Below are positions 1 to 64,000 of a stretch of 64,000 bases of DNA, in pieces. The DNA is taken from NCBI RefSeq assembly GCF_013141825.1, contig NZ_RZNH01000006.1, positions 62,001-126,000 on the forward strand, written 5' to 3'. A program made the position numbers and the translations under genes. The notes below the pieces were generated by a model. It worked only from the letters and a program-made list of their open reading frames with translations. It was not told the origin of the DNA and searched no databases. The first letter of the stretch is position 1. Each line of letters starts with the position of its first letter. The stretch comes from Marinifilum caeruleilacunae (GTDB taxonomy: Bacteria > Bacteroidota > Bacteroidia > Bacteroidales > Marinifilaceae).

Positions 1-119
1 ACAACTTGCGTGATTTGCTTGGAGCCGAGTGCCAAATTCGCTTCAAAAAAATTGAAACCGGAGGGCTCATCAGAACCGAAAAAGGAAAGTTTAACCTGGT
101 GGTATCGAAATTGAAATAG
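1..119 (+). CDS. C-terminal fragment of a PaaK/CapK-like adenylate-forming enzyme (5' end outside window)
   Basis: An open frame enters from the left edge (codons in frame with position 3) and ends at TAG 117-119, ten bases before the next gene. The tail includes a GKFNLVVSKLK ending, like the C-terminus of phenylacetate-CoA ligase/CapK-type adenylate-forming enzymes, where a GKFR-V-S lysine region closes the protein. Such CapK proteins are common in Bacteroidota exopolysaccharide clusters, which fits the following genes. Only 38 residues are visible, so the family call is an inference. Confidence 0.5.
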   Translation, partial: NLRDLLGAECQIRFKKIETGGLIRTEKGKFNLVVSKLK

Positions 120-128
120 CTGTATTGC

Positions 129-1229
129 ATGAGAAGTTCAAAAGAAAAAATATTGGTAGTTGGAGCTGGGCCACAAGCACTGTTTCTGGTTCGCGAGTTG
201 AGTCGTTTGCAATATCATGTAATTTTAATTGGGAGAAAAAACGAAATTGCCATGCACTCTAAATACGCCGAGAAAAAGGCAATTCGAAGCGAGGAACATT
301 TGGTATTGGAGCTTAATTCCCTGGCAAACACTTACCCCAAATTAAAAGCTCATGTTGCGAGTGGTTTCTATTTGGCTTTTCTGATGAACCATTTTCCAAG
401 GTTTTTTCAATTGTACCAGGTAATGCCAGGACATAAGGCCTCGATTGAGCAATTGATGTGCAAGGCAAAAACCTACCAACTGGCTAAGAATACCGATGTT
501 TTGTATCCGAAAAGTAGTTTACTGGCTGATGTGGAGAAGCTTAAAATGGTAAACCAGCTTTCTTACCCACAAATTGTAAAATGGGACAGGGACATATTTC
601 TGTACGAGAAACCAAAATTTAAAACCCGCCTGGTAGGCAATACGGCAGAAATGATTGATCTGCTTAAAGCATTGAACGATGAGGAGAAGAATTCACTCCT
701 AAGCCAGGATTTTTTAGGTGCCGATTTAAGAAACAATTTTTCTTACGGAGCCTATGTGGTCGATGGAAAGGTATGTTTGGATATCAGTGTAAACGAAGTA
801 AGACATTTCAGATCGGGAGTTTCATCGGTTGTAGAAGAGTACACCGGAAAGTACACCAAGGAGATACAAGAGCAGTCGCAAGCCATTTTGGCTCAAACTC
901 AATTTACCGGATTTCTTGATGTCGAATTCAAAATAAAAGATGGTAAACTGTACTTGTTGGAGGTCAATCCGCGACCATTTGGTTTCATAAAAATCATGAA
1001 AAAGAAATATCCCGAACTCATTCCATATGTAATGGGTCGAAAAGAAGTTGCTTACCGAAATCCAAAGCCTGTCAAGTGGATCAATGTATTACGCGATTTG
1101 GTTCTGATTATGAGAAAACCAAGCGAGGTTTTTCACATGCTTAAAGTCTTATTCGATTTTAATAAGCGAACATTCGATGTTTGGGACATTAGCGATCCGC
1201 TTCCATTTTTCTATCAAATGAAAAGATAA
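129..1229 (+). CDS. ATP-grasp carboxylate ligase-like protein of an exopolysaccharide cluster
   Basis: A 366-residue protein. The N-terminus (residues 8-24) is a Rossmann-like strand-glycine loop (ILVVGAGPQA), as in the preATP-grasp domain. The C-terminal half carries ATP-grasp hallmarks: a GVSSVVEEY stretch, an FLDVEFK strand and the Mg2+/ATP motif LLEVNPRP at residues 276-283. ATP-grasp enzymes join a carboxylate to an amine or thiol through an acyl-phosphate. In this setting it could attach an amino acid or acyl group to a glycan or its precursor; the substrate cannot be read from the sequence. It starts ten bases after the preceding stop and lies 22 bases before the next gene, so it is almost certainly co-transcribed. 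Confidence 0.75.
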   Translation: MRSSKEKILVVGAGPQALFLVRELSRLQYHVILIGRKNEIAMHSKYAEKKAIRSEEHLVLELNSLANTYPKLKAHVASGFYLAFLMNHFPRFFQLYQVMPGHKASIEQLMCKAKTYQLAKNTDVLYPKSSLLADVEKLKMVNQLSYPQIVKWDRDIFLYEKPKFKTRLVGNTAEMIDLLKALNDEEKNSLLSQDFLGADLRNNFSYGAYVVDGKVCLDISVNEVRHFRSGVSSVVEEYTGKYTKEIQEQSQAILAQTQFTGFLDVEFKIKDGKLYLLEVNPRPFGFIKIMKKKYPELIPYVMGRKEVAYRNPKPVKWINVLRDLVLIMRKPSEVFHMLKVLFDFNKRTFDVWDISDPLPFFYQMKR

Positions 1230-1251
1230 ATCCCTATAGAGTTTTTATATC

Positions 1252-2346
1252 ATGAAGCCATTGAATTTGTGTTTGAGTATTGACTATGAGCTGTTTGGTT
1301 CGGGAAGGGGAGATGTGTTTACCCATATCATTGAACCGACCAACAGAATGCTTGCCATCTGTTGTAAGAATGGAATTAAACTGAGCATTTTCTTCGAAAT
1401 TGTTGAGTATTGGAAACTAAAGGAAAACTATGAGTCCGGCGAGCGAATGGGTTACGATAAAAATCCGGCAGAGGCAATGGCTAAACAGATTCGCAAAGCA
1501 CATCAGATGGGGCATGATGTACAATTGCACCTGCATCCTCAATGGATAGATGCAAAGTATGAAAATGGAGAGTGGAAACTAAACATGAAATACTGGAGAT
1601 TACCAGAGGTTCCTGATCGGGCCAATGATGAAATTAGCATGGGATTGGGAGAGTTGATCAGAAAGGCGAAAGAAGATTTGGAAGCGATTCTTAAACCGGT
1701 TAACCCTGATTATACCTGTAATGTTTTGCGTGCTGGAGCTTACAATATCGATCCATCGGAACGACTTTTAAAGGTGTTAAAAGAGAATGGTTTTATTGCC
1801 GATACTTCGGTGTATTATGGAGGGAAAGCCGACAATAACTTATCGCGTTACGATTATACAAATATTAAAAATGATGTTCCTTACTGGTTTACAAATGGCT
1901 CTTTGCTTTCGGCCAGTAACAATCATATGGAGTTTTTAGAATTGCCGGTATTTGCAAAACAAATCCGAAGAATAAGAAAATACGATTTGATAAGAGTGCG
2001 ATCTGCACTAAAGAATAAAGCCAACTCTATCGAAAAATTTAAAAACAACAGTGTCAAAAAATCAAAGTGGGAAACTTTCAAATATTTACTGGATAAAGAG
2101 TCGATTACCTGGGATTTTTGCCTGTTCTCGAAATCGAAAATGAGAAAATTCTTAAAGGCGGCTTATCAGGCAAATAAAAGTTCAAATGTTTCCTTTCATC
2201 CTTTTGTATTGGTCGGACACCCAAAAGATTTTTATTACCCCGATGCCATTGATTACCTGGCAAGGAAAGCATCAGCTGGAAAATTAAAATTCTTCACAAT
2301 AAGCGAAGTCATATCTCAAATAAAAAAAACACACACGCAAAAATGA
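1252..2346 (+). CDS. Polysaccharide deacetylase-like (NodB-fold, CE4-related) protein
   Basis: A 364-residue cytoplasmic-looking protein with no signal peptide. An early acidic strand LCLSIDYE (D11, E13) and an HLH motif (H93, H95 in QLHLHPQW) match the metal-binding geometry of NodB/PuuE-type deacetylases. The usual DD pair is D-Y-E here, and the usual HSxxH is HLHPQ. A later GAYNIDPSERLLKVLKENGF segment resembles the RxPyG..n...l...Gf region of the fold. It likely acts on a lipid-linked or nucleotide sugar, or is a non-hydrolytic relative. The stop overlaps the next start (ATGA at 2343-2346), so translation is coupled to the toroid protein. Confidence 0.7.
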   Translation: MKPLNLCLSIDYELFGSGRGDVFTHIIEPTNRMLAICCKNGIKLSIFFEIVEYWKLKENYESGERMGYDKNPAEAMAKQIRKAHQMGHDVQLHLHPQWIDAKYENGEWKLNMKYWRLPEVPDRANDEISMGLGELIRKAKEDLEAILKPVNPDYTCNVLRAGAYNIDPSERLLKVLKENGFIADTSVYYGGKADNNLSRYDYTNIKNDVPYWFTNGSLLSASNNHMEFLELPVFAKQIRRIRKYDLIRVRSALKNKANSIEKFKNNSVKKSKWETFKYLLDKESITWDFCLFSKSKMRKFLKAAYQANKSSNVSFHPFVLVGHPKDFYYPDAIDYLARKASAGKLKFFTISEVISQIKKTHTQK

Positions 2347-3542
2347 TAGAACAAAGTCTCGAACAACTTCGGGAATATATAGAAGGCCAAGAGTACAAAG
2401 GCTGGGATCCATACGATGGATTAAATTCCAAACTTTTTCAATCGATTCCTTTTTTAAACAAGAGTCGATTAATGAGGTTGATATGGATACAAGCCTTTAA
2501 AAGAAATCCAATAAACTTCCGGGATCTTACAGGGATTAAAAAAGCTTATAATCCTAAAGGTCTTGGTTTATTTCTTAGTGGTTATTGTAAGCTTTATCAC
2601 ATTGATCGCACACAGGAGGTAAGATCCCGGATTCTTTTCTTAAGTAAAAAGATATTGGAACTGCAATCATCAGGATGGTCGGGTGCTTGCTGGGGCTACA
2701 ATTTCGATTGGCAGGCAAGGGCATTTTTCCAGCCTAAGGGTACACCATCGGTAGTGGTTACTTCCTATGTTGTAAATGCTTTATTGGATGCCTATGAAGT
2801 TTTGGGAGACAAGGAGTTGTTGCGGGTTGCAATCAGTTCAAAAGATTTTATTTTGAATGATTTACACAGAACCTACGATGGCAATGGCGACTTCTGCTTT
2901 TCCTATTCACCATTGGATCAGACTCGTGTATTTAACGCTTCCTTGCTAGGTAGTAAAACCCTGGCCAGAATCTATTCAATTACCAAAGAGGAGAGCTTGG
3001 CCGAAGAAGCGAAGCGATCGGTTCAATTTAGTGTAAATTATCAAAATGCGGATGGTTCGTGGGCTTATGGAACCCTTCCTTACCATCAGTGGATCGATAA
3101 TTTCCATACCGGATTTAATTTGGAAGCCATGGCTGATTACCAAAGGTATACCGGTGATGAGACTTTTAATAAAGCCATAGTAAAAGGATTAGAATATTAC
3201 CTGAATCATTTCTTTACCGACGAAGGAGTTCCAAAATATTACAACAATACCATTTATCCTGTAGACATACACTGTCCGGCCCAACTTCCCATTACACTGA
3301 GTAAGCTCAATGTATTTAGTCAGAATCTGGAACTAATGGAAAGGGTACTTGGCTGGACAATTTCAAACCTACAAAGTCCCGAAGGATATTTTTATTTCCA
3401 AGCGGGAAAAAGAATGAAAATCAAAATTCCATACATCCGTTGGGCACAAGCCTGGATGTTTTTGGCATTATCTACTCACATATCAGAAACAATAAAACTG
3501 AATACGACCAAAAATATTGATACTGCTTCGATTGTACTCTAA
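2343..3542 (+). CDS. Alpha/alpha-toroid (six-hairpin-like) protein of the exopolysaccharide cluster
   Basis: A 399-residue protein with no signal peptide. Repeating helical-hairpin segments rich in aromatic and glycine turns (GWSGACWGYNFDW, NADGSWAYGT, SPEGYFYFQ) and regular spacing indicate an alpha/alpha-toroid fold, as in six-hairpin glycosidases, epimerases and prenyltransferase-like proteins. No family catalytic residue can be assigned with confidence. Its four-base overlap with the deacetylase gene argues that both proteins act on the same glycan intermediate. Epimerase, lyase or hydrolase remain possible; I do not assign an activity. Confidence 0.6.
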   Translation: MIEQSLEQLREYIEGQEYKGWDPYDGLNSKLFQSIPFLNKSRLMRLIWIQAFKRNPINFRDLTGIKKAYNPKGLGLFLSGYCKLYHIDRTQEVRSRILFLSKKILELQSSGWSGACWGYNFDWQARAFFQPKGTPSVVVTSYVVNALLDAYEVLGDKELLRVAISSKDFILNDLHRTYDGNGDFCFSYSPLDQTRVFNASLLGSKTLARIYSITKEESLAEEAKRSVQFSVNYQNADGSWAYGTLPYHQWIDNFHTGFNLEAMADYQRYTGDETFNKAIVKGLEYYLNHFFTDEGVPKYYNNTIYPVDIHCPAQLPITLSKLNVFSQNLELMERVLGWTISNLQSPEGYFYFQAGKRMKIKIPYIRWAQAWMFLALSTHISETIKLNTTKNIDTASIVL

Positions 3543-3570
3543 CTGAATCAATCCAAAAAAATACCGGAAT

Positions 3571-4314
3571 ATGAGAAAACGAATTACAATAATGAATTCT
3601 CCGGTTGATGTTTTAACCATGCGTGAAACCATTGATTTAATCGATGATTCCATTCGCGAGAAAAGATCCATACAGCACATTGTGGTGAATGCTGCCAAAC
3701 TGGTAAATATGCAAGAAGACCAGGAGTTGTATCAATCGGTAGTGGAAAGTGACATTATAAATGCCGATGGAATGGCAGTAGTTTGGGCAGCAGGATTATT
3801 GGGAAAACCTTTACCTGAAAGAGTCGCAGGTGTCGATTTAATGCAGGAACTGGTAATTCTGGCTTCAGAAAAAAAATACAGGATATTTTTCTTCGGTGGT
3901 CGGGAAGAAGTGGTTTCCGAGGTCGTTAGAAAATACAAATCGGTATTTGGAGAGGAAATTATTGCCGGTTATCGAAACGGGTATTTTCAAAAAGAAGAAG
4001 AGTCGAAAATTGCAGAGCAAATTGCTGATTCGAAAGCTGATATTTTGTTTGTAGCCATTAGTTCTCCTACCAAGGAAATTTTTCTAAATACCTATAAAGA
4101 ACAGCTTAAAGTTCCATTTATAATGGGTGTTGGAGGATCATTTGATGTGGTAGCCGGTAAAGTAAGACGAGCACCCAAATGGATGCAAAAATCGGGACTT
4201 GAATGGTTTTATCGATTCTTGCAGGAACCCGGCAGAATGTGGAAAAGATACCTGGTTACCAATTCGAAATTTATCTATTACGTGCTGAAAGAGAGAATCA
4301 GAAGTATGATTTGA
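3571..4314 (+). CDS. WecG/TagA/CpsF-family (GT26) glycosyltransferase
   Basis: A 247-residue protein of typical family length. It contains the family signature around residues 61-90 (NADGMAVVWAAGLLGKPLPERVAGVDL; the family's catalytic Asp corresponds to D66), the GGREEV nucleotide-binding turn, and the C-terminal GVGGSFDVVAGKVRRAPKW and EWFYRFLQEPGRMWKRY motifs. These enzymes transfer the second sugar (ManNAcA, ManNAc or similar) from a UDP donor to an undecaprenyl-diphosphate-linked sugar at the inner membrane. It sits just before the gene for the priming transferase, as expected for the second step of repeat-unit assembly. Confidence 0.92.
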   Translation: MRKRITIMNSPVDVLTMRETIDLIDDSIREKRSIQHIVVNAAKLVNMQEDQELYQSVVESDIINADGMAVVWAAGLLGKPLPERVAGVDLMQELVILASEKKYRIFFFGGREEVVSEVVRKYKSVFGEEIIAGYRNGYFQKEEESKIAEQIADSKADILFVAISSPTKEIFLNTYKEQLKVPFIMGVGGSFDVVAGKVRRAPKWMQKSGLEWFYRFLQEPGRMWKRYLVTNSKFIYYVLKERIRSMI

Positions 4315-4391
4315 AGTTCATAACTAAAACAATATGATTTAGATCTTAAAACCGAAAATACAATTCACTTTAAAACCTTAATAAACCAACC

Positions 4392-5795
4392 ATGATTAAA
4401 GGACGAGAAAAAACTTTGGCCAGGATAAGCACCATTGTACAGGTGGCTTTATCCTTAGGCTGCTACTGGCTTGTTGCCTGGGCAACAAACAACTACTTGC
4501 GGCCTGTTGAAATTGCAGCTCACGATACCAATATCATTTACCTGATGATTATTGCAATTTGGTATACGATGATTAAAGAATTCAACCTGGGAAAAATGTT
4601 GAGAGTAAAAACTTACTCGGAACTCTTTGCTGAATATTTTGCCATGGTATTTTTAAGCTCTGGCTTACTATACCTGGGAAGCCTGTTCCTAACCGATACA
4701 GTTCCTTTCCTCATTTTGGCACTATTCGCCTGTTTAAATATGACTCTGCTGTTTGGTTTCAGAATGATGAGTTATACCATTTTCAAAAAAATAAGGGGAA
4801 AAGGATACAATACGCGCAATGTTTTAATTGTTGCCGATGATGAATCGTACCTGCATTTTATTGACCGGATGTTGTTTATTCGCGACTGGGGCTACAGGGT
4901 ATGGGCCATTATGTCGGATGGGAAACACATCAAAAACAAGTACGATTCGCATGTAAGAGTACTGCATGAGCATTTTCAGTTGAATGAAATTATTGATGCC
5001 AATGTAGTTGATGAGGTGATTTACTGCAAAGGTAAATTCAATAACGATGAGGTGCGTGCACTGATTTATGCTTGTTCGGAAGTTGGTGTAACCTTTAGGG
5101 TGTATTCCGAATTGTTAAGCGTAGTAAGCATGCGTTCTCACCTCACTTATTTTAAGGAGCTTCCTTTTCTTACTTTTGCAAACAATACCAAGAACTACTT
5201 TGCTTTAAAGGTGAAGGAGATCCTGGATTTCGTATTCTCTTTCCTTATCGTTGTACTGATATCTCCTGTATTAATTGGAATAGCTATTGCCATTAAAATT
5301 GAGGATGGTGGTTCAATTTTCTTTAAGCAGGAAAGAGTAGGATTAAATGGAAGACTGTTTAAATGTCTGAAATTTAGAACTATGGTTGAGAATGCAGAAG
5401 CCCTTCGCGTGAAACTCGAAAACCTGAACGAACAATCGGGACCTGTTTTCAAAATTAAAAATGATCCGAGGGTAACTCGTGTAGGACGATTTCTAAGAAA
5501 AACATCACTCGATGAATTGCCTCAATTCTTTAATGTTTTAAAAGGTGAAATGTCCATTGTAGGTCCACGTCCGCCAATTCCATCAGAAGTGCAACAATAC
5601 CAGCGCTGGCAGCGTCGTCGTTTAAGCATGAAACCCGGTATTACATGTATCTGGCAAGTGTCGGGTCGAAACAATATTCCATTCGACGAGTGGATGAGAT
5701 TGGACATGATGTACATCGATACATGGTCCTTAAAATTAGATCTCATGTTATTCATCAGCACCATTAAGGTAGTGCTTACCGGAGATGGACAGTAA
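4392..5795 (+). CDS. Exopolysaccharide initiating phosphoglycosyltransferase (WcaJ/WbaP type)
   Basis: A 467-residue membrane protein. Four hydrophobic segments fill the first ~125 residues, followed by a soluble CoA-binding-like domain, one further membrane segment near residue 275 (ILDFVFSFLIVVLISPVLIG), and a C-terminal bacterial sugar-transferase domain with KFRTM (327-331), DELPQ (374-378) and GPRPP (391-395). It moves a hexose-1-phosphate from a UDP-sugar to undecaprenyl phosphate, the first committed step of repeat-unit synthesis. WcaJ (glucose) and WbaP (galactose) cannot be separated by eye. Confidence 0.93.
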   Translation: MIKGREKTLARISTIVQVALSLGCYWLVAWATNNYLRPVEIAAHDTNIIYLMIIAIWYTMIKEFNLGKMLRVKTYSELFAEYFAMVFLSSGLLYLGSLFLTDTVPFLILALFACLNMTLLFGFRMMSYTIFKKIRGKGYNTRNVLIVADDESYLHFIDRMLFIRDWGYRVWAIMSDGKHIKNKYDSHVRVLHEHFQLNEIIDANVVDEVIYCKGKFNNDEVRALIYACSEVGVTFRVYSELLSVVSMRSHLTYFKELPFLTFANNTKNYFALKVKEILDFVFSFLIVVLISPVLIGIAIAIKIEDGGSIFFKQERVGLNGRLFKCLKFRTMVENAEALRVKLENLNEQSGPVFKIKNDPRVTRVGRFLRKTSLDELPQFFNVLKGEMSIVGPRPPIPSEVQQYQRWQRRRLSMKPGITCIWQVSGRNNIPFDEWMRLDMMYIDTWSLKLDLMLFISTIKVVLTGDGQ

Positions 5796-5980
5796 GCCGT
5801 GAATAGTTATCAGTAAAAAAATAATATAAATCTCAGATGGCATGCAAACAAAACTTTGTATGTGTAATTGAGCAGCCATAAGAAGCATTCCTGGATGGAA
5901 GGTAATTGGCTGTATCGTAAAGAAATAAACCACTATTAATAATTACTCATTCATAATTATTAATTCAAAAAACCAAGACC

Positions 5981-6769
5981 ATGAAAAGAAAAATGATTAT
6001 CCTTATGAACCTTATTATAGTAATGGGGCTCATATCCTGTCGATCGAACCAGGATTTAGTTTATATGCAGGATGTTGATGCAGAGGTGTTAGCACCCGAA
6101 TTTGTGACAAAAGTACCTGAGTACCTGATCAAAACGAACGACAATTTGTATGTCAGTATCAAATCCATGAATCCTGAGATCAATCAGCTGTACAACCCTG
6201 CACAAAGCATAGGTCAGCAGGGAACTCAGAATCTTTACAGTCAGCTTCCCGATCAGTATTTGAATGGATACCAGGTAGATTCGAATGGAAATATTTCACT
6301 GCCAATAATTGGAAATGTTGGTGTTGCAGGATTAAGTCAGCGACAAGCACAGGATAAAGTGCAGGAACATGCCGACGAGTACCTGAAAGATGCCAGTGTG
6401 AAGGTGAAACTATTAAATTTTAGAGTCACAGTAATGGGAGAAGTAGCAACACCCGGTGTTTATTACAATTACAATAAAAGCCTGAGTATTTTAGAGGCAA
6501 TTAGTATGGCCAATGGAATTACCGATCACGCTAAAATTAATCGTGTATTGGTGGTGCGAACCACTGATAAGGAGAGCAAAACATATCGAATCGATCTGAC
6601 GAATAAGAACTTCTTAAAATCGGAAGCATTCTTTCTGCAGCCTAACGATGTTGTGTATGTTGAGCCCCATAAGATTAAAAATACAGACATGAACTCTAAT
6701 GTTTACAGCCTGTTGTTGTCAACCGTTTCAACAGCAGTTCTGATTACCAGTTTAATTATCTCCAATTAA
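5981..6769 (+). CDS. Wza-type polysaccharide export lipoprotein
   Basis: A 262-residue lipoprotein with a signal peptide ending in the lipobox LISC (C20). A polysaccharide-export domain (residues ~45-135, including GNISLPIIGNVGVAGL) is followed by an SLBB-like domain (VTVMGEVATPGVYYNYNKSLSILEAIS). A hydrophobic C-terminal helix (VYSLLLSTVSTAVLITSLII) probably crosses the outer membrane. It is shorter than E. coli Wza, as is usual for Bacteroidota homologues with one SLBB domain. It lies 12 bases before the Wzc-like gene, the standard export pair. The 185-base gap upstream holds no gene, only AT-rich DNA with an inverted repeat at 5938-5961. Confidence 0.92.
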   Translation: MKRKMIILMNLIIVMGLISCRSNQDLVYMQDVDAEVLAPEFVTKVPEYLIKTNDNLYVSIKSMNPEINQLYNPAQSIGQQGTQNLYSQLPDQYLNGYQVDSNGNISLPIIGNVGVAGLSQRQAQDKVQEHADEYLKDASVKVKLLNFRVTVMGEVATPGVYYNYNKSLSILEAISMANGITDHAKINRVLVVRTTDKESKTYRIDLTNKNFLKSEAFFLQPNDVVYVEPHKIKNTDMNSNVYSLLLSTVSTAVLITSLIISN

Positions 6770-6781
6770 GATAAAGTTGTT

Positions 6782-9160
6782 ATGAAATACGTAGATGAAG
6801 TAATGGACTATTTCGATAATAAGGATAGTCCTGATGTGAAGGATTTCCTCTACAGGATTTTATCAAAGTGGAAAATATTTGTAATCTGTGGAGGATTGGG
6901 AATTTGTCTTGCCTACCTGGTAAGTAAATATTCTACTCCTGTGTATATGATGAGAAGTAGTTTGCTGGTGCATGTCGATCCTGATGAGACAAGTGCCAAG
7001 CAGATGTTCGAAGGATATCAACTGCGCGACAAGGCCAACATCCAAAATCATGTTGAAATATTAAAATCCTTTACCATTAACCGAAAGGCAATGGAGGGCT
7101 TGGAATGGAACCAGTCGTGGTACAAAAAAACATTGTTTGTAGATAAGGGATTGTATCGAAACGAGCCCTTTGAGGTGATTCAACATGATGGAACAAACCT
7201 TACAGGAATTCCTGTTTTTATTAGGCAGATCGATAGTCACACCTATAAAATTAAGGTAGACGGAGAAACTGAATTTAATGGGGAGGAAGTAAAAATAAAT
7301 TTCGAGAAAGAAGGATTTTTTAACCAGGCTTTTAAGAACAAATATTTCAATTTTACCCTTAAAACCAAGCAGGCAAAAGTCAATCAGGAAGCCAATTTCT
7401 ATTTTGTTTTCAACGATTTGGATAAGCTCACGCTTAAATATATGGAGAGCATGGTAATTACGGTTGCCGAAAAAAAGGCGGAATTAATTCATTTGAGAAT
7501 TGATGATTCAGAACCTGCCCGTGGTGTTGATTTTCTGAATGAACTGAACTGGGAATACCTTCAATTCAGGTTGATAGAAAAGAATAAAAAATCGGAAAAT
7601 ACAGTTCGATTTATCGACTCCCGCCTGGAAGGAATCGTAGACTCGCTGCAATTGGCAGGACAGAGTTTTACCAATTTCAGATCGCGAAACCGAATTGTAG
7701 ACCTGGGGCAGGAAGCCAGTGTGGTTGTAGCCAAAATGGAAGAATTGGAAAGTCAGCTTTCGCAGGCCGAAATATCATTGGAATATTATAAAAATCTTCT
7801 TAAAAACCTTGATGATGCAAACCAGATGAAACAGGTTGTTGCACCTTCGGTAGCGGGAATTACCGATCCAACTTTAGATGCTTTGGTAACAAAACTTACC
7901 GATTTGTATGGAAAACGCGAGGTGCTTTCCTATAGTGTGCAGGCTAAGAATCCAAGTTTGGTGATTCTGAACAAGGAAATCGATGTGATTCGACAAAGTT
8001 TAGACGAAAACCTGAAATCAATGGTGGCCAATTCGCAAATAGAGGTTGCCAGTTTAAGTGAGCGAATGACGAAGGTGCGCGATCAGTTGGCTCGTATGCC
8101 AAAAAATGAACAGAAGTTCAACAATATGAAACGCAACTTCGACTTGAATAATGAGCTGTACACCTTCCTGCTAAAGAAAAGGGCCGAGGCAGCCATTGCA
8201 AAAGCATCCAACGTATCTGATGCTCAAATTATCGATCCGGCAAGGTTGGCTACCATCATAAAAATTAAACCAAAATTGGCGATTAACTTGCTCATTGGGA
8301 TGCTTTTGGGTTTGGGGTTTCCGTTCTTAATCATTATTCTCCAGGAATTTTTCAACGATAATATTCAAAGCAGGGAAGAGCTGGTAAAGAAAACCAAATT
8401 GCCAATTTTGGGTACCATTGCTCACAACAGGTATGCAAACAATTTGCCTGTTTTCCATCAACCAAGATCTGCCATATCGGAATCCTTCAGATCTTTGCGT
8501 ACCAATCTAAATTATGTTTTGCCCGACCAGCAAACCAGAATAATTGGTGTTCACTCTACAATTCCGGCCGAAGGAAAGTCGTTCGCAACAGTAAACCTGG
8601 CCAGTATTGTAGCCATGAACAACAAAAAAGTATTGCTAATTGGGGCAGATATGAGGAAGCCTAAAATCGAGAAAATGTTCGATTTGGAAAACAAGGTTGG
8701 CTTAAGTACCTATTTAATTCGATACAACAAATGGCAGGAAGTGGTACAGAATACGCACATCAAAAATTTGTATTGCGTAACCTCAGGACCTGTGCCTCCA
8801 AACCCAGCTGAACTGCTCGAAAACGGAAGACTCGAAATGTTTTTGAATGCCATAAGAGGCAAGTTCGATTACGTTTTTATCGATAATGCGCCAATATCTA
8901 TGGTAACAGACGGTTTCATTACCGGGAAACTGGCCGATGCCAACTTGTTTGTCCTCCGACAAGGCTATAGTCATAAGGAGCAAATTAACTTTGTAAATCA
9001 GATTGCCGAGCGGGGAACCTTACACAATGTATCGCTGGTATTGAATGATGTAAATACAAATGGAACATACAGCAATTATGCCAATGGCGATGGTTATTAC
9101 TACGAGGAACCAACACCGGGAATTGTCCGACGCCTTTGGGAAAAGGTCAGCAACAATTAA
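6782..9160 (+). CDS. Wzc-type chain-length determinant / tyrosine autokinase
   Basis: A 792-residue inner-membrane protein. A Wzz-type domain begins with a TM helix near residues 36-52; a long periplasmic coiled-coil region (about 265-470) follows, then a second TM helix near 505-525 and a BY-kinase domain. The kinase shows Walker A STIPAEGKSF (592-601, K599), Walker A' VLLIGADMRKP (617-627) and Walker B YVFIDNAP (697-704). The C-terminal tyrosine cluster (Y763, Y766, Y772-774) is the expected autophosphorylation tail. It controls polymer length and couples polymerisation to export through the neighbouring Wza-like lipoprotein. It is the last gene of the cluster before a strong terminator. 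Confidence 0.95.
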   Translation: MKYVDEVMDYFDNKDSPDVKDFLYRILSKWKIFVICGGLGICLAYLVSKYSTPVYMMRSSLLVHVDPDETSAKQMFEGYQLRDKANIQNHVEILKSFTINRKAMEGLEWNQSWYKKTLFVDKGLYRNEPFEVIQHDGTNLTGIPVFIRQIDSHTYKIKVDGETEFNGEEVKINFEKEGFFNQAFKNKYFNFTLKTKQAKVNQEANFYFVFNDLDKLTLKYMESMVITVAEKKAELIHLRIDDSEPARGVDFLNELNWEYLQFRLIEKNKKSENTVRFIDSRLEGIVDSLQLAGQSFTNFRSRNRIVDLGQEASVVVAKMEELESQLSQAEISLEYYKNLLKNLDDANQMKQVVAPSVAGITDPTLDALVTKLTDLYGKREVLSYSVQAKNPSLVILNKEIDVIRQSLDENLKSMVANSQIEVASLSERMTKVRDQLARMPKNEQKFNNMKRNFDLNNELYTFLLKKRAEAAIAKASNVSDAQIIDPARLATIIKIKPKLAINLLIGMLLGLGFPFLIIILQEFFNDNIQSREELVKKTKLPILGTIAHNRYANNLPVFHQPRSAISESFRSLRTNLNYVLPDQQTRIIGVHSTIPAEGKSFATVNLASIVAMNNKKVLLIGADMRKPKIEKMFDLENKVGLSTYLIRYNKWQEVVQNTHIKNLYCVTSGPVPPNPAELLENGRLEMFLNAIRGKFDYVFIDNAPISMVTDGFITGKLADANLFVLRQGYSHKEQINFVNQIAERGTLHNVSLVLNDVNTNGTYSNYANGDGYYYEEPTPGIVRRLWEKVSNN

Positions 9161-9170
9161 TAAAATATAA

Positions 9171-9197
9171 GGTTCGAATTCATTTCGAACCTTTTTT
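9171..9197 (+). terminator. Rho-independent terminator of the exopolysaccharide operon
   Basis: Perfect 8-bp stem GGTTCGAA / TTCGAACC (9171-9178 / 9184-9191), 5-base loop, then six T residues (9192-9197), starting 11 bases after the Wzc-like stop codon. Confidence 0.9.
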
Positions 9198-9273
9198 CTT
9201 AGCTCTAAGCCTAGAAAGATTAGATTATTTCTATAAATTTAAAGGAAGTATAACTCCCATAACTTCTTGATTC

Positions 9274-9684
9274 ATGATTATTGCAGTTGATTTTGATGGA
9301 ACGATAGTTCAACATAAATATCCACAAATTGGTGCCGAAATTCCCTTTGCCATAGAGAGTTTAATCGAATTGCAAAAGGAAGGACACCAGTTAATTTTAT
9401 GGACCTATCGTACTGGCGATTTGTTGGATGAGGCAGTTGAGTATTGTGAAAGTAGAGGTTTGGTTTTTTATGCTGTAAATAAAAACTACCCCGAAGAAGA
9501 GTTCGACGAAACTGTAAGTCGAAAAGTGTATGCCGACTTGTATATCGATGACAGAAACATAGGTGGTTTGCGCGATTGGGGACATATTTACCAGATGATT
9601 TCTACCAAGGAAGATGAATATCCTCCCGAGAGAAAAACTAAAAATTCATTCTCTCGTTTTCTCGATAATTTATTTGGTGAGTAA
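9274..9684 (+). CDS. Small HAD-superfamily hydrolase-like protein
   Basis: A 136-residue cytoplasmic protein. The HAD motif I is VDFDGTI (D6 and D8), followed by LILWTYRTGD (motif II-like) and DLYIDDRNIGG (acidic motif IV). The length suits the minimal HAD core found in short Bacteroidota hydrolases of the BT0820 type. It probably acts on a small phosphorylated substrate that cannot be specified. It stands alone between the exopolysaccharide terminator and a repeat region. Confidence 0.75.
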   Translation: MIIAVDFDGTIVQHKYPQIGAEIPFAIESLIELQKEGHQLILWTYRTGDLLDEAVEYCESRGLVFYAVNKNYPEEEFDETVSRKVYADLYIDDRNIGGLRDWGHIYQMISTKEDEYPPERKTKNSFSRFLDNLFGE

Positions 9685-9693
9685 TGCTTATAC

Positions 9694-9758
9694 AGTCTGA
9701 AAGTCTAAAGGTCTAAAAGTCTAAAAGTCTAAAGGTTGAAAGGTCTTGAAGAGAAAAA
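9694..9758. repeat. AAAGTCT-type short tandem repeat, copy 1
   Basis: Degenerate 7-8 base units (AAAGTCT, AAAGGTCT, AAAAGTCT) run head to tail just after the HAD gene and end in GGTCTTGAAGAG. Similar tracts occur at 11360-11411 (opposite orientation), 14232-14340 and 14497-14540, always between genes. Confidence 0.8.
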
Positions 9759-9800
9759 TATTGCCAGGACTTGAAGTTTCTGTTGATCGCTGAATACGGA

Positions 9801-9862
9801 TAAGCCCTGTAAGGGCGAAAAATTTTAGCCCAGGGTAAATCGAACATTGATAATCGTCGCCT
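9801..9862. repeat. GCCCT-AGGGC palindromic intergenic repeat, copy 1
   Basis: The palindrome GCCCTGTAAGGGC (9804-9816) is followed by TTTTAGCCCAGGGTAAAT and a GTCGCC tail. The same order of blocks recurs at 14361-14461. I see no coding potential on either strand. It lies between the ends of two convergent genes. Confidence 0.7.
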
Positions 9863-9967
9863 CTAATATGTTTCTTTTGTGGGGATGGTCATGCGACAAA
9901 AGAAAGTTGCAGAGTCAAAAAAGTCCAATAATTTAAAAGTTGCACTGTTATTACAATCCAAGAATTT

Positions 9968-11281
9968 TTACCTTGAAAGCAGAATCTTAATTTTCTTTTT
10001 CTTGATTCTTTCGTTTTTAAGCCTATTGGCCAATTTCTTCCCTAATCCACGTTTTACAGCTACAAAAGAGGTGTGATCCAGTACATCAATTTTACCCAGT
10101 TCATCTTTTTGCAGCTCTCCTTTCTTAAAAAAGAACCCCACCAAATCAACTTTGTTAATTTTCTCCTTCTTACCCAAACCAATATAGAGCGTTTCCCAAA
10201 CTGGAGGCGTTGGAATTTGTATGTCGTTTTTAAGCGAAAATACCGGAATATCTTCAGTAATAAATTCGGGTATTTTTTCTTCTTCAGCCACCACTATAAA
10301 CGAATTTCCTTTGGCATGCATTCTGGCCGTTCTACCATTTCTGTGTATAAATGCTTCCTCTACTTTTGGCAATTGGTAGTGAATTACATTCTGTATTTCA
10401 GGGATATCCAATCCTCGCGATGCAAGATCTGTTGTAATGAGCAGGTGATTGCTCCCATTTCGAAATTTTAGCAAAGCACGCTCTCTGTCAGCCTGCTCCA
10501 GTCCGCCATGAAAAATATCGCAGCTGATATTCTGTTCCTTTAGCAAATCGGCAATTCGCTCTACTGCATCCCTGTGGTTACAAAATACCAATCCAGGCTG
10601 ATCGCCCACAGTACAAATCAATCTGAACAGCGCATCCAGCTTATCTTTATCGTTGGCAATTACCTTGCGTTGCGTTAGTGCAATGGCCTTTTGTTTCGGC
10701 AGAAAATTAATTTCCTTAGGTGAATTCATCCTGGCAAATTCCGGAATTTCAATTCCCTGTGTTGCCGATGTCAATACCTTTTTAACTCCTCTTGGTAAAG
10801 ATTTAATTACCTCAGTCATCTCTTTCTGAAATCCCAACTCCAGTGCTTTATCAAACTCATCCAGAATCAGGAATTTAATTCCCGAAGCATCGAAGTTTTC
10901 CCTCCGGATATGATCAGCAACTCGACCAGGCGTACCAATTAAAACCGATGGTGGATTCTGTAAATTGTTCTTCTCAATTCTCATAGAATGTCCGCCATAG
11001 CAGCAATTTACCTTGTAGTTGGTTCCCATTGCTTTAAAAACCGATTCAATTTGTAAAGACAACTCCCGGGCTGGTGATAGCACAAGTGCCTGTACACCTT
11101 CCTTTGCGGGATCTAACTCCTTAAGCATAGGCAAAAGAAAAGCCAGCGTTTTTCCCGAACCGGTAGGAGACAAAAGAACCAGGTCATTCGATTTTTTCCA
11201 CGATTTGGCACATACATTCTGCATCTCGTTCAATTGCTCAATGCCAAGTTTCTTTAAAATATCTTCAGTTTTTATTTGCAT
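9968..11281 (-). CDS. DbpA-type DEAD-box ATP-dependent RNA helicase
   Basis: A 437-residue helicase. Motifs include Q motif (LNEMQ), Walker A SPTGSGKT (38-45), GTPGR, motif II as DEFD instead of DEAD (141-144), SAT, and HRNGRTAR. The C-terminal ~70 residues (VDLVGFFFKKGEL, GKIDVLDHTSFVAV, KKKIKILLSR) match the DbpA/YxiN RNA-binding domain, which in characterised proteins recognises hairpin 92 of 23S rRNA. A role in large-subunit ribosome assembly follows from that family. I chose the ATG at 11281 over one 12 codons upstream because a TTG-N21-TACCTTTG promoter (11286-11317) would start the transcript only a few bases before 11281. Confidence 0.92.
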   Translation of the reverse strand: MQIKTEDILKKLGIEQLNEMQNVCAKSWKKSNDLVLLSPTGSGKTLAFLLPMLKELDPAKEGVQALVLSPARELSLQIESVFKAMGTNYKVNCCYGGHSMRIEKNNLQNPPSVLIGTPGRVADHIRRENFDASGIKFLILDEFDKALELGFQKEMTEVIKSLPRGVKKVLTSATQGIEIPEFARMNSPKEINFLPKQKAIALTQRKVIANDKDKLDALFRLICTVGDQPGLVFCNHRDAVERIADLLKEQNISCDIFHGGLEQADRERALLKFRNGSNHLLITTDLASRGLDIPEIQNVIHYQLPKVEEAFIHRNGRTARMHAKGNSFIVVAEEEKIPEFITEDIPVFSLKNDIQIPTPPVWETLYIGLGKKEKINKVDLVGFFFKKGELQKDELGKIDVLDHTSFVAVKRGLGKKLANRLKNERIKKKKIKILLSR

Positions 11282-11285
11282 GCCG

Positions 11286-11317
11286 CAAAGGTAATAACAA
11301 TTGGCAGTATTCAGCAA
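11286..11317 (-). promoter_or_regulatory. Bacteroidota housekeeping promoter for the RNA helicase
   Basis: On the minus strand the -33 TTG (11315-11317) is followed after 21 bases by TACCTTTG (11286-11293), a full match to the TAnnTTTG -7 box. The transcript would begin within a few bases of the ATG at 11281, giving a nearly leaderless mRNA. Confidence 0.7.
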
Positions 11318-11359
11318 TCAGTAATCAGCAAACAACGATCAGCAGCAATATAACTCCTC

Positions 11360-11411
11360 CAGACTTTTCGACCTTTAGCCTTTTCGACTTTCAAACTTTT
11401 AAACTTTCATC
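11360..11411. repeat. AAAGTCT-type short tandem repeat, inverted copy
   Basis: AGACTTTTCGACCTTTAGCC and similar units form the reverse complement of the AAAGTC(T/G) tracts at 9694-9758 and 14232-14340. It lies in the short space between the divergent helicase and methyltransferase genes. Confidence 0.75.
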
Positions 11412-11473
11412 TCTTTTTTACCAGAAGGAAATGTAGTAGGTTTGTGATAGACTTTATCGCTTAGCTATAACAC

Positions 11474-12919
11474 ATGACCAGTAAAGCATCGCTATTAAAT
11501 TCATATAAAAAGCAGAAACACTTGCGTGGATTAAGGGAATTCCTGCCCCAGGTTTTTGATGGAGAATTATTGGATATTCAGAAGTTAAAGGCATTCCTTG
11601 GAGAGGAAAGTTATATCGACCAATCGAATTTTGAGCTGAGCTGGTTCGATAAAAACTTAGCAATCAATAAGGCAAAAGAGGAGTGCAACGGACAGTTGGT
11701 TTTTGTGAAGGAGAAATCGGCTTTATCCGATCAATCGGAAAACCTGTTTATTGAAGGCGATAACCTTGATGCCTTAAAGCTGTTAAAAAAGGATTACCAG
11801 GAAAAAATCAAGCTCATTTATATCGATCCACCATACAATACAGGTAAGAATTTTGGTTATAGCGATAACTATCAGCTTGCAAGCGACGATTACCTGGAAT
11901 ATTTGAATCATTCAACAATTGGCAGGGTTGATCAGTTGAAACAACATAGAATAGAAAGTGGCGAATTACACACCCAATGGTTGAACCTGATTTTCCCCCG
12001 TTTAATTTTGAGCAAAGATCTTTTGAGCGAGGATGGAGTAGTGCTGCTTTCCATCGATGAATCGGAGAAGGCCAATGCGCAACTGCTTTGCAACGAAGTG
12101 TTTGGCGAAGAGAATTTTGTAGGTTCATTTGTTTGGGAAAACAGGAGCATCAGTAACGATTCTGCGAACTTGTTTTCTACGGTTCATGAGTACATTCTGG
12201 TGTATGCCCGAAACAAATCGCAACTAAAATTCAAAGGCGAGGAGAAAGATTTTTCCAACTATTCTAATCCCGATTATGATGCCAATGGCGATTGGACACC
12301 CGATAATCCAACTGCAGCAAGTGGAAACGAAAAATCGCGATTTCCCATTATCAACCCATTTACAGGGGAAGAATATTTACCTCCCAATGGCAGGTTCTGG
12401 GCTTTCTCTGAGAGTAGAGTCGAAGAGTGGAGTAAATCAGGAAAAATGGTGTTTCCAAAAGAATTAGGCAAGCGATTTTTATTGAAGAAATATCGCAACG
12501 AACTGCGGAGTGAAAGAAAAGCCATTTCATCTGTAATTACTGATATTCCAACACTGAAAGGCACCAAGGAATTGAAAGATTTGTATCCCGATGAGATCCC
12601 TTTCAAGCACCCAAAGCCAACCGAATTGCTCATAAAACTTTTCGATCAGTTAACAGGAAATGAAGATTTTATCATGGATATTTTCGCTGGATCGGCATCA
12701 ACGGCTCACGCCGTTTATAAAATGAACAAGTTGGAAGCTTCGCAGAGGAAGTTTATTTGTATCCAGAACAAAGAAATCCTTTCACAGAATACAGCAGGTT
12801 ACAGGGCTGGTTTTAATACAATAGCCGATGTTGCGATAGATCGAATAGAAAGAGCAGGAAAACAGCAAACTTCTAATAATTCTGGTGTAAATTATTTTAG
12901 AATATCCTATTCAAAGTAA
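11474..12919 (+). CDS. Orphan type III-like (Mod, beta-class) DNA methyltransferase
   Basis: A 481-residue adenine-N6 methyltransferase of the beta class by motif order. The catalytic DPPY (118-121, in IDPPYNTGKNF) comes first and the SAM-binding FAGSAST (404-410) near the C-terminus, with the Mod-type ending IADVAIDRIERAGK. The target-recognition region lies between them (about 190-360). Mod subunits normally precede a Res helicase-nuclease gene, but the next gene here is threonine dehydrogenase on the same strand and the previous gene is a divergent RNA helicase. It therefore appears to be a solitary methylase, for epigenetic marking or as a relic of a restriction system. A possible TAGGTTTG -7 box lies at 11437-11444. 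Confidence 0.88.
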   Translation: MTSKASLLNSYKKQKHLRGLREFLPQVFDGELLDIQKLKAFLGEESYIDQSNFELSWFDKNLAINKAKEECNGQLVFVKEKSALSDQSENLFIEGDNLDALKLLKKDYQEKIKLIYIDPPYNTGKNFGYSDNYQLASDDYLEYLNHSTIGRVDQLKQHRIESGELHTQWLNLIFPRLILSKDLLSEDGVVLLSIDESEKANAQLLCNEVFGEENFVGSFVWENRSISNDSANLFSTVHEYILVYARNKSQLKFKGEEKDFSNYSNPDYDANGDWTPDNPTAASGNEKSRFPIINPFTGEEYLPPNGRFWAFSESRVEEWSKSGKMVFPKELGKRFLLKKYRNELRSERKAISSVITDIPTLKGTKELKDLYPDEIPFKHPKPTELLIKLFDQLTGNEDFIMDIFAGSASTAHAVYKMNKLEASQRKFICIQNKEILSQNTAGYRAGFNTIADVAIDRIERAGKQQTSNNSGVNYFRISYSK

Positions 12920-13145
12920 TTTTTACTGATACGAGAAGAAAACTCCGGTGATTTCAGCTAAATGTGTAAGTGCATTTGTATGCATTCAGTTTTATTTACT
13001 TAATCCCGGTGAAAGAGCTTGAATTTATTGACAAGTTTTTTTACTTTGTGAGGAGCTTTTTTGATGATCGCATCCCACGGAACTGTTGATTAATCAGATT
13101 GAAAGCAATTGAAATACAACAAAAAACAAAAACACATACAACATC

Positions 13146-14177
13146 ATGGCAAAAATGAAAGCTCTTGTAAAATCCAAACCCGAAAAAGGGATGTGGATGG
13201 AAGAAGTAGATATTCCTGAAGTAGGAGTAAACGACGTTCTTGTAAAAATCAAAAAAACGGCAATATGTGGTACCGACTTACACATTTACAAATGGGATGA
13301 GTGGTCGCAAAATACCATTAAACCTGGAATGATTATCGGTCACGAATATGTTGGTGAAGTTGCACAAATAGGTGCCGGGGTAACTGGTTTCGAGATTGGA
13401 GATCGTGTAACAGGAGAAGGTCATATTGCTTGCGGACACTGTCGTAACTGTCGTAGAGGACGTAAACACGTATGTGAAAATACAGTTGGTATTGGTGTAA
13501 ATATCGATGGTATTTTTGCTGAATATGCTTCTATTCCAGCTTCTAACCTGATGAAAATGAGCGATAAAATTCCAGATGAAATGTTGGCCATTATGGACCC
13601 ATTTGGAAATGCGACTCATACCGCTCTTTCTTTCCCTTTAATTGGTGAAGATGTTTTGGTTACAGGTGCTGGTTTAATTGGTAGCATGTGTGTGGCTGTG
13701 GCAAAATTTGCAGGCGCACGTTACGTAGTGGCTACAGAAACCAACCCATTCAGAATTGAATTGGCGAAGAAAATGGGTGCCGATCGTGTAATCAATCCAA
13801 TGGAAGAAAGCCTTGATGATGTAATTAAAGAATTGGGAATGATTGGTTTCGATATCGGTTTGGAATGTTCGGGAGCACCTGCTGCATTCAACGATATGGT
13901 TGGACACATGTACAACTCAGGAAAAATTTCACTACTTGGAATTCTACCATCTCAAACCACTGTAAACTGGAACGATATCATTTTCAAGAGTCTACAGTTA
14001 AAAGGAATTTACGGTCGTGAAATGTACGAAACCTGGTACCAAATGGAGCAGATGTTAATGAGCGGTCTGGATCTTTCTCCGATGATTACTCACCGTTTTA
14101 AAGCTGACGAATTCCAGAAAGGTTTCGAAATCATGGAAAAAGGTGATTGCGGAAAAGTTATTTTAGATTGGGAATAA
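13146..14177 (+). CDS. tdh: L-threonine 3-dehydrogenase
   Basis: A 343-residue zinc-dependent medium-chain dehydrogenase of normal family length. It has catalytic-zinc residues C41 (AICGTDLH) and H66-E67 (GHEYVGE), a structural-zinc loop with four cysteines (C96, C99, C102, C110), and an NAD-binding VTGAGLIGS turn. The [18 protein letters not shown] and [14 protein letters not shown] segments are typical of threonine dehydrogenase. It oxidises L-threonine to 2-amino-3-oxobutyrate with NAD+. The usual partner kbl is not adjacent. It is monocistronic: a 226-base gap lies upstream and a terminator follows directly. Confidence 0.92.
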
Positions 14178-14202
14178 TAATAACCAATATATATCATTGT
14201 AA

Positions 14203-14232
14203 AGCTCGGTTTTTTAGCCGGGCTTTTTTTTT
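14203..14232 (+). terminator. Rho-independent terminator after tdh
   Basis: Stem AGCTCGG / CCGGGCT (14203-14209 / 14218-14224, one G-T pair) followed by a run of T residues to 14232. Confidence 0.9.
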
Positions 14233-14340
14233 GAAAGTTCAAAAGTCTAAAGGTCTAAAGGTCGAAAAGTCTAAAAGTCGAAGAGTCTAAAAGTCGAAGA
14301 GTCTTGAAGAGTCCTGAAAAGTGGAAGAGCCTGGAAAGGT
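14232..14340. repeat. AAAGTCT-type short tandem repeat, copy 2 (longest)
   Basis: About 110 bases of AAAGTCT/AAAGGTC/AAAGTCGAAGAGTCT units, drifting to GAAGAGTCCTGAAAAGTGG at the right. This is the longest tract of the family in the window and directly abuts the tdh terminator. Confidence 0.8.
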
Positions 14341-14360
14341 TGAACTCTTGCTAATGGTTT

Positions 14361-14461
14361 ATTTTAGCCCTGAAAGGGCAATTTATTTCAGCCCAGGGCA
14401 AATGAGAGAAGCGAGTGTCGCCCTGGGTAAAGGCAAATCGCCGCAATTGTCGCATCTGTAG
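14361..14461. repeat. GCCCT-AGGGC palindromic intergenic repeat, copy 2
   Basis: GCCCTGAAAGGGC (14367-14379) is followed by TTTCAGCCCAGGGCAAAT and a TGTCGCCCTGGGTAAA block that can pair with the AGCCCAGGGC block. It has the same modular order as 9801-9862 but is longer and better preserved. No coding potential is seen. Confidence 0.75.
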
Positions 14462-14496
14462 ACTATCATTATTATAATTCAATTCATGCGACGGGT

Positions 14497-14540
14497 ACAA
14501 GTCGAAAAGTCAAAAGATCGAAAAGTCTTGAAGAGACGAA
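14497..14540. repeat. AAAGTCT-type short tandem repeat, copy 3
   Basis: ACAAGTCGAAAAGTCAAAAG and AAAAGTCTTGAAGAG units, again next to a GCCCT-AGGGC element as at 9694-9862. Confidence 0.65.
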
Positions 14541-14620
14541 GCGTTTTTTAATCATTTGCTAATGGCAATTTGCCTAATACTTATTGCTTAAATAAACCAT
14601 AAGCATGCAGCCATAAAATT

Positions 14621-14695
14621 ATGCTGATCGCAAAAAGTTTCGATGCTTACTGCAAAAAATTGCGATGCTTACCGCAAAAAGTTTCGATCAGCATA
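14621..14695. repeat. Three 22-bp tandem repeats bracketed by a perfect inverted repeat
   Basis: Three imperfect 22-base units start GCAAAAA at 14630, 14652 and 14674 (consensus GCAAAAAnTTnCGATGCTTAC). The block is bounded by ATGCTGATCG (14621-14630) and its exact reverse complement CGATCAGCAT (14685-14694). The whole block could fold into one long hairpin or serve as a protein-binding array. The gap 14178-14797 holds only this, the other repeats listed and two terminators. Confidence 0.75.
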
Positions 14696-14736
14696 AAATT
14701 GCATAGCCTTGCCTGAGGGCAAAATTTTCATTTCTT

Positions 14737-14776
14737 AAAAAATAAAAAAGGCTACATTCTCTTAAAAATGCAGCCT
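14737..14776 (-). terminator. Rho-independent terminator of the minus-strand mini-FecR gene
   Basis: Read on the minus strand: stem AGGCTGCATT / AATGTAGCCT (14767-14776 / 14750-14759), loop of seven bases, then TTTTTTATTTTTT (14737-14749). It lies 21 bases downstream of the stop of the gene at 14798-15187. Confidence 0.88.
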
Positions 14777-14797
14777 AATCTATTTCTTTTCGATTTC

Positions 14798-15187
14798 CTA
14801 TTTCTTATTAGATTCTTTCTTTTTTTTCGATTCAATTTCCTTTTTCTTCAATTCGATCACTTTTTTGATACTATCGGTAGTGATGTAATTAATTCCGGTA
14901 GAATCGACAACGATACGAACACCATTGGTTTGTGAATTTACGATGGTATCGCTTTTGGTTCCCAAAACTATTTTTCTACCATCGGAAAGTATGAGTGTGG
15001 CCTGCTTTTTTCCAGGCTTTATTTTTTTATCATTAGCCAATGCATGTTGGTTTACTGGCAGCATAAAAGCTACTAAAACAATTGCAATAGCAACTCTCTT
15101 GATCTGCAGCAAACCCGTTTTTGCTCTCGTTCTTTTGCCTTTAACAGCCAATAGCTTGTTTAAAATGGCAATCTCTCTCTTCTTCAT
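14798..15187 (-). CDS. Small exported protein with a solitary FecR-like beta-strand motif
   Basis: A 129-residue protein. A basic N-terminus precedes a hydrophobic segment (VAIAIVLVAFMLPV, 32-45) that ends in an HALA-N signal-peptidase-like site near residue 51. Residues 63-101 (QATLILSDGRKIVL, then TNGVRIVVDSTGINY) match the segment just after the TM helix in FecR anti-sigma proteins; compare AELVLADGKVLDL and AQLYLSDGSTVNL in the two larger FecR proteins of this window. The FecR core and DUF4974 domains are absent, and the tail is a lysine/glutamate-rich helix. A good AGGGGA sequence precedes the ATG. It has its own terminator, so it looks like a real gene, not debris. Function unknown. Confidence 0.7.
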   Translation of the reverse strand: MKKREIAILNKLLAVKGKRTRAKTGLLQIKRVAIAIVLVAFMLPVNQHALANDKKIKPGKKQATLILSDGRKIVLGTKSDTIVNSQTNGVRIVVDSTGINYITTDSIKKVIELKKKEIESKKKKESNKK

Positions 15188-15381
15188 TATTTCCCCCTAT
15201 GTGATTCGGCTGATTACTTGTTTTTAATAATTACACTACAATAACAGTCGATTGTCAAAAACGGGTGAACGAAAAGATGAAATTATTTGTTAAAAAACCT
15301 TTAATTTTAATATTTGAAAGTAAAATAGGTGATTTAACTTACAGATTGATAGCTTGCTCTTGCATTTCTGTCAATGGAAAT

Positions 15382-15882
15382 TTATTCCTTTTCTGGATAT
15401 TCATACGCATTTCCTTGTGTATCTACCAATGGGAGTTTAAGTTGTTTCCAAACAGAAAGACCACCTTGTAATTCATATACATTATTGAAACCCTGTTTTA
15501 CCAAGGCTTTAACCGCTGCCGGACTTCTTAATTCCATACCACAATACACCATAATTTGATGATCGCGATGCAAATCTTTCAAGGCTTCTTTAAAGTAGGT
15601 GAAATCGTAAATTAGTTTGCCTCCCTTAATACGTGGTTCCGAAATATAAACGTCTCTTGGGCGAATGTCATAAATCAATACACTGTCGCAATTTACAATT
15701 AAGCGATGAAACTCTTTTGCATCAACCAGTCCGGTAATGTCTCTGTATTGAGAGTAATCTTCCATCGATTCTTCAGAACCTGAATTACTTCCGATATTTT
15801 GAGAGTCTTGCTCCTTGCTTTTATTGAAATTGCTGCAAGCAGCCAATAGAAATAATAGGAAAGTAAAATAAAGTATTCGCAT
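15382..15882 (-). CDS. Rhodanese-like domain lipoprotein
   Basis: A 166-residue protein with a lipoprotein signal ending in LLAAC (C16) and a Ser/Asp/Asn-rich linker (17-45). The rhodanese domain has its active-site loop at VYCGMELRS (C113 to R118, six-residue CxxxxR loop) and a C-terminal GFNNVYELQGGLSVWKQLKLPL, typical of single-domain rhodaneses. It could carry persulfide or thiol chemistry at the periplasmic face of a membrane. It is monocistronic; 194 bases without a gene separate it from the mini-FecR gene. Its proximity to the redox island may be meaningful or chance. Confidence 0.88.
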   Translation of the reverse strand: MRILYFTFLLFLLAACSNFNKSKEQDSQNIGSNSGSEESMEDYSQYRDITGLVDAKEFHRLIVNCDSVLIYDIRPRDVYISEPRIKGGKLIYDFTYFKEALKDLHRDHQIMVYCGMELRSPAAVKALVKQGFNNVYELQGGLSVWKQLKLPLVDTQGNAYEYPEKE

Positions 15883-16015
15883 TTTGTTAATGGTTAGATA
15901 AATTCTTTGTTTGCTGTAATATTTGATTTTGAAAAGTGGCTTAAAGGTATCATTTCTTCCTGCAATTTGATTTCTCGATTGGATCTAATTCATTTCATCC
16001 TTTAAAAAAAACTTC

Positions 16016-16042
16016 TATTTTTGCTTCAACTAACCCACTATT
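16016..16042 (+). promoter_or_regulatory. Promoter -7 box and conserved leader of ECF sigma gene 1
   Basis: TATTTTTG (16016-16023) fits the Bacteroidota TAnnTTTG -7 box. The leader block TAACCCACTATT (16031-16042) recurs exactly upstream of sigma gene 3 (54489-54500). No clear -33 TTG is visible. Confidence 0.5.
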
Positions 16043-16054
16043 TTAAAGAACCAC

Positions 16055-16612
16055 ATGTCCGAATCGAAAGATATTTTAAACGAATTGCTACGTAGCGGAA
16101 GCAAGAAAGCCTACGAAGCATTCTTTAAACATTACTACCAGGATTTATTCTTGTGGGCCAATAGTATCCTCAAAAATTCGGAAGCCGCAGAAGATGTTGT
16201 TCAGGAATTTTTTATCAGTTTCTGGGAGAAGAAAAGATACAAATCTGTGAGCTCAAATTTGCAATCGTACATCTACAGGGCGGTAAAAAATGCTTGCCTG
16301 AATTATTTGCAGCGCGAGAAAAAGCTAATTCACGATATTGAAAACCTGGAGGAGAAAGAATCTGCTCCCAAAGCAAACGAACAAAGTATCGAGAATTCTC
16401 AGTTAATTTACTCTGCCATTAACGAATTGCCCGAAAAATGTAAGGAAGTATTCATGCTTTGCTGTGTTAGTGGTTATACCTATAACGAAGCCGCTGAGGA
16501 ATTGGGTGTATCAATGAACACAGTTAGAACTCATATGGTTCGTGCTTTTAAAATGCTACGCGAGAAGCTAAAATCTCCTCATTTGTTCTACATGCTGTTC
16601 TTTCATAAATAG
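16055..16612 (+). CDS. FecI-type ECF sigma factor 1
   Basis: A 185-residue sigma-70 family protein. Region 2 spans about residues 20-90 (YQDLFLWANSILKNSEAAEDVVQEFFISFWEKK), and region 4 about 125-175 (INELPEKCKEVFMLCCVSGYTYNEAAEELGVSMNTVRTHMVRAF) holds a clear helix-turn-helix. It would direct RNA polymerase to the cassette that follows, released by an outer-membrane signal passed through SusC and FecR 1. It is separated from fecR by 330 bases, so fecR has its own promoter. Confidence 0.93.
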   Translation: MSESKDILNELLRSGSKKAYEAFFKHYYQDLFLWANSILKNSEAAEDVVQEFFISFWEKKRYKSVSSNLQSYIYRAVKNACLNYLQREKKLIHDIENLEEKESAPKANEQSIENSQLIYSAINELPEKCKEVFMLCCVSGYTYNEAAEELGVSMNTVRTHMVRAFKMLREKLKSPHLFYMLFFHK

Positions 16613-16873
16613 AATTCAGCTACCTACTACAAGTTTATGCCTTTGGCTGAAAAAGAAAGAAGTATAAAATGTTAGCGGCTGGTCAGTTCTCCCTTTTCAA
16701 GTGGGGATTTTGGGAGATATCTAAAGCAGCACACCTGGTAAAAAAATTCTTCTTATCAAATTAAAAACCTTGTACATCATTATTTTACGAGCTTTATTGA
16801 CTTGTGAATCCGAAAGTTATATCTTGTTTTCGGGCTGTTTTCAAAAAAAATGAAAAAAACTTTCAAATCTTTT
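16613..16873. other. Intergenic stretch between sigma 1 and fecR 1
   Basis: No gene is seen on either strand. The only structure is a weak TCTCCC/GGGAGA inverted repeat near 16690-16714; the right end is T-rich and leads into the ECF promoter at 16874. Confidence 0.6.
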
Positions 16874-16900
16874 CACATCATTTAAAAACTGCCTTGTCTT
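16874..16900 (+). promoter_or_regulatory. ECF-type promoter site 1 (fecR 1)
   Basis: CAC at 16874-16876, preceded by TTTT, and TTGTCTT at 16894-16900. The 20-base offset from CAC to the second element matches the sites at 26019, 52275, 52958 and 55091. It lies 43 bases before the fecR 1 ATG, and a TATACAAGA stretch follows, as at site 5. Confidence 0.65.
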
Positions 16901-16942
16901 AAGGGTGTATACAAGATATCTATAGATCGAAATAAATTACAA

Positions 16943-18130
16943 ATGGAAGAAAGAATTATTGATATTATTTCCAAATCACTTGGGGGACAACCAACTACCA
17001 GCGACGAGAAGAAAGCCCTGGAAGAATGGTTGAGCGATGGAGGAAATAAAAGATTCTACCAGGGAATGCAACATTTTTCATCCGAAGCCAAAGAGTCATT
17101 AAAGGCTCGCGAAGCCAATGTTGATCGTGCATTTGAAAAGCACCTGGGCAAAATGAAAGAAAATCGCAAAACATTGCGTTTGAAAACTTTCAGGAAAGTA
17201 TTGCCTTATGCTGCCTCAATTTTATTAATGGCCGGACTGTTCTCGGTAATGATGTATTTGGGGCATGAAGATCCTGGCATTTCGCAGGAAGAACAATGGC
17301 TTACGGCAATTGAGCCTGGCTCGAATAAAGCAGAGTTGGTGCTTGCCGATGGAAAGGTGCTTGATCTGGATGCAAAGCGTCGTAAGAATGAAATTCAGGA
17401 GAAGGATGGAACACGAATTAGCAATACCGGTTCGAGTTTGGTGTATGATGCCAGCTCGAAAATGAGCGAAAAATTGAGTTACAACAGCCTGGTTGTGCCA
17501 AGAGGAGGAGAGTTTCAGTTGGAATTGGAAGATGGTACCAAGGTGTGGATCAATTCAGAAACCAGATTGAGATATCCAACCAAATTCCCGAAAGGAGAGA
17601 GAGTGGTACTACTGGAAGGAGAGGCTTACTTTGAGGTAAGCAAGGATCAGAACAGACCATTTATCGTGAAAACGCAAGGTGTTGATGTTAGGGTATTGGG
17701 GACACAGTTTAATATTTCCTCTTATGCCGAAGATGAAACCATACAAACCACACTGGTTGAAGGTAGTGTTGCAGTAATGGACAGCAAAAATCCGAAAACA
17801 AATCTTCTTCTTGACCCTGGATACCAGGCAGTATATGCAAAAGCTGCCAAACAGCTGGAAAACAAAAAGGTAAATGTAGATCTCTATACCTCCTGGAAGG
17901 ATGGGAAATTTGTGTTCGAGCAAGCAAGCTTGTACGATATAATGAATAAAGTTTCGCGCTGGTACGACGTAAAAGTGTTCTACCAAAATAACGAGGCCGG
18001 CGATCTTAACTTTACAGGAACATTAAAACGATACGAAAATTTAGATCGATTATTGGGCATGATAGAAAAAACAAACGAAGTGAAGTTTTTCTTTAAAGAC
18101 AATACCATTATCGTTCAAAAACAATATTAA
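16943..18130 (+). CDS. FecR-family anti-sigma factor 1
   Basis: A 395-residue inner-membrane regulator. It has a cytoplasmic sigma-binding helical region (1-80), a TM helix near 88-106 (VLPYAASILLMAGLFSVMMYL), a periplasmic lead-in with AELVLADGKVLDLD, a FecR domain (about 185-280, with GGEFQLELEDGTKVWINSETRLRYP and FIVKTQGVDVRVLGTQFNISSY), and a C-terminal DUF4974/STN-contacting domain (about 320-395). It holds sigma 1 inactive until the STN domain of SusC 1 signals. It lies upstream of susC in the same direction, with paired hairpins in between. Confidence 0.93.
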   Translation: MEERIIDIISKSLGGQPTTSDEKKALEEWLSDGGNKRFYQGMQHFSSEAKESLKAREANVDRAFEKHLGKMKENRKTLRLKTFRKVLPYAASILLMAGLFSVMMYLGHEDPGISQEEQWLTAIEPGSNKAELVLADGKVLDLDAKRRKNEIQEKDGTRISNTGSSLVYDASSKMSEKLSYNSLVVPRGGEFQLELEDGTKVWINSETRLRYPTKFPKGERVVLLEGEAYFEVSKDQNRPFIVKTQGVDVRVLGTQFNISSYAEDETIQTTLVEGSVAVMDSKNPKTNLLLDPGYQAVYAKAAKQLENKKVNVDLYTSWKDGKFVFEQASLYDIMNKVSRWYDVKVFYQNNEAGDLNFTGTLKRYENLDRLLGMIEKTNEVKFFFKDNTIIVQKQY

Positions 18131-18209
18131 AAAGAAAGAAATTAAAGTTTCAGCTTAAAGCTGATATCAACCCAAAAAGATTGAAACCCAAGATATAGAA
18201 ACTAAAAAA

Positions 18210-18284
18210 CGGGTTTGCTACCAACAAACCCGCAATGATAATAATTACGGTATTCATCCCTGAGTGGAATCAATAGATGAATAC
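18210..18284 (+). promoter_or_regulatory. Two stem-loops in the fecR 1 - susC 1 junction
   Basis: Hairpin A: CGGGTTTG / CAAACCCG (18210-18217 / 18225-18232), 7-base loop. Hairpin B: GTATTCATC / GATGAATAC (18250-18258 / 18276-18284). Neither has a T-run, so they look like mRNA processing, stability or attenuation structures, not full terminators. The GTATTC...GAATAC stem recurs before susC 3 (56403-56422). Confidence 0.6.
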
Positions 18285-18313
18285 ATATGTGTAACTGTAA
18301 TCCTTACAAATTT

Positions 18314-21300
18314 ATGAAAAATTCATTTGGAATTGCCTCCTTTTTTGGAAAAAGAAGGTGGAAGAAAACTTTAATGCGTATGAAGTTACTTACAATGTTG
18401 ATGCTGGTGGGCGTATTGCAACTATCGGCAAATGTGAGAGGGCAAAATGCGTTGGTAAACATGAGTATGCATGACGCTAACCTGGTAGAGTTCTTTTCGG
18501 AGATCGCTGATCAGACCGATTACGAATTTTTGTACAATCACGATTTGATTCTAAGCAAGGAAACTGTAAGTCTTGATGCGAACCAACAAGACCTTAAAGA
18601 ACTTCTTGAAGATGTTTTGCACGAGCGAGAATTGGATTATGAATTGGATGATAATGTAATCATTATTTCGGAAAGACAATTTGTTGCACCAAGTGCCGAA
18701 ACAGCACCAGTTGTGCAGGAAAAAACAGTAAAAGGTAAAGTTGCAGATGATTCTGGAGCACCACTTCCGGGAGTGTCCATTGTTGTTAAAGGAACTTCAA
18801 TTGGTACTGCTACCGATATAGATGGAAACTATACCTTAACTTTAGAAGAAGGACAAAAAACTTTGGTGTTTTCATTCATTGGAATGCTAACACAAGAGGT
18901 GGCTTATAAAGGACAGGAAGTTCTAAATGTGACTCTTTTTGCCGATACAGAGCAAATGGCAGAGGTGGTTGTTACAGGTTATCAAACCATTGCCAAGGAA
19001 AGAGCAACGGGTTCTTTCCAAATTGTAAACTCAGAAGATTTAGATAATGTTGCATCACTGGATATTACTCAAAAACTAGTTGGTGTTGCATCGGGGGTTA
19101 AGGTAGATAAAGATGGTCAGATTGTGATTCGTGGTCAGGCAACATTAAGTGCCGAAACTCAACCTTTAATCGTAGTAAACGGACTTCCGTGGATGGGGCA
19201 ATTGTCTGAAATTAACTCGGAAGATGTGGAGCAGATTTCTGTATTAAAAGATGCTGCATCTACTTCTATTTATGGTGTGCGTGGTGCCAATGGTGTAATT
19301 GTAATTACCACAAAAAGTGGTAAAACCGATGGTAAACTTGTGGTGAATTATACCAATAGTTTCCAAGTTTCAGAAAAGCCAAAATTAGATGATTTAGATC
19401 TATTAAATTCAGAGCAATTTATCGACCTGGAGTGGGAGTCATATCAAACTGCAGGACTGCAATCTTTCCCTTGGTACAACTACAAGTCTGAGGTTGGAGA
19501 GATTTACAACCAGATGCAATCGGGTGTAATTACCGAAGCTGAGGCGCAAGGACAACTGGATGTTTTGAGAGCTTACGACAATCGCAAAGACATTGAAGAA
19601 GAATTTTTTCGTAGAGAAATGACTCAGAAACACACCATGTCTTTTGCATATGGATCAGACAAAAATCAATTCTATGCATCTCTTTCTTACGACGAGAACA
19701 AGACAAAATGGGATGGCATTGAGGGAAATAATATCGCTTTCAACCTGAACGATCAGTTTAAATTTAATAAGTTATTGAAGGTGAATTTGAATGCCTATGG
19801 TAACTTCCGCGAGAACAAGAATAACGGTAGTTTTGCTTCCATGACACGCCCTTACGTAAAATTCAAGGACGAGAATGGAAATTACCTTCACGAAGCAACA
19901 GGATCCTGGGACAATGCCACCCGTGCTTATCACGAAAGTTTGGGTTTATTGCCGATGTTTTACAATCAGATTCAGGAAAAAGAACTGAAAGATGATGAAT
20001 CCAGATCGAGCAATATTGCAACCAATGTTTCTGTTGATTTAACGCCTACCGATTGGTTAACAATTACAGCATCTTTAGGCTATAGTGTAATGAATGGCCG
20101 AAGCGAAGATTTGTGGAAGAAAGAATCGTACCGTGTAAGAAACTATGTGAATCGTTACACCGATATGAACATGAACCAAGTGATTCCAAACGGAGACATT
20201 TTCTGGTACGACGATATGCATTCTGCCAACCTTACCAAAAGACTACAGATGAGCATTAAGAAATCGGTAAAAGATTTCGATTTTAGCTTTAATGCAGGTA
20301 TGGAGCGTAACAAGTTCGAGTCTGATAACAATATGGGCAATGTGAGATTCAACTATCACTCTCAGCGACTAACGGAGAATGTAGTGAACTGGAAAGACTT
20401 GACTCAAGGTTTTGTGAATGCGACATTTGGTTGGTCTTCTCTTTGGCAAACTCCAATGCAATACAAATCGGAAGACCGATATCAGTCAACTTATTTTATT
20501 GGGAATGTTTCCTATAAAGGAAAATACGACCTTTCGGGTAGCTGGCGTTTGGATGAAACCAACCTATTCGGACAGTCTGATGATTACCAGGATCAGCCAT
20601 CGTGGTCGGTAGGAGCCAAATGGAATGTTAGCCAGGAAGATTTCTTTAAGGTAGATTGGATCAACTCTCTTGCTTTAAAAGGATCATTCGGATTGGCTGG
20701 TAATATCGATAAGTCAACTTCACCTTTCTTAATTGGTAGAGCTGGAACCGACTATTTCACTGGAAATCCAAGTTTGAGCATTACCAATCCTGAAAATCCA
20801 TTGTTGAGCTGGGAGGAAACCTATACCACCAATATTGGTGTGGATTATGCATTATTTGGCAATAGAATTAATGGTAGCATTGAGTTTTACAACCGATTAA
20901 CCAAAGATGTATTGGCACAGGTGAATGTTGATCCGACTACAGGATTTGGCGGTACATGGGACAAAGTAAGAAAAAACAATGGTGAGATTCTGAATCGAGG
21001 AATCGATTTGAATGTACATGCCAATATCGTGAAAACTCCTGATTTTAGATACGATGTAAACTTCAACTTTTCTTACAACTACAACGAGTTGAAAAAGGTA
21101 GATAAGCCTGCCAACAACAGAACCGATGTAATTTATGGAGATCCGGTTGAAGGTGAAGCGGTAGATTTTATTTACGGATATCGCAATGCAGGTTTGGATG
21201 CCGATGGTGAACCTCAGGTGTACAACCGAAATGGAGAAGTTGTTTTGTGGAGAGATATGACCTCCTTTGATATCGAAGATGGGAAGTTCTTTGGAAGAAC

Positions 21301-21829
21301 AACTGCGCCAATTTATGGATCATTGAACAATCATTTTACCTATAAGAATTTCTCTGCCGATATTTTCTTCCTGTATGATTTTGGACACTACGCTCCACAA
21401 TGGGAATATCCAAATCCGGTAAGAACTTCTTCAGAGAAAAATGTTCAAAACATTGTCGACCAGAGATGGAGAAATCCGGGAGATGAATTGAAAACAAAAG
21501 TGCCAAGATTAGATAACACTGCCTACAGTAGCAACGATCGTATTTCTGCAACATGGAACAGTGATTTTAATATCGATAAGGCAGATGTAATTCAGCTGAA
21601 GAGCATCAACCTGGCTTACGATTTCTCTTCTTTAATCAAGTTTACAGGAATCGAAAGCTTGAAATTAAAGTTTGGTGTGGAAAACCTGTGGCATTGGACC
21701 GCTGCCGGAAATGATAGAATTTACGATACAAGAATCAGTCGTGAATTTGAAACTGATTTAAGTTATGAGCGTTCATTTGACTTCCCAAAATTCAGAACTT
21801 TCACTTTCGGAATGTCGATGAGATTTTAA
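18314..21829 (+). CDS. SusC/RagA-type TonB-dependent transporter 1 with STN signalling domain
   Basis: 1171 residues from the chosen start. I prefer ATG 18314 over 18287 because the ACAAATTTATGAAAAA context is identical to that at susC 3 (56450), and the upstream codons overlap the leader. Order: signal peptide (to about residue 45), STN domain (FFSEIADQTDYEFLYNHDLI...), carboxypeptidase-regulatory-like domain (GKVADDSGAPLPGVSIVVKG), plug (SVLKDAASTSIYGVRGANGVIVITT) and a 22-strand barrel ending in aromatic F. It imports a ligand captured with SusD 1 using TonB energy; the STN domain reports occupancy to FecR 1. Substrate unknown. Confidence 0.95.
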   Translation: MKNSFGIASFFGKRRWKKTLMRMKLLTMLMLVGVLQLSANVRGQNALVNMSMHDANLVEFFSEIADQTDYEFLYNHDLILSKETVSLDANQQDLKELLEDVLHERELDYELDDNVIIISERQFVAPSAETAPVVQEKTVKGKVADDSGAPLPGVSIVVKGTSIGTATDIDGNYTLTLEEGQKTLVFSFIGMLTQEVAYKGQEVLNVTLFADTEQMAEVVVTGYQTIAKERATGSFQIVNSEDLDNVASLDITQKLVGVASGVKVDKDGQIVIRGQATLSAETQPLIVVNGLPWMGQLSEINSEDVEQISVLKDAASTSIYGVRGANGVIVITTKSGKTDGKLVVNYTNSFQVSEKPKLDDLDLLNSEQFIDLEWESYQTAGLQSFPWYNYKSEVGEIYNQMQSGVITEAEAQGQLDVLRAYDNRKDIEEEFFRREMTQKHTMSFAYGSDKNQFYASLSYDENKTKWDGIEGNNIAFNLNDQFKFNKLLKVNLNAYGNFRENKNNGSFASMTRPYVKFKDENGNYLHEATGSWDNATRAYHESLGLLPMFYNQIQEKELKDDESRSSNIATNVSVDLTPTDWLTITASLGYSVMNGRSEDLWKKESYRVRNYVNRYTDMNMNQVIPNGDIFWYDDMHSANLTKRLQMSIKKSVKDFDFSFNAGMERNKFESDNNMGNVRFNYHSQRLTENVVNWKDLTQGFVNATFGWSSLWQTPMQYKSEDRYQSTYFIGNVSYKGKYDLSGSWRLDETNLFGQSDDYQDQPSWSVGAKWNVSQEDFFKVDWINSLALKGSFGLAGNIDKSTSPFLIGRAGTDYFTGNPSLSITNPENPLLSWEETYTTNIGVDYALFGNRINGSIEFYNRLTKDVLAQVNVDPTTGFGGTWDKVRKNNGEILNRGIDLNVHANIVKTPDFRYDVNFNFSYNYNELKKVDKPANNRTDVIYGDPVEGEAVDFIYGYRNAGLDADGEPQVYNRNGEVVLWRDMTSFDIEDGKFFGRTTAPIYGSLNNHFTYKNFSADIFFLYDFGHYAPQWEYPNPVRTSSEKNVQNIVDQRWRNPGDELKTKVPRLDNTAYSSNDRISATWNSDFNIDKADVIQLKSINLAYDFSSLIKFTGIESLKLKFGVENLWHWTAAGNDRIYDTRISREFETDLSYERSFDFPKFRTFTFGMSMRF

Positions 21830-21854
21830 AGCCTGTTTTGTAAAAGATTAAAAA

Positions 21855-23228
21855 ATGGAAAAAATGAAAAAATTAATATATCTGTTTCTTGTAACGGCTT
21901 TTTTATCGAGCTGTAGCGACGACTATGTGGATATCCTGCCATTTGGTAGTACAATCCCGGAGAATACCGACGATTTGGCCATGATGCTAAACGTAACCAA
22001 TGATATCAATAGTGGTGGTGGAAATTTTGGAAACCAGGCCGATGATGTTGTGATACCTGATGACAGACTGGCATTTTCAAATGAATCTGCAATAAGTTCA
22101 TACACCTGGGCCGATTTCATGTACAAGGAGAATGAAACAGACGACGATTGGGCAGATCAATACAAAGCCATTTCGAGAGCCAACTATGTGATCTCCAATA
22201 TCGATGAGTTTGAAGTTGCCAATGAGTTTGATGTAGAAAACACCAAAGGTAGAGCTCACTTTATCAGGGCAAATGCATTATTTTATTTGGTAAACGGTTA
22301 TGCCAAACATTATAATGCCTCAAGCGCATCTACCGATTTGGGTGTTCCTCTTCCTTTAGAGTTAGACATTAATGTTTTAATTCCAAGAAGCACAGTGCAA
22401 GAAACCTACGATTTAATTATTAGCGATTTGGAAGCTGCTTTGCCATTGTTGCCAGATGTTAGCAGCACAAGTACATGGGCAAGTAAACAATCAGCTTATG
22501 CTTTGTTGGGACGTGTGTATTTATATCAGGAGAAATATGAATTGTCTGCTCAGAATTCAAGGGCAGCTTTGGATTTGGGAAATACACTTTCCGATTACAA
22601 TTCGTTCTTTTTATACGATCCTTCGAATGCTGCAAGAGGTTTGGGTGGATACGATTCCAATAAAATCTCGAACGAAGAAAACACCTATGTAAACGAACAA
22701 GGTTGGTATAGAACATCTTTGTTCTTGTCGGATGAATTGGTAGCTGTTTTCGATCAGGCAAATGATTTGAGATTCCGTTATTTCATTTCTGATGTAGATC
22801 AGACGGGTGCACCACAACCAAACTATATTCCGGTAAATGCAGGTAGAACGCCATGGTCTGGAATCAGAATGCCGGAAATTTACCTGAACTATTGCGAGGC
22901 CTTAATGAAACAAGCTTCACCAAACAGTACCGATGCAGTTGCTTATTTAAACATGCTGAGAGCGAAGAGGTACGATGCTGCAACTTATGCAGACTTTACC
23001 CATGCTGATGATGCTTCAACATTGGCAGAAATTATGCTTGAACGTCGACGTGAACTTCGATTAACTGCATGGCGCTGGTTCGATATGAAACGTTTAGGAC
23101 TTTCTCACTCGAGAACAGTAAACGGACAAACCTACACCATTAATGCTTCTTCGGCCAACTATGTTTGGGCAATTCCTTTAAATGTAATTGCAATTAATCC
23201 GTTGGAACAAAACGAGAGAGGTTTATAA
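21855..23228 (+). CDS. SusD/RagB-like surface lipoprotein 1
   Basis: 457 residues with a lipobox LSSC (C20), then SDDYVDILPFGSTIPENTDDL, a typical SusD N-terminus. Helical TPR-like segments (WASKQSAYALLGRVYLYQEKYELSAQNSRAALDLG) and the C-terminal ERRRELRLTAWRWFDMKRL and PLNVIAINP motifs confirm the family. It forms the lid on SusC 1 and binds the substrate. It closely resembles SusD 3 (60303) in its mature N-terminus, suggesting duplicated systems. It follows susC by 25 bases. Confidence 0.95.
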   Translation: MEKMKKLIYLFLVTAFLSSCSDDYVDILPFGSTIPENTDDLAMMLNVTNDINSGGGNFGNQADDVVIPDDRLAFSNESAISSYTWADFMYKENETDDDWADQYKAISRANYVISNIDEFEVANEFDVENTKGRAHFIRANALFYLVNGYAKHYNASSASTDLGVPLPLELDINVLIPRSTVQETYDLIISDLEAALPLLPDVSSTSTWASKQSAYALLGRVYLYQEKYELSAQNSRAALDLGNTLSDYNSFFLYDPSNAARGLGGYDSNKISNEENTYVNEQGWYRTSLFLSDELVAVFDQANDLRFRYFISDVDQTGAPQPNYIPVNAGRTPWSGIRMPEIYLNYCEALMKQASPNSTDAVAYLNMLRAKRYDAATYADFTHADDASTLAEIMLERRRELRLTAWRWFDMKRLGLSHSRTVNGQTYTINASSANYVWAIPLNVIAINPLEQNERGL

Positions 23229-23238
23229 ACAAACAATT

Positions 23239-23262
23239 CAAAGGAGCCATAGTGCTCCTTTG
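23239..23262 (+). promoter_or_regulatory. Stem-loop between susD 1 and the first TlpA gene
   Basis: Perfect 9-bp stem CAAAGGAGC / GCTCCTTTG (23239-23247 / 23254-23262), 6-base loop, followed by only three T residues. It may act as a leaky terminator or 3' stabiliser separating high susCD from lower downstream expression. It begins 10 bases after the susD stop. Confidence 0.65.
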
Positions 23263-23368
23263 TTTACCACTCTGCCCACTTCTAATAACTCTTACTCTTG
23301 GAATAGAATTCAAGTCGAAACGACCTGAATCGATATTGTACACTCAAAATTCAAATAAAATAACAGTT

Positions 23369-24502
23369 ATGAGATATTTAATTACGCTAGTATGTGCACT
23401 TGCTCTGTTTGCATGTGGTAATAAAAATCAGTTTACCCTCGAAGGAAACATCAAAGGAGTAGAAAAAGATAAAATTGTACTGGGAACTTTCCAGGGAAGA
23501 GAAATGGTGGGAATCGATACTGCCGAAGTGGTAAACGGAACATTCAGGTTCGAAAGAGAGAGCTTACCGACAGGGAGCTATGTTTTGCGCTTGCTGGAAA
23601 GTAAAGTAAGTCTTGGTGGCATTTTCGAAAATGGGAATTTGACTTTATCTGCTGATATAAAAAATGCCGAAAGAGGATATATCCCGGAGATCACATTGCA
23701 AGGAGGTAAGAATTACGATTTGGCCGATCGTTTCAATAACATGCAATATGAAATTTTGAAGCATGAGAAATATGCCAATGCAGCTGATATCGCAGCAAAA
23801 ATAAAAAAGACCAAAGATCATGAAGAGTATGTTGCCTTAAAAGAAAAACTAAATGCCTTGGCACCTAAGCTGGAAGAGGAAGTAAAAGCTGCGCAGTTAA
23901 AATTGGTAAAGGAGAATGTAGATCAGTATTTTGTGACACAGGTGTTTTGGATTGTTCAACAAATTACAAGCCCCGAAGATGTGAAAGCGATTTATGCCCA
24001 ATTGCCAGAGAGTTCGAAAAAATCGGAGCGTGTTGTCACTGTAATGGAGGACATTAAAGCCAAAGAAAGAATTCAGCCAGGAAAAACAGCGCCTAACTTT
24101 ACTTTGAAAACACCCGAAGGAGAAGACTTAAGCCTTTCCGATTTAAAAGGGAAAATTGTTTTGGTAGATTTTTGGGCTTCATGGTGTAAGCCTTGTCGTG
24201 CCTCTTTTCCACACATGAAGGAATTGTATCAGAAATATCATGCCAAAGGATTTGAAGTTCTTGGTGTAACCAACGATACCAACCACAAAGCCTGGAAAAA
24301 AGCCATTAAAGATGATGGAATTCCATGGTTGAATGTGGCAGATGAATTTCCAATTCAGCACAGTCCGGCAAAAGTGATATCTGAATATGGTATGGATTAT
24401 TTGCCATCTACTGTTTTAATTGACAGGGAAGGAATCATTATCGCCAAATTATTGCATGGTGATGAATTGGATCAAAAATTAGAAGAGTTATTCGGATTTT
24501 AA
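23369..24502 (+). CDS. DUF4369-TlpA thiol-disulfide lipoprotein 1
   Basis: 377 residues from ATG 23369, chosen because it gives a proper lipoprotein signal (LFAC, C16); an in-frame upstream ATG at 23252 lies inside the stem-loop. An N-terminal DUF4369 beta domain (about 20-110) and a helical linker precede a TlpA/AhpC-type thioredoxin domain with FWASWCKPC (CKPC 273-276) and a cis-Pro at DYLPST. It is a periplasm-facing, membrane-anchored thiol-disulfide oxidoreductase. CKPC is less common than CGPC and is shared with its neighbour, consistent with tandem duplication. Confidence 0.92.
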   Translation: MRYLITLVCALALFACGNKNQFTLEGNIKGVEKDKIVLGTFQGREMVGIDTAEVVNGTFRFERESLPTGSYVLRLLESKVSLGGIFENGNLTLSADIKNAERGYIPEITLQGGKNYDLADRFNNMQYEILKHEKYANAADIAAKIKKTKDHEEYVALKEKLNALAPKLEEEVKAAQLKLVKENVDQYFVTQVFWIVQQITSPEDVKAIYAQLPESSKKSERVVTVMEDIKAKERIQPGKTAPNFTLKTPEGEDLSLSDLKGKIVLVDFWASWCKPCRASFPHMKELYQKYHAKGFEVLGVTNDTNHKAWKKAIKDDGIPWLNVADEFPIQHSPAKVISEYGMDYLPSTVLIDREGIIIAKLLHGDELDQKLEELFGF

Positions 24503-24515
24503 ACAGCACAAGGCA

Positions 24516-25715
24516 ATGAGAACAATAATCATACTACTATTAGCCACACTAATGATAAGCTGTGGTAAAACGCAAAAGCACGATGGCTATATCCTTACAG
24601 GAGAAATAGAAGGCATAGCCAATGGTAAAATTGTTTTGTCTTATTACGACAGGGTACAAAACAAAGCGCTTACATTCGAAACTGCCATTATAGAAGATGG
24701 GAAATTCGAATTGAAAGGTAAAATGGAGTATCCACAGGAGTTAAATGTTAGTATTACGCCAGGCGATGCAAACTTTTCTTTTTGGTTGGAAAACGATGCA
24801 ATTTCGCTGAAAGCTGATATGAAAAACACTTCAAAAGATCGATGGGGAAGAATTAGCCTGCCTGTGCAGCTATCCGGTGGAAAAATTCAAAAAGAGTTTG
24901 AAGCTTATGAATATTTACTAAAGCCAATTCAAGAGGAACAAAAACCATATACCGAAGCATTCGATAAGGCAAATATGGCCTACATGAAAGGTATGAAAGC
25001 CAAATTACCTGAAGAGGAATTGCTCATTTTAAAAAATAAAGCCCAGGCAACTTATGATGCGATCAAGCCTTTCACATCGAGAATGAGTGCAGTAAATAGA
25101 AAATATATGGATGATCATCCCAATTCATTTGTAACGGCTAACATTTTAAAATGGTCCATGTCGCATATGAAACCAGCGGAAGCCCAGGCAAAATTTGAAT
25201 TGTTTTCTGATCAGATCAAGAACAGTCCTTTGGGAAAGGAGATACAATCGGAAATCAAAAAAAGCCTCTCAGGTTCACCAGGCAATATGGCTGCAGGATT
25301 TCAAAAGATGGATATCAATAGCAAAGAGATCAGTTTGGAAGATTTCAAAGGACAATATGTTTTGCTCGATTTTTGGGCCTCATGGTGTAAGCCTTGCCGA
25401 GCCGGAAATCCGCATTTAATTGATTTGTATAATAAATATCATAAAAAAGGCATTGAATTTATTGGAATTGCTAGCGATGACAATAATGTTCCAGCCTGGC
25501 ATAAAGCGGTCAAAAAAGATCAGATTGGCATTTGGAGACACATTTTAAGTGGTACAAAAGAGCAAGGAAATGATATTGGGAGTGCATATGCCATTCATAC
25601 GCTTCCTACAAAAATACTGATCGATCCGGAAGGCAAAATCATTGGCCGCTATGGAGCTGATGGAGACACTGATGAGGCCATGGATAAAATGTTTCAGAAT
25701 ATATTTGGTGAGTAA
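24516..25715 (+). CDS. DUF4369-TlpA thiol-disulfide lipoprotein 2
   Basis: 399 residues with lipobox MISC (C16), DUF4369 domain (about 25-110), helical linker (125-245) and TlpA domain with FWASWCKPC (CKPC 291-294) and cis-Pro at HTLPTK. It begins 14 bases after the first TlpA gene and shares its architecture, so the two form a tandem pair. The predicted role is thiol-disulfide exchange on a substrate or on SusC/SusD-delivered material. A strong terminator follows. Confidence 0.92.
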   Translation: MRTIIILLLATLMISCGKTQKHDGYILTGEIEGIANGKIVLSYYDRVQNKALTFETAIIEDGKFELKGKMEYPQELNVSITPGDANFSFWLENDAISLKADMKNTSKDRWGRISLPVQLSGGKIQKEFEAYEYLLKPIQEEQKPYTEAFDKANMAYMKGMKAKLPEEELLILKNKAQATYDAIKPFTSRMSAVNRKYMDDHPNSFVTANILKWSMSHMKPAEAQAKFELFSDQIKNSPLGKEIQSEIKKSLSGSPGNMAAGFQKMDINSKEISLEDFKGQYVLLDFWASWCKPCRAGNPHLIDLYNKYHKKGIEFIGIASDDNNVPAWHKAVKKDQIGIWRHILSGTKEQGNDIGSAYAIHTLPTKILIDPEGKIIGRYGADGDTDEAMDKMFQNIFGE

Positions 25716-25744
25716 AACAGATTTGTTTTATGATTTGGGTAGGA

Positions 25745-25775
25745 ATGCTGGCAGTGGAAACTGCTGGCATTTTTT
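25745..25775 (+). terminator. Rho-independent terminator after the TlpA pair
   Basis: Ten-bp stem ATGCTGGCAG / CTGCTGGCAT (25745-25754 / 25761-25770, two G-T pairs) followed by TTTTT. It ends the fecR 1-susCD-TlpA operon. Confidence 0.88.
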
Positions 25776-26018
25776 GTTTGGACGCAGATTTCTATGATCT
25801 TTTTGATTTTCGCAGATCGGTAACCCCAATGTTTTAATAGAATAAGTAAATTTTTTTCTGCTTTATACAGAAATTAAGCGCTTTTCGACTAAAGGATCCG
25901 ATGTTTGTTTAACTATTGATTCGAATGATTCATAGATTTTATATCAAGCGAAAATACATTGAATCGAGTAAGCAAAGACCTGTTTAGGTTAATTAAGGTT
26001 AAAATTTCAATTTTCATT
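25776..26018. other. Intergenic stretch with degenerate CGCAGAT repeats
   Basis: No gene is seen. CGCAGATT (25783-25790) and CGCAGATC (25811-25818) flank a GATC-containing spacer, resembling worn CGCAGAT-type intergenic repeats of Bacteroidota. The rest is AT-rich sequence leading to ECF site 2. Confidence 0.45.
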
Positions 26019-26044
26019 CACACATATCGTGTTTTGATATGTCC
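26019..26044 (+). promoter_or_regulatory. ECF-type promoter site 2 (thioredoxin operon)
   Basis: CACAC at 26019 preceded by TTTTCATT, and ATGTCCTAAG beginning at 26039, with the same 20-base offset as the other four sites. It lies 55 bases before the thioredoxin ATG. A TATAAAAAG stretch follows, where sites 1 and 5 have TATACAAG. Confidence 0.6.
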
Positions 26045-26098
26045 TAAGAGTATAAAAAGAAATTTATTAATGGTAATTACCACAAAATTTAACTCAAA

Positions 26099-27310
26099 AT
26101 GAAAAAGTTATTAGGAGTAATGCTGGCTGTTTTTTTATGCAGCAATGTATTCGCACAGGGAATTGAATTCGAGCACGGAACTTTTGCCGAAGCTTTGGCT
26201 AAAGCAAAAAAAGAAAACAAAATGGTTTTCATGGATTGTTACACCACCTGGTGTGGCCCATGTAAAATGTTGGCCAAAAATATTTTCCCTCAGAAAGAGG
26301 TAGGCGACTATTTTAATGCTCACTTTGTGAATGTTAAAATGGATATGGAAAAAGGTGAAGGTATCGAACTTCAGAAAAAATATGGTGTGAAAGCTTATCC
26401 AACCCTTCTTTTTATGGATGCCAATGGCAAAGTTGTACATACCAAAGTTGGGGGAGCTGATGCTGCTGGTTTAATCGAAGAAGCAAAAATTGCCGGCGAT
26501 CCTTCAAGACAAATTGGAGCGTTGGAGAAAAAATATGCCGAAGGAAATCGTGATCCTAAATTTGTTGCACAATATGTAAAGGCTTTATATGCAGCATACA
26601 AAAAAGAGGAAATGTTGCCTGTTGGAAAAGATTTTATTGCAAACTGTCCGAAAGAAAAATTGGTTAATGTAGATGCCTTTACAGTGATTGGCTATTCTGA
26701 AGCATTGGAATTTGGAAGTGAAGCCTACAAGTACATTATTGCCAACAAAGACAAATTTATTGCAGCCGAAGGAATTGGACAGCAGAATTATGATGCTGTT
26801 ATCGGCGCTGTGGTAAACAAATATGTTTCTGGTGTTGCAACAACAGGAACGATGGATGAATTGAAAGCAGCCATTGAAACTGCCAAGAAAGATTTCACAA
26901 CACCTCAGCAAAAAATGGCCGAAGATAACTGGTACTCTACTTACTATTTGGCACATAAAGAGTACGACACCTGGTTCGATAAGCAAATTTCTGCTGCTAA
27001 GGAAACTTTAAAGACCGATAAGAGAATGGGTTCGGGTATGTTGATTAATACTACATACCGTATTGCAATGGATCCTGCTTTCGCAAACTCAGGTCTATAC
27101 AGCAAAGCAATTAGCGCAGTAGAAGAATACCTGAAGGAAGATAGCGAAATGGTAGCTGCATATTATTGTCTTGCAAGCTTGTACAAGAAATCGAATAAAA
27201 AGGAGAAAGCATTGGAGAACATCAATGCATTTATCTCAAAAAATGAAGAACAAGGTGGAAAAACCGACCAACGTGTTTTATCATTGAAAGAAGAAATCGA
27301 AAAAATGTAA
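26099..27310 (+). CDS. Periplasmic thioredoxin-family protein with TPR-like C-terminus 1
   Basis: 403 residues. A signal peptide ends at VFAQ (about residue 20). A thioredoxin domain has TTWCGPCKML (CGPC 52-55) and cis-Pro at AYPTLLF. About 230 residues of helical repeats end in AYYCLASLYKKSNKKEKALENINAFIS, a TPR-like unit. It resembles DUF255/Thioredoxin_7-type proteins. It is predicted to act as a soluble periplasmic thiol-disulfide exchanger, with the helical part binding a partner. It is the first gene after ECF site 2 and paralogous to the genes at 47882 and 49061. Confidence 0.88.
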   Translation: MKKLLGVMLAVFLCSNVFAQGIEFEHGTFAEALAKAKKENKMVFMDCYTTWCGPCKMLAKNIFPQKEVGDYFNAHFVNVKMDMEKGEGIELQKKYGVKAYPTLLFMDANGKVVHTKVGGADAAGLIEEAKIAGDPSRQIGALEKKYAEGNRDPKFVAQYVKALYAAYKKEEMLPVGKDFIANCPKEKLVNVDAFTVIGYSEALEFGSEAYKYIIANKDKFIAAEGIGQQNYDAVIGAVVNKYVSGVATTGTMDELKAAIETAKKDFTTPQQKMAEDNWYSTYYLAHKEYDTWFDKQISAAKETLKTDKRMGSGMLINTTYRIAMDPAFANSGLYSKAISAVEEYLKEDSEMVAAYYCLASLYKKSNKKEKALENINAFISKNEEQGGKTDQRVLSLKEEIEKM

Positions 27311-27349
27311 TCAGTACAGAATTTATTGATTATTTTTAAACACTTAATA

Positions 27350-27391
27350 AAGTAGTTTGGCAATTCGTAATAGGGAAGCCAAACTACTTTT
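27350..27391 (+). terminator. Strong hairpin between thioredoxin 1 and the DUF4369-propeller gene
   Basis: Perfect 12-bp stem AAGTAGTTTGGC / GCCAAACTACTT (27350-27361 / 27378-27389) followed by TTTT (27388-27391). The weak T-tract suggests partial termination or attenuation, not a complete stop. Confidence 0.7.
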
Positions 27392-27422
27392 CCCAATCAA
27401 AAAACAAACATAAACCGATCAA

Positions 27423-29006
27423 ATGAAACTTAAAGTAAACCTACTAGTTGTCCTGGCAGCCATGCTGGGAATGTTTGCATGTAACAATGCAAAGCAAGAA
27501 ACAAAATCAGAAATGGTTTTAACGGGTACCATTACAGGTGTTGCCGATGGTACGAAACTGGAGCTAGCGCACTATACTGCCAGTGGTATGCAAAAAGATA
27601 CTGCCATTATCAAAGAAGGCAAGTTCGAAATTAAAGGAGACTACCCAAATCCAACCTTGTGCTACTTTGCAGTGGCCGAAACCAATACTTTTGCGCAAAT
27701 CTATGTGGAAAATGTTCCAATTAGCATTGTTGCTGATGTAAAAGATTTTGCCAACATGAAAGTTACAGGAAGTAAAGAACATGATACTTATGTAATTTAC
27801 ATGAAGGAGAGTAATCTTATCCGCGAAAAATACAAGCATATTATGGCTGAACTTTACAAGCCAGGTGTAAGCAAAGAAAAAGCGGAAGAATTAATGAAGA
27901 AGTTAGAACCTCAGCAGAAAGAAATTGATGCTCTGAATGAGAAATTCATCAAGGAAAATCCGGCATCGGCTCATGCTGCCAGCCTTGTTGTTAGAGAACT
28001 TTCTGGTAAGAATTATAAGGAAGCTCAAAAAATGGTGGCTGCAATGGATCCTCAACTTCAAAAGAATGTTACCATTGTGAATACACTTGCCGATATGGCA
28101 AAAAAAGGTGAAAAAGATGTTAGCATTGATGAATTAATGGCCAATGTTAAGAATGTATCTTACCAGGTTGACAAGAAATTTAATGGAGAAGCATTAACAG
28201 ATATCATTTACCTGGGAGCATTTAAAAACAATAACATTTGTGCTTTGAAGAAAGATGGTAGCATACAGGTGATCGATCCAAATGGTAAGGTTCTTAAGAA
28301 TATGAAACCAGAACATAACGGACAGGCATCATCACTAGCAATTGATGCAGATAATAATATTTACCTGCTATGTGCCATTCAGGAAGAAGTTGAGAAGAAA
28401 GTTCGTGGTAGAAAAATTAAAAGAATGATGCCTAAATCGGTAGAGTGTGTTGTTCTTGACGAGAATGGAAAAGAAAAGGCAAAATATGAATTGAAAGATG
28501 TGATTACTGCAACTGGTGCAAGAATTATTGATAACAACCTTGTGATTGCTGACTACAGAGATGCTAAACTTGCCATGTTTAATAAGACTACTGGTGAAGC
28601 TGGTCCTGTAATGAATGATATGCGTCCATGTTGTGGTATTCTTGATTTCTCGGTGAATGCCAAGAAAGAAATTTTGGTTGCGAACCTTGGTGCTTTTCGT
28701 GTTCAAGGCTTCAACTTTTCAGGCGAAAGTATTTTGACTTTCGGTCAGAGAGGAAAAACACTTAACGATTTCCATGGATGTTGTAATCCTGTTTCAGTAG
28801 CTTCATTAAACAGTGGTGCTATCGTAACTGTTGAGAAGGATCCTACTCGTATTAAAGTATACAGTAGTGCTGGTGCAAAACAAATTGCTGGTATCGAAGA
28901 GTTGGTGAAAGGATGTTCGTACATTCCAATGATCTCTGATGCGAAGGACAACCTTTATTTGGCTTCTGCCGAAAAAGGAATTGTAAAGTGTGTATCAGTG
29001 AATTAA
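27423..29006 (+). CDS. DUF4369 - cysteine-pair beta-propeller lipoprotein
   Basis: 527 residues with lipobox MFAC (C20). Residues about 30-120 form a DUF4369 domain (MVLTGTITGVADGTKLELAHY), like that of the neighbouring TlpA lipoproteins, followed by the usual helical linker. In place of the thioredoxin domain there is an NHL-like beta-propeller (about 240-527). Two vicinal Cys-Cys pairs stand out: PCCGILDF (403-404) and FHGCCNPVSVA (453-454), plus C498 and C523. From memory, the CCG...GCCNP combination also occurs in NHL-type proteins of other phyla. The cysteines could bind metal or be redox partners of the TlpA proteins. Function unknown. Confidence 0.8.
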   Translation: MKLKVNLLVVLAAMLGMFACNNAKQETKSEMVLTGTITGVADGTKLELAHYTASGMQKDTAIIKEGKFEIKGDYPNPTLCYFAVAETNTFAQIYVENVPISIVADVKDFANMKVTGSKEHDTYVIYMKESNLIREKYKHIMAELYKPGVSKEKAEELMKKLEPQQKEIDALNEKFIKENPASAHAASLVVRELSGKNYKEAQKMVAAMDPQLQKNVTIVNTLADMAKKGEKDVSIDELMANVKNVSYQVDKKFNGEALTDIIYLGAFKNNNICALKKDGSIQVIDPNGKVLKNMKPEHNGQASSLAIDADNNIYLLCAIQEEVEKKVRGRKIKRMMPKSVECVVLDENGKEKAKYELKDVITATGARIIDNNLVIADYRDAKLAMFNKTTGEAGPVMNDMRPCCGILDFSVNAKKEILVANLGAFRVQGFNFSGESILTFGQRGKTLNDFHGCCNPVSVASLNSGAIVTVEKDPTRIKVYSSAGAKQIAGIEELVKGCSYIPMISDAKDNLYLASAEKGIVKCVSVN

Positions 29007-29030
29007 GATTGATAAGAAAACTTAAACGAA

Positions 29031-29064
29031 AGGGTCATTTTTTACAAATGGCTCTTTTTTTTTG
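29031..29064 (+). terminator. Rho-independent terminator after the propeller gene
   Basis: Ten-bp stem AGGGTCATTT / AAATGGCTCT (29031-29040 / 29046-29055, two G-T pairs) and a nine-T tract. It lies 24 bases after the stop codon. Confidence 0.88.
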
Positions 29065-29131
29065 CTTTTTTTTCACCCGATTCGCTCATTTAATTGTCTA
29101 TATAATAGAAGCGAATAAAAGGGAGAAAGTC

Positions 29132-29503
29132 ATGATTAATGTAGAATACAAATCGGATAAAGATATTTTGGATGTTGTGATGACAGGGAGGATACAATTC
29201 GCTCAGATGAAAGAATATTGTTTGAATCTTTTAAAAGACTTAACAACACCAAAACATATAAGGATATTGGAAGATGCAAGTCAGGCAGAACTGCTTTACG
29301 ATATCGATGATGCTGAAAGATTAGGTACAATTCTGGAAGCGGAATTAGATCATAGGTTTATTGTGAGTCATGCATTAATTCGCCGAAATCCGCTCGATAC
29401 GGCCTACGGTATCATTAGAATGAAAACCAATACAAACGATCGCTACCATTTAAAGGTATTTTCTACAGCCGAAAATGGAAGAGATTGGTTACTGAGAGAA
29501 TAA
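29132..29503 (+). CDS. Small STAS/SpoIIAA-like protein
   Basis: 123 residues from ATG 29132, which follows a good GGGAGAAAG ribosome-binding sequence. An in-frame ATG at 28988 overlaps the previous gene and terminator and gives an unlikely hydrophobic start. Alternating strands and helices (DILDVVMTGRIQFAQMKEYC, HIRILEDASQ, RFIVSHALIRRN, YHLKVFSTAENGRDWL) fit the SpoIIAA/STAS-like fold; the ending resembles the F-ST-eeA--WL motif of that family. Likely a cytoplasmic lipid- or protein-binding regulator. Confidence 0.6.
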   Translation: MINVEYKSDKDILDVVMTGRIQFAQMKEYCLNLLKDLTTPKHIRILEDASQAELLYDIDDAERLGTILEAELDHRFIVSHALIRRNPLDTAYGIIRMKTNTNDRYHLKVFSTAENGRDWLLRE

Positions 29504-29589
29504 CTATTAACACCATTATAAATTACTTTTTTACGAAGTGAATGTTAGCGGGTATTTTTGTCAGATTTAATACTCGTGTCATAGTAATA

Positions 29590-29618
29590 AACCGGATCGT
29601 TTAACGATTCGGTTTTTT
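29590..29618 (+). terminator. Rho-independent terminator after the STAS-like gene
   Basis: Ten-bp stem AACCGGATCG / CGATTCGGTT (29590-29599 / 29605-29614, one G-T pair), loop TTTAA, then T residues to 29618. Confidence 0.9.
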
Positions 29619-29917
29619 CTTTTAGTGAACCTTCCAACACCCAAAATTAACCGGGAAAGCAATTCATTACTGCGTTTAAAGGTTTTAAATAAGTAATTGA
29701 ATTTTATTTAGATTCAATTTATTTAGAGACTTTGATTATTGTTTTTAATTGTGAAAATATGTTAATTACATATTTGGTGAAGTTATAATGAAATCAGTAT
29801 GATTAGATGTTTTAAGTTTTGTTTTAAAAACTTGCATAAGGTTAAATTATTTATGAAGACAATTGAGTAGTATAACCAGTGAATCTACAATGCAAAATAT
29901 ATTTTTTAAACACATAC
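29619..29917. other. AT-rich intergenic stretch upstream of glpA
   Basis: No gene or clear repeat is seen on either strand. The sequence is very AT-rich with runs such as TTTAAATAAGTAATTGAATTTTATTT, and probably acts only as an upstream promoter region. Confidence 0.6.
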
Positions 29918-29948
29918 TTTGTAATACTATGTATGATGTATATCTTTG
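29918..29948 (+). promoter_or_regulatory. Bacteroidota housekeeping promoter of the glpABC operon
   Basis: TTTG (29918-29921), 19 bases, then TATCTTTG (29941-29948): an exact match to the -33/-7 consensus with correct spacing. The imperfect inverted repeat CATAC(N)12-13GTATG around 29913-29935 overlaps the spacer and could be an operator. The glpA ATG lies 68 bases downstream. Confidence 0.75.
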
Positions 29949-30015
29949 TATTGAAAGATTTTTCAAAATCTTCTTTAATCTGAATGAAAAGCTATAGATA
30001 ATAACAAAACTCATC

Positions 30016-31641
30016 ATGAATAAGAATAGATCCAAAGAATATGATGTAATTATCATCGGAGGGGGAGCAACAGGTGCGGGGACAGCGCGGGATTGTGCGA
30101 TGAGAGGATTAAGCGTATTGCTCGTAGAACGTCATGATTTTGCAACCGGAGCCACAGGTAGAAATCATGGACTATTACATAGTGGTGCCAGATATGCAGT
30201 AACCGATCATGAATCGGCAGCAGAGTGTATCGAAGAAAATATGATTTTGCGAAAGATTGCAAACCATTGCATTGAGGAGAACGATGGACTATTTCTGACA
30301 CTACCAGAAGATGACATTGCATTTCAATCACAATTTGTGGATGCATGTAGCAGTGCGGGAATATCAACCGAGATTATCGATCCTAAACTGGCTCTTCAAA
30401 TGGAGCCATCAGCAAATCCGGATCTAATTGGAGCGGTACGAGTACCTGATGGTTCAGTGGATCCATTTCGCCTGACCATGTCGAATGCATTGGATGCAAG
30501 ATTACATGGAACGGATATTTTAACCCAACATGAGGTTACCGATATTTTGAAGGAACAGGATCGTGTGATAGGAGTGGAGCTATTCGATCATGGAAAAAAG
30601 GAAAAAGTAAATTACTACGGAAAAATTGTTTGTAATGCAGCTGGGATATGGGGACACCATATTGCCAATTTTGCAGGAGTAAATATCAATATGTTTCCGG
30701 CAAAAGGATCTCTATTAATATTCGGGCACCGCGTGAACAAAATGGTGTTGAACCGTTGTCGCAAACCGGCCAATGCAGACATTCTTGTTCCAGGCGATAC
30801 CATTTGTCTGATTGGAACCACATCGGAACGTATTCCTATCGAAGAAATAGATAACATGTATGTTTCCAAAGATGACGTGGATGTGCTGATTAGAGAAGGG
30901 GTAAAGCTTTCTCCATCATTGGCAACAACCAGAATTCTTCGTGCCTATGCAGGGGTTCGCCCATTGGTGGCAGCCGACGATGATCCAAGTGGCAGAAGCA
31001 TTAGTCGTGGTATTGTACTGATGGATCACAAAGAACGCGATGGTCTGGAAGGTTTTGTAACTATCACTGGTGGTAAACTAATGACTTATCGCCTAATGGC
31101 CGAGGAGGCAACCGATTTGATTTGCAAGAAATTATCGGTAGATAAAAAATGCGAAACTGCCAGCATTCCATTACCAGGATCGGAGAAAAGCGAAGAAACA
31201 TTGAGTAATGCTGGAAATAAAATATATACAGGAGCAAGTATCACACAAAAATCGGCAAAAGACAGGCATGGATCTTTAGCGCATAAAATTGCCAATGGCG
31301 ATAGTAACGAAGATTCGATGGTTTGTGAATGTGAAGGAGTTTCAATTGGTGAGGTAAAATATGCAATTAACGAATTGCATGTAAACAACCTGATTGATTT
31401 AAGAAGACGTACTCGTGTAGGAATGGGAACATGTCAGGGAGAACTGTGTGCCTGTCGAGCAGCCGGTTTACTTTGCGAATCGATGGAAGAAGCTGGAAAA
31501 GCAAAAGATGATTTGGCCAATTTCCTTCAGGAAAGATGGAAAGGGATGTCGCCAATCGCATGGGGAGAAACGATTAATGAGATTCAATTCACTTCGTGGA
31601 TTTATGAGGGGATTTATGGTTTGAAACCAGAAAACAATTAA
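30016..31641 (+). CDS. glpA: Anaerobic glycerol-3-phosphate dehydrogenase subunit A
   Basis: 541 residues. An N-terminal FAD-binding motif (VIIIGGGATGAGTARDCAMRG, residues ~12-32) and a DAO-type fold (GRNHGLLHSGARYAV) are followed by a C-terminal BFD-like domain with [2Fe-2S] ligands C437, C439, C473 and C478 (CEC...GTCQGELC), as in GlpA of the GlpABC complex. It oxidises sn-glycerol-3-phosphate to dihydroxyacetone phosphate and passes electrons through GlpB/GlpC to the quinone pool. It is first in the glpABC operon. Confidence 0.95.
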   Translation: MNKNRSKEYDVIIIGGGATGAGTARDCAMRGLSVLLVERHDFATGATGRNHGLLHSGARYAVTDHESAAECIEENMILRKIANHCIEENDGLFLTLPEDDIAFQSQFVDACSSAGISTEIIDPKLALQMEPSANPDLIGAVRVPDGSVDPFRLTMSNALDARLHGTDILTQHEVTDILKEQDRVIGVELFDHGKKEKVNYYGKIVCNAAGIWGHHIANFAGVNINMFPAKGSLLIFGHRVNKMVLNRCRKPANADILVPGDTICLIGTTSERIPIEEIDNMYVSKDDVDVLIREGVKLSPSLATTRILRAYAGVRPLVAADDDPSGRSISRGIVLMDHKERDGLEGFVTITGGKLMTYRLMAEEATDLICKKLSVDKKCETASIPLPGSEKSEETLSNAGNKIYTGASITQKSAKDRHGSLAHKIANGDSNEDSMVCECEGVSIGEVKYAINELHVNNLIDLRRRTRVGMGTCQGELCACRAAGLLCESMEEAGKAKDDLANFLQERWKGMSPIAWGETINEIQFTSWIYEGIYGLKPENN

Positions 31642-31650
31642 GCTAGGAGT

Positions 31651-32892
31651 ATGAAATTCGATAACATTATAATAGGTGGTGGGTTAAGCGGACTCACCTG
31701 TGGAATCAAGTTGGCGGAGCAGGGAAAAAAATGTGCTATTGTTTCATCAGGTCAAAGTGCAATTCATTTCTTTTCTGGTTCGTTCGATTTGTTAGGTAAA
31801 GTCAACGGCGAGGAAGTTACTAATCCTCTTGAAAGTATGAAATTTTTACCTCAGCAGCATCCATATCAACGTGTTGGACTTGAAAATATTGAAAGATTAA
31901 CCGACGAAGCCTTGCATTTGTTAATTCGTGCAGGTTTAAGTTTTACAGGTAAAGCCGATCGAAACCATTACACCCTAACGCCGATGGGCGTGATGAAACC
32001 AACTTGGTTAACATTGAATGATTTTACCAGCTTCGATCAAAAGGATTCATTCCCATGGAAGAAAGCAGTGATTTTAAACTTTAGCGGATTTTTAGATTTT
32101 CATACTCTTTTTATCAAAGATGGATTGAAGAAATTCGATATCAATGCGCAAATCAAAAATGTTTCGATGAAGCAGTTTGAGGCCATTCGTAAAAATCCGA
32201 GCGAGATGCGTTCTACCAATATTGCGAAAGAATTCGACAAAGGAAATGCCATTGAAGAATTTGCACAGAAAGCGAATTTATTAAGCGAAGGTTTTGATGT
32301 GGTGATTCTTCCTGCCGTATTCGGATTGTTCAATAAATCGGTAGCCGATCAGCTAAAGGAAAAAATTAACAAGCCAGTTCTTTTATTGCCAGCCATACCT
32401 CCTTCGGTTCCTGGCATTAGATCTCAAATCACTTTGCGCGAAAGATTTCAGGAACTGGGAGGAACCTATCTTTTGGGCGATAATGTAGAAGAAGGAATAT
32501 TTGAAGATGGACGATTATTGGAAATCAGAACCAATAATCATGGAGATATAAAATTTGAAGCCGACCAGTTTATTCTGGCTAGCGGAAGCTTCTATAGCAA
32601 AGGAATTGTAGCAACTCACGATAAATTGTACGAACCAATATTCGGATTGGATATTGATGGAGACAATAATCGCGAAGAGTGGTTTGATGAGAAGTTCTTT
32701 AACGATCAAGCCTTTATGCGTTATGGCGTAAAAACGGATGAGAATTTTAGAGCCTTGATGAATGGTGAACCTGTTCAAAATTTATTTGTTGCAGGTTCTG
32801 TATTGGGAGGAGCAAATCCTCTGAAAGAAGGAAGTGGAGCAGGGATAAGTTTACTTACATCGCTTCATGCTGCTGAACAAATTTTAAAATAA
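31651..32892 (+). CDS. glpB: Anaerobic glycerol-3-phosphate dehydrogenase subunit B
   Basis: 413 residues. An N-terminal flavin-binding turn FDNIIIGGGLSGLTCGIKLAEQGKK (2-26) and a C-terminal FVAGSVLGGANPLKEGSGAGISLLT match GlpB flavoproteins. The segment FTGKADRNHYTLTPMGVMKPTWLT is typical of the family. It probably binds FMN and shuttles electrons between GlpA and the iron-sulfur subunit GlpC. It starts nine bases after glpA and precedes glpC by seven. Confidence 0.93.
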   Translation: MKFDNIIIGGGLSGLTCGIKLAEQGKKCAIVSSGQSAIHFFSGSFDLLGKVNGEEVTNPLESMKFLPQQHPYQRVGLENIERLTDEALHLLIRAGLSFTGKADRNHYTLTPMGVMKPTWLTLNDFTSFDQKDSFPWKKAVILNFSGFLDFHTLFIKDGLKKFDINAQIKNVSMKQFEAIRKNPSEMRSTNIAKEFDKGNAIEEFAQKANLLSEGFDVVILPAVFGLFNKSVADQLKEKINKPVLLLPAIPPSVPGIRSQITLRERFQELGGTYLLGDNVEEGIFEDGRLLEIRTNNHGDIKFEADQFILASGSFYSKGIVATHDKLYEPIFGLDIDGDNNREEWFDEKFFNDQAFMRYGVKTDENFRALMNGEPVQNLFVAGSVLGGANPLKEGSGAGISLLTSLHAAEQILK

Positions 32893-32899
32893 CAGGACA

Positions 32900-34159
32900 A
32901 TGAAAAAGGAAATTTTTAAACCATATAACGTAAGCGATAATAACTTTGAACAGTGTGTCAAATGTACTATCTGTACGGTTTATTGTCCGGTGTTGGAAGT
33001 AAATCCCGATTATCCGGGACCAAAACAGTCGGGTCCCGACGGTGAACGAATGCGTTTAAAGGATCCCGAGTTTTACGATGAGGCTTTAAAGCTATGCTTA
33101 AACTGTAAACGTTGCGAGGTAGCTTGTCCATCGGGAGTGAAGATTGGAGATATCATTCAGTCGGCTAGGATTAAGTACAGCAAAAGCAAGCCAAAACTTC
33201 GCGATATGATTCTTGCCAATACCGATATTGTTGGTACAATGGCAAGTACGTTTGCGCCGATTGTGAATACTGCCGTAGCACTAAAGCCTGTTCGCAAGGT
33301 GATGGATAGTGTTTTAAAGATCGACCATCACCGTATGTTCCCGAAGTATACTGGTTTGCGATTTGAAACCTGGTATCGCAGGTATGCCGAAAAGAAACAG
33401 AAAGAATTCAAGAAGCATGTAAGCTATTTTCATGGCTGTTATGTGAATTATAACTTTCCGCAGTTGGGTAAGGATTTAATCAAGATCATGAATGCCGCAG
33501 GTTATGGTGTTCATCTTCTCGAAAAAGAAAAGTGTTGTGGTGTGGCGCTGATATCCAATGGTTTAATTAAGCAAGCTACCAAGCAGGCAAAACACAATGT
33601 TGAAGCATTCAAGAAATCCATTGTAGATAAAAACATGCCTGTGATTTCCACATCATCAACCTGTATTTTTACCATTCGCGATGAGTATCCTCATTTGTTG
33701 GGTGTAAAAAATGAAGAAATCAGGGATGAAAGTGAATTGGCAACAAGGTTCCTGTTCCGTTTAATTGATGAAGGAAAGTTGAAGCTTGCTTTTAAAAAGA
33801 ACTACAAAAAGCGCATTGCATATCATACGCCTTGTCATATGGAAAAGCTGGGTTGGTCGATTTATTCAACAACTTTACTTCGTATGATTCCAGGATTGGA
33901 ATTTGTAAATCTTGAATCGCAATGTTGCGGAATTGCAGGAACTTACGGATTTAAAAAAGAAAACTACGAAACCTCACAGGAAGTTGGTAAACCACTGTTC
34001 GAACAAATCGAAAAATCAAAAGTTGATTTCGTAGCAACAGATTGTGAAACATGCAAATGGCAGATCGAAATGTCGACATCAAATAAAGTTCAACATCCTG
34101 TTTCAATTCTTGCAGAAGCAATTGATGTTGAGGCCACAATGAAACTTTGGCAAGAATAA
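32900..34159 (+). CDS. glpC: Anaerobic glycerol-3-phosphate dehydrogenase subunit C (iron-sulfur)
   Basis: 419 residues. Two 4Fe-4S clusters: C19, C22, C25, C29 (CVKCTICTVYCP) and C66, C69, C72, C76 (CLNCKRCEVACP). Two CCG-domain cysteine motifs follow (EKCCGVALISNG and SQCCGIAGTYGF), as in heterodisulfide-reductase-type electron carriers. It anchors the GlpABC complex to the membrane and delivers electrons to menaquinone. No glpF or glpK is adjacent, which is unlike many glp loci. Confidence 0.95.
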   Translation: MKKEIFKPYNVSDNNFEQCVKCTICTVYCPVLEVNPDYPGPKQSGPDGERMRLKDPEFYDEALKLCLNCKRCEVACPSGVKIGDIIQSARIKYSKSKPKLRDMILANTDIVGTMASTFAPIVNTAVALKPVRKVMDSVLKIDHHRMFPKYTGLRFETWYRRYAEKKQKEFKKHVSYFHGCYVNYNFPQLGKDLIKIMNAAGYGVHLLEKEKCCGVALISNGLIKQATKQAKHNVEAFKKSIVDKNMPVISTSSTCIFTIRDEYPHLLGVKNEEIRDESELATRFLFRLIDEGKLKLAFKKNYKKRIAYHTPCHMEKLGWSIYSTTLLRMIPGLEFVNLESQCCGIAGTYGFKKENYETSQEVGKPLFEQIEKSKVDFVATDCETCKWQIEMSTSNKVQHPVSILAEAIDVEATMKLWQE

Positions 34160-34218
34160 ATAAGAGAAGAAAGCTAATGGTGTAATTTTATAAAACATTT
34201 TATTTTTAAGTTAGGGTG

Positions 34219-34268
34219 ATGCCGTGATTATTGGATTTTTGTGATCCATTAATTGCGGCATTTTTTTT
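34219..34268 (+). terminator. Rho-independent terminator of glpABC
   Basis: Long stem ATGCCGTGATTA / TAATTGCGGCAT (34219-34230 / 34250-34261, two G-T pairs) topped by an inner TGGAT/ATCCA hairpin, followed by eight T residues. Confidence 0.9.
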
Positions 34269-34341
34269 GCATATAAACCATCTTTTAAACTTTATACTGT
34301 TATATCGGTTTTTTAAGGTGTGAAAATAGGAGATTCCCTAC

Positions 34342-34372
34342 TTGTGAAATTCAAAGTGGTAATCTATTTTTA
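34342..34372 (+). promoter_or_regulatory. Possible promoter of the MFS/POT transporter gene
   Basis: TTG (34342-34344), 20 bases, then TATTTTTA (34365-34372), one mismatch from TAnnTTTG. The gene starts 56 bases downstream. Confidence 0.4.
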
Positions 34373-34427
34373 CCGCCCAATATAGCAAACAACGTAACCT
34401 TAAAATAAAACTAAACAAAGAATTAAA

Positions 34428-35822
34428 ATGAGTGCAGAACAAGTGAGTACGGGAAAAAAAGGGTTCTCAAGAGCCTTTTGGGTGGCAAACTCTGTTGAGC
34501 TTCTTGAAAGAGCAGCCTACTATGGAGTTTTCATTGTAATTACCATATATTTATCCAGAATTCTTGGATTTACCGATATCGAAGCTGCAATGATTTCTGG
34601 TCTGTTTTCGGCTGGATTGTACCTTCTACCAACATTTAGTGGTGCTTTAGCCGATAAAATGGGATTTAGAAAAGCCTTACTTTTGGCTTTTACATTATTG
34701 AGTATCGGTTATGCGGGTCTGGCAGTTTTACCAACCATGCTCGAAGCAGCCGGATTGGTTGAATATACCGAAGTAACCAAATTTACCGGCCTGGAAAAAA
34801 CAGGATGGAAATGGATGATTATTCCTATTGTAATCGTGATTATGATTGGAGGATCATTCATTAAATCGGTAATTACCGGAACAGTTGCCAAAGAGACAAC
34901 AGAATCGACTCGAGCAAAGGGATTCTCGATCTTTTACATGATGGTGAATATTGGTTCTTTCTCGGGAAAAACCATTGTGAAACCTTTACGTGAAGCCATG
35001 GGGAACGAAGGTTTGGTAAACCTTAACTTTTTCTCTGCAGCGATGACATTAGCCGCAGTTTTTGCTGTGTTCTTCTTCTTTAAAACTTCAAAAACAGAAG
35101 GCGAAGGAAAATCATTAAACGAGATTTGGCAGGCATTAACGCGCGTAATTGCAAATGGTCGTTTAGTCGCATTAATCCTAATCGTTACCGGATTTTGGAT
35201 GGTACAACACCAGTTGTATGCAACCATGCCAAAATATGTATTGCGTATGGCAGGTGAAGGAGCTTCTCCTTCGTGGTATGCCAACGTAAACCCATTAATT
35301 GTTGTTCTATCGGTAGGATTAATCACCCAGCTGATGGCCAAACGTACGGCACTTTTGTCTATGACCATCGGTATGTTCATTATGCCGGTTTCAGCCTTGT
35401 GTATGGCAGCAGGTAACTTACTACATGTAGAATCCATTGATTTGGGATTGTTCAGCATGCACCCGGTAGCATTCATGATGATTGTGGGGATTGTTTTCCA
35501 GGGATTGGCAGAATCATTCATTTCACCTCGCTTCCTTGAGTATTTCTCATTACAGGCTCCGAAAGGTGAAGAAGGTTTGTATTTAGGGTTCAGTCATTTG
35601 CATTCATTCGTATCTTCTATCTTAGGTTTCGGATTATCGGGTGTGCTGTTAACCAAATACTGTCCTGATCCAACCTTGTACGAATCAAGAGCAGAATGGG
35701 AAGTGGCTTCGGCAAATGCACATTACATTTGGTACTATTTTGTTGCCATTGCAGCAGTATCGGCAATTGCATTAATTATCTACGGAAGAATTACCAAGAA
35801 GCTAGATGCTCAAAAAGCATAA
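34428..35822 (+). CDS. Major facilitator transporter, peptide-transporter (POT)-like
   Basis: 464 residues with about 12 predicted membrane segments and no signal peptide. The first helix region VELLERAAYYGVFIVITIYLSRILGF resembles the E-R-xx-YYG signature of proton-dependent oligopeptide transporters. The loop GALADKMGFRKALL is the MFS motif A, and AKGFSIFYMMVNIGSFSG is also POT-like. It probably moves a small peptide or other organic solute with protons across the inner membrane. It is monocistronic between two terminators. The substrate is not readable; a nitrate or sugar MFS is less likely. Confidence 0.82.
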   Translation: MSAEQVSTGKKGFSRAFWVANSVELLERAAYYGVFIVITIYLSRILGFTDIEAAMISGLFSAGLYLLPTFSGALADKMGFRKALLLAFTLLSIGYAGLAVLPTMLEAAGLVEYTEVTKFTGLEKTGWKWMIIPIVIVIMIGGSFIKSVITGTVAKETTESTRAKGFSIFYMMVNIGSFSGKTIVKPLREAMGNEGLVNLNFFSAAMTLAAVFAVFFFFKTSKTEGEGKSLNEIWQALTRVIANGRLVALILIVTGFWMVQHQLYATMPKYVLRMAGEGASPSWYANVNPLIVVLSVGLITQLMAKRTALLSMTIGMFIMPVSALCMAAGNLLHVESIDLGLFSMHPVAFMMIVGIVFQGLAESFISPRFLEYFSLQAPKGEEGLYLGFSHLHSFVSSILGFGLSGVLLTKYCPDPTLYESRAEWEVASANAHYIWYYFVAIAAVSAIALIIYGRITKKLDAQKA

Positions 35823-35845
35823 AGCTAAACCAGAATAGATTTTTA

Positions 35846-35875
35846 AACCGTCTCATTACGAGGCGGTTTTTTTTT
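35846..35875 (+). terminator. Rho-independent terminator after the MFS/POT gene
   Basis: Nine-bp stem AACCGTCTC / GAGGCGGTT (35846-35854 / 35860-35868) and a T-tract. Near-identical terminator stems occur at 52199-52216. Confidence 0.9.
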
Positions 35876-36038
35876 GCTAAAAAATGTTTTTGTCACGAGT
35901 TTTATGCCTTTGGAAGATTAGATTTTGTTCGCTGATTTCAGAAAATTATCAGCAGGCGCTCATGCAACAAATTTTCACTTTATCAGATTTTTTGCATCTT
36001 TGACAAACCTAAATGAACCACCTAAGAAACCTAAACCA

Positions 36039-36611
36039 TTGAAAACTCATCCCCAAAATATTGATTTTCTGATCCGTAGATTATCGGTCGAATCTGATGA
36101 AAGAGCCTTGGATGAGCTCTTTCATATTTACTACGACAGATTACTAACAGCATCTTTTGTATTGGTAAAGAGTAAAGACCTGGCAGAAGAAGTTGTTGCG
36201 GATGTATTCTATCGTCTGTGGCAAAATCGGGAGAAACTACCAGAGGTTAAAAACCTTGACAACTACCTGTTTATTAGCATTCGAAATCAATCTCTGAACT
36301 ACATCAATCGTGAACAACGACATGGAAAAGACTCTATTGATGATGTGGTATCGAACCAATTAAGCGAGGAAAATACGGCCGAAGATTTTATTGTTGCCAA
36401 AGAGCTCCAGGATAAAATTACCCAGAGTATTGAAAGTTTACCACCAAAATGTAGGGAAGTTTTTTTGCTCATTCGCTTCGAAGGAAAGAAATACAAAGAG
36501 GTAGCCGAACTGCTCAAAGTGTCTGTAAATACAGTAGATACACAAATGGGAATTGCCATCAAAAAATTGGGCGAAATGTTGGGATATAAGGGAAAATCGA
36601 AAAAAAAGTAA
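36039..36611 (+). CDS. FecI-type ECF sigma factor 2
   Basis: About 190 residues from a TTG at 36039, which yields LKTHPQNIDFLIRRLS, the expected N-terminus of this family. The frame is open back to 35925 but has no ATG before the core, so a non-ATG start is required (TTG 36039, 36000 or 35925). Region 2 (ALDELFHIYYDRLLTASFVLVKSKDLAEEVVADVFYRLW) and region 4 (SLPPKCREVFLLIRFEGKKYKEVAELLKVSVNTVDTQM) are intact. It is 67 bases upstream of fecR 2 and presumably controls the second SusC/SusD cassette. Its leader lacks the TAACCCACTATT block shared by sigma 1 and 3. Confidence 0.88.
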   Translation: MKTHPQNIDFLIRRLSVESDERALDELFHIYYDRLLTASFVLVKSKDLAEEVVADVFYRLWQNREKLPEVKNLDNYLFISIRNQSLNYINREQRHGKDSIDDVVSNQLSEENTAEDFIVAKELQDKITQSIESLPPKCREVFLLIRFEGKKYKEVAELLKVSVNTVDTQMGIAIKKLGEMLGYKGKSKKK

Positions 36612-36678
36612 TTTTTTTCATTTTCTTTTAGTGGAAGATTAAAATAATCCTGTCTTTAAATTGAACTACAAGAATACA

Positions 36679-37710
36679 ATGACGGAAATGACTAAAATAA
36701 ATCAATTGATAGCAAAGCATTTTGCTGGAGATATTTCTAATGAAGAAATGAGTCAACTAAAGGAATGGCTTGATTCTTCGGAAGATAATAGATTGCTATT
36801 TAATGATTTAAAGCAAAGTTGGGAGAGTTTCAACTTGCCTGCTTCATCAGAAGATAAATTTCGTGTTTTGAGCAAGGTGAAAGCGAGAATTAAAACTGAT
36901 GAAATTAAAGAAGATAAAGTAGTTAGACCTCTTTTTAATAAAGTGTGGTATAAATATGCTGCTTCTCTTATCGTAATCGTTTCTGTTTCAATTTTGGCTT
37001 GGTATCAGCTTAATGAACCATTTTCTGTTTTAAATACTTTAGGCTACGAAGTAAATCAGTGTGAAGCCGGCACCCACGAAAAACTAATCTTATCCGACGG
37101 AAGTCAGGTTTTTATGAATGGAGATAGTCGCATCAAATATAAAATGAATGCAGAAGGAAGCGAACGAATTGTATATCTGGAAGGAGAAGCCTTTTTCGAT
37201 GTTGCAAGAGATGAAAAAAAGCCATTTATTATTGGTTTAGATGATGCAGAAGTAAAAGTACTGGGAACTTCTTTTAATATCAAAGCTTATCCTGGAGATC
37301 ATTCGGTGGAAACATCGGTTGTAACCGGTAAGGTAGCATTTAATCACATGCATGGTTTTCTTAAAAAGAATAAGGAAAGTATGTTTTTGGTCCCAGGTCA
37401 AAAAGGGGTAATTAACCATAGTAGCGATTCTTTCGATCAATTAAGCGTAAACAATGAATTGGATATTGCCTGGATGCAAAAGAAGCTCAACTTTAAGAAT
37501 ACCCCGCTTTTAGAAATCACAAAACAATTATATAGAATGTATGGTGTGAAGTTTAAACTTACTGATGGCAGTCTGGAAGATTTAAAAATCACAGCCAGTT
37601 TTGAAAATGAGAAATTGGAAGAAGTCATGAAAATTCTTGAGATGATGAGTGAGTTCTCATATAAACAAGAGAATAACCTGCTAACAATAGGAAAGAAAGG
37701 TGAATTCTAA
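36679..37710 (+). CDS. FecR-family anti-sigma factor 2
   Basis: 343 residues from ATG 36679 (a TTG at 36661 is also in frame). A cytoplasmic sigma-binding region (INQLIAKHFAGDISNEEMSQLKEWL) precedes a TM helix near residues 92-110 (WYKYAASLIVIVSVSILAWY). The FecR domain carries HEKLILSDGSQVFMNGDSRIKY and PFIIGLDDAEVKVLGTSFNIKAY; a DUF4974-like end (NTPLLEITKQLYRMYGVKF...) follows. It lacks the extra VLADG/I-ekdG lead-in found in FecR 1 and 3, so it belongs to a different subgroup. The upstream CTGTCTTTAAA (36650-36660) resembles the -10 half of the ECF motif, but no CACCC lies at the right distance. Confidence 0.92.
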   Translation: MTEMTKINQLIAKHFAGDISNEEMSQLKEWLDSSEDNRLLFNDLKQSWESFNLPASSEDKFRVLSKVKARIKTDEIKEDKVVRPLFNKVWYKYAASLIVIVSVSILAWYQLNEPFSVLNTLGYEVNQCEAGTHEKLILSDGSQVFMNGDSRIKYKMNAEGSERIVYLEGEAFFDVARDEKKPFIIGLDDAEVKVLGTSFNIKAYPGDHSVETSVVTGKVAFNHMHGFLKKNKESMFLVPGQKGVINHSSDSFDQLSVNNELDIAWMQKKLNFKNTPLLEITKQLYRMYGVKFKLTDGSLEDLKITASFENEKLEEVMKILEMMSEFSYKQENNLLTIGKKGEF

Positions 37711-37742
37711 CAAAGGGGAGGAATCCTGAATAATATTCAAAA

Positions 37743-37776
37743 AAAATACCAAAGAATGGCAGCTCTTCGGTATTTT
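37743..37776 (+). promoter_or_regulatory. Stem-loop in the fecR 2 - susC 2a junction
   Basis: AAAATACC / GGTATTTT (37743-37750 / 37769-37776) with an inner AAGA/TCTT extension after one mismatch. It sits where the other two cassettes also carry stem-loops. Confidence 0.55.
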
Positions 37777-37783
37777 AACTAAC

Positions 37784-37810
37784 ATGTAGTAAATTTACTT
37801 GTCAAGTAAA
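37784..37810 (+). promoter_or_regulatory. ATGTAGTAAA element and 17-bp palindrome upstream of susC 2a
   Basis: ATGTAGTAAA (37784-37793) is followed directly by the perfect palindrome TTTACTTG-T-CAAGTAAA (37794-37810). ATGTAGTAAA recurs at 41331-41340 and 43184-43193, and TTGTCAAGTAAA at 41308-41319, so the parts are reused upstream of the next two transcription units. Confidence 0.5.
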
Positions 37811-37849
37811 AAACTAATTGAAACAAACGCAATTGCTTCAACTAGGATT

Positions 37850-40800
37850 ATGTACGACAAAATTAGGAAAAAATATCGATTCAATGCAAACAAAAATTCA
37901 ATTGTTTGTAATTCATCTGCAGCAAAAAGTGGATGCAAATTGTATATGTGGATATTTTTTAAACTGTTCCTGATTTTCCTTTCTTTCCCATCTCTCGCTC
38001 AAAACACACCAATTTATCTTCATTCAATGGGAAAGGATATGAGCATTGAAGACTTTTTCAAAGAAATTGAATCTCAAACCAGTTTTTCTTTTGTTTTTAA
38101 TCCTGATAAATTAATTGGATTAGAGGTTTCCATTCCCGACAGAGAGGAGATCTCCTTGGAGGAATTATTGAGCATGACGCTAAGTCCTATAGGATTTACC
38201 TTTATTTTATATCGTGATAAAATTATTGTGAAGGAATCTGGACCAATTGTTCCAATGACAAAATTAAAGGCAGCAAATAAAGTGGAAGCTGCACAGCAAA
38301 TCCGAATGCAAAAAATTATGATTGGTCGTGTTCTTTGCGATGAGGATGGACTTCCGATTATTGGTGCTTCCATTAGAATAAAAAATGAATTGAGAGGTAC
38401 AGCAACAGATAAAGATGGATACTACAATTTGAGCTGTCTGATAGGAGATACTATTGTTTTTTCGGCCATAGGATTTAATAAAGAAGAGCTGATTGTAGGT
38501 CTGAAGATGATAGAGGATGTGAGATTAACAACCGATGTTGTAAACCTTAAGGAAGTTAATGTAATTGGTTATGGAGAAGAAAGCAAAGAGGAACAAATAG
38601 GTGCCATGAGTTCGGTGAGCAGTTCTATGACAGGTGAAGTTCCTAACAATTTGGATGAAACCCTATCAGGAACAGCAAGTGGGGTTTGGTTTCAGAAAAG
38701 TTCGGGAGTGCCGGGAAGCGCTTCAACCATTGCCATAAGAGGTGTTACCTCATTACAACCCGATGCAAATAGCCCTTTAATTGTTGTGGATGGAGTTCCT
38801 TTGTTTAACACAGAAGAAGGTCTGAGTCAAATTACCTACCAGACAGCCTCTGGTGGTCCGGCTTTTGGACTCCTGGACAATTACGTTTACAACGACCTGA
38901 GAGAAAGTGATTACTTTCAGAAGAATGGTTTAAATATGGTGAACACAGAGGATATCGAATCCATAAGTGTTTTAAAAGATGCCTATTCCACCTCCATTTA
39001 TGGTTCGAGAGGTGCAGCTGGGGTTATTTTAATTCAAACTAAAAATCCTCGCAAATATGGCTTAAGTATCAATTTGTTGATGGAAGCCAGTCTTTCAAAG
39101 CCAATCAATAAACCAAGTTTGATGAATGGGCCAGAGTATGCAAACTTTTACTCCAATTATTACAGCCAGCTAAAGGGAAAGGAAGTTATTTTTCCAAACA
39201 CCTACAACACCAATTGGTACAATAAAGTTGTGAGAACGGCGAATGCTAACAAATTGGCTTTTTCCATTCAAAATAAGAAGCATAATGGTTTTCTTTATTT
39301 CAGCTTTTCACATCTAAACCAGGAGGCTTATGTAATTGGTTCCGACTTTAAACGATACACAGGTAGATTTAATTTTCAGCAAAGCATAAACAATCGCTTT
39401 AAAATAGGTTCCAATATATCAATGACTTCTGAAAAGAACAATTCCCTGCTGGCACCTAAAATTTACCGCGATGCAATTTTAAAAGCACCTAATCTTCCGG
39501 TCTACAATGCCGAAGGTGATTTTAATTTTTCTACCTCGGAAAATCCATACGGGAATTACACAGAGAATCCTGTTGCTATGGCACTAAATGATAAAGGAGA
39601 GGTGCTCGATAATTACGTAATTGCCAATGTTTATGCCAATTTCCAAATCACAGATTGGCTGGCATATAAGTTGGATTTAGGGGTAAACTTTATTGATACA
39701 GATGCCATATCATCCTATCGAAACAGTTATTCCATCGATGATAAATTAAGCATTGAAACCGATGGTTATTCGAGAAAATTTGTGCTTACCAATACCTTAA
39801 CCGGAGATAAGACCTTTGGGAAACATGCGTTCAAATTTGTTTTGGGCCAAAGTTTCGAAGAATCGAGACAAAAAGAAGAGCAATTGCATTACGAGAGCCA
39901 GTATAGAATTACCAATCGGAATGGATACAATTTGGTTGATTATACTACCGATAAACGAAAGTACGCATTGGCTTCGTGGTTTGGAAGGTTGAATTATACT
40001 TACAAACAAAGATTTTTTACAGGGCTGAGCTATAGGGTGGATGGATCTTCACGCTTTAGTAGCGATAACAGGTATCAGATTTTTCCTGCATTTTCGGCCG
40101 GATGGCTTGCGATCAAGCAAAAAGAGGAGGGAATCATTAATAACCTGAAAGTAAGGGCAAGTTTTGGATATTCAGGAGTTGAACAATCCACTTATACCTA
40201 TGGTGCACTGCGAACCTACGAGACACATCAGTATGATTTAACTTACGGGAACAATGTAATTCTAACTGAGGCCAATGGTTCAAACCTTAACCTCTCGTGG
40301 GAAAAAACCAAGAATTTTGATGTGGGAACCGATATCAGTTTTCTGAATGGTCATGTAAATCTATCACTCGATTATTATTCCAAAAAAGTAAATAATCTCT
40401 TGTTATTTACCGATGTTCCTGCTGTATCGGGTTACACCAAACAATGGATTAATGTTGGATCAATGAAAAATACAGGAATTGAACTTACAGTAGATTCCAG
40501 AATTCTGAACAGAGGAGTGAAATGGGATTTGTTTCTAAATGCAGCCTATAACAGAAATGAAGTGCTGGAAATCAATCAAACGGGTTATGAAGTTTGGCAA
40601 GCCGAACAAGCCTACAAATATTTTGAGGAAGGCAAAGAAGCAGCTCAATTTTTTCTTTACCAGTGGCAGGGAGTGAATCCTGAAAATGGAAATCCTCTAT
40701 GGCGTTATGCTGATGGCAGTATCAGTGAAACGCCACCAACCAGCCTTGAAGACAGAAAAGCTCTAGGATCGGGCATGCCAAAATATTCGGGGGGAATGAG

Positions 40801-41299
40801 CAATGTGTTCGCATATAAAGGCATAGAACTGAGTGCTTTTGTGACTTTTGCAAAAGGGAAAAAACTAATGAACGGCACCTCTGCGATATTAAATACCTAT
40901 ACCACAACCGATGTAAACAATTTAAGTGCTGATGCAGCAAACTACTGGCAAACTGAAGGAGAGGAGAATGGGCGTCCGGCCTTATTCAATAAGTCCATTA
41001 CAAGTCAGAACAATTATACCACCAGTCGAACAAGTTCAAGATTTTATGAAGACGCATCGTTTATAAGATTAAAAAGACTTGTGTTGGCTTATCATTTTCC
41101 GATGAAACTCGTGAAAAAACTAAAACTGGATAAAATAAAAGTGTATGCCCAGGCTACCAATTTATTTACCATTACTGGATATTCAGGTATAGATCCTGAA
41201 GTCAGTGCCTTTGGTGTTTCATCTCTCTTGTCGGGTTACGATGAGATTACGATGCCTCAAACCAAGACTTTTAGCCTTGGAATGAGAATTGGTTTTTAA
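37850..41299 (+). CDS. SusC-like TonB-dependent transporter 2a with STN signalling domain
   Basis: About 1149 residues from ATG 37850; the frame is open to a TTG at 37799, but that lies inside the palindromic leader element. It has a signal peptide (MWIFFKLFLIFLSFPSLAQ), STN domain (MSIEDFFKEIESQTSFSFVFNPDKLIG), carboxypeptidase-regulatory-like domain (GRVLCDEDGLPIIGASIRIK), plug (SVLKDAYSTSIYGSRGAAGVILIQT) and a barrel. STN plus upstream FecR 2 makes it the signalling receptor of cassette 2. Unusually, it is followed by a propeller lipoprotein and not by a SusD. Confidence 0.93.
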   Translation: MYDKIRKKYRFNANKNSIVCNSSAAKSGCKLYMWIFFKLFLIFLSFPSLAQNTPIYLHSMGKDMSIEDFFKEIESQTSFSFVFNPDKLIGLEVSIPDREEISLEELLSMTLSPIGFTFILYRDKIIVKESGPIVPMTKLKAANKVEAAQQIRMQKIMIGRVLCDEDGLPIIGASIRIKNELRGTATDKDGYYNLSCLIGDTIVFSAIGFNKEELIVGLKMIEDVRLTTDVVNLKEVNVIGYGEESKEEQIGAMSSVSSSMTGEVPNNLDETLSGTASGVWFQKSSGVPGSASTIAIRGVTSLQPDANSPLIVVDGVPLFNTEEGLSQITYQTASGGPAFGLLDNYVYNDLRESDYFQKNGLNMVNTEDIESISVLKDAYSTSIYGSRGAAGVILIQTKNPRKYGLSINLLMEASLSKPINKPSLMNGPEYANFYSNYYSQLKGKEVIFPNTYNTNWYNKVVRTANANKLAFSIQNKKHNGFLYFSFSHLNQEAYVIGSDFKRYTGRFNFQQSINNRFKIGSNISMTSEKNNSLLAPKIYRDAILKAPNLPVYNAEGDFNFSTSENPYGNYTENPVAMALNDKGEVLDNYVIANVYANFQITDWLAYKLDLGVNFIDTDAISSYRNSYSIDDKLSIETDGYSRKFVLTNTLTGDKTFGKHAFKFVLGQSFEESRQKEEQLHYESQYRITNRNGYNLVDYTTDKRKYALASWFGRLNYTYKQRFFTGLSYRVDGSSRFSSDNRYQIFPAFSAGWLAIKQKEEGIINNLKVRASFGYSGVEQSTYTYGALRTYETHQYDLTYGNNVILTEANGSNLNLSWEKTKNFDVGTDISFLNGHVNLSLDYYSKKVNNLLLFTDVPAVSGYTKQWINVGSMKNTGIELTVDSRILNRGVKWDLFLNAAYNRNEVLEINQTGYEVWQAEQAYKYFEEGKEAAQFFLYQWQGVNPENGNPLWRYADGSISETPPTSLEDRKALGSGMPKYSGGMSNVFAYKGIELSAFVTFAKGKKLMNGTSAILNTYTTTDVNNLSADAANYWQTEGEENGRPALFNKSITSQNNYTTSRTSSRFYEDASFIRLKRLVLAYHFPMKLVKKLKLDKIKVYAQATNLFTITGYSGIDPEVSAFGVSSLLSGYDEITMPQTKTFSLGMRIGF

Positions 41300-41618
41300 A
41301 AAGAAATTGTCAAGTAAATAATTAAAAAAAATGTAGTAAATGAAGATGTTACTGAGTCTGGCAGGGCGATGTAACCCTTTCATGAATTAATTACAAAACA
41401 CAAGTATGAGTCAACATAATATCAATCGTTTGATTGGTAAAAGGGAAAAATACATGCCTGTGTTTTCTGGCTTAGCTTTCGCTGATTGGATGAAAGTGAA
41501 GGGTTTAGGATCTACAATGAGCATTTTAAAGTAATGTGTAAACACGATTTGAAAAATGCTCTCTGATCTCGAAATGATTATTCAATTAACTCAATTAATA
41601 ACCTAAAATTAAATTTTT
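41300..41618 (+). other. Leader region between susC 2a and the propeller lipoprotein
   Basis: Contains TTGTCAAGTAAA (41308-41319) and ATGTAGTAAA (41331-41340), elements shared with the susC 2a leader. A possible 42-codon frame (41406-41534) has no recognisable product or strong start signal. No terminator is seen, so read-through from susC 2a is possible. Confidence 0.5.
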
Positions 41619-43040
41619 ATGAAAGTTTTTAAAAACTCCTGGAGTGTAGCTTTATTACTTTTAGCTATTGTTTGTAATGGTGTATTAAGTTCATGTAGCG
41701 ATGATGATAAACTAAGCGACCTAACTGGTTTATTAAGTTTTGGTTTTTCCGATGAGGCTCTTGCCGATTACGAATTTGTAATTGGTGATGACAATGTAAT
41801 TACCAACGAAATTGCATTGCCATATGGATTTGACGCATCTGCATTAACTCCAGTATTTTCATCAGTACCAATGTCGACAGTTTATATTGGTGAAACAGAG
41901 CAGCTAAGTGGTTCAGCTTCTATCGATTTTTCGGATGATGTAGTGTATAAGGTAGTAGCAGAAAATGGTAGCAATCAGGTAAGCTATACCGTAAGGGTTA
42001 ATGTAGCTACTGATATTACAGCTTGGTCTAACTTATCTCCTGATGCTAAATTCCCTGATTATACATCAGTAGTTGCTTTTGAGGCTGGTGGAAAATATTT
42101 CATCATGGGTGGTAAAAAAGGAGCATCTGGTATTGGTGGACATACTTATGGCATTTTTTCTTCTACAGATGGATCTGATTTCTCAGAAGTAAATACAAAT
42201 ATTTTCAAAGAGTACGGAATGGGTCTAGGTGCTGCAACAGTTAGTCATGATGGTAAGCAATTATTGATTGGTGGTTATACACCTTCTGATTACGAAGTTT
42301 GGGGCGAAACTGGTAATGGTGCTGGTATCAATGCTGTTTGGTCGACCGAAGATGGCGAAACGTGGACAAAAGTGAATGAAGGAGCTGCTGCTGAGCAAAC
42401 ATTCTCGGCAAGAACAAATGCTTCTGTTGTGAATATGAATGGCGATTTGTATTTGACTGGTGGTTATAGTGTTGCTTTTGGAGCTCCTCAACAACCAATG
42501 GCTGATGTTTGGAAGTCTACAGATGGCGGTGCTACCTGGACCAACCTAAATGCTGAATTCGGTGAAGATTTTACACCAAGAGGCGATGGACAATTAATCG
42601 CATATAATGATGAGTTATATCTTATTGGCGGTAGAACTGGTTTCCCATACACTTACTTCAATGAAATTTACAAATCAGCTGATGGTGTGACCTGGACCAA
42701 ATTAAATGTAAGTGTTCCATTTACAGAGCGCGCAAGTTTCTCTTGTTTCGTGTACAACAGCAGAATTTTTGTTGTAGCAGGTTTAAGCACCAAAGAAGTT
42801 ACCGAAGGCGAAAACACAACAAACGTTGATGTTCTTCACAACGATATGTGGGTTTCAGAAGATGGTGGTATCAGCTGGACTGAGATGAATTCAGGTGCTT
42901 TACCAGCAGGATTTGCAAAGAGATATGGTCAGGCAATTATCGTGAATGACAATACGGTTCACATTTTTGGTGGGAATGGTGTTGATGCCGAAGACAATGC
43001 AAAATCATATACTGATGCCTGGAAAGGTGTATTAAACTAA
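41619..43040 (+). CDS. Surface lipoprotein with kelch/BNR-type beta-propeller
   Basis: 473 residues with lipobox LSSC (C26), followed by an acidic SDDDK stretch typical of surface-exported Bacteroidota lipoproteins. An N-terminal Ig-like domain (about 35-130, DDVVYKVVAENGSNQVSYTVRV) precedes a propeller of roughly six blades with repeated GGK/GGY and S-x-DG-x-xW-x-x-(L/V/M)N units (STEDGETWTKVN, STDGGATWTNLN, SADGVTWTKLN, SEDGGISWTEMN). It resembles DUF6242-type proteins of Bacteroides. It replaces SusD beside SusC 2a and may form its substrate-binding lid or bind a host or environmental polymer. Confidence 0.8.
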   Translation: MKVFKNSWSVALLLLAIVCNGVLSSCSDDDKLSDLTGLLSFGFSDEALADYEFVIGDDNVITNEIALPYGFDASALTPVFSSVPMSTVYIGETEQLSGSASIDFSDDVVYKVVAENGSNQVSYTVRVNVATDITAWSNLSPDAKFPDYTSVVAFEAGGKYFIMGGKKGASGIGGHTYGIFSSTDGSDFSEVNTNIFKEYGMGLGAATVSHDGKQLLIGGYTPSDYEVWGETGNGAGINAVWSTEDGETWTKVNEGAAAEQTFSARTNASVVNMNGDLYLTGGYSVAFGAPQQPMADVWKSTDGGATWTNLNAEFGEDFTPRGDGQLIAYNDELYLIGGRTGFPYTYFNEIYKSADGVTWTKLNVSVPFTERASFSCFVYNSRIFVVAGLSTKEVTEGENTTNVDVLHNDMWVSEDGGISWTEMNSGALPAGFAKRYGQAIIVNDNTVHIFGGNGVDAEDNAKSYTDAWKGVLN

Positions 43041-43048
43041 AAACATAC

Positions 43049-43121
43049 GAGAGTCTCAATTTCAATTGAGACTCTCAATTAAAATTCATTGGACTTGCCT
43101 GATTATTGGCAGATAATCAGG
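43049..43121 (+). promoter_or_regulatory. Two strong stem-loops after the propeller lipoprotein gene
   Basis: Perfect 13-bp arms GAGAGTCTCAATT / AATTGAGACTCTC (43049-43061 / 43064-43076) and a second stem CCTGATTAT / ATAATCAGG (43098-43106 / 43113-43121). Neither is followed by a T-run. They probably protect or process the upstream mRNA. Confidence 0.6.
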
Positions 43122-43183
43122 GAAAAACAAGAAGATGAATGCTTGATTGGAAGAGAGATTTCCTAAAGGAATACTCGTGTGAC

Positions 43184-43193
43184 ATGTAGTAAA
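43184..43193 (+). promoter_or_regulatory. ATGTAGTAAA element upstream of susC 2b
   Basis: Third copy of ATGTAGTAAA in cassette 2, 10 bases before the susC 2b ATG; two of the three copies share the preceding AC. Confidence 0.4.
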
Positions 43194-43203
43194 AATCAAT
43201 AAT

Positions 43204-46200
43204 ATGAATAAGATATTCGTCCTATTCTTGTCTTTTATATGTTTGTTTCTGAACCTTAATATTCACGCACAAACCTATAAGCAACAAGAAGTAAAGACAA
43301 AACATTTAACGGGAACTGTTGTATGCAGTTCAGATAAAACCCCCATTGTTGGAGCAACGGTAATTGTAAAAGGGACAACAAATGGAGCAGCCGTTGATTT
43401 TGATGGCAAGTTTGAAATTCATGCCAACGAAGGAGATATTTTGGTGATATCGTCCATTGGTTTTATTTCAAAGGAAATAAAAGTGACACAGAAAGCTCAC
43501 TACCAGGTAGCTCTTGATACTGATAATGTATCTCTTTCGGAAATTGCAGTGATTGGTTATGGCGTGCAGGAGCGAAGAGACTTAACCGGAGCGGTTACCT
43601 CAATTAATGTTGAGGCGTTAGAGCAACCGGCTTTAAGTATCGATAATGCTTTAGCTGGACAGGTAGCTGGGGTTCAAATTAACTCAAGTAGCGGAACTCC
43701 GGGAAGTGCCACTGCAATTACCATTCGAGGAATTACTTCCCTGGCAGCTGATAATAACCCACTATTTATTATTGATGGTGTTCCGGTTTATGGGGCAGGT
43801 GGCTATTCAACAACTTCGTTTGAGTCAGGATCGATTGCAGCAGTAGCCATTGGAGGAAATAGTGCGGCAGGACAAATTGGAGCCAACTCCGAATTCGAAA
43901 GAAACCCTTTGGCAAACCTTAACATGGATGATATAGAGTCTGTGGAAGTTTTGAAGGATGCCTATGCTACTGCAATTTATGGTTCGCGTGGTGCAGCAGG
44001 TGTAATTCTGATTACTACCAAGAAAGGTAAAAAAGGTGCGCCTAAGGTGAATTTTAATATTTCTACCTCATTAGCTACTCCTGTTGATGTTCCGGATGTA
44101 TTGAGCGGACCGGAGTACGCCAACTTCTACAACAGTTATTACGGAAATAACGATAAAGTCAATAATATCAATACCGACTGGTTTGACGAGGCAACTCGAA
44201 TTGCCATTACAAACAATGTTTCTGCAACGGTTTCTGCGGGAAGCGAGAAAGATAATTACTTCTTGTCCTTGTCATACCTCGACCAGGATTCGTACGTAAC
44301 CAATAATGATTTTAAAAGGTACACTGCAAGAATTAATTACGAATACAAATCGAGCGAAAAGTTAAGGTTCGGGAACAATATTACCTTGACCTACACCGAT
44401 AACAATGCAATAAATGCAGGGCAGGTGTATCGTAATGCTTTAATTGCTGCCCCTAATGTGCCAGTGAGGCATGAAAATGGCGATTACGCTTTTGTTCAGA
44501 GTAATACCGATTTTTTTAATCCAATTGCGAAAGCAAAAGATGATATCAATTATGTACGCGATAAACGAATAATCGGTAACCTTTATGCAGAATATAAAGC
44601 CTTGTCGTGGTTGACTTTAAGAAGTGAGTTTGGTGTCGATTTTATGGCATCAAAAGCATACAATAGAAATCTATCTTACGATGCTTCACCACTTCTCGAA
44701 GGAGGAAGTGCTAGTCAAAGCAATATTCAGAATATCAAGTATGTAATCAACAATACCGCTACGGTTTACAAGGAAATGGGCGATCATGTGATCAATGGTG
44801 TTTTAGGACAAAGTTTTGAAACTTCGGAAGAAGATTACACGAGAATAACCGGTACCGATTTTCCTACCAATAGTGTAATGAGTATCGAACAAGCCGATAG
44901 CAGAAGAGTGGATGGAGCACTTACGCAGGAGTGGGCAATGGTTTCATTCTTTGCCAGAATGAATTATCGTTGGAAAGATAAATACTTGGCCGGTGTAACC
45001 TATCGTATTGATGGTTCTTCACGTTTTAATAAGAACGAAAGATATGTAGGCTTTCCTTCATTTTCTGCAGGTTGGAGAATTTCGAATGAAAACTTTATGG
45101 TGCCATATACCTGGATTGATGATTTGAAAATCAGGGCCAGTCTCGGATTTAGTGGAATTTCAGGATCTGGTGGATATTACGGACACCAGGGACAGTATGT
45201 ACTAAAGGATAATGCCTCGAAGTATGGAAGTACCAACATTTTGGAAGTGAAACAGGCAAGTAATCCTGATCTTAAATGGGAAAAGACACAAACATTGGAT
45301 TGGGGTGTTGATATGAGTTTGTTCCAATCAAAATTAAAATTGTCTTTTGATTACTACATCAAGAAGAGTGTGGATATGTTGATATCATCCTCTGTTCCAC
45401 TGTACTCAGGTTATTCGAGTCAGACACAGAATTTGGTAGATATGGAAAACAAAGGCTTCGAAATTTCTCTGAATACCTTAAATGTGAATAAGGAATTTAA
45501 GTGGAGCACCAATTTAAATGTTGCCAGAAACACCAATAAAGTAACCAAACTTAATCTTGATGGCTATCAGCCAGGAGGAGCAGAAATTGGTTATGCATAT
45601 TACCAGGTTGGAGAATCTGCAACAGCATGGTTTCTTTACGACTGGCACTCGGTTGACCCATTAACAGGGAATCCACTTTGGAGATATGCCGATGGCACAA
45701 TTAGTAAAACGCCACCTGAATCGATTACCCAAAACGAAGCTTACGACAACAAATTTGTAATGGGAGATAGATTGCCTGAAATTACTGGTGGGATTACAAA
45801 TGTGTTTTCGTACAAGAATTTTGAGTTAAATACCCTATTTGCTTTCTCGTACGGAGGAAAAATAATGAACGGTACAAGAGCCGAATTGTTGACCTATTCC
45901 GATAACAAGGATCGAAACCTTAGTTCGGATATACTGAATGAATGGATCATTGCAGGACATCAAACCGATATCCCTAAAAAGAATAATCAATCCATTATTA
46001 CGGGTAGTACAGGAGGTAAAACCGATTATACAGTGAGCCGTCAATCCGATCGTTTCCTTGAAGATGGATCATTCATCAGGCTAAAAAATATCTCTCTGTC
46101 ATATCGATTTAATAAGGATCGAATTAAACGATTAGGGCTTAGAAGTTTGGTTCTGTATGTAAAAGGATCTAATTTAGCTACCTGGACAAAGTACAAGGGT

Positions 46201-46314
46201 CCTGATCCGGAAGTTAGTGCATTTGGTTCTTCGGCAATTTATGCTGGTAACGATGAATTAACCATTCCACAGCAAAAAGCTATTCAGATAGGAATTAAAG
46301 TTGGGCTTAAATAA
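43204..46314 (+). CDS. SusC-like TonB-dependent transporter 2b (no STN domain)
   Basis: 1036 residues. A signal peptide (FLSFICLFLNLNIHAQ) is followed directly by the carboxypeptidase-regulatory-like domain (TGTVVCSSDKTPIVGATVIVKGT), plug (SVEVLKDAYATAIYGSRGAAGVILITT) and barrel, with no STN domain. Its plug and barrel are similar to SusC 2a (KYSGGMSNVFAYK vs EITGGITNVFSYKNF; GIDPEVSAFG vs GPDPEVSAFG), so the two look like duplicates, one signalling and one purely transporting. It is paired with SusD 2, eight bases downstream. Confidence 0.94.
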   Translation: MNKIFVLFLSFICLFLNLNIHAQTYKQQEVKTKHLTGTVVCSSDKTPIVGATVIVKGTTNGAAVDFDGKFEIHANEGDILVISSIGFISKEIKVTQKAHYQVALDTDNVSLSEIAVIGYGVQERRDLTGAVTSINVEALEQPALSIDNALAGQVAGVQINSSSGTPGSATAITIRGITSLAADNNPLFIIDGVPVYGAGGYSTTSFESGSIAAVAIGGNSAAGQIGANSEFERNPLANLNMDDIESVEVLKDAYATAIYGSRGAAGVILITTKKGKKGAPKVNFNISTSLATPVDVPDVLSGPEYANFYNSYYGNNDKVNNINTDWFDEATRIAITNNVSATVSAGSEKDNYFLSLSYLDQDSYVTNNDFKRYTARINYEYKSSEKLRFGNNITLTYTDNNAINAGQVYRNALIAAPNVPVRHENGDYAFVQSNTDFFNPIAKAKDDINYVRDKRIIGNLYAEYKALSWLTLRSEFGVDFMASKAYNRNLSYDASPLLEGGSASQSNIQNIKYVINNTATVYKEMGDHVINGVLGQSFETSEEDYTRITGTDFPTNSVMSIEQADSRRVDGALTQEWAMVSFFARMNYRWKDKYLAGVTYRIDGSSRFNKNERYVGFPSFSAGWRISNENFMVPYTWIDDLKIRASLGFSGISGSGGYYGHQGQYVLKDNASKYGSTNILEVKQASNPDLKWEKTQTLDWGVDMSLFQSKLKLSFDYYIKKSVDMLISSSVPLYSGYSSQTQNLVDMENKGFEISLNTLNVNKEFKWSTNLNVARNTNKVTKLNLDGYQPGGAEIGYAYYQVGESATAWFLYDWHSVDPLTGNPLWRYADGTISKTPPESITQNEAYDNKFVMGDRLPEITGGITNVFSYKNFELNTLFAFSYGGKIMNGTRAELLTYSDNKDRNLSSDILNEWIIAGHQTDIPKKNNQSIITGSTGGKTDYTVSRQSDRFLEDGSFIRLKNISLSYRFNKDRIKRLGLRSLVLYVKGSNLATWTKYKGPDPEVSAFGSSAIYAGNDELTIPQQKAIQIGIKVGLK

Positions 46315-46322
46315 TTTGAATC

Positions 46323-47747
46323 ATGAATAAGATAAAATATACAATATTTGGATCAGCACTTGTAGTATTCTGTCTGTCATTTACAGCTTGCGATAAGCAG
46401 CTTGATTTGGCCCCTGAAGACACCACGGTTGAAACTGAAGTGTTTCAATCGGCAAGCTCTGCTGAATCTGCTTTAATGGATGTTTACAACAAAACATACG
46501 AAGCAAATAAAAGTACAGCCTATACCATTGGTGATTTTACCACCGATTTACTGGTTGTTCACAATTCATATAATCAGACTGTAATTGCAGGAGAACTTCC
46601 GGTTGATGACTATACCACTGAGCAAATTTGGGGCAATTCTTACTCTGCTATCAATGTTGCCAATGTAATTATCAAATCGGTTCCTGAATTGGGTACTTAT
46701 AACGAAGATCTGGAAAACCAACACGTGGCCGAAGCCAAATTCTTAAGAGCATACAATTACCTGGTTTTGCTTAAGTTGTTTGGTGATGGTGCTTTAACCG
46801 GAGACTTTAATGGTTTAGGATTGCCGTTGCAACTTACACCTTACGAAGGAACCGAATACGACTCGGGTAAGGCTCTTACAAGATCATCTGTACAGGAAGT
46901 ATACTTGCAGATTATTACAGATTTAACTGAAGCTCTTCCACATTTGCTTGATAATTATGAGGAGGATTTGGAAACAAGATCGCGTGCTACAAAAGGAAGT
47001 GCTCATGCATTATTATCTCGAGTGTATTTATACATGGGCGATTATGCTAATGCTGCAAGCGAGGCCGAATTTCTAATTGGAAATTCGAATTATACACTGA
47101 ACAGTGATTTAAGATCAGTATTCCCAATAAGTAGTGGTTATGATGTACCTCTTGATAAGGAGTTCATCTACGCAATACCTTTAACATTCAACAATGGGAA
47201 TCATCAGTTTGGGACACATTATTATTCCTACTATTTTAAAAGTTCCTATCACTTAGCTGATGATTTTATTGCGAAATACAGCGATACTGATCAAAGAAAA
47301 ACAAGCTTAATATGGCAAGGTTATTCGGGAGGATCATATGGTGCAAAATTAACCAGCTCAAAGTTTAATAATTCTGAAGGACGCGATAACATTCCGATGA
47401 TCCGTTTATCGGAAATGTACCTGACCAGGGCAGAGTGCCTGGCAAGAACTTCAGGTGTGACCCAGGAGGCTATTGACTTGTTGAACACTGTAGCTTCTCG
47501 TGCTGATGCCAACTTTTCGGCATATTCGGTTTCCGATTTTACATCGGGTACAGATTTGGTAGATCGAATTTTATTGGAAAGAGAGAAAGAACTTTGCTTT
47601 GAGGGCTTACATCGCTACGATTTAATTAGAACCGGACGTAAGCTACAGTATAAAGACTTGCCAGAAAACCGATATGTCTTACCAATTCCAAAAAGAGAGA
47701 TTGACATTACCAAAGGAAGCCTGGAACAGAATCCTGGATACCTGTAG
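46323..47747 (+). CDS. SusD/RagB-like surface lipoprotein 2
   Basis: 474 residues with lipobox LSFTAC (C23) and mature start DKQLDLAPEDTTVETEVFQ. SusD features include ATKGSAHALLSRVYLYMGDYANAASEAEFLI, IRLSEMYLTRAECLAR, LLEREKELCFEGLHRYDLIRTG and the C-terminal PIPKREIDI...LEQNPGY. It captures substrate for SusC 2b. Its N-terminus is unlike SusD 1 and 3, supporting a different substrate for cassette 2. Confidence 0.95.
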   Translation: MNKIKYTIFGSALVVFCLSFTACDKQLDLAPEDTTVETEVFQSASSAESALMDVYNKTYEANKSTAYTIGDFTTDLLVVHNSYNQTVIAGELPVDDYTTEQIWGNSYSAINVANVIIKSVPELGTYNEDLENQHVAEAKFLRAYNYLVLLKLFGDGALTGDFNGLGLPLQLTPYEGTEYDSGKALTRSSVQEVYLQIITDLTEALPHLLDNYEEDLETRSRATKGSAHALLSRVYLYMGDYANAASEAEFLIGNSNYTLNSDLRSVFPISSGYDVPLDKEFIYAIPLTFNNGNHQFGTHYYSYYFKSSYHLADDFIAKYSDTDQRKTSLIWQGYSGGSYGAKLTSSKFNNSEGRDNIPMIRLSEMYLTRAECLARTSGVTQEAIDLLNTVASRADANFSAYSVSDFTSGTDLVDRILLEREKELCFEGLHRYDLIRTGRKLQYKDLPENRYVLPIPKREIDITKGSLEQNPGYL

Positions 47748-47811
47748 AATACCTGTGTAACAAACAGGATCATATCTAAACGAATTCATAAAATCATAGT
47801 CGTTTTAAGTT

Positions 47812-47849
47812 GTTAGGAGTCACCTGAATCTTATTTCAGGCCTCTTAAC
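47812..47849 (+). promoter_or_regulatory. Bipartite stem-loop between susD 2 and thioredoxin 2
   Basis: Outer stem GTTAGGAG / CTCTTAAC (47812-47819 / 47842-47849, one G-T pair) and inner stem CCTGAA / TTCAGG (47823-47828 / 47835-47840). No T-run. It occupies the same junction as stem-loops at 23239-23262 and 61744-61776. Confidence 0.6.
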
Positions 47850-47881
47850 ACAGCGATACTTCTATTCTTAAAACTTGCAGA

Positions 47882-49027
47882 ATGAATACAAAGTTAGTAG
47901 CATTTATGCTTCTTATTCTGTGCTTTTCTTCGAATGCTCTAAAGGCTGGAGCTACCGATGAACAGACTATAGAAAAAGGGATCAAATTCAATCATTCTAA
48001 ATGGAATGAGATTTTGGATTTGGCAGCAAAAAATCAGAAACTCATTTTCATGGATTGCTATACAAGCTGGTGTGGCCCATGTAAAATAATGGCAAAAAAA
48101 GTTTTTACCGATCCTGAAGTTGGTGAATTCTTCAATCAGAATTTCATTAATGTAAAAATGGATATGGAGAAGGAACCAGGAGTTTCACTAAAATCAACAT
48201 TTGCCGTTAATGCCTATCCAACACTTTTAATTATCGATGAACATTCCAATATTATTCACAAATGTGTTGGTGCACTTCAAAAAGATGAATTTTTAAAGTT
48301 TGCCAAAGAAGCCTTAAATGGAACAGCCACGCTTTCACATTATCATGAAAAATACAAAAAAGAGGGAGTGGCAAATAAGGAATTTGTTTTGCAATACCTG
48401 CTAAAACTTGAGGCTGCAAACGAAAAGGAACAACTTGCTGAGGTAATCAATCGCTATTCCGATGATTTGAAGAAGGAGGACTTGTTGGAGAAAGAGTATT
48501 GGAATCTTCTAAAGAAGTACGTTCATTCTATCAGCAATAATGCATTTCAGATTGTACTCAAGCATCAACAAGAATTTATCAATGCTTTTGGTCAAAAGGA
48601 GGTTGAAGATAAAATCTACTTTACCTTCCTGAGAGAGGGAAATCAATTGTGCGATAAAAAGGAGAATGGAGATTTTTTATTGAATTCAGAGAAAAAACAG
48701 CGATTTCTGAATCATCTAAAAAAGAATAAGGTAAAGAACAAAGAAGCAATTGTTGCTTATTCAGAAATTTCAACTGCAAGAACACTAAAAGACTGGAAAG
48801 CCTACATCCATAGCATTTCAAAATATCTAGAGAAAGGCTTAATCGATAACGGACCAATGTCATTGTACAATTATGCCTTGCCTGTTGAAGCGGCAGTTAA
48901 AGACAGCGATTTGCGATTGAAAGCAGCCAAGTGGTGCGAAATGGGGATGAAAATTGAAGGTCTTCATAAAGCCTATTTAGATGCTTTTCAGAAATTGAAA
49001 AATCAATTAAGTCAGAGCAAAAAATAA
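47882..49027 (+). CDS. Periplasmic thioredoxin-family protein 2
   Basis: 381 residues. A signal peptide ends near residue 22 (SSNALKA). The thioredoxin domain has CYTSWCGPCKIM (CGPC 64-67) and cis-Pro at AYPTLLI. About 220 further residues of helices rich in Lys/Glu follow, with no clear repeat signature. It is homologous to thioredoxins 1 (26099) and 3 (49061); the MDMEKxxGxxLK segment is shared by all three. A soluble periplasmic thiol-disulfide exchanger is the likely role. Confidence 0.88.
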   Translation: MNTKLVAFMLLILCFSSNALKAGATDEQTIEKGIKFNHSKWNEILDLAAKNQKLIFMDCYTSWCGPCKIMAKKVFTDPEVGEFFNQNFINVKMDMEKEPGVSLKSTFAVNAYPTLLIIDEHSNIIHKCVGALQKDEFLKFAKEALNGTATLSHYHEKYKKEGVANKEFVLQYLLKLEAANEKEQLAEVINRYSDDLKKEDLLEKEYWNLLKKYVHSISNNAFQIVLKHQQEFINAFGQKEVEDKIYFTFLREGNQLCDKKENGDFLLNSEKKQRFLNHLKKNKVKNKEAIVAYSEISTARTLKDWKAYIHSISKYLEKGLIDNGPMSLYNYALPVEAAVKDSDLRLKAAKWCEMGMKIEGLHKAYLDAFQKLKNQLSQSKK

Positions 49028-49060
49028 TAAATAGAGGAACCTACTAAGTATAAAAACCAA

Positions 49061-50320
49061 ATGAAAAATTTATTTAAAATGATTACTGCAGTGGCATTAG
49101 CAATTTGCTGCTCAGTAAATGCTGAAGCTCAAAATCGTTCAGTTGAATTCGAGCACACAAGCTGGAAAAAGGTTTTAAAGAAAGCCAAAAAAGAGGATAA
49201 GCTCATCTTTGTTGATTGCTATACATCATGGTGTGGCCCTTGTAAGATGATGGCAAAGGATGTGTTTACACAAGATCATGTTGCCGATTACTTCAACAGC
49301 AATTTTGTGAATTTTAAAATTGATATGGAAAAAGGCGAAGGACCTACCTTAAAACCGGGTTGGAAGATCAATGCCTACCCAACATTTTTAGTAATCAATT
49401 CGGAGGGAGAAGTAATTCATAGAGTTGTTGGAGCATTCGGTGCCGACGAGTTTATTACCTACATTAAGGATGCACAGGATCCAGACAAGAACTTCGCAGC
49501 ACTTTCTAAAGCATACGAGGCTGGACAAAGAGATGGGGAATTTATGTTTTCCTATCTGCGTGGACTTCGCTTGGCAAATCTGGATAAGGAAGAAGCAAGG
49601 AAAGCGAAAAAATACATCGCCAGCCTGTCAAAGGATGCTTTGCTGAAAAAAGAAAACTGGAACATCATTAAATTTTTCATGAAAGAACCTTTGACTGATG
49701 AGTTTAGATTTGTTGTTGAAAACAGGGAGAAGTATGCAGAAATGCATGGGGCAAAGGAAATTGATTCTAAAATCTACACTACCTACAACAAGAAAATTGA
49801 GTCATTCTCTTACTTCTATCCAGGAAATGGAAGAGAGTACGACAAGGCTGGATTTGATCGAATGATTCAGGATCTTCAGAGCGCTGACTTTCCAAAAGCT
49901 TCAGAATTAATTGCAATTGCGCTTAAAAATGAATACCAGCGATTGAATGATTGGAGCAAGTACGCTTCTGTGATTGATGGGGCTTTGGATTTTGCTTTAC
50001 TAAAGAACTACGAGAAGCAGTATGACTATTTTAACTCTGCTGCATCCATGATTGCAAAAGCATCAACAGACCAGGAAATGTTGACAAGAGCACTTCGCTG
50101 GGCAAGTTTTGCTGCTCAAAATGAATCGAGAGTAGAATACAAATCGGGTTACCTGGCAACTAAAGCTAACCTGCTGGAACTTGTTGGGAATGCCGAAGCA
50201 GCAAAAACTGCAAAAATGGAATCGGAACAAGCCGATAAAGCGGCCGAGAAAGCTGGTACAAAAATTATTTCTATCCCTGCCTTTAAAATGGGAGGAATGA
50301 AACCAGCTAAGAAAAAATAA
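49061..50320 (+). CDS. Periplasmic thioredoxin-family protein 3
   Basis: 419 residues. A signal peptide ends near SVNAEAQ (residue 24). The thioredoxin domain has CYTSWCGPCKMM (CGPC 58-61) and cis-Pro at AYPTFLV. Helical repeats follow to an alanine-rich tail (KTAKMESEQADKAAEKAG) and a basic C-terminus. It is 33 bases downstream of thioredoxin 2 and a tandem duplicate of it. The FEH(T/G)-W/F pattern before the active site is shared with thioredoxin 1. Confidence 0.88.
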   Translation: MKNLFKMITAVALAICCSVNAEAQNRSVEFEHTSWKKVLKKAKKEDKLIFVDCYTSWCGPCKMMAKDVFTQDHVADYFNSNFVNFKIDMEKGEGPTLKPGWKINAYPTFLVINSEGEVIHRVVGAFGADEFITYIKDAQDPDKNFAALSKAYEAGQRDGEFMFSYLRGLRLANLDKEEARKAKKYIASLSKDALLKKENWNIIKFFMKEPLTDEFRFVVENREKYAEMHGAKEIDSKIYTTYNKKIESFSYFYPGNGREYDKAGFDRMIQDLQSADFPKASELIAIALKNEYQRLNDWSKYASVIDGALDFALLKNYEKQYDYFNSAASMIAKASTDQEMLTRALRWASFAAQNESRVEYKSGYLATKANLLELVGNAEAAKTAKMESEQADKAAEKAGTKIISIPAFKMGGMKPAKKK

Positions 50321-50404
50321 AATGCCGGGAAATGTTGAAATGAGCAAACATATCCGAAAGCATTCTTAAAATGATACATTATTAATTATACAATATTAAA
50401 ATAG

Positions 50405-51541
50405 ATGAGAACAATAGTAATTGCATTGATTGCGGCAGTATTATTTGGTTGTGCGCAACAACCAGTTGATAATACCATTACAATTAAAGGAAAAGTACAG
50501 TTTCCTGATAATAACTTTAAAATGACCATTGTAAAACGTTCTGGTTTTGAGAAAGAAATAATCGATTCTGTAGAGCTAAACGCTGATAATACCTACGAGT
50601 TTACAATGAATGTAGACAAGCCTGGCGTTTATACATTGGATTGTCAGAAATGGCAATCGGTTCAGTTTTGGGCCGAAGATGAGGATTTGGAAATTGATTT
50701 TCGTGGACAGGATACTGCAAAAATCAAAATCAAAAATCCTCCATATGTATACATTAATGGTGGACCGAATAATGAGGTGATGAACTTATTAAATTTTAAC
50801 AATTATCGCTCTTATCAAGGGATGATTGCTGCCGGAAAAGTAATTTACAAGGCTTCATTATCAGACAGTAAAGAATGGAAAGAAAGTGCTGCACAGGGCT
50901 ATAACAGAAACTATGAGCAGAGCGATGCATACTTTAGATATATTGCCGAGCATTACGCCGATCGTAACTCGATTTTATCGGTTCTGGGTTCATTAAGAAA
51001 AGAGAGTGATAAAGAGCTGAAAGAGAAAATTCTTAAAACTCTTGAAGCAAAAAATCCAAATTATCAGCCTTTACTCGATGTGAAAAAAGAAATGGCAGAA
51101 GCCCAGGAAGCAAGGGAAAGAATGATGGAAGGAAAGGTAGCTCCCGATTTTTCATTCCCAACAAAAAGTGGTGACAGAACTTATGGTCCTAAAGATTTTC
51201 GTGGCAAATATGTGTTAATCGATTTCTGGGCATCATGGTGTGGTCCTTGTCGCCAGGAAATTCCTCACCTGAAAAAGGAGTACGAAAAATATCATGATAA
51301 AGGATTGGAAATGTTAAGCGTTTCAATTGATCAGAGCAAGAATGCCTGGATGAAAGCTATGCGTAAAGAAAAGATGCCTTGGCCACAGGTACAGGCTCCA
51401 AAGGCTGGAAAAGAGATCATGAAGGAATATCAGTTCTCAGGAATTCCATTCATCGTGCTTTTAGATAAAGAAGGGAAAATTGTTGGAAAGAATTTGAGAG
51501 GAGAGAAATTGGAAAAATTGTTGGAGTCAATTTTTCATTAA
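50405..51541 (+). CDS. TlpA-family thiol-disulfide lipoprotein 3
   Basis: 378 residues with lipobox LFGC (C16). The N-terminal beta domain (about 22-115, ITIKGKVQFPDNNFKMTIV) is DUF4369-like but shorter, followed by a helical linker and a TlpA domain with FWASWCGPCRQE (CGPC 279-282) and cis-Pro at SGIPFIV. It is predicted to be an anchored periplasmic thiol-disulfide oxidoreductase acting with the two upstream soluble thioredoxins. It begins 84 bases after thioredoxin 3. Confidence 0.92.
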   Translation: MRTIVIALIAAVLFGCAQQPVDNTITIKGKVQFPDNNFKMTIVKRSGFEKEIIDSVELNADNTYEFTMNVDKPGVYTLDCQKWQSVQFWAEDEDLEIDFRGQDTAKIKIKNPPYVYINGGPNNEVMNLLNFNNYRSYQGMIAAGKVIYKASLSDSKEWKESAAQGYNRNYEQSDAYFRYIAEHYADRNSILSVLGSLRKESDKELKEKILKTLEAKNPNYQPLLDVKKEMAEAQEARERMMEGKVAPDFSFPTKSGDRTYGPKDFRGKYVLIDFWASWCGPCRQEIPHLKKEYEKYHDKGLEMLSVSIDQSKNAWMKAMRKEKMPWPQVQAPKAGKEIMKEYQFSGIPFIVLLDKEGKIVGKNLRGEKLEKLLESIFH

Positions 51542-51583
51542 AAAAGAAGGAATACAAGTTTAATATTTGCGAATCTATTGATG

Positions 51584-51616
51584 AAGTCCCACAAGCCCAT
51601 TTGTGGAGTGGGACTT
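51584..51616 (+). promoter_or_regulatory. Stem-loop between TlpA 3 and the SRPBCC gene
   Basis: AAGTCCCAC / GTGGGACTT (51584-51592 / 51608-51616) with no T-run. An alternative register pairs CACAA with TTGTG in the loop region. Confidence 0.55.
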
Positions 51617-51635
51617 CCAATTTGAATACAAAGAG

Positions 51636-52160
51636 ATGATGAAAAAACACATTTTATTATTGGTTTCGTTAATCGTTTTAACGGTGACCAGTTCCCTGGC
51701 ACAAAGTGCAATGCAGCCAGCAACAAAACTTCCTCCAACGCTACAGAGAGAAGGAGTTGTAAATGCAACGGCCGATGAGCTTTGGGCTTTAATTTCGGTG
51801 CTGGATAAGGTAGATGAATACAATTCGGAATTTGTACAATCGGTAGAGAAAGAGGGCGACGGTTACGAAGCATATCGTTTGGTTAAAATGGTGGATGGAA
51901 ACGAAAGAGGCGAAGAAGTAACAGTTTTTGCAAAATCTGCAAAAAGAATCTGTTTTAGATCGGAAGATTCCCAATACCCGGTTGAGTATTTTATTGTGAA
52001 TTATTACATCGAGGAATCAGGAAAATCGAAATGTAAGCTTCGATTGGAATCTTATTTTAAGGTGAACAAAGGTGCTGCAAAAACGAAGACCTACAAAGCT
52101 ATTGCAAAGGAACTATCCACAACCTTAAAAGGAATCCAAACCTATTTCAGCAAGAAATAA
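51636..52160 (+). CDS. Exported SRPBCC/START-like lipid- or ligand-binding protein
   Basis: 174 residues from ATG 51636 (ATGATG; 51639 equally possible). Upstream codons in frame would overlap the stem-loop. A signal peptide ends at TSSLAQ. The mature part (REGVVNATADELWALISVLDKVDEYNSEFVQSVEKEGDGY...) has the order of strands and a long C-terminal helix (TYKAIAKELSTTLKGIQTYF) of the polyketide-cyclase/START-like fold, which binds hydrophobic ligands in a cavity. It is the last gene of cassette 2. Ligand unknown. Confidence 0.75.
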   Translation: MMKKHILLLVSLIVLTVTSSLAQSAMQPATKLPPTLQREGVVNATADELWALISVLDKVDEYNSEFVQSVEKEGDGYEAYRLVKMVDGNERGEEVTVFAKSAKRICFRSEDSQYPVEYFIVNYYIEESGKSKCKLRLESYFKVNKGAAKTKTYKAIAKELSTTLKGIQTYFSKK

Positions 52161-52198
52161 TGATTAGATTTTTATAAGATCCATTGAATAGGATAAGG

Positions 52199-52222
52199 CC
52201 GTCTCACAAGAGGCGGTTTTTT
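52199..52222 (+). terminator. Rho-independent terminator of cassette 2
   Basis: Stem CCGTCTC / GAGGCGG (52199-52205 / 52210-52216), loop ACAA, then TTTTTT (52217-52222). Confidence 0.9.
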
Positions 52223-52274
52223 ATTTACACCATTTCACAAAGGTTAATTAAGCTTAAAAAGTGAGTTTGGCTTT

Positions 52275-52301
52275 CACCCTATTTGTTTTTAAAATTGTCT
52301 T
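52275..52301 (+). promoter_or_regulatory. ECF-type promoter site 3 (DsbD-alpha gene)
   Basis: CTTTCACCCT with CAC at 52275-52277 and TTGTCTT beginning at 52295: the same 20-base offset as the other sites and one of the two best matches. It lies 67 bases before the ATG at 52368. Confidence 0.7.
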
Positions 52302-52367
52302 TAGAACAGAAAGAATAAACAAAGGTAATGGAGGAGAGGTCTCTTTCATGTTGTAAAAAGTAATGAT

Positions 52368-52841
52368 ATGAAAAATAAAATTGCAGTACTTCTGGTACTA
52401 ATGTTAAGTGTGTCAACAGTTTCTTTTGCGCAAATTTTAACCCCTGCAAAATGGACAGTTGAGTTATCGAAGAAAGAAATCAAAGTAGGCGATGTAATTG
52501 ATGTCGTTTTTAAAGCTAAGATTGATAAAAGCTGGCATGTATATTCAAATGATTTTGACGCGGACTTGGGGCCAATATTAATCGAGTTTGATTTTGAAGC
52601 TGATGCAAGTTACGAACGCATTGGAAAAGTAAAACCAATTAATGCCCACAAGAAATACGACAAGATTTGGGAAGGTGAAGTAAGCTATTTCGAAAATACA
52701 GCCGAAATGCGTCAGCAAATTAAGGTAAAGAGTTTACCACTGCATGTTGAAGGAACTTTCGATTTCCAGACATGTTCGGACCAAACAGGACAGTGTGTTA
52801 TGGGGGATGATGAGTTTGATTTGAATTATCCTGCCAAGTAA
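52368..52841 (+). CDS. Single-domain DsbD-alpha (nDsbD)-like periplasmic protein
   Basis: 157 residues. A signal peptide ends at VSFAQ. The mature sequence matches the N-terminal periplasmic domain of DsbD (WTVELSKKEIKVGDVIDVVFKAKIDKSWHVYSN), ending with the redox cysteines C136 and C143 in FDFQTCSDQTGQCVMGDDEF. In full-length DsbD this domain passes reducing equivalents from the membrane domain to periplasmic acceptors. Here the membrane and C-terminal thioredoxin domains are absent and the gene ends cleanly before a terminator. It may hand electrons to the TlpA/thioredoxin proteins of the island. The cysteine spacing (CX6C) is one longer than E. coli's CX5C. Confidence 0.85.
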   Translation: MKNKIAVLLVLMLSVSTVSFAQILTPAKWTVELSKKEIKVGDVIDVVFKAKIDKSWHVYSNDFDADLGPILIEFDFEADASYERIGKVKPINAHKKYDKIWEGEVSYFENTAEMRQQIKVKSLPLHVEGTFDFQTCSDQTGQCVMGDDEFDLNYPAK

Positions 52842-52864
52842 ATCAAGTTTATATTGAAGTGAAA

Positions 52865-52894
52865 AGGCTGTCTGTTAAGGGCAGTCTTTTTTTT
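52865..52894 (+). terminator. Rho-independent terminator after the DsbD-alpha gene
   Basis: Eight-bp stem AGGCTGTC / GGCAGTCT-type pairing (52865-52872 / 52880-52887, with G-T pairs) followed by a run of T residues. Confidence 0.85.
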
Positions 52895-52957
52895 GCATCT
52901 ATTCTTAAGGTCAAAAACTTCCTGATCAACATTCCAATAAAAATTTTTCATCTTCTT

Positions 52958-52984
52958 CACCCACTTTTCAAATTAGCTTGTCTC
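52958..52984 (+). promoter_or_regulatory. ECF-type promoter site 4 (outer-membrane protein gene)
   Basis: TTCTTCACCC with CAC at 52958-52960 and TTGTCTC beginning at 52978; the 20-base offset is identical to the other sites. It lies 34 bases before the ATG at 53018. Confidence 0.65.
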
Positions 52985-53017
52985 CCTATAAAATAACCAA
53001 GTGCTAATTCTAAATTT

Positions 53018-54271
53018 ATGAAGAAACTATTAATCATTTTATGCATGCTTATCAGCACCATGCTGATGGCACAGGAAGAGGAGAAGAGGGAGTATACCAA
53101 ACTAAAAGTGTATTTGGATTGTAATTTCTGCGATATGTCTTACCTAATTCAGGAAATGAGTTACATTAATTTCGCACGAGATCCGAAAGATGCCGATGTT
53201 TACGTGATTGTTAGAACGCAACAAACCGGCAGCGGTGGTACTTCCTACCAATTGGAGTATACAGGCCAAAATTCCTACGAGCACATTTCAAATCAGTTTA
53301 GTTTTACCACTTTAGCTACCAATACCCAGGACGAAATAAGGAAAGAGCTGAAAGTTGCCATTGAAATGGGATTATCGACCTATTGGATTCAGTTGGGGCA
53401 AAGAGAATACAAAGAAAGGCAGCAAAAAGAAGCCGGTGAAATTGTGGAAGAAAAGCCTACAGAGGAAGATTCAAAAGATCCTTGGAACAACTGGGTTTTC
53501 CAAGTGGGTGCCAGTGGTAGCATGAGCGGTCAGAAGACCTCAGAGTCGAGTAGGTATAGCTTTAATTTTTCGAGTAAACAAGTAACCGACAAACACAAAT
53601 TTTACCTGAGCGCACGACATAATTCAAACCGATCGGAATATTCATTCGGAGAGTTTAAGGAGGTGAGTAAAACAAAATCGACTACGCTGGATGTAAGTGA
53701 AGCAATCAGTATATCAGATCATTGGTCGGTGGGTGCTTTTGCCAATCTTGAAATGTCGGATTTTGCAAACTACGACTTAAGCTTATCGATTAAACCAGCC
53801 ATAGAATACAGCTTTTTCCCTTACAAGGTTTCTAACCAGAAACAGCTTACCCTATCGTATAGAGTTGGAGGATTGTATAACGATTATCAGATTCTAACGG
53901 TGTTTAACGAAACCACCGAATATTTGTGGGAACACAGTTTAAATTTGGGTGCAAGTGTGAGACAAAAATGGGGCGATTTATCAGGAGAAGTCGAATACAA
54001 AAGTATCCTTGATGACAGCTCACTATACTCCTTTAATTTTAGTTTACATACCAGTATCAGGTTGTTTAAAGGCTTCTCGCTAAATGTGAGTGGTAACTAC
54101 GAAATTACCAGGAACCAAATTAATCTGGCGGCACGTAGTGTTGATATCAATGATATCATTCTGCAGCGAAACCAGGTTCAGTCGAACTATAATTTTTATA
54201 CATCTGTTGGAATTAGCTATTCCTTTGGTTCCATGTTTAATACGGTTGTAAATCCACGATTTGGATTCTAA
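53018..54271 (+). CDS. Outer-membrane beta-barrel protein with N-terminal CxxC-bearing periplasmic domain
   Basis: 417 residues. A signal peptide ends at LMAQ (residue 19). A small alpha/beta domain (28-130) begins KVYLDCNFCDMSYLIQEM with C35-x-x-C38 and continues NFARDPKDADVYVIVRTQQTGSGGTSY, a conserved hypothetical pattern I recognise from Bacteroidota proteins without a known function. A Glu/Lys linker leads to a 12-14 strand barrel with alternating hydrophobic residues and a C-terminal aromatic (PRFGF). The CxxC may bind metal or be a redox target. It is monocistronic under its own ECF-like promoter. Confidence 0.75.
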   Translation: MKKLLIILCMLISTMLMAQEEEKREYTKLKVYLDCNFCDMSYLIQEMSYINFARDPKDADVYVIVRTQQTGSGGTSYQLEYTGQNSYEHISNQFSFTTLATNTQDEIRKELKVAIEMGLSTYWIQLGQREYKERQQKEAGEIVEEKPTEEDSKDPWNNWVFQVGASGSMSGQKTSESSRYSFNFSSKQVTDKHKFYLSARHNSNRSEYSFGEFKEVSKTKSTTLDVSEAISISDHWSVGAFANLEMSDFANYDLSLSIKPAIEYSFFPYKVSNQKQLTLSYRVGGLYNDYQILTVFNETTEYLWEHSLNLGASVRQKWGDLSGEVEYKSILDDSSLYSFNFSLHTSIRLFKGFSLNVSGNYEITRNQINLAARSVDINDIILQRNQVQSNYNFYTSVGISYSFGSMFNTVVNPRFGF

Positions 54272-54296
54272 AAAATCAAAATAAACATATTATGCA

Positions 54297-54325
54297 AACT
54301 GCCTCTTTTACAGGGGCGGTTTTTT
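54297..54325 (+). terminator. Rho-independent terminator after the outer-membrane protein gene
   Basis: Nine-bp stem AACTGCCTC / GGGGCGGTT (54297-54305 / 54313-54321, two G-T pairs) with a T-tract. Confidence 0.88.
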
Positions 54326-54488
54326 CGTGTTTAAAAAGGATGTATTTGTGAGTTTTGACAAAGAACTGTTAAAATATTTTAAAACAAAATTATTCTTTGA
54401 TAACTAAGTGATTGCGAAGGGTGAACCAGATTTTTTTAGCAAAACGAATTTGCACAGACTAAAAAAAAAACACTATTTTGCCCACAAA

Positions 54489-54500
54489 TAACCCACTATT
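54489..54500 (+). promoter_or_regulatory. TAACCCACTATT leader block of ECF sigma gene 3
   Basis: Exact 12-base match to 16031-16042 upstream of sigma gene 1; both are preceded by a TATTTT(T)GC box (here CTATTTTGCC at 54473-54482). It ends one base before the ATG at 54502. Confidence 0.55.
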
Positions 54501-54501
54501 A

Positions 54502-55062
54502 ATGAAGACCTATTCTGATAAAACCATTACCGTTGAGAATAATGAGTCGCTGAGTTATAATGATTTATTCAATGAAATGTATTCAGCACTCTGCATGTTC
54601 GCCGGGCGATTTCTCGTAGTCGCTTCCGACGGGGAAGATTTGGTACAGGAAGTTTTTGTAAAATTGTGGGACAAATTCGAGGAGTTTAACTCTTTGAATG
54701 CTGTTAAAGCCTATCTATACCAGGCAACGAGAAATGCTTGCCTAAACGAAATCCGACACGAAAAAGTAAAAAGAAAATACGAATCTCATCAGGTGAAGCA
54801 GGTTGAATCGGAATCGTACTACCTAAAACAGGTGGTTGAGGAAGAAACAAGTCGAATTATCGCCAATTCCATTGATGAATTACCTCCACAGTGTAAAAAA
54901 ATCCTGCAATTGAGTATGCAGGGATTAAAGAACCAGGAAATCGCCGATGATCTTGGAATATCAGTAAATTCGGTAAAAACACAAAAGGCAATTGCCTACA
55001 AAACATTACGATCTAAACTGCAGAATATCTTCGATTTAATTCTGCATATCCTCTGGATGTAA
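54502..55062 (+). CDS. FecI-type ECF sigma factor 3
   Basis: 186 residues from ATG 54502, chosen over an in-frame TTG at 54478 that lies inside the promoter-leader. Region 2 (YSALCMFAGRFLVVASDGEDLVQEVFVKLWDKF) and region 4 (IDELPPQCKKILQLSMQGLKNQEIADDLGISVNSVKTQKAIAYKTL) are complete. It shares its leader with sigma 1 and is followed 75 bases later by fecR 3, which carries a clear ECF-type promoter. It could regulate its own cassette and the matching sites elsewhere in the island. Confidence 0.92.
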   Translation: MKTYSDKTITVENNESLSYNDLFNEMYSALCMFAGRFLVVASDGEDLVQEVFVKLWDKFEEFNSLNAVKAYLYQATRNACLNEIRHEKVKRKYESHQVKQVESESYYLKQVVEEETSRIIANSIDELPPQCKKILQLSMQGLKNQEIADDLGISVNSVKTQKAIAYKTLRSKLQNIFDLILHILWM

Positions 55063-55090
55063 AAAAATGTATTTTTTTTTCTTTTTTCTT

Positions 55091-55117
55091 CACCCTGTTT
55101 TTAAATGAAGGTGTTTC
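55091..55117 (+). promoter_or_regulatory. ECF-type promoter site 5 (fecR 3)
   Basis: CTTCACCCTG with CAC at 55091-55093 and GTGTTTC at 55111-55117, same 20-base offset; TATACAAGAG follows as at site 1. The ATG of fecR 3 lies 20 bases downstream. Confidence 0.65.
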
Positions 55118-55136
55118 ACCTATACAAGAGGAAAAA

Positions 55137-56336
55137 ATGAATCACACAAAAGAACATATTAAACTCGCCGAACTGCTTGTAAAAGAGCTAACAGGAGAAT
55201 TGACCGAAAAAGAGAAGGAACAATTGGATCTTCTTGAAAAAGAGGATGCAAAGAAGGAGATTATGGATTCGGTTCGTGAAAAATCCATCGATTTTGATCG
55301 GATTTCTCAATATCAGCAATTCAATATTGAAGAGGCTCGCAAGAAAGTAGATTGGAGAGTAAGATTCCAGCAAAAAAATAAGTCGCGTAAGCTTACGCAG
55401 TTCCTAAAATACGCTGCAGTTATTGCATTGCCATTAGCCTTGGCGGTATACATGATTTTTGAAGTAGCTAATACAGAACAAAATTACGTTAGTCAGGTGT
55501 CTGTAGAAATTCCTGCTGGAGAAACCAAGGCGCAGCTTTACCTTTCCGATGGTAGCACTGTAAACCTTGAAAACAAAGAGAGCGATCTAATTCGCGAGAA
55601 GGATGGATCCTTAATCGAAAAAGGTGAGGAAGGATTGAATTACCAGACTGGAGAAGATGCTGCGAATGCAGGACAGGTAGCAGAAAATATCGTAGTAACA
55701 CCTGTTGGAGGAGAGTATCAGTTAACCCTTTCGGATGGAACCAAAGTGTGGATGAATGCCAAATCTGAAATTCGATACCCGGTTCGGTTTACTGGTAATA
55801 AAAGAAAAGTAAAAGTTTCGGGCGAGGTATATTTCGAAGTGGCGAAAGACCTGAAAAAACCTTTTATCGTTGATGTTAACGATGTGGAAATTAAGGTTTT
55901 GGGAACCCAGTTCAATGTTATGGCGTATCCTGAAGAAAGAAGTATTCAGACCACATTGGTTGAAGGAGCTGTTCGACTGAATGCTAAAGGGCTTTCGGGA
56001 AACAACGAAACTGTTGATTTGATTCCGGGCAAACAAGCCGATTACGATAGATTTTCGAAAACAGTGGAAACCAAAGAGGTGGATGTGGAGCAATACATCG
56101 CCTGGAAAAATGGAAAATTTGTTTTTGAAAAAGAGACTCTAAACGATATCATGAGAAAGCTGGAAAGATGGTATGATGTAAAAGTATTCTTCCAAACTCA
56201 TGAGTTAAAGCACAAACGTTTCACTGCCAGAATTGACCGATACGGCAATATCAACGATATTTTGGATAAGATGGAACAGACAACCGATGTTCAATTTGTA
56301 ATTAAAAACAACGTCATCCAGATTAGAGAAAAATAA
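55137..56336 (+). CDS. FecR-family anti-sigma factor 3
   Basis: 399 residues. A cytoplasmic sigma-binding region (1-85) leads to a TM helix near 92-110 (FLKYAAVIALPLALAVYMIF). The lead-in AQLYLSDGSTVNLENKESDLIREKDGSLIEKG is shared with FecR 1. The FecR domain (GGEYQLTLSDGTKVWMNAKSEIRYP; FIVDVNDVEIKVLGTQFNVMAY) and a DUF4974 end (ETLNDIMRKLERWYDVKVFF...) follow. It is a close paralogue of FecR 1. It would relay the STN signal of SusC 3 to sigma 3. Confidence 0.93.
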   Translation: MNHTKEHIKLAELLVKELTGELTEKEKEQLDLLEKEDAKKEIMDSVREKSIDFDRISQYQQFNIEEARKKVDWRVRFQQKNKSRKLTQFLKYAAVIALPLALAVYMIFEVANTEQNYVSQVSVEIPAGETKAQLYLSDGSTVNLENKESDLIREKDGSLIEKGEEGLNYQTGEDAANAGQVAENIVVTPVGGEYQLTLSDGTKVWMNAKSEIRYPVRFTGNKRKVKVSGEVYFEVAKDLKKPFIVDVNDVEIKVLGTQFNVMAYPEERSIQTTLVEGAVRLNAKGLSGNNETVDLIPGKQADYDRFSKTVETKEVDVEQYIAWKNGKFVFEKETLNDIMRKLERWYDVKVFFQTHELKHKRFTARIDRYGNINDILDKMEQTTDVQFVIKNNVIQIREK

Positions 56337-56402
56337 AACCTAAAGTATATAAACCAAGAAACAGGAAATGCGGCAACATTCCCTGCTTCGAAATCAAATA
56401 AA

Positions 56403-56422
56403 GTATTCCATGACGGGAATAC
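56403..56422 (+). promoter_or_regulatory. Stem-loop in the fecR 3 - susC 3 junction
   Basis: GTATTCC / GGAATAC (56403-56409 / 56416-56422), loop ATGACG. It resembles the GTATTCATC/GATGAATAC stem before susC 1. A further imperfect GGAAATG/CATTCC stem lies just upstream. Confidence 0.6.
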
Positions 56423-56449
56423 AATGTTTAATCTAACCAATACAAATTT

Positions 56450-59400
56450 ATGAAAAAATTGGCCTTGTGCAAACTTTTCCCTCCCGGGGAGAAGTTCAGA
56501 AGATTGATGCGTGTTATGAAAATTACCTGGCTTATTATCTTACTGGCTAGCTTGCAAATATCAGCAAGCGTGTATTCTCAGCAAACTACCTTTAGCGTTG
56601 AGTTTAAGGATGCTAGTCTGTACGATTTAATGAAGGAAATTAAAAGTAACAGCGAATTTGACTTTATTTATTCCGACGATGAGATCGAAAGTGTTAAAAT
56701 TAACGATGCAGATTTTTACGGTTCTCATATCGAGGAAATCCTTGATGAATGTTTGGACGGAACGGAAATAACCTACACCGTAGAAGATAAGGTAATCATT
56801 TTAATGCCTGCTCCTCCAAAGCCGATGATTAAAACTCCGGTACAGAAATATGAAGTTAGAGGTACAGTTACCGATAAGGATGGAGTTGCTCTTCCGGGTG
56901 TGTCTGTTGTAATTAAAGGGACATCAATTGGTACTGCTACTGATATAGATGGTAATTACATGCTTAAGCTGGAGAAACCATCAGCTGTACTTGTATTCTC
57001 TTTTGTGGGCATGTTGCCTCAGGAAGTAAACTTTAATGGTCAAAAAGTTTTGAATGTAACTTTAACTGCCGATACAGAATCATTAAGTGAAGTTGTAATT
57101 ACCGGTTATACCAAAACCAGTAGAGTAAGACAATCTTCTTCTTCAACAAAAATTTCTCAGGAAGATGTGAACCGACAGGTAACAACCAACCTTGACGATA
57201 AGATGGAAGGTTTATCAACAGGTTTGAATATTACAAGTGTTTCTCCTGATGGTGGACAAGAAAGATTAGAACTTGTTCTTCGTGGTATTTCCACTTTCGA
57301 TGAAGAAGGGGAAGCATCTGATCCGGAAATGCAAGCAAGAAACTCATTAAACAGACAACCACTTATTGTTGTTGACGGTTTCCCATACGAAGGTCCTTTT
57401 AACGATATCGATCCTTCTACAATTGAGTCGATTGACGTACTGAAAGATGCAGCGGCAACTGCACTTTGGGGATTGCGTGCATCCAACGGTGTAATTGTAA
57501 TTTCGACAAAACGTGGTAAGCAAGGAAAGCCTAGAGTTTCCTTATCTACGAACTTTACTTTCGGAACAAAAATGGATTTGGGAGATTTAGGTATTGCAAG
57601 CTCACCTGATATTATTGCGGCAAAAAGTGCCTATATGAAATTAAATCCTACCAGCAATACTGCCTATAATGCCATTAACTACGCTGCTATTCCTGGATGG
57701 TGGAATCCTGCTTGGGGACCATATCCATATCCTGTTCAAGAGAACTGGGGTAATAAATATACCAGTATGGATGCATTTAGTTCTATTTGGGCCGATTTTT
57801 ATGCAGGAACAATTTCTGAAACGGAAAGAGATCAGCAGTTAACTGCTTTAGGACAAAATGATGTATTGCCAGAATTCAAAGACAAATTCCTAAGAGGTGG
57901 TACAATCATGCAAAACTCGGTTAACATTAACGGAGGTTCCGATTTTGCATTCTATAACTTAGCGATTTCACATACCGATGAAAAGCGTCCGAACAAAGGT
58001 GATGATTTTGAACGCTTAAACTTGTCGTTGACAACTGATCTAAAATTAAATGAAAGATTAAGAGCGACAGTTGATGTGAGTTTGGCAACATCGGAAACCA
58101 ATTATAATGCAATTGGTGTTGGAGCACTTTATACAGGAACGGTAATTAACCGTTACGATAAGTTAACAGATGCTAGTGGCAACCCATTAGCCATTAAAGA
58201 TGTTTATGCTCCATTTAAAGATGAATTTTTATCGAAAGGTTTTGATGATTATTCTTACAGTCCTATTATTGATTCGAGATACCAGGACAACAATCATAAA
58301 AATTACAACTTGCGTTTGGCCGGAGGTTTGAATTATAAAGTTACCGATTGGTTAACTGCTGATTTAAAATATCAGGTAAACAAGGTTGAAAATACCATTC
58401 GAAACCATCGCCCTGTTGAGCAGTATATGATGAGACGCGAACAAAATTCGTATATCACTGCAATTGATGACGGTACGGGTTCAGGCGTTACAAGAGCTGT
58501 TCCTTATGGCGAGTGGCTGGAAAGAAAGAAGACTGTAACTACTTATAGCATTTTAAGAGGTAGCCTGAATTTTAACAAAGTATTTGCCGATGACCATGTA
58601 GTAAGTGGTACTGTTGGTATGGAAGCTACAGAAAATGAATATACAAGCAACCAGCAAAAGTTCGTAGGTTATAGTGACAAAACAGGTTTGTACTCAACTA
58701 CTTTCGAGAAAAACCAATGGGCTTCTAATCATGGACAAATTGATGATACTTATTTAGGTTATGGTTCATTCCAGAATGACGATTTATATGTTCCAGAAAC
58801 AATCAGTAGAACAGTTTCTTCTTTCTCAAACTTTGGTTACTCTTACAAAGCGAAGTACAATATCGAAGGATCATTGAAAGTTGACCAGGCAACCGCATTT
58901 GGTATCAACAAAAAATTATCGAAAAACTTGTACTGGGCTGTTAGTGGATCGTGGAACGCAGCCAAAGAAGAATTCTTGCAAGCTGAATGGCTTGATGAAT
59001 TAAAGCTTAGAGGATCTTACGGTGTGAATGGTAACATGCGTCGTGGTTTAACAACAATGACTACCATTCGTTTCGCATCTTCAAGCTGGACAACAGGAAG
59101 ACCATATGCTACTATTGATAATCCTGGTAATCCTAACCTGGCACCAGAGGAAACAACTACTGTGAACTTAGGTTTCGATTTTGGTTTGTTTAACCGATTA
59201 AGAGGTTCGATTGATGTTTACGATAAACATTCTAAAGATTTGTTGGTAACAGAAGAATCAAATCCATCTTACGCATTGGGTAAGGTAATGATTAATGCCG
59301 GTGAAATTAAAAACCGTGGTATTGAGTTATTCTTACAAGCTGACCTGGTTAAAACTAAGGATTTTAAATGGCAGGCTGCTTTTAACTTCTCTTATAATAA

Positions 59401-60202
59401 AAATGAGGTGAAGAAGTTTGGTGAGCGTGTACCAACTAGTGCTTCTAGTTACTATTATGATATTACCGGAGGAAGATCAAAGGTAATTGGAGAAGATGTA
59501 AGTGCTGAGGTAAGATACAAGTGGGCAGGTTTGGACGAGAATGGTGATCCTCAGGTCTACAATAGAAATGGTGATATTATCAAGTGGAACGATCCTGAAT
59601 TTGATTCGATGACCCAGGAAGATATGGTGGTAACCAAGCCTTTTACAGCACCTACTTTTGGTAGTTTAAGTCAGTCGTTTAAGTACAAGAACTTTACACT
59701 TTCGGCAATGTTGACTTACAAATTTGGTCACGTATTCCAGGAAAATCTATTGGCTAAATATCCTTATATAGAACCTTTTGATAATACACAAACCAAACAT
59801 GTGGATGTAGCCAATGCTTGGAAACAGGCTGGAGATGAAAATTTCACAGATATTCCTGCTATGCCAACCAGTTTATCGCAAGCAAGTTATAATAGAAAAA
59901 CTGCATTCCAATTATCAGATTATGCAATGCACGATGCCTCTCATATCAGGTTAAAGGATATTACTTTAAACTATGAGTTCAACAAGGAATTGATTCAGAA
60001 AGTGGGTATCTCAAGAGCAAGCCTAATGTTCCAGGTAAGAAACCTAGGTTTGCTGTGGACTGCAAACAGCAAGAATATCGATCCTGAATCAGTACCATTC
60101 TCAGGTAGATCAATCTACTTTGGTGGTAACTTCCCACAAGCATATCGTCCGGGTATCAAAGTTCCTGTGTCGTTTGTAGTAGGAGCAAAGATCGATTTTT
60201 AA
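56450..60202 (+). CDS. SusC/RagA-type TonB-dependent transporter 3 with STN signalling domain
   Basis: 1250 residues. A long basic N-terminus leads into a signal peptide (MKITWLIILLASLQISASVYSQ). STN (ASLYDLMKEIKSNSEFDFIYSDDEIE), carboxypeptidase-regulatory-like (GTVTDKDGVALPGVSVVIKGTSIGTATDIDGNYML), plug (SIDVLKDAAATALWGLRASNGVIVISTKRGK) and barrel domains follow. The regulatory-like domain is nearly identical to that of SusC 1, confirming duplication. The plug has ALWGLRASNG in place of the usual A-IYG-RGANG. With SusD 3 it forms the uptake complex of cassette 3. Confidence 0.95.
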   Translation: MKKLALCKLFPPGEKFRRLMRVMKITWLIILLASLQISASVYSQQTTFSVEFKDASLYDLMKEIKSNSEFDFIYSDDEIESVKINDADFYGSHIEEILDECLDGTEITYTVEDKVIILMPAPPKPMIKTPVQKYEVRGTVTDKDGVALPGVSVVIKGTSIGTATDIDGNYMLKLEKPSAVLVFSFVGMLPQEVNFNGQKVLNVTLTADTESLSEVVITGYTKTSRVRQSSSSTKISQEDVNRQVTTNLDDKMEGLSTGLNITSVSPDGGQERLELVLRGISTFDEEGEASDPEMQARNSLNRQPLIVVDGFPYEGPFNDIDPSTIESIDVLKDAAATALWGLRASNGVIVISTKRGKQGKPRVSLSTNFTFGTKMDLGDLGIASSPDIIAAKSAYMKLNPTSNTAYNAINYAAIPGWWNPAWGPYPYPVQENWGNKYTSMDAFSSIWADFYAGTISETERDQQLTALGQNDVLPEFKDKFLRGGTIMQNSVNINGGSDFAFYNLAISHTDEKRPNKGDDFERLNLSLTTDLKLNERLRATVDVSLATSETNYNAIGVGALYTGTVINRYDKLTDASGNPLAIKDVYAPFKDEFLSKGFDDYSYSPIIDSRYQDNNHKNYNLRLAGGLNYKVTDWLTADLKYQVNKVENTIRNHRPVEQYMMRREQNSYITAIDDGTGSGVTRAVPYGEWLERKKTVTTYSILRGSLNFNKVFADDHVVSGTVGMEATENEYTSNQQKFVGYSDKTGLYSTTFEKNQWASNHGQIDDTYLGYGSFQNDDLYVPETISRTVSSFSNFGYSYKAKYNIEGSLKVDQATAFGINKKLSKNLYWAVSGSWNAAKEEFLQAEWLDELKLRGSYGVNGNMRRGLTTMTTIRFASSSWTTGRPYATIDNPGNPNLAPEETTTVNLGFDFGLFNRLRGSIDVYDKHSKDLLVTEESNPSYALGKVMINAGEIKNRGIELFLQADLVKTKDFKWQAAFNFSYNKNEVKKFGERVPTSASSYYYDITGGRSKVIGEDVSAEVRYKWAGLDENGDPQVYNRNGDIIKWNDPEFDSMTQEDMVVTKPFTAPTFGSLSQSFKYKNFTLSAMLTYKFGHVFQENLLAKYPYIEPFDNTQTKHVDVANAWKQAGDENFTDIPAMPTSLSQASYNRKTAFQLSDYAMHDASHIRLKDITLNYEFNKELIQKVGISRASLMFQVRNLGLLWTANSKNIDPESVPFSGRSIYFGGNFPQAYRPGIKVPVSFVVGAKIDF

Positions 60203-60253
60203 ATAATGAATAATACAAGTTCCGTGAATTGAATGGAAATTTAATTAACGGAC

Positions 60254-60270
60254 TCCCAAAGAATTTGGGA
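60254..60270 (+). promoter_or_regulatory. Small stem-loop between susC 3 and susD 3
   Basis: TCCCAAA / TTTGGGA (60254-60260 / 60264-60270) with a 3-base loop in the 100-base susC-susD gap. No T-run follows. Confidence 0.45.
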
Positions 60271-60302
60271 ACATCTGAAAGTAACACATAAAAAAGTAAC
60301 AG

Positions 60303-61724
60303 ATGAAAAAACTAAATATATTAATACTATTTGCAGCGATTTTCTTTGCTTCGTGTGACGATTATGTAGATATCACACCAAAGGGATCGGCTATTGCAGA
60401 AGATTTAGACGATGTAAATGCTTTGCTGGAAAGTACAGATAGTTATGGACTTGGAGCATTTGGTAGTGTTATCGAACTCTTGGTTAATGATAATTTGACA
60501 TTGAATGAAGAAGAAGTTTCATATTGGGCTTCTCAAAGTTGGTATCGTAAAAATGCGGCCATTTATAATTTGGATCCGGTTTTCCATGATGAATCTCAGG
60601 AAGATAGAGAGTGGAGTTACCATTACAGTTCAATTACAAAAGCAAATTACATTCTGCAAGTATTAGAAGAAGTTACTGGTGATGAAGCAAGAATAAACCA
60701 GTACAAAGCAGAGGCTTTAACTCACAGAGCAATTGCTTACTGGCGTGTGGTAAATATCTTTGGTCAGCATTACGGATTGCCTGCTGCGGCTGAAGAAGAG
60801 TCGGGTGTACCAATTTTGTTTAAGTATGCCGACCAATCTGAATCTTTGCTTAGAGCATCGGTGAATGCTGTTTATGAGCAAATCGTTACAGATTTAACTA
60901 CAGCAATTCCATTATTGATGGAAGGTCGTCCGTACATCGATAGAATTAACAAAGCAGCAGCACAAGGCGTATTGGCACGTGTTTACCTGCACATGGGCGA
61001 TTATGCAAATGCATTGGAGCAAGCAAATGCAGCCTTGGCACATAACTCAACTTTAATTGATTATAACGACTATGATCCTTTTGCTGGAAATTATATCCCT
61101 AAGGGATTAGATAATCCTGAGCACGTGCTATTTAGAGCTACATACCCTGTTACTACAGGAGCTTATCCTAACACTGTAGGAGCAGGAAGATTCTCAGATG
61201 CCTTAGCAGCTGTATTTACGGATAAAGTGAATGACTTGCGAATCGCAAAACATTCATCAACTTATCCAGATCCTAACGATCCGAGTAAAACAATTTATCA
61301 TTATGCTCAAAACAGCTACTCTTCCTATCGATATGCAATGGGTATTACTGTACCTGAATTGTTATTGATTAAAGCAGAGTCGGCTGCAAGAACAGGTGAT
61401 GTAGCAGGTGGTTTGGATGCTGCAAATACGCTACGTGCGAAAAGATTTGACGCTACTGTTGTAGCTGCTGATGGTCACTTGTTAGCGACAACAGATCAGG
61501 CTGAAGCTATCCAGATGATTCTTGATGAGAGAAGAAGAGAATTCCATGTGAAAGGATATCGTTTCTTTGAAATCAAGCGTTTAAATGCACTTCACAATGC
61601 GGGTATTTCTTTAACAAGAGGAAGTGTGACATGGCAGGCAAACTCTATAAACTGGGCTGCACCTATTGGCGCTGCTGTAGTGAATACAAGTAATGGCCAG
61701 ATCAAACAGAATCCAAGAGAATAA
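60303..61724 (+). CDS. SusD/RagB-like surface lipoprotein 3
   Basis: 473 residues with lipobox FASC (C18) and mature start DDYVDITPKGSAIAEDLDDV, very like SusD 1. Family features include INKAAAQGVLARVYLHMGDYANALEQANAAL, MGITVPELLLIKAESAARTGD and LDERRREFHVKGYRFFEIKRL. It is the substrate-binding lid for SusC 3. The similarity to SusD 1, together with FecR 1/3 and sigma 1/3, supports two sister cassettes separated by about 40 kb. Confidence 0.95.
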   Translation: MKKLNILILFAAIFFASCDDYVDITPKGSAIAEDLDDVNALLESTDSYGLGAFGSVIELLVNDNLTLNEEEVSYWASQSWYRKNAAIYNLDPVFHDESQEDREWSYHYSSITKANYILQVLEEVTGDEARINQYKAEALTHRAIAYWRVVNIFGQHYGLPAAAEEESGVPILFKYADQSESLLRASVNAVYEQIVTDLTTAIPLLMEGRPYIDRINKAAAQGVLARVYLHMGDYANALEQANAALAHNSTLIDYNDYDPFAGNYIPKGLDNPEHVLFRATYPVTTGAYPNTVGAGRFSDALAAVFTDKVNDLRIAKHSSTYPDPNDPSKTIYHYAQNSYSSYRYAMGITVPELLLIKAESAARTGDVAGGLDAANTLRAKRFDATVVAADGHLLATTDQAEAIQMILDERRREFHVKGYRFFEIKRLNALHNAGISLTRGSVTWQANSINWAAPIGAAVVNTSNGQIKQNPRE

Positions 61725-61743
61725 TCTCTGACCTTTATCATAC

Positions 61744-61776
61744 AATCTCCGGTTCCTATTGCTGGAATCGGAGATT
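61744..61776 (+). promoter_or_regulatory. Strong stem-loop between susD 3 and TlpA 4
   Basis: Thirteen-bp stem: AATCTCCG / CGGAGATT (61744-61751 / 61769-61776) extended by GTTCC / GGAAT (one G-T pair), loop TATTGCT. No T-run follows, so it is probably an mRNA stability or partial termination structure. Confidence 0.65.
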
Positions 61777-61896
61777 ACTACTTACAACTAACAACAACCA
61801 AAATGCAAGCGAGTTTTTAACTCCGGTAATTGTACTTCCTGCATGGGATGCGCAATTATTGGAATAATGTAAATTGTGACATCCAAACATCTCAAA

Positions 61897-62967
61897 ATGA
61901 GAAATATTCTTCTGATCATATCAGCTTTATTAGTGTTAAGCTGCGGTATGGAACAGCCTGAAAAAGGCTTTATTATTCACGGAACCATTGAAAATTTCGA
62001 GGATCAATACCTTTACTATCCCAAAGATTTTGTTGCCAAACGCAATGCCGCTATGGATTCTGTCTTTGTTATAGACGGGCAGTTCACCTTATCAGGCAAA
62101 GTAAATCATCCTGGTTTCTTTAGCATCATGTCGAGCGAAAAAGGAAAGTTTTATGCCAGCTTTGTGCTCGAAAATTCTGAAATATATTTTACTGCTGATG
62201 CCGCTTTGGATCGCAAAGACGAGAAGCGAATTAAAATCAAAGGTTCAGTATCTGATTCTTTACAGCATCATTTTCAGAAAGATTTTGAGAGTGCTATTAG
62301 TAAATATGGTGGCTTGCAGAAAGATAAAGTTGATGAATTAATTCAGCAAATTGAAAACAGAATTCATCAATATCCAAACCATTGGATGTCCTTATACGCT
62401 GCCAGCGATTTGTGTTATTTATTGTATTCCGGTGGGAATCATCAAAAAAGCATGAAGCACATCATTCAACACCTAAAACCAAAGTTTAAACGTGAAGAGA
62501 GGTTTAAGATGATTTTGAAATTCTGTGATGCCAGTGATCGCAGGCAATTGGGCGAAAAATTTATTTCCTATTCGGCCAATACATCGAATGATGAACGATT
62601 TGAAATGGATGATGTTTTGGGGAATAGTTATGTATTTGTGGATTGCTGGGCTTCGTGGTGCGGACCTTGTCGAAAAGAAATGCCTCGCATCAAAAAAATT
62701 CAGGAACAATATAAAAGCAAAGGCTTCCAGGTGTTAAGCGTATCGTTCGATAGCAATAAAAAACTGTGGAAAGAAGCTATTGCCTACGATAGAATCGAAG
62801 AGTTTATCAATGTTTCTGAATTGAACCATTACGATAATGCAATTGCCAATGCATACCGAATCAATTTTATTCCTGATAATTTCCTTTTGGATAAAGAGGG
62901 TAGAATTGTAGCCAATGGATTAAAACCACAGGAGCTCGAAGAGATGCTCAAAAAGCTATATCAATAG
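61897..62967 (+). CDS. DUF4369-TlpA thiol-disulfide lipoprotein 4
   Basis: 356 residues from ATG 61897 (an in-frame GTG at 61876 would only lengthen the signal). It has lipobox VLSC (C16), DUF4369 domain (about 20-110, GFIIHGTIENFEDQYLYYPKDF), a short helical linker and a TlpA domain with DCWASWCGPCRKEMP (CGPC 255-258) and Pro at INFIPDN. The usual D-F-W before the active site is D-C-W, adding an extra cysteine. It closes cassette 3 and is followed by a terminator. Confidence 0.92.
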   Translation: MRNILLIISALLVLSCGMEQPEKGFIIHGTIENFEDQYLYYPKDFVAKRNAAMDSVFVIDGQFTLSGKVNHPGFFSIMSSEKGKFYASFVLENSEIYFTADAALDRKDEKRIKIKGSVSDSLQHHFQKDFESAISKYGGLQKDKVDELIQQIENRIHQYPNHWMSLYAASDLCYLLYSGGNHQKSMKHIIQHLKPKFKREERFKMILKFCDASDRRQLGEKFISYSANTSNDERFEMDDVLGNSYVFVDCWASWCGPCRKEMPRIKKIQEQYKSKGFQVLSVSFDSNKKLWKEAIAYDRIEEFINVSELNHYDNAIANAYRINFIPDNFLLDKEGRIVANGLKPQELEEMLKKLYQ

Positions 62968-62987
62968 AATTGATTTTATTAGAAAGT

Positions 62988-63016
62988 AAACTTCGGCTGC
63001 CAGGTCGGAGTTTTTT
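62988..63016 (+). terminator. Rho-independent terminator after TlpA 4
   Basis: Stem ACTTCG / CGGAGT with inner GC/GT pairing around an eight-base top, followed by TTTTTTG. It separates cassette 3 from the REP region. Confidence 0.75.
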
Positions 63017-63040
63017 GTTTTATAGAGAAAAATTAGGTGC

Positions 63041-63370
63041 TTAAATCAGGTTTTTAGGCGGTCTAAAGGTGCAGAGCACCGCAGTATTTATAGCTCAAAT
63101 TTGTAAAGCAATCCAAAGGTGCAGCGCACCGTAATATTTTCACCAATTTCTTCTTTAAAATATTTCATACCACGGTGCTCTGCACCTCAATTTCATTGAT
63201 TATTTATTTGGCTATAAATGCTTCGCCACTCTGTGGTTTTTTTGCCGATTGTAAATAAGGTGGGTTGTACAGAAAACTATTTAAATCAGGTTTTATGGCA
63301 GCTATAGGTGCGGCGCACCGAAATATTTATAGCCTAAAAATTAGCACAAAGCAATAAGGTGCTTAGCACC
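63041..63370. repeat. Cluster of five REP-like palindromes next to the Y1 transposase gene
   Basis: Plus-orientation copies with GGTGC-nnn-GCACC hairpins at 63068-63080, 63118-63130, 63307-63319 and 63358-63370, most followed by an (A/G)TATTTATA(G/A)C tail. One inverted copy lies at 63174-63186. A ~65-bp direct repeat (TTAAATCAGG start) at 63041-63105 and 63281-63344 contains two of them. Loops vary (AGA, AGC, GGC, TTA), while stems are constant. The stretch 63017-63445 holds no gene. Confidence 0.88.
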
Positions 63371-63445
63371 GCAGTATTTATAACCAGAATTGCATCCCCA
63401 TTGATAACGTGCATATTGATTTTGTAAAAAATCAATAAACCATAG

Positions 63446-63910
63446 TTATTCTTCAAAAAAATCAAACAAGTAATTCTCCTCAAATTTGATGTCATTCTTC
63501 TTTAAAATTGATAAATATTCATCCTTAAAAGATTTCTTTATATGGTGTTCTCGCTGGTTTAAAACATACTTAGCTACTCGATCAATCTGGGAGTGAGAAT
63601 GAGTGAAACAAGCATATCCATTTTGCCAACTAAAATGAAAAGGACAAAGTTTTTTGTCCTTAATCCATTTATTGGATGAAGTTTTGATTTGTTCTACCAG
63701 CTTAGGAATCGGATTGTTTAGATTGTAGCCAATAAAGATATGGATGTGATCATGGGCAGTTCCGATTGCAATTAATTTATGTCCTTCAGCCTGAACAATG
63801 CCTGTAATATATTTTTCTAAGTCTGAAGCCCAGGAATCAAGAATTAAGGCATTTCTATTCCGAACTGCAAAAATAAGGTGCATGTAAGATTGAGAATAAG
63901 TGTTTGCCAT
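63446..63910 (-). mobile_element. REP-associated (IS200-like, Y1) tyrosine transposase
   Basis: 154 residues from the minus-strand ATG at 63908-63910 (MANTYSQSYMHLIFAVRNRN); the frame extends 24 low-complexity codons upstream, but this start matches the family. The HUH motif is HIH (H55, H57), and the catalytic tyrosine is Y115 in RVAKYVLNQREHH. It has the small size and single-tyrosine HUH fold of IS200/RAYT proteins. No TnpB/IscB gene or IS200-type ends are seen; instead REP palindromes lie on both sides, which identifies it as a domesticated REP-mobilising enzyme and not a self-mobile IS. Confidence 0.85.
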
Positions 63911-63974
63911 ATTGTTGATATTTAGGGTGAAATAAGGTTTAAAGTAAATAAAATAATAATATAGATAAAAATAA

Positions 63975-64000
63975 ATTTTCATACCACGGTGCTCTGCACC
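63975..64000 (-). repeat. REP-like palindrome upstream of the Y1 transposase gene (runs to window edge)
   Basis: CATACCACGGTGCTCTGCACC, with the hairpin at 63988-64000. It matches the inverted copy at 63166-63186 almost base for base, so the transposase gene is bracketed by REPs. The element may continue beyond the window. Confidence 0.85.

Follow-up and report, generated by a model that had tools for sequence, protein, structure and literature searches.

Predicted private promoters between FecI-type sigma factor and anti-sigma genes in Marinifilum caeruleilacunae and related bacteria

A putative private promoter located between the gene of a FecI-type ECF sigma factor and the gene of its anti-sigma factor recurs in Marinifilum caeruleilacunae and related bacteria, and its sequence can partly be read from one residue of the sigma factor. 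We consider it probable that the paired boxes found in the window (the whole stretch of 64,000 nucleotides that was analyzed) are -35/-10 promoters of several FecI-type ECF sigma factors, and that many sigma-fecR gaps harbor a private promoter. The evidence, all of it at the sequence level, consists of conservation, strand and position bias, and covariation, from which we infer transcription, the assignment to sigma factors, feedback and an activator. The features of the window relevant to this analysis are the following.

15244..15269, minus strand: TTCACCC-N16-TGTTA site, 5' of a gene for a 129-aa protein (14798-15187, minus strand)
16055..16612, plus strand: sigma 1, FecI-type ECF sigma factor (TIGR02985), recognition helix NTVRTHM
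16872..16901, plus strand: predicted sigma 1-type promoter, TTCACAT-N16-TGTCTTA, in the sigma 1-fecR1 gap
16943..18130, plus strand: fecR1, anti-sigma factor
25988..26002, plus strand: upstream repeat box GTTAATTAAGGTTAA, 5' of the thioredoxin-like gene at 26099, 0 mismatches
26017..26044, plus strand: predicted class A-like promoter, TTCACAC..ATGTCC, 5' of the same thioredoxin-like gene
29072..29099, plus strand: predicted class A promoter, overlooked in the preliminary description, 5' of a small gene starting near 29132
35925..36611, plus strand: sigma 2, FecI-type, recognition helix NTVDTQM
36628..36656, plus strand: predicted sigma 2-type promoter, TTAGTGG-N16-TGTCTT, in the sigma 2-fecR2 gap
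36661..37710, plus strand: fecR2, anti-sigma factor (the true start may be an ATG near 36679)
52243..52257, plus strand: upstream repeat box GTTAATTAAGCTTAA, 5' of the DsbD-alpha gene, 1 mismatch
52273..52300, plus strand: predicted class A promoter, 5' of the DsbD-alpha gene (52368)
52956..52983, plus strand: predicted class A promoter, 5' of a DUF481 gene (53018)
54478..55062, plus strand: sigma 3, FecI-type, recognition helix NSVKTQK
55089..55116, plus strand: predicted sigma 3-type (class B) promoter, TTCACCC..GGTGTTT, in the sigma 3-fecR3 gap
55137..56336, plus strand: fecR3, anti-sigma factor

All three sigma factors contain Sigma70 regions 2 and 4 (Pfam), and score 142, 154 and 151 bits (sigma 1, 2 and 3, respectively) against the TIGR02985 (Sig70_bacteroi1) profile, with a cut-off of 126.4. 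The FecR and FecR_C domains are present in all three FecR proteins, and SusC-type genes come next, an arrangement that matches a FecI-FecR-FecA module. Four SusC proteins were scanned with Pfam: the STN domain exceeds the cut-off in the protein encoded at 56450 (31.8 vs 28.4) and falls short of it in that encoded at 18287 (22.7), and no STN match is listed for the proteins encoded at 37799 and 43204.

The preliminary description of this DNA noticed five sites with a common ECF-type promoter pattern and ascribed them to a single regulon under sigma 1 and/or sigma 3. The description itself is confirmed: on the plus strand, TTCAC starts at 16872, 26017, 52273, 52956 and 55089, the (T)TGT box begins 20 bases past the first C of CAC in all five cases, and the distances from the 28-mer to the mechanically called start codon are 43, 54, 67, 34 and 20 bases, respectively. 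They look like ECF-type promoter pairs with constant spacing, located 5' of uptake and redox genes. The single regulon is unsupported, given that the sites appear to fall to at least three different sigma factors. The elements at 16872 (TTCACAT) and 26017 (TTCACAC) lack CCC and differ from the other three. Three types are predicted: a sigma 1 type, represented by 16872, a sigma 3 type, represented by 55089, and class A (52273 and 52956, together with the additional site at 29072); the site at 26017, which has a repeat box upstream, is a variant resembling class A.

Within the window, the pattern TTCAC-N{16,18}-NTGTYY has 8 matches, with 2.85 expected; none of 100 shuffles reaches 8, the largest count being 7. 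Six of the eight matches, namely, the five noted sites and 29072, have the exact spacing on the plus strand; the spacing differs in the remaining two, at 29857 and 37522 (minus strand). A sigma-70 consensus scan of positions 52000-56500 was uninformative, with 16 promoter-like sites vs 13.0 in shuffles, and Rfam produced no match at the sites.

Genome-wide, the loose pattern TTCAC/NTGTYY occurs at chance level (38+26 = 64 matches vs 29+32 = 61 in the reversed control); the preliminary description had named a pattern as frequent inside genes as 5' of them as speaking against its view, and this applies to the loose pattern but not to the sharp forms. TTCACCC-N16-TGT is found 19 times vs 6 in the control, class A (TTCACCC-N16-TGTCT) 8 times vs 0 and class B (TTCACCC-N15-GTGTTT) 6 times vs 0 in the reversed control of the same genome. 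With mechanical gene calling, 13 of the 14 class A and class B sites lie outside ORFs, and none is within a credible gene; 29072 is the only one called coding, because the ORF caller took a start upstream of that of the gene in relatives (the small gene is kept in G036 and G039). A start codon is found at most 115 nt downstream of 11 of the 14 sites mechanically, and of 12 when 29072, as read from the sequence, is added; at C29 and C20, it is farther away (217 and 579 nt, respectively).

Each of the three modules of the window has its own box. In the gaps of sigma 1 orthologues, TCACATCA is kept and TTCACCC is not (7 of 9 with both boxes in view), and we assign the 16872 site to sigma 1. In the sigma 2 gap, TTAGTGGAA and TGTCTT are kept in G036, G039, G037 and G040, where the form is TTAGTGGAAAA in G040; TTAGTGG is absent in the stretch shown of a sigma factor from G005 (L323) that has a sigma 2-type helix and is 46% identical. 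The sigma 3 gap box is present in the window and in five of the five orthologues (6/6), and the 55089 site is a predicted sigma 3 promoter. Four of these five orthologues read GTGTTC and are therefore missed by the strict class B pattern, which is found 6 times in the genome of the window and once across the five other members of the genus; in these five, the best matches to sigma 3 reach no more than 42-46% identity. Across 57 genomes, a strict class B match occurs in 11, and in five of these, it is one common GC-rich sequence in genus g11. Three more class B sites lie on the contig of the window, just past the window end, and sigma 3 would also serve, through class B, further genes of the island in the thioredoxin neighborhood as well as DUF4369 genes. 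The class B sites C29 and C191 of the same genome are far from sigma 3 and are unaccounted for by the assignment to this sigma factor. The CACC and GGTG parts of the sigma 3-type element could pair, making an RNA hairpin possible for that clade.

The same arrangement is seen in a broader set of FecI-like sigma factors, which was limited to those with a score of at least 130 and at least 150 nt of downstream sequence (213 of 238) and then reduced to 165 with less than 85% identity; the box was taken as the first [TG]TCAC followed by CC, AT or AC within 350 nt downstream of the sigma gene. Among the 213 sigma factors, 84 have [TG]TCACCC within this distance in the sense and 10 in the antisense orientation; for [TG]TCACAT, the numbers are 20 and 7, respectively. 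For the 91 non-redundant sigma factors with enough upstream sequence, the box follows the sigma gene in 52 and precedes it in 4. TGT stands at N16 in 28 of 74 gap sites, the counts at the other offsets between 8 and 29 being 0 to 4, except for 9 at offset 27. These are two boxes at a fixed spacing of about 16-18, as is characteristic of ECF promoters, with the first presumably read by region 4.

The first box covaries with the recognition helix. Among the 165 non-redundant sigma factors, those with a KT helix have 62 CACCC boxes, 0 CACAT and 36 none, and those with an RT helix have 10 CACAT, 0 CACCC and 8 none; the other 49 yield 1 CACCC, 4 CACAT, 2 CACAC and 42 none. The loci fetched after this rule had been noted follow it as well (KT: 22 CACCC, 0 CACAT, 22 none; RT: 3 CACAT, 0 CACCC, 2 none). 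However, the tree offers just two independent contrasts between K and R, which is insufficient for significance, and no box is found within 350 nt in 44 of the 116 KT/RT sigma factors. A FecR-like gene nevertheless lies downstream in 61 of the 91 sigma factors without a rule-conforming box. When pairs of sigma factors were compared using only the 97 rule-obeying sites, the second box was 0.86 and the spacer 0.50 identical in pairs with 60-85% sigma identity, compared with 0.46 and 0.40, respectively, in pairs with 45-60%. First-box identity is inflated in this comparison because the sites were chosen by the rule; the second box was not selected, and it is, on this evidence, clade-specific.

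Class A is kept in genomes without orthologues of sigma 1 and sigma 3 (for example, G036 and G026), and thus needs another sigma factor; we infer that its reader is a sigma factor other than sigma 1-3. There are 6-8 class A sites per genome in the genus of the window vs 0 in the control, and 37 vs 5 in the nine genomes of genus g11. Across the order, 111 of 392 genomes contain a match, mostly one or two and, outside the family, four at most, vs about 62 of 392 for the reversed control (a hand count of the listing). This excess is mild compared with the enrichment in the genus, and the class A set thus seems restricted to five genera of the family. A class A match common to five g11 genomes, CATAAACATGTCT, has no gene downstream in G029 and is probably due to chance. 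Orthologues of the 52273 site are found in genomes of g1, g10, g11, g12 and g14, and sites resembling 26017 precede similar thioredoxin-like genes in G036, G039, G026, G029 and G030. The minus-strand site at 15244-15269 recurs in G036, G039 and G026.

Many class A promoters are preceded, 8-20 bases upstream, by a direct repeat, TTAAC-N5-TTAAC, which would probably serve a response regulator-type activator. In 46 class A representatives (similar sites merged, genomes beyond the five class A genera represented as well, and the ten loci L257-L266 from the order-wide search left out), a repeat box scoring 9-10 of 10 occurs upstream in 14 and downstream in none, compared with 1 of 72 gap promoters and 1.4% of shuffles. 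The distance from the box to TTCAC in these 14 is 8-9, 13-15 or 18-20. The layout is of the OmpR/CpxR type, that is, a 5-base direct repeat with a 10-base period, upstream of the -35 box. The CpxR box of enteric bacteria is GTAAA-N5-GTAAA; the repeat described here is similar in being a direct repeat with a 10-base period upstream of genes for periplasmic thiol/folding enzymes, but the sequence is GTTAA/TTAAC, and it accompanies ECF-type promoters.

Several candidate readers of class A were compared by phyletic pattern, with G005 as the sole class A-poor genome. Class A genomes such as G036 and G026 lack a close orthologue of sigma 1; no orthologue of sigma 2 was found in G026, whose 25 TIGR02985 matches reach 35% at best, and the first box of sigma 2 differs; the C191 sigma factor (L075) has no close orthologue in G026, G027, G041, G033 and G034. 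A SigZ-type sigma factor (L080) is common to G000 and G026, absent from G005 and syntenic with a class A gene; the conserved sequence upstream of the preceding gene, GCGTC-N16-CGTCTAC, is unlike class A. The L093 sigma factor has the same phyletic pattern, but its locus lacks a class A site in both G000 and G026. A possible, though doubtful, reader is the C61-type sigma factor (G000:C61:68037), with its own gap promoter GTCACCC-N16-TGTT(A/T). In the G000-G026 comparison, this is the only shared FecI-type sigma factor with a CACCC-type helix and a gap box; its orthologues occur in the class A genera g1, g10, g11, g12 and g14, and the TTCACCC-N16-TGTTA site found in four genomes, including the 15244 site, is intermediate between the C61-type and class A forms. 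However, the C61-type box has G first and TGTTA in 11 of 12 loci (TGTTT in its own genome), as opposed to T first and TGTCT in class A; the gene heads a SusCD locus near galactose metabolism-like genes (by eye) rather than a redox locus, and a 57% identical relative is present in G005, a genome without class A enrichment.

The coordination of the island by sigma 1 and/or sigma 3 reading all five sites appears very improbable. Such a regulon would be compatible with the TTCAC common to all five and their equal spacing, and with the presence of TTGTCTTA both in the own box of sigma 1 and in class A, but G036 and G026 have class A sites despite lacking sigma 1 and sigma 3 orthologues, sigma 1 gaps retain TCACATCA instead of TTCACCC, and the second boxes are unlike between the types, each being conserved separately. 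Chance similarity in AT-rich intergenic DNA, to which the loose genome-wide count would conform, can be practically dismissed in view of the sharp forms (8 vs 0 and 6 vs 0) and of orthologous boxes that are conserved while the spacers diverged.

It is improbable, too, that the pairs are transcription factor sites or RNA elements in the leaders of fecR and redox mRNAs rather than sigma promoters. Pairing of CACCC with GGGTG in the sigma 3 clade would fit an RNA element; yet, the first box follows a residue of sigma region 4 and the second box follows the sigma clade, and the other clades compared lack CACCC/GGGTG complementarity (by eye). The 16-17 spacing between the boxes is typical of sigma promoters, which also counts against this reading.

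Under the favored reading as sigma promoters, the first box, mostly (T/G)TCACCC, TCACAT in the sigma 1 type and TTAGTGG for sigma 2, would be contacted by the recognition helix of region 4 and would vary with one residue of this helix; each sigma clade would have its own second box about 16 bases further on. A sigma factor freed by FecR would direct RNA polymerase to make the fecR transcript, with a very short leader (perhaps ~12-15 nt), and probably the susCD genes behind it. Because the promoter is 3' of the sigma gene and 5' of the anti-sigma gene, the inhibitor would be induced and the sigma factor would not, resulting in negative feedback. Class A would serve thiol-redox genes throughout the genome (DsbD-like, DsbD-alpha and others). 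A more far-reaching version is a promoter code, in which each gap holds the cognate promoter, one helix position (K, R, perhaps D/E) sets the first box as CACCC, CACAT, TTAGTGG or TAGGG, and region 2 sets the clade-private second box 16 bases on; we consider the case for and against such a code to be evenly balanced.

Bacteroidota encode dozens of ECF sigma factors, many linked to glycan or nutrient uptake, and few of their promoters have been described. Should the gap promoter and the helix rule hold, the cognate promoters of many sigma factors could be read from the genome, which would aid regulon prediction and the design of insulated expression tools. If the code is true, each genome would contain dozens of mutually insulated promoter systems, each with negative feedback via a short-leader anti-sigma mRNA, and regulons would be predictable from sequence. 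The gap promoter layout predicts a feedback logic opposite to that of a self-amplifying ECF operon.

Prediction of ECF-controlled promoters was described as challenging, with start-site data needed, in the available excerpts of a 2013 regulon study (PMC3878776). According to the accessible parts of a 2020 start-site map, no motif was known for any alternative ECF sigma factor of Bacteroides thetaiotaomicron, besides EcfO of B. fragilis (PMC7366714), and motifs for two B. thetaiotaomicron ECF sigma factors are proposed in the portions seen of a 2025 study (PMC12596196). We found no literature describing the TTCACCC motif, which is weak evidence of novelty given that most subscription papers, preprints and supplements were outside the search. 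As far as the consulted sections of these sources go, SigW-1 targets in B. thetaiotaomicron have a TGTT-like second box at about -10 (PMC12596196), as is the case here, and PM2, a non-canonical -30/-10 motif of that species, is near-palindromic (PMC7366714); for PM2 and SigW-1/SigH-1, these sections mention neither TTCACCC as a first box nor a location in the gap 5' of the anti-sigma gene, nor a helix rule. The SM6 motif of Flavobacterium psychrophilum, in the parts of its description consulted, is tied to T9SS genes and one sigma/anti-sigma pair, with no TTCACCC first box described. The modules resemble FecI-FecR-FecA of E. coli in combining a FecI-type sigma factor, a FecR anti-sigma factor and a TonB-dependent outer-membrane receptor. 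In E. coli, promoters precede fecA and fecI, and fecIR is not autoregulated, according to the excerpts available (PMC9249621). Unlike that layout, with no promoter between fecI and fecR, a conserved box with a TCACCC-like first element lies in the sigma-fecR gap here, which would place the inhibitor gene inside the regulon of the sigma factor.

The five promoter-like pairs of the preliminary description, with first boxes at window positions 16872, 26017, 52273, 52956 and 55089, have the positions, spacing and distances to start codons first claimed for them. They had been assigned to one regulon under sigma 1 and/or sigma 3, two of the three FecI-type ECF sigmas in the window. The pairs themselves are real, but pooling them as one set is wrong: the boxes in the gaps between each sigma gene and its anti-sigma gene (fecR) are kept separately for sigma 1, 2 and 3, so the three sigmas have three different predicted promoters. 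The best-supported reading is a predicted private promoter for each FecI-FecR module, plus a separate set of class A sites (TTCACCC-N16-TGTCT). As sequence features, the promoter-like elements are strongly supported, and their assignment to particular sigmas moderately so.

The loose pattern, TTCAC-N{16,18}-NTGTYY, is above chance in the window (8 matches against 2.85 expected, a count reached in 0 of 100 shuffles), but across the whole genome, a 5.27 Mb draft in which the window is C168:62001-126000, it shows no excess over the reversed pattern (64 versus 61). Sharper forms are enriched genome-wide: TTCACCC-N16-TGT occurs 19 times versus 6 reversed, class A 8 times versus 0, and class B (TTCACCC-N15-GTGTTT) 6 times versus 0. 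Thirteen of the 14 class A and B sites lie outside ORFs, and the 14th, at 29072, touches only the extra stretch that mechanical ORF calling adds to the front of a small gene. Eleven of the 14 have a start codon no more than 115 nt downstream, as does 29072 on reading the sequence; the exceptions are on contigs C29 (217 nt) and C20 (579 nt before any ORF of at least 60 aa begins). Two more pattern matches, on the minus strand at window positions 29857 and 37522, have different spacings.

The sigma 3-fecR3 gap retains TTCACCC and GGTGTT, with a variable spacer, in the window and in 5/5 orthologues from the 57-genome family set (Labilibaculum filiforme, L. manganireducens, L. euxinus, Labilibaculum sp. 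K2S and Ancylomarina euxinus; G029, G030, G028, G035 and G001), whose genera are placed in the family Marinifilaceae; the window accordingly comes from this group of the Bacteroidota. Orthologues of the sigma 1-fecR1 gap retain TCACATCA, followed at a distance of 16 bases by a TGTC box. Among the nine sigma 1 orthologues beyond the window's own, both boxes are visible in seven (loci L143, L144 and L146-L150), the second being TGTCT in five, TGTCC in one and TGTCA in one; in L142 and L145, the stretch compared is too short to show both. A sigma 1-type box is also present in a 20-kb stretch from the genome of L142 (G039). For sigma 2, TTAGTGGAA and TGTCTT are retained in the gap to fecR2 in four genomes (G036, G039, G037 and G040).

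Family-set loci and this genome yielded 238 sigma ORFs, 213 of them FecI-like with enough downstream sequence. Within 350 nt downstream of these 213 genes, [TG]TCACCC is present on the sense strand in 84 cases and on the antisense strand in 10, and [TG]TCACAT in 20 and 7. Removal of sigmas at least 85% identical left 165, in which the first box follows the region 4 recognition helix: KT helices go with CACCC in 62 cases, CACAT in 0 and no box in 36; RT helices with CACAT in 10, CACCC in 0 and no box in 8; and the 49 other helices with CACCC in 1, CACAT in 4, CACAC in 2 and none in 42. Among box-bearing sigmas, the K/R versus CC/AT association gives a Fisher p of 2e-12, but the sequences are related. 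With the helix columns excluded, the tree contains only two independent K/R contrasts, both agreeing with the rule, a number too small to reach significance. Loci fetched after the rule was noted gave, for KT, 22 CACCC, 0 CACAT and 22 without a box, and for RT, 3 CACAT, 0 CACCC and 2 without. Sigmas with an EN helix (KTVEN/KTIEN; L066, L059/L071 and L400) have TAGGG(G/T) about 16 bases before (T/C)GTCTTAC in the sigma-fecR gap, possibly a further first-box type.

Class A occurs 8, 6, 6, 7, 6 and 6 times in the six genomes of the window's genus (control 0 in each), 37 versus 5 times in nine Labilibaculum genomes (g11), and 4 versus 0, 10 versus 0 and 2 versus 0 times in genera g12, g14 (two genomes) and g10. 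It precedes DsbD-alpha and DsbD-like genes in g1, g10, g11, g12 and g14, with diverged spacers, and thioredoxin-like genes in g11, as well as a cysteine-desulfurase-like gene (its SufS model score falls short of the cut-off), a transporter gene of the Nramp type, and a gene of 148-150 aa whose next gene is mostly weakly like TonB-dependent receptors. Genomes in which sigma 1 and sigma 3 have no close orthologue also carry class A. Judged from these sites, class A is a putative separate, partly redox set. A search for the sigma that reads it found none, and the sequence hints only weakly at a reader. Among the FecI-type sigmas compared between this genome and G026, the one on contig C61 is the only shared one whose helix and gap box are both of the CACCC type; its own gap box differs from class A. 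Its sigma-fecR-susCD locus (L241) is conserved: the gap holds GTCACC-N17-TGTT(A/T) in 12/12 loci from the five class A genera, and genes that by eye resemble galactose metabolism lie nearby in 11/12 (exception, L244). The class A site on C20 (27184-27211; L236:7184) by eye closely resembles the fecR promoter of the C61 sigma, has similar sites in G036 and G040, and could drive a small RNA.

An upstream repeat box, GTTAATTAAGGTTAA or its complement, recurs at eight places in the window and just after it, the latter in fetched locus L064.

Occurrences of the GTTAATTAAGGTTAA-type box (0-1 mismatch)
Window 25988, upstream repeat box
Window 52243, upstream repeat box
L064 514, upstream repeat box
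L064 2709, upstream repeat box
L064 4431, upstream repeat box
L064 13478, upstream repeat box
L064 15351, upstream repeat box
L064 18648, upstream repeat box

Seven of the eight lie 13-20 bases ahead of a TTCA-type first box. None of 20 Markov-1-shuffled versions of the window contains GTTAATTAAGGTTAA at 0-1 mismatch; allowing 2-3 mismatches brings the window count inside the shuffle range. TTAAC-N5-TTAAC scores 9-10 of 10 upstream of 14/46 class A representatives and downstream of 0/46, against 1/72 for gap promoters and 1.4% for shuffles. The upstream repeat box resembles the CpxR box.

Two class A sites flanking this part of the island are 4 kb apart in G036 and 30 kb apart in the window's genome, where the extra DNA between them holds sigma 3, fecR3 and 4/6 class B sites. 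The other five genomes of the genus have a single strict class B site between them (in G038), and their closest sigma 3 matches share 42-46% identity, versus 74-81% for the orthologues. No class B site was seen beyond the gap in the 17-20 kb stretches around sigma 3 orthologues (L209, L214 and L218-L220). Thus far, therefore, only the window's genome has the wider class B set. Upstream of two thioredoxin-like genes (L064:2709-2760 and 4431-4482), an exact repeat box is followed by TTCATTCC and GCGTGT boxes, which are putative degenerate relatives of class B.

Elsewhere in the genome, a SigZ-type sigma with a Cys-rich tail (L347:3331-4316; C136:87331-88316) is preceded in 5/5 genomes (this one, G036, G040, G026 and G027) by a Cys-rich gene of 84-85 aa, metallothionein-like by eye and without an NCBIfam match; a GCGTC-N16-CGTCTAC-like sequence is conserved upstream of the pair. 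The minus strand of the window at 14366-14427 matches the Rfam Acido-Lenti-1 RNA (38.6, gathering score 37), which is unexpected in Bacteroidota. A 2020 map gives an EcfO motif for B. fragilis and no known motif for B. thetaiotaomicron ECFs (PMC7366714), and a 2025 study associates SigW-1 and SigH-1 with a -30/-10 motif that has TGTT close to position -10 (PMC12596196). Searches covering open-licence full texts turned up no description of the present motif.

Both boxes look to be under selection. TGT lies exactly 16 bases past the first box in 28/74 gap sites. In sigma pairs 60-85% identical, second box identity is 0.86 and spacer identity 0.50; in pairs 45-60% identical, the second box drops to 0.46, near the spacer (0.40), and thus differs between clades, while the first box holds at 0.93, a value inflated by choosing sites by that box. 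Among 91 non-redundant sigmas with at least 250 nt of upstream sequence, the box is downstream of the sigma gene in 52 and upstream in 4, a number attributable to background because 12/91 have an upstream box on the opposite strand. A FecR-like ORF comes next after the box in 63/74 box-bearing cases, and in 21/63 its mechanical start is 48-50 bases from the start of the first box, which would place the start codon some 12-15 bases past the expected transcription start. Given the position of the gap promoter, each sigma would drive its own inhibitor, fecR, and not the sigma gene itself. In E. coli, the fec promoters are located before fecA and fecI (PMC9249621), whereas here the predicted promoter lies between the sigma gene and fecR.
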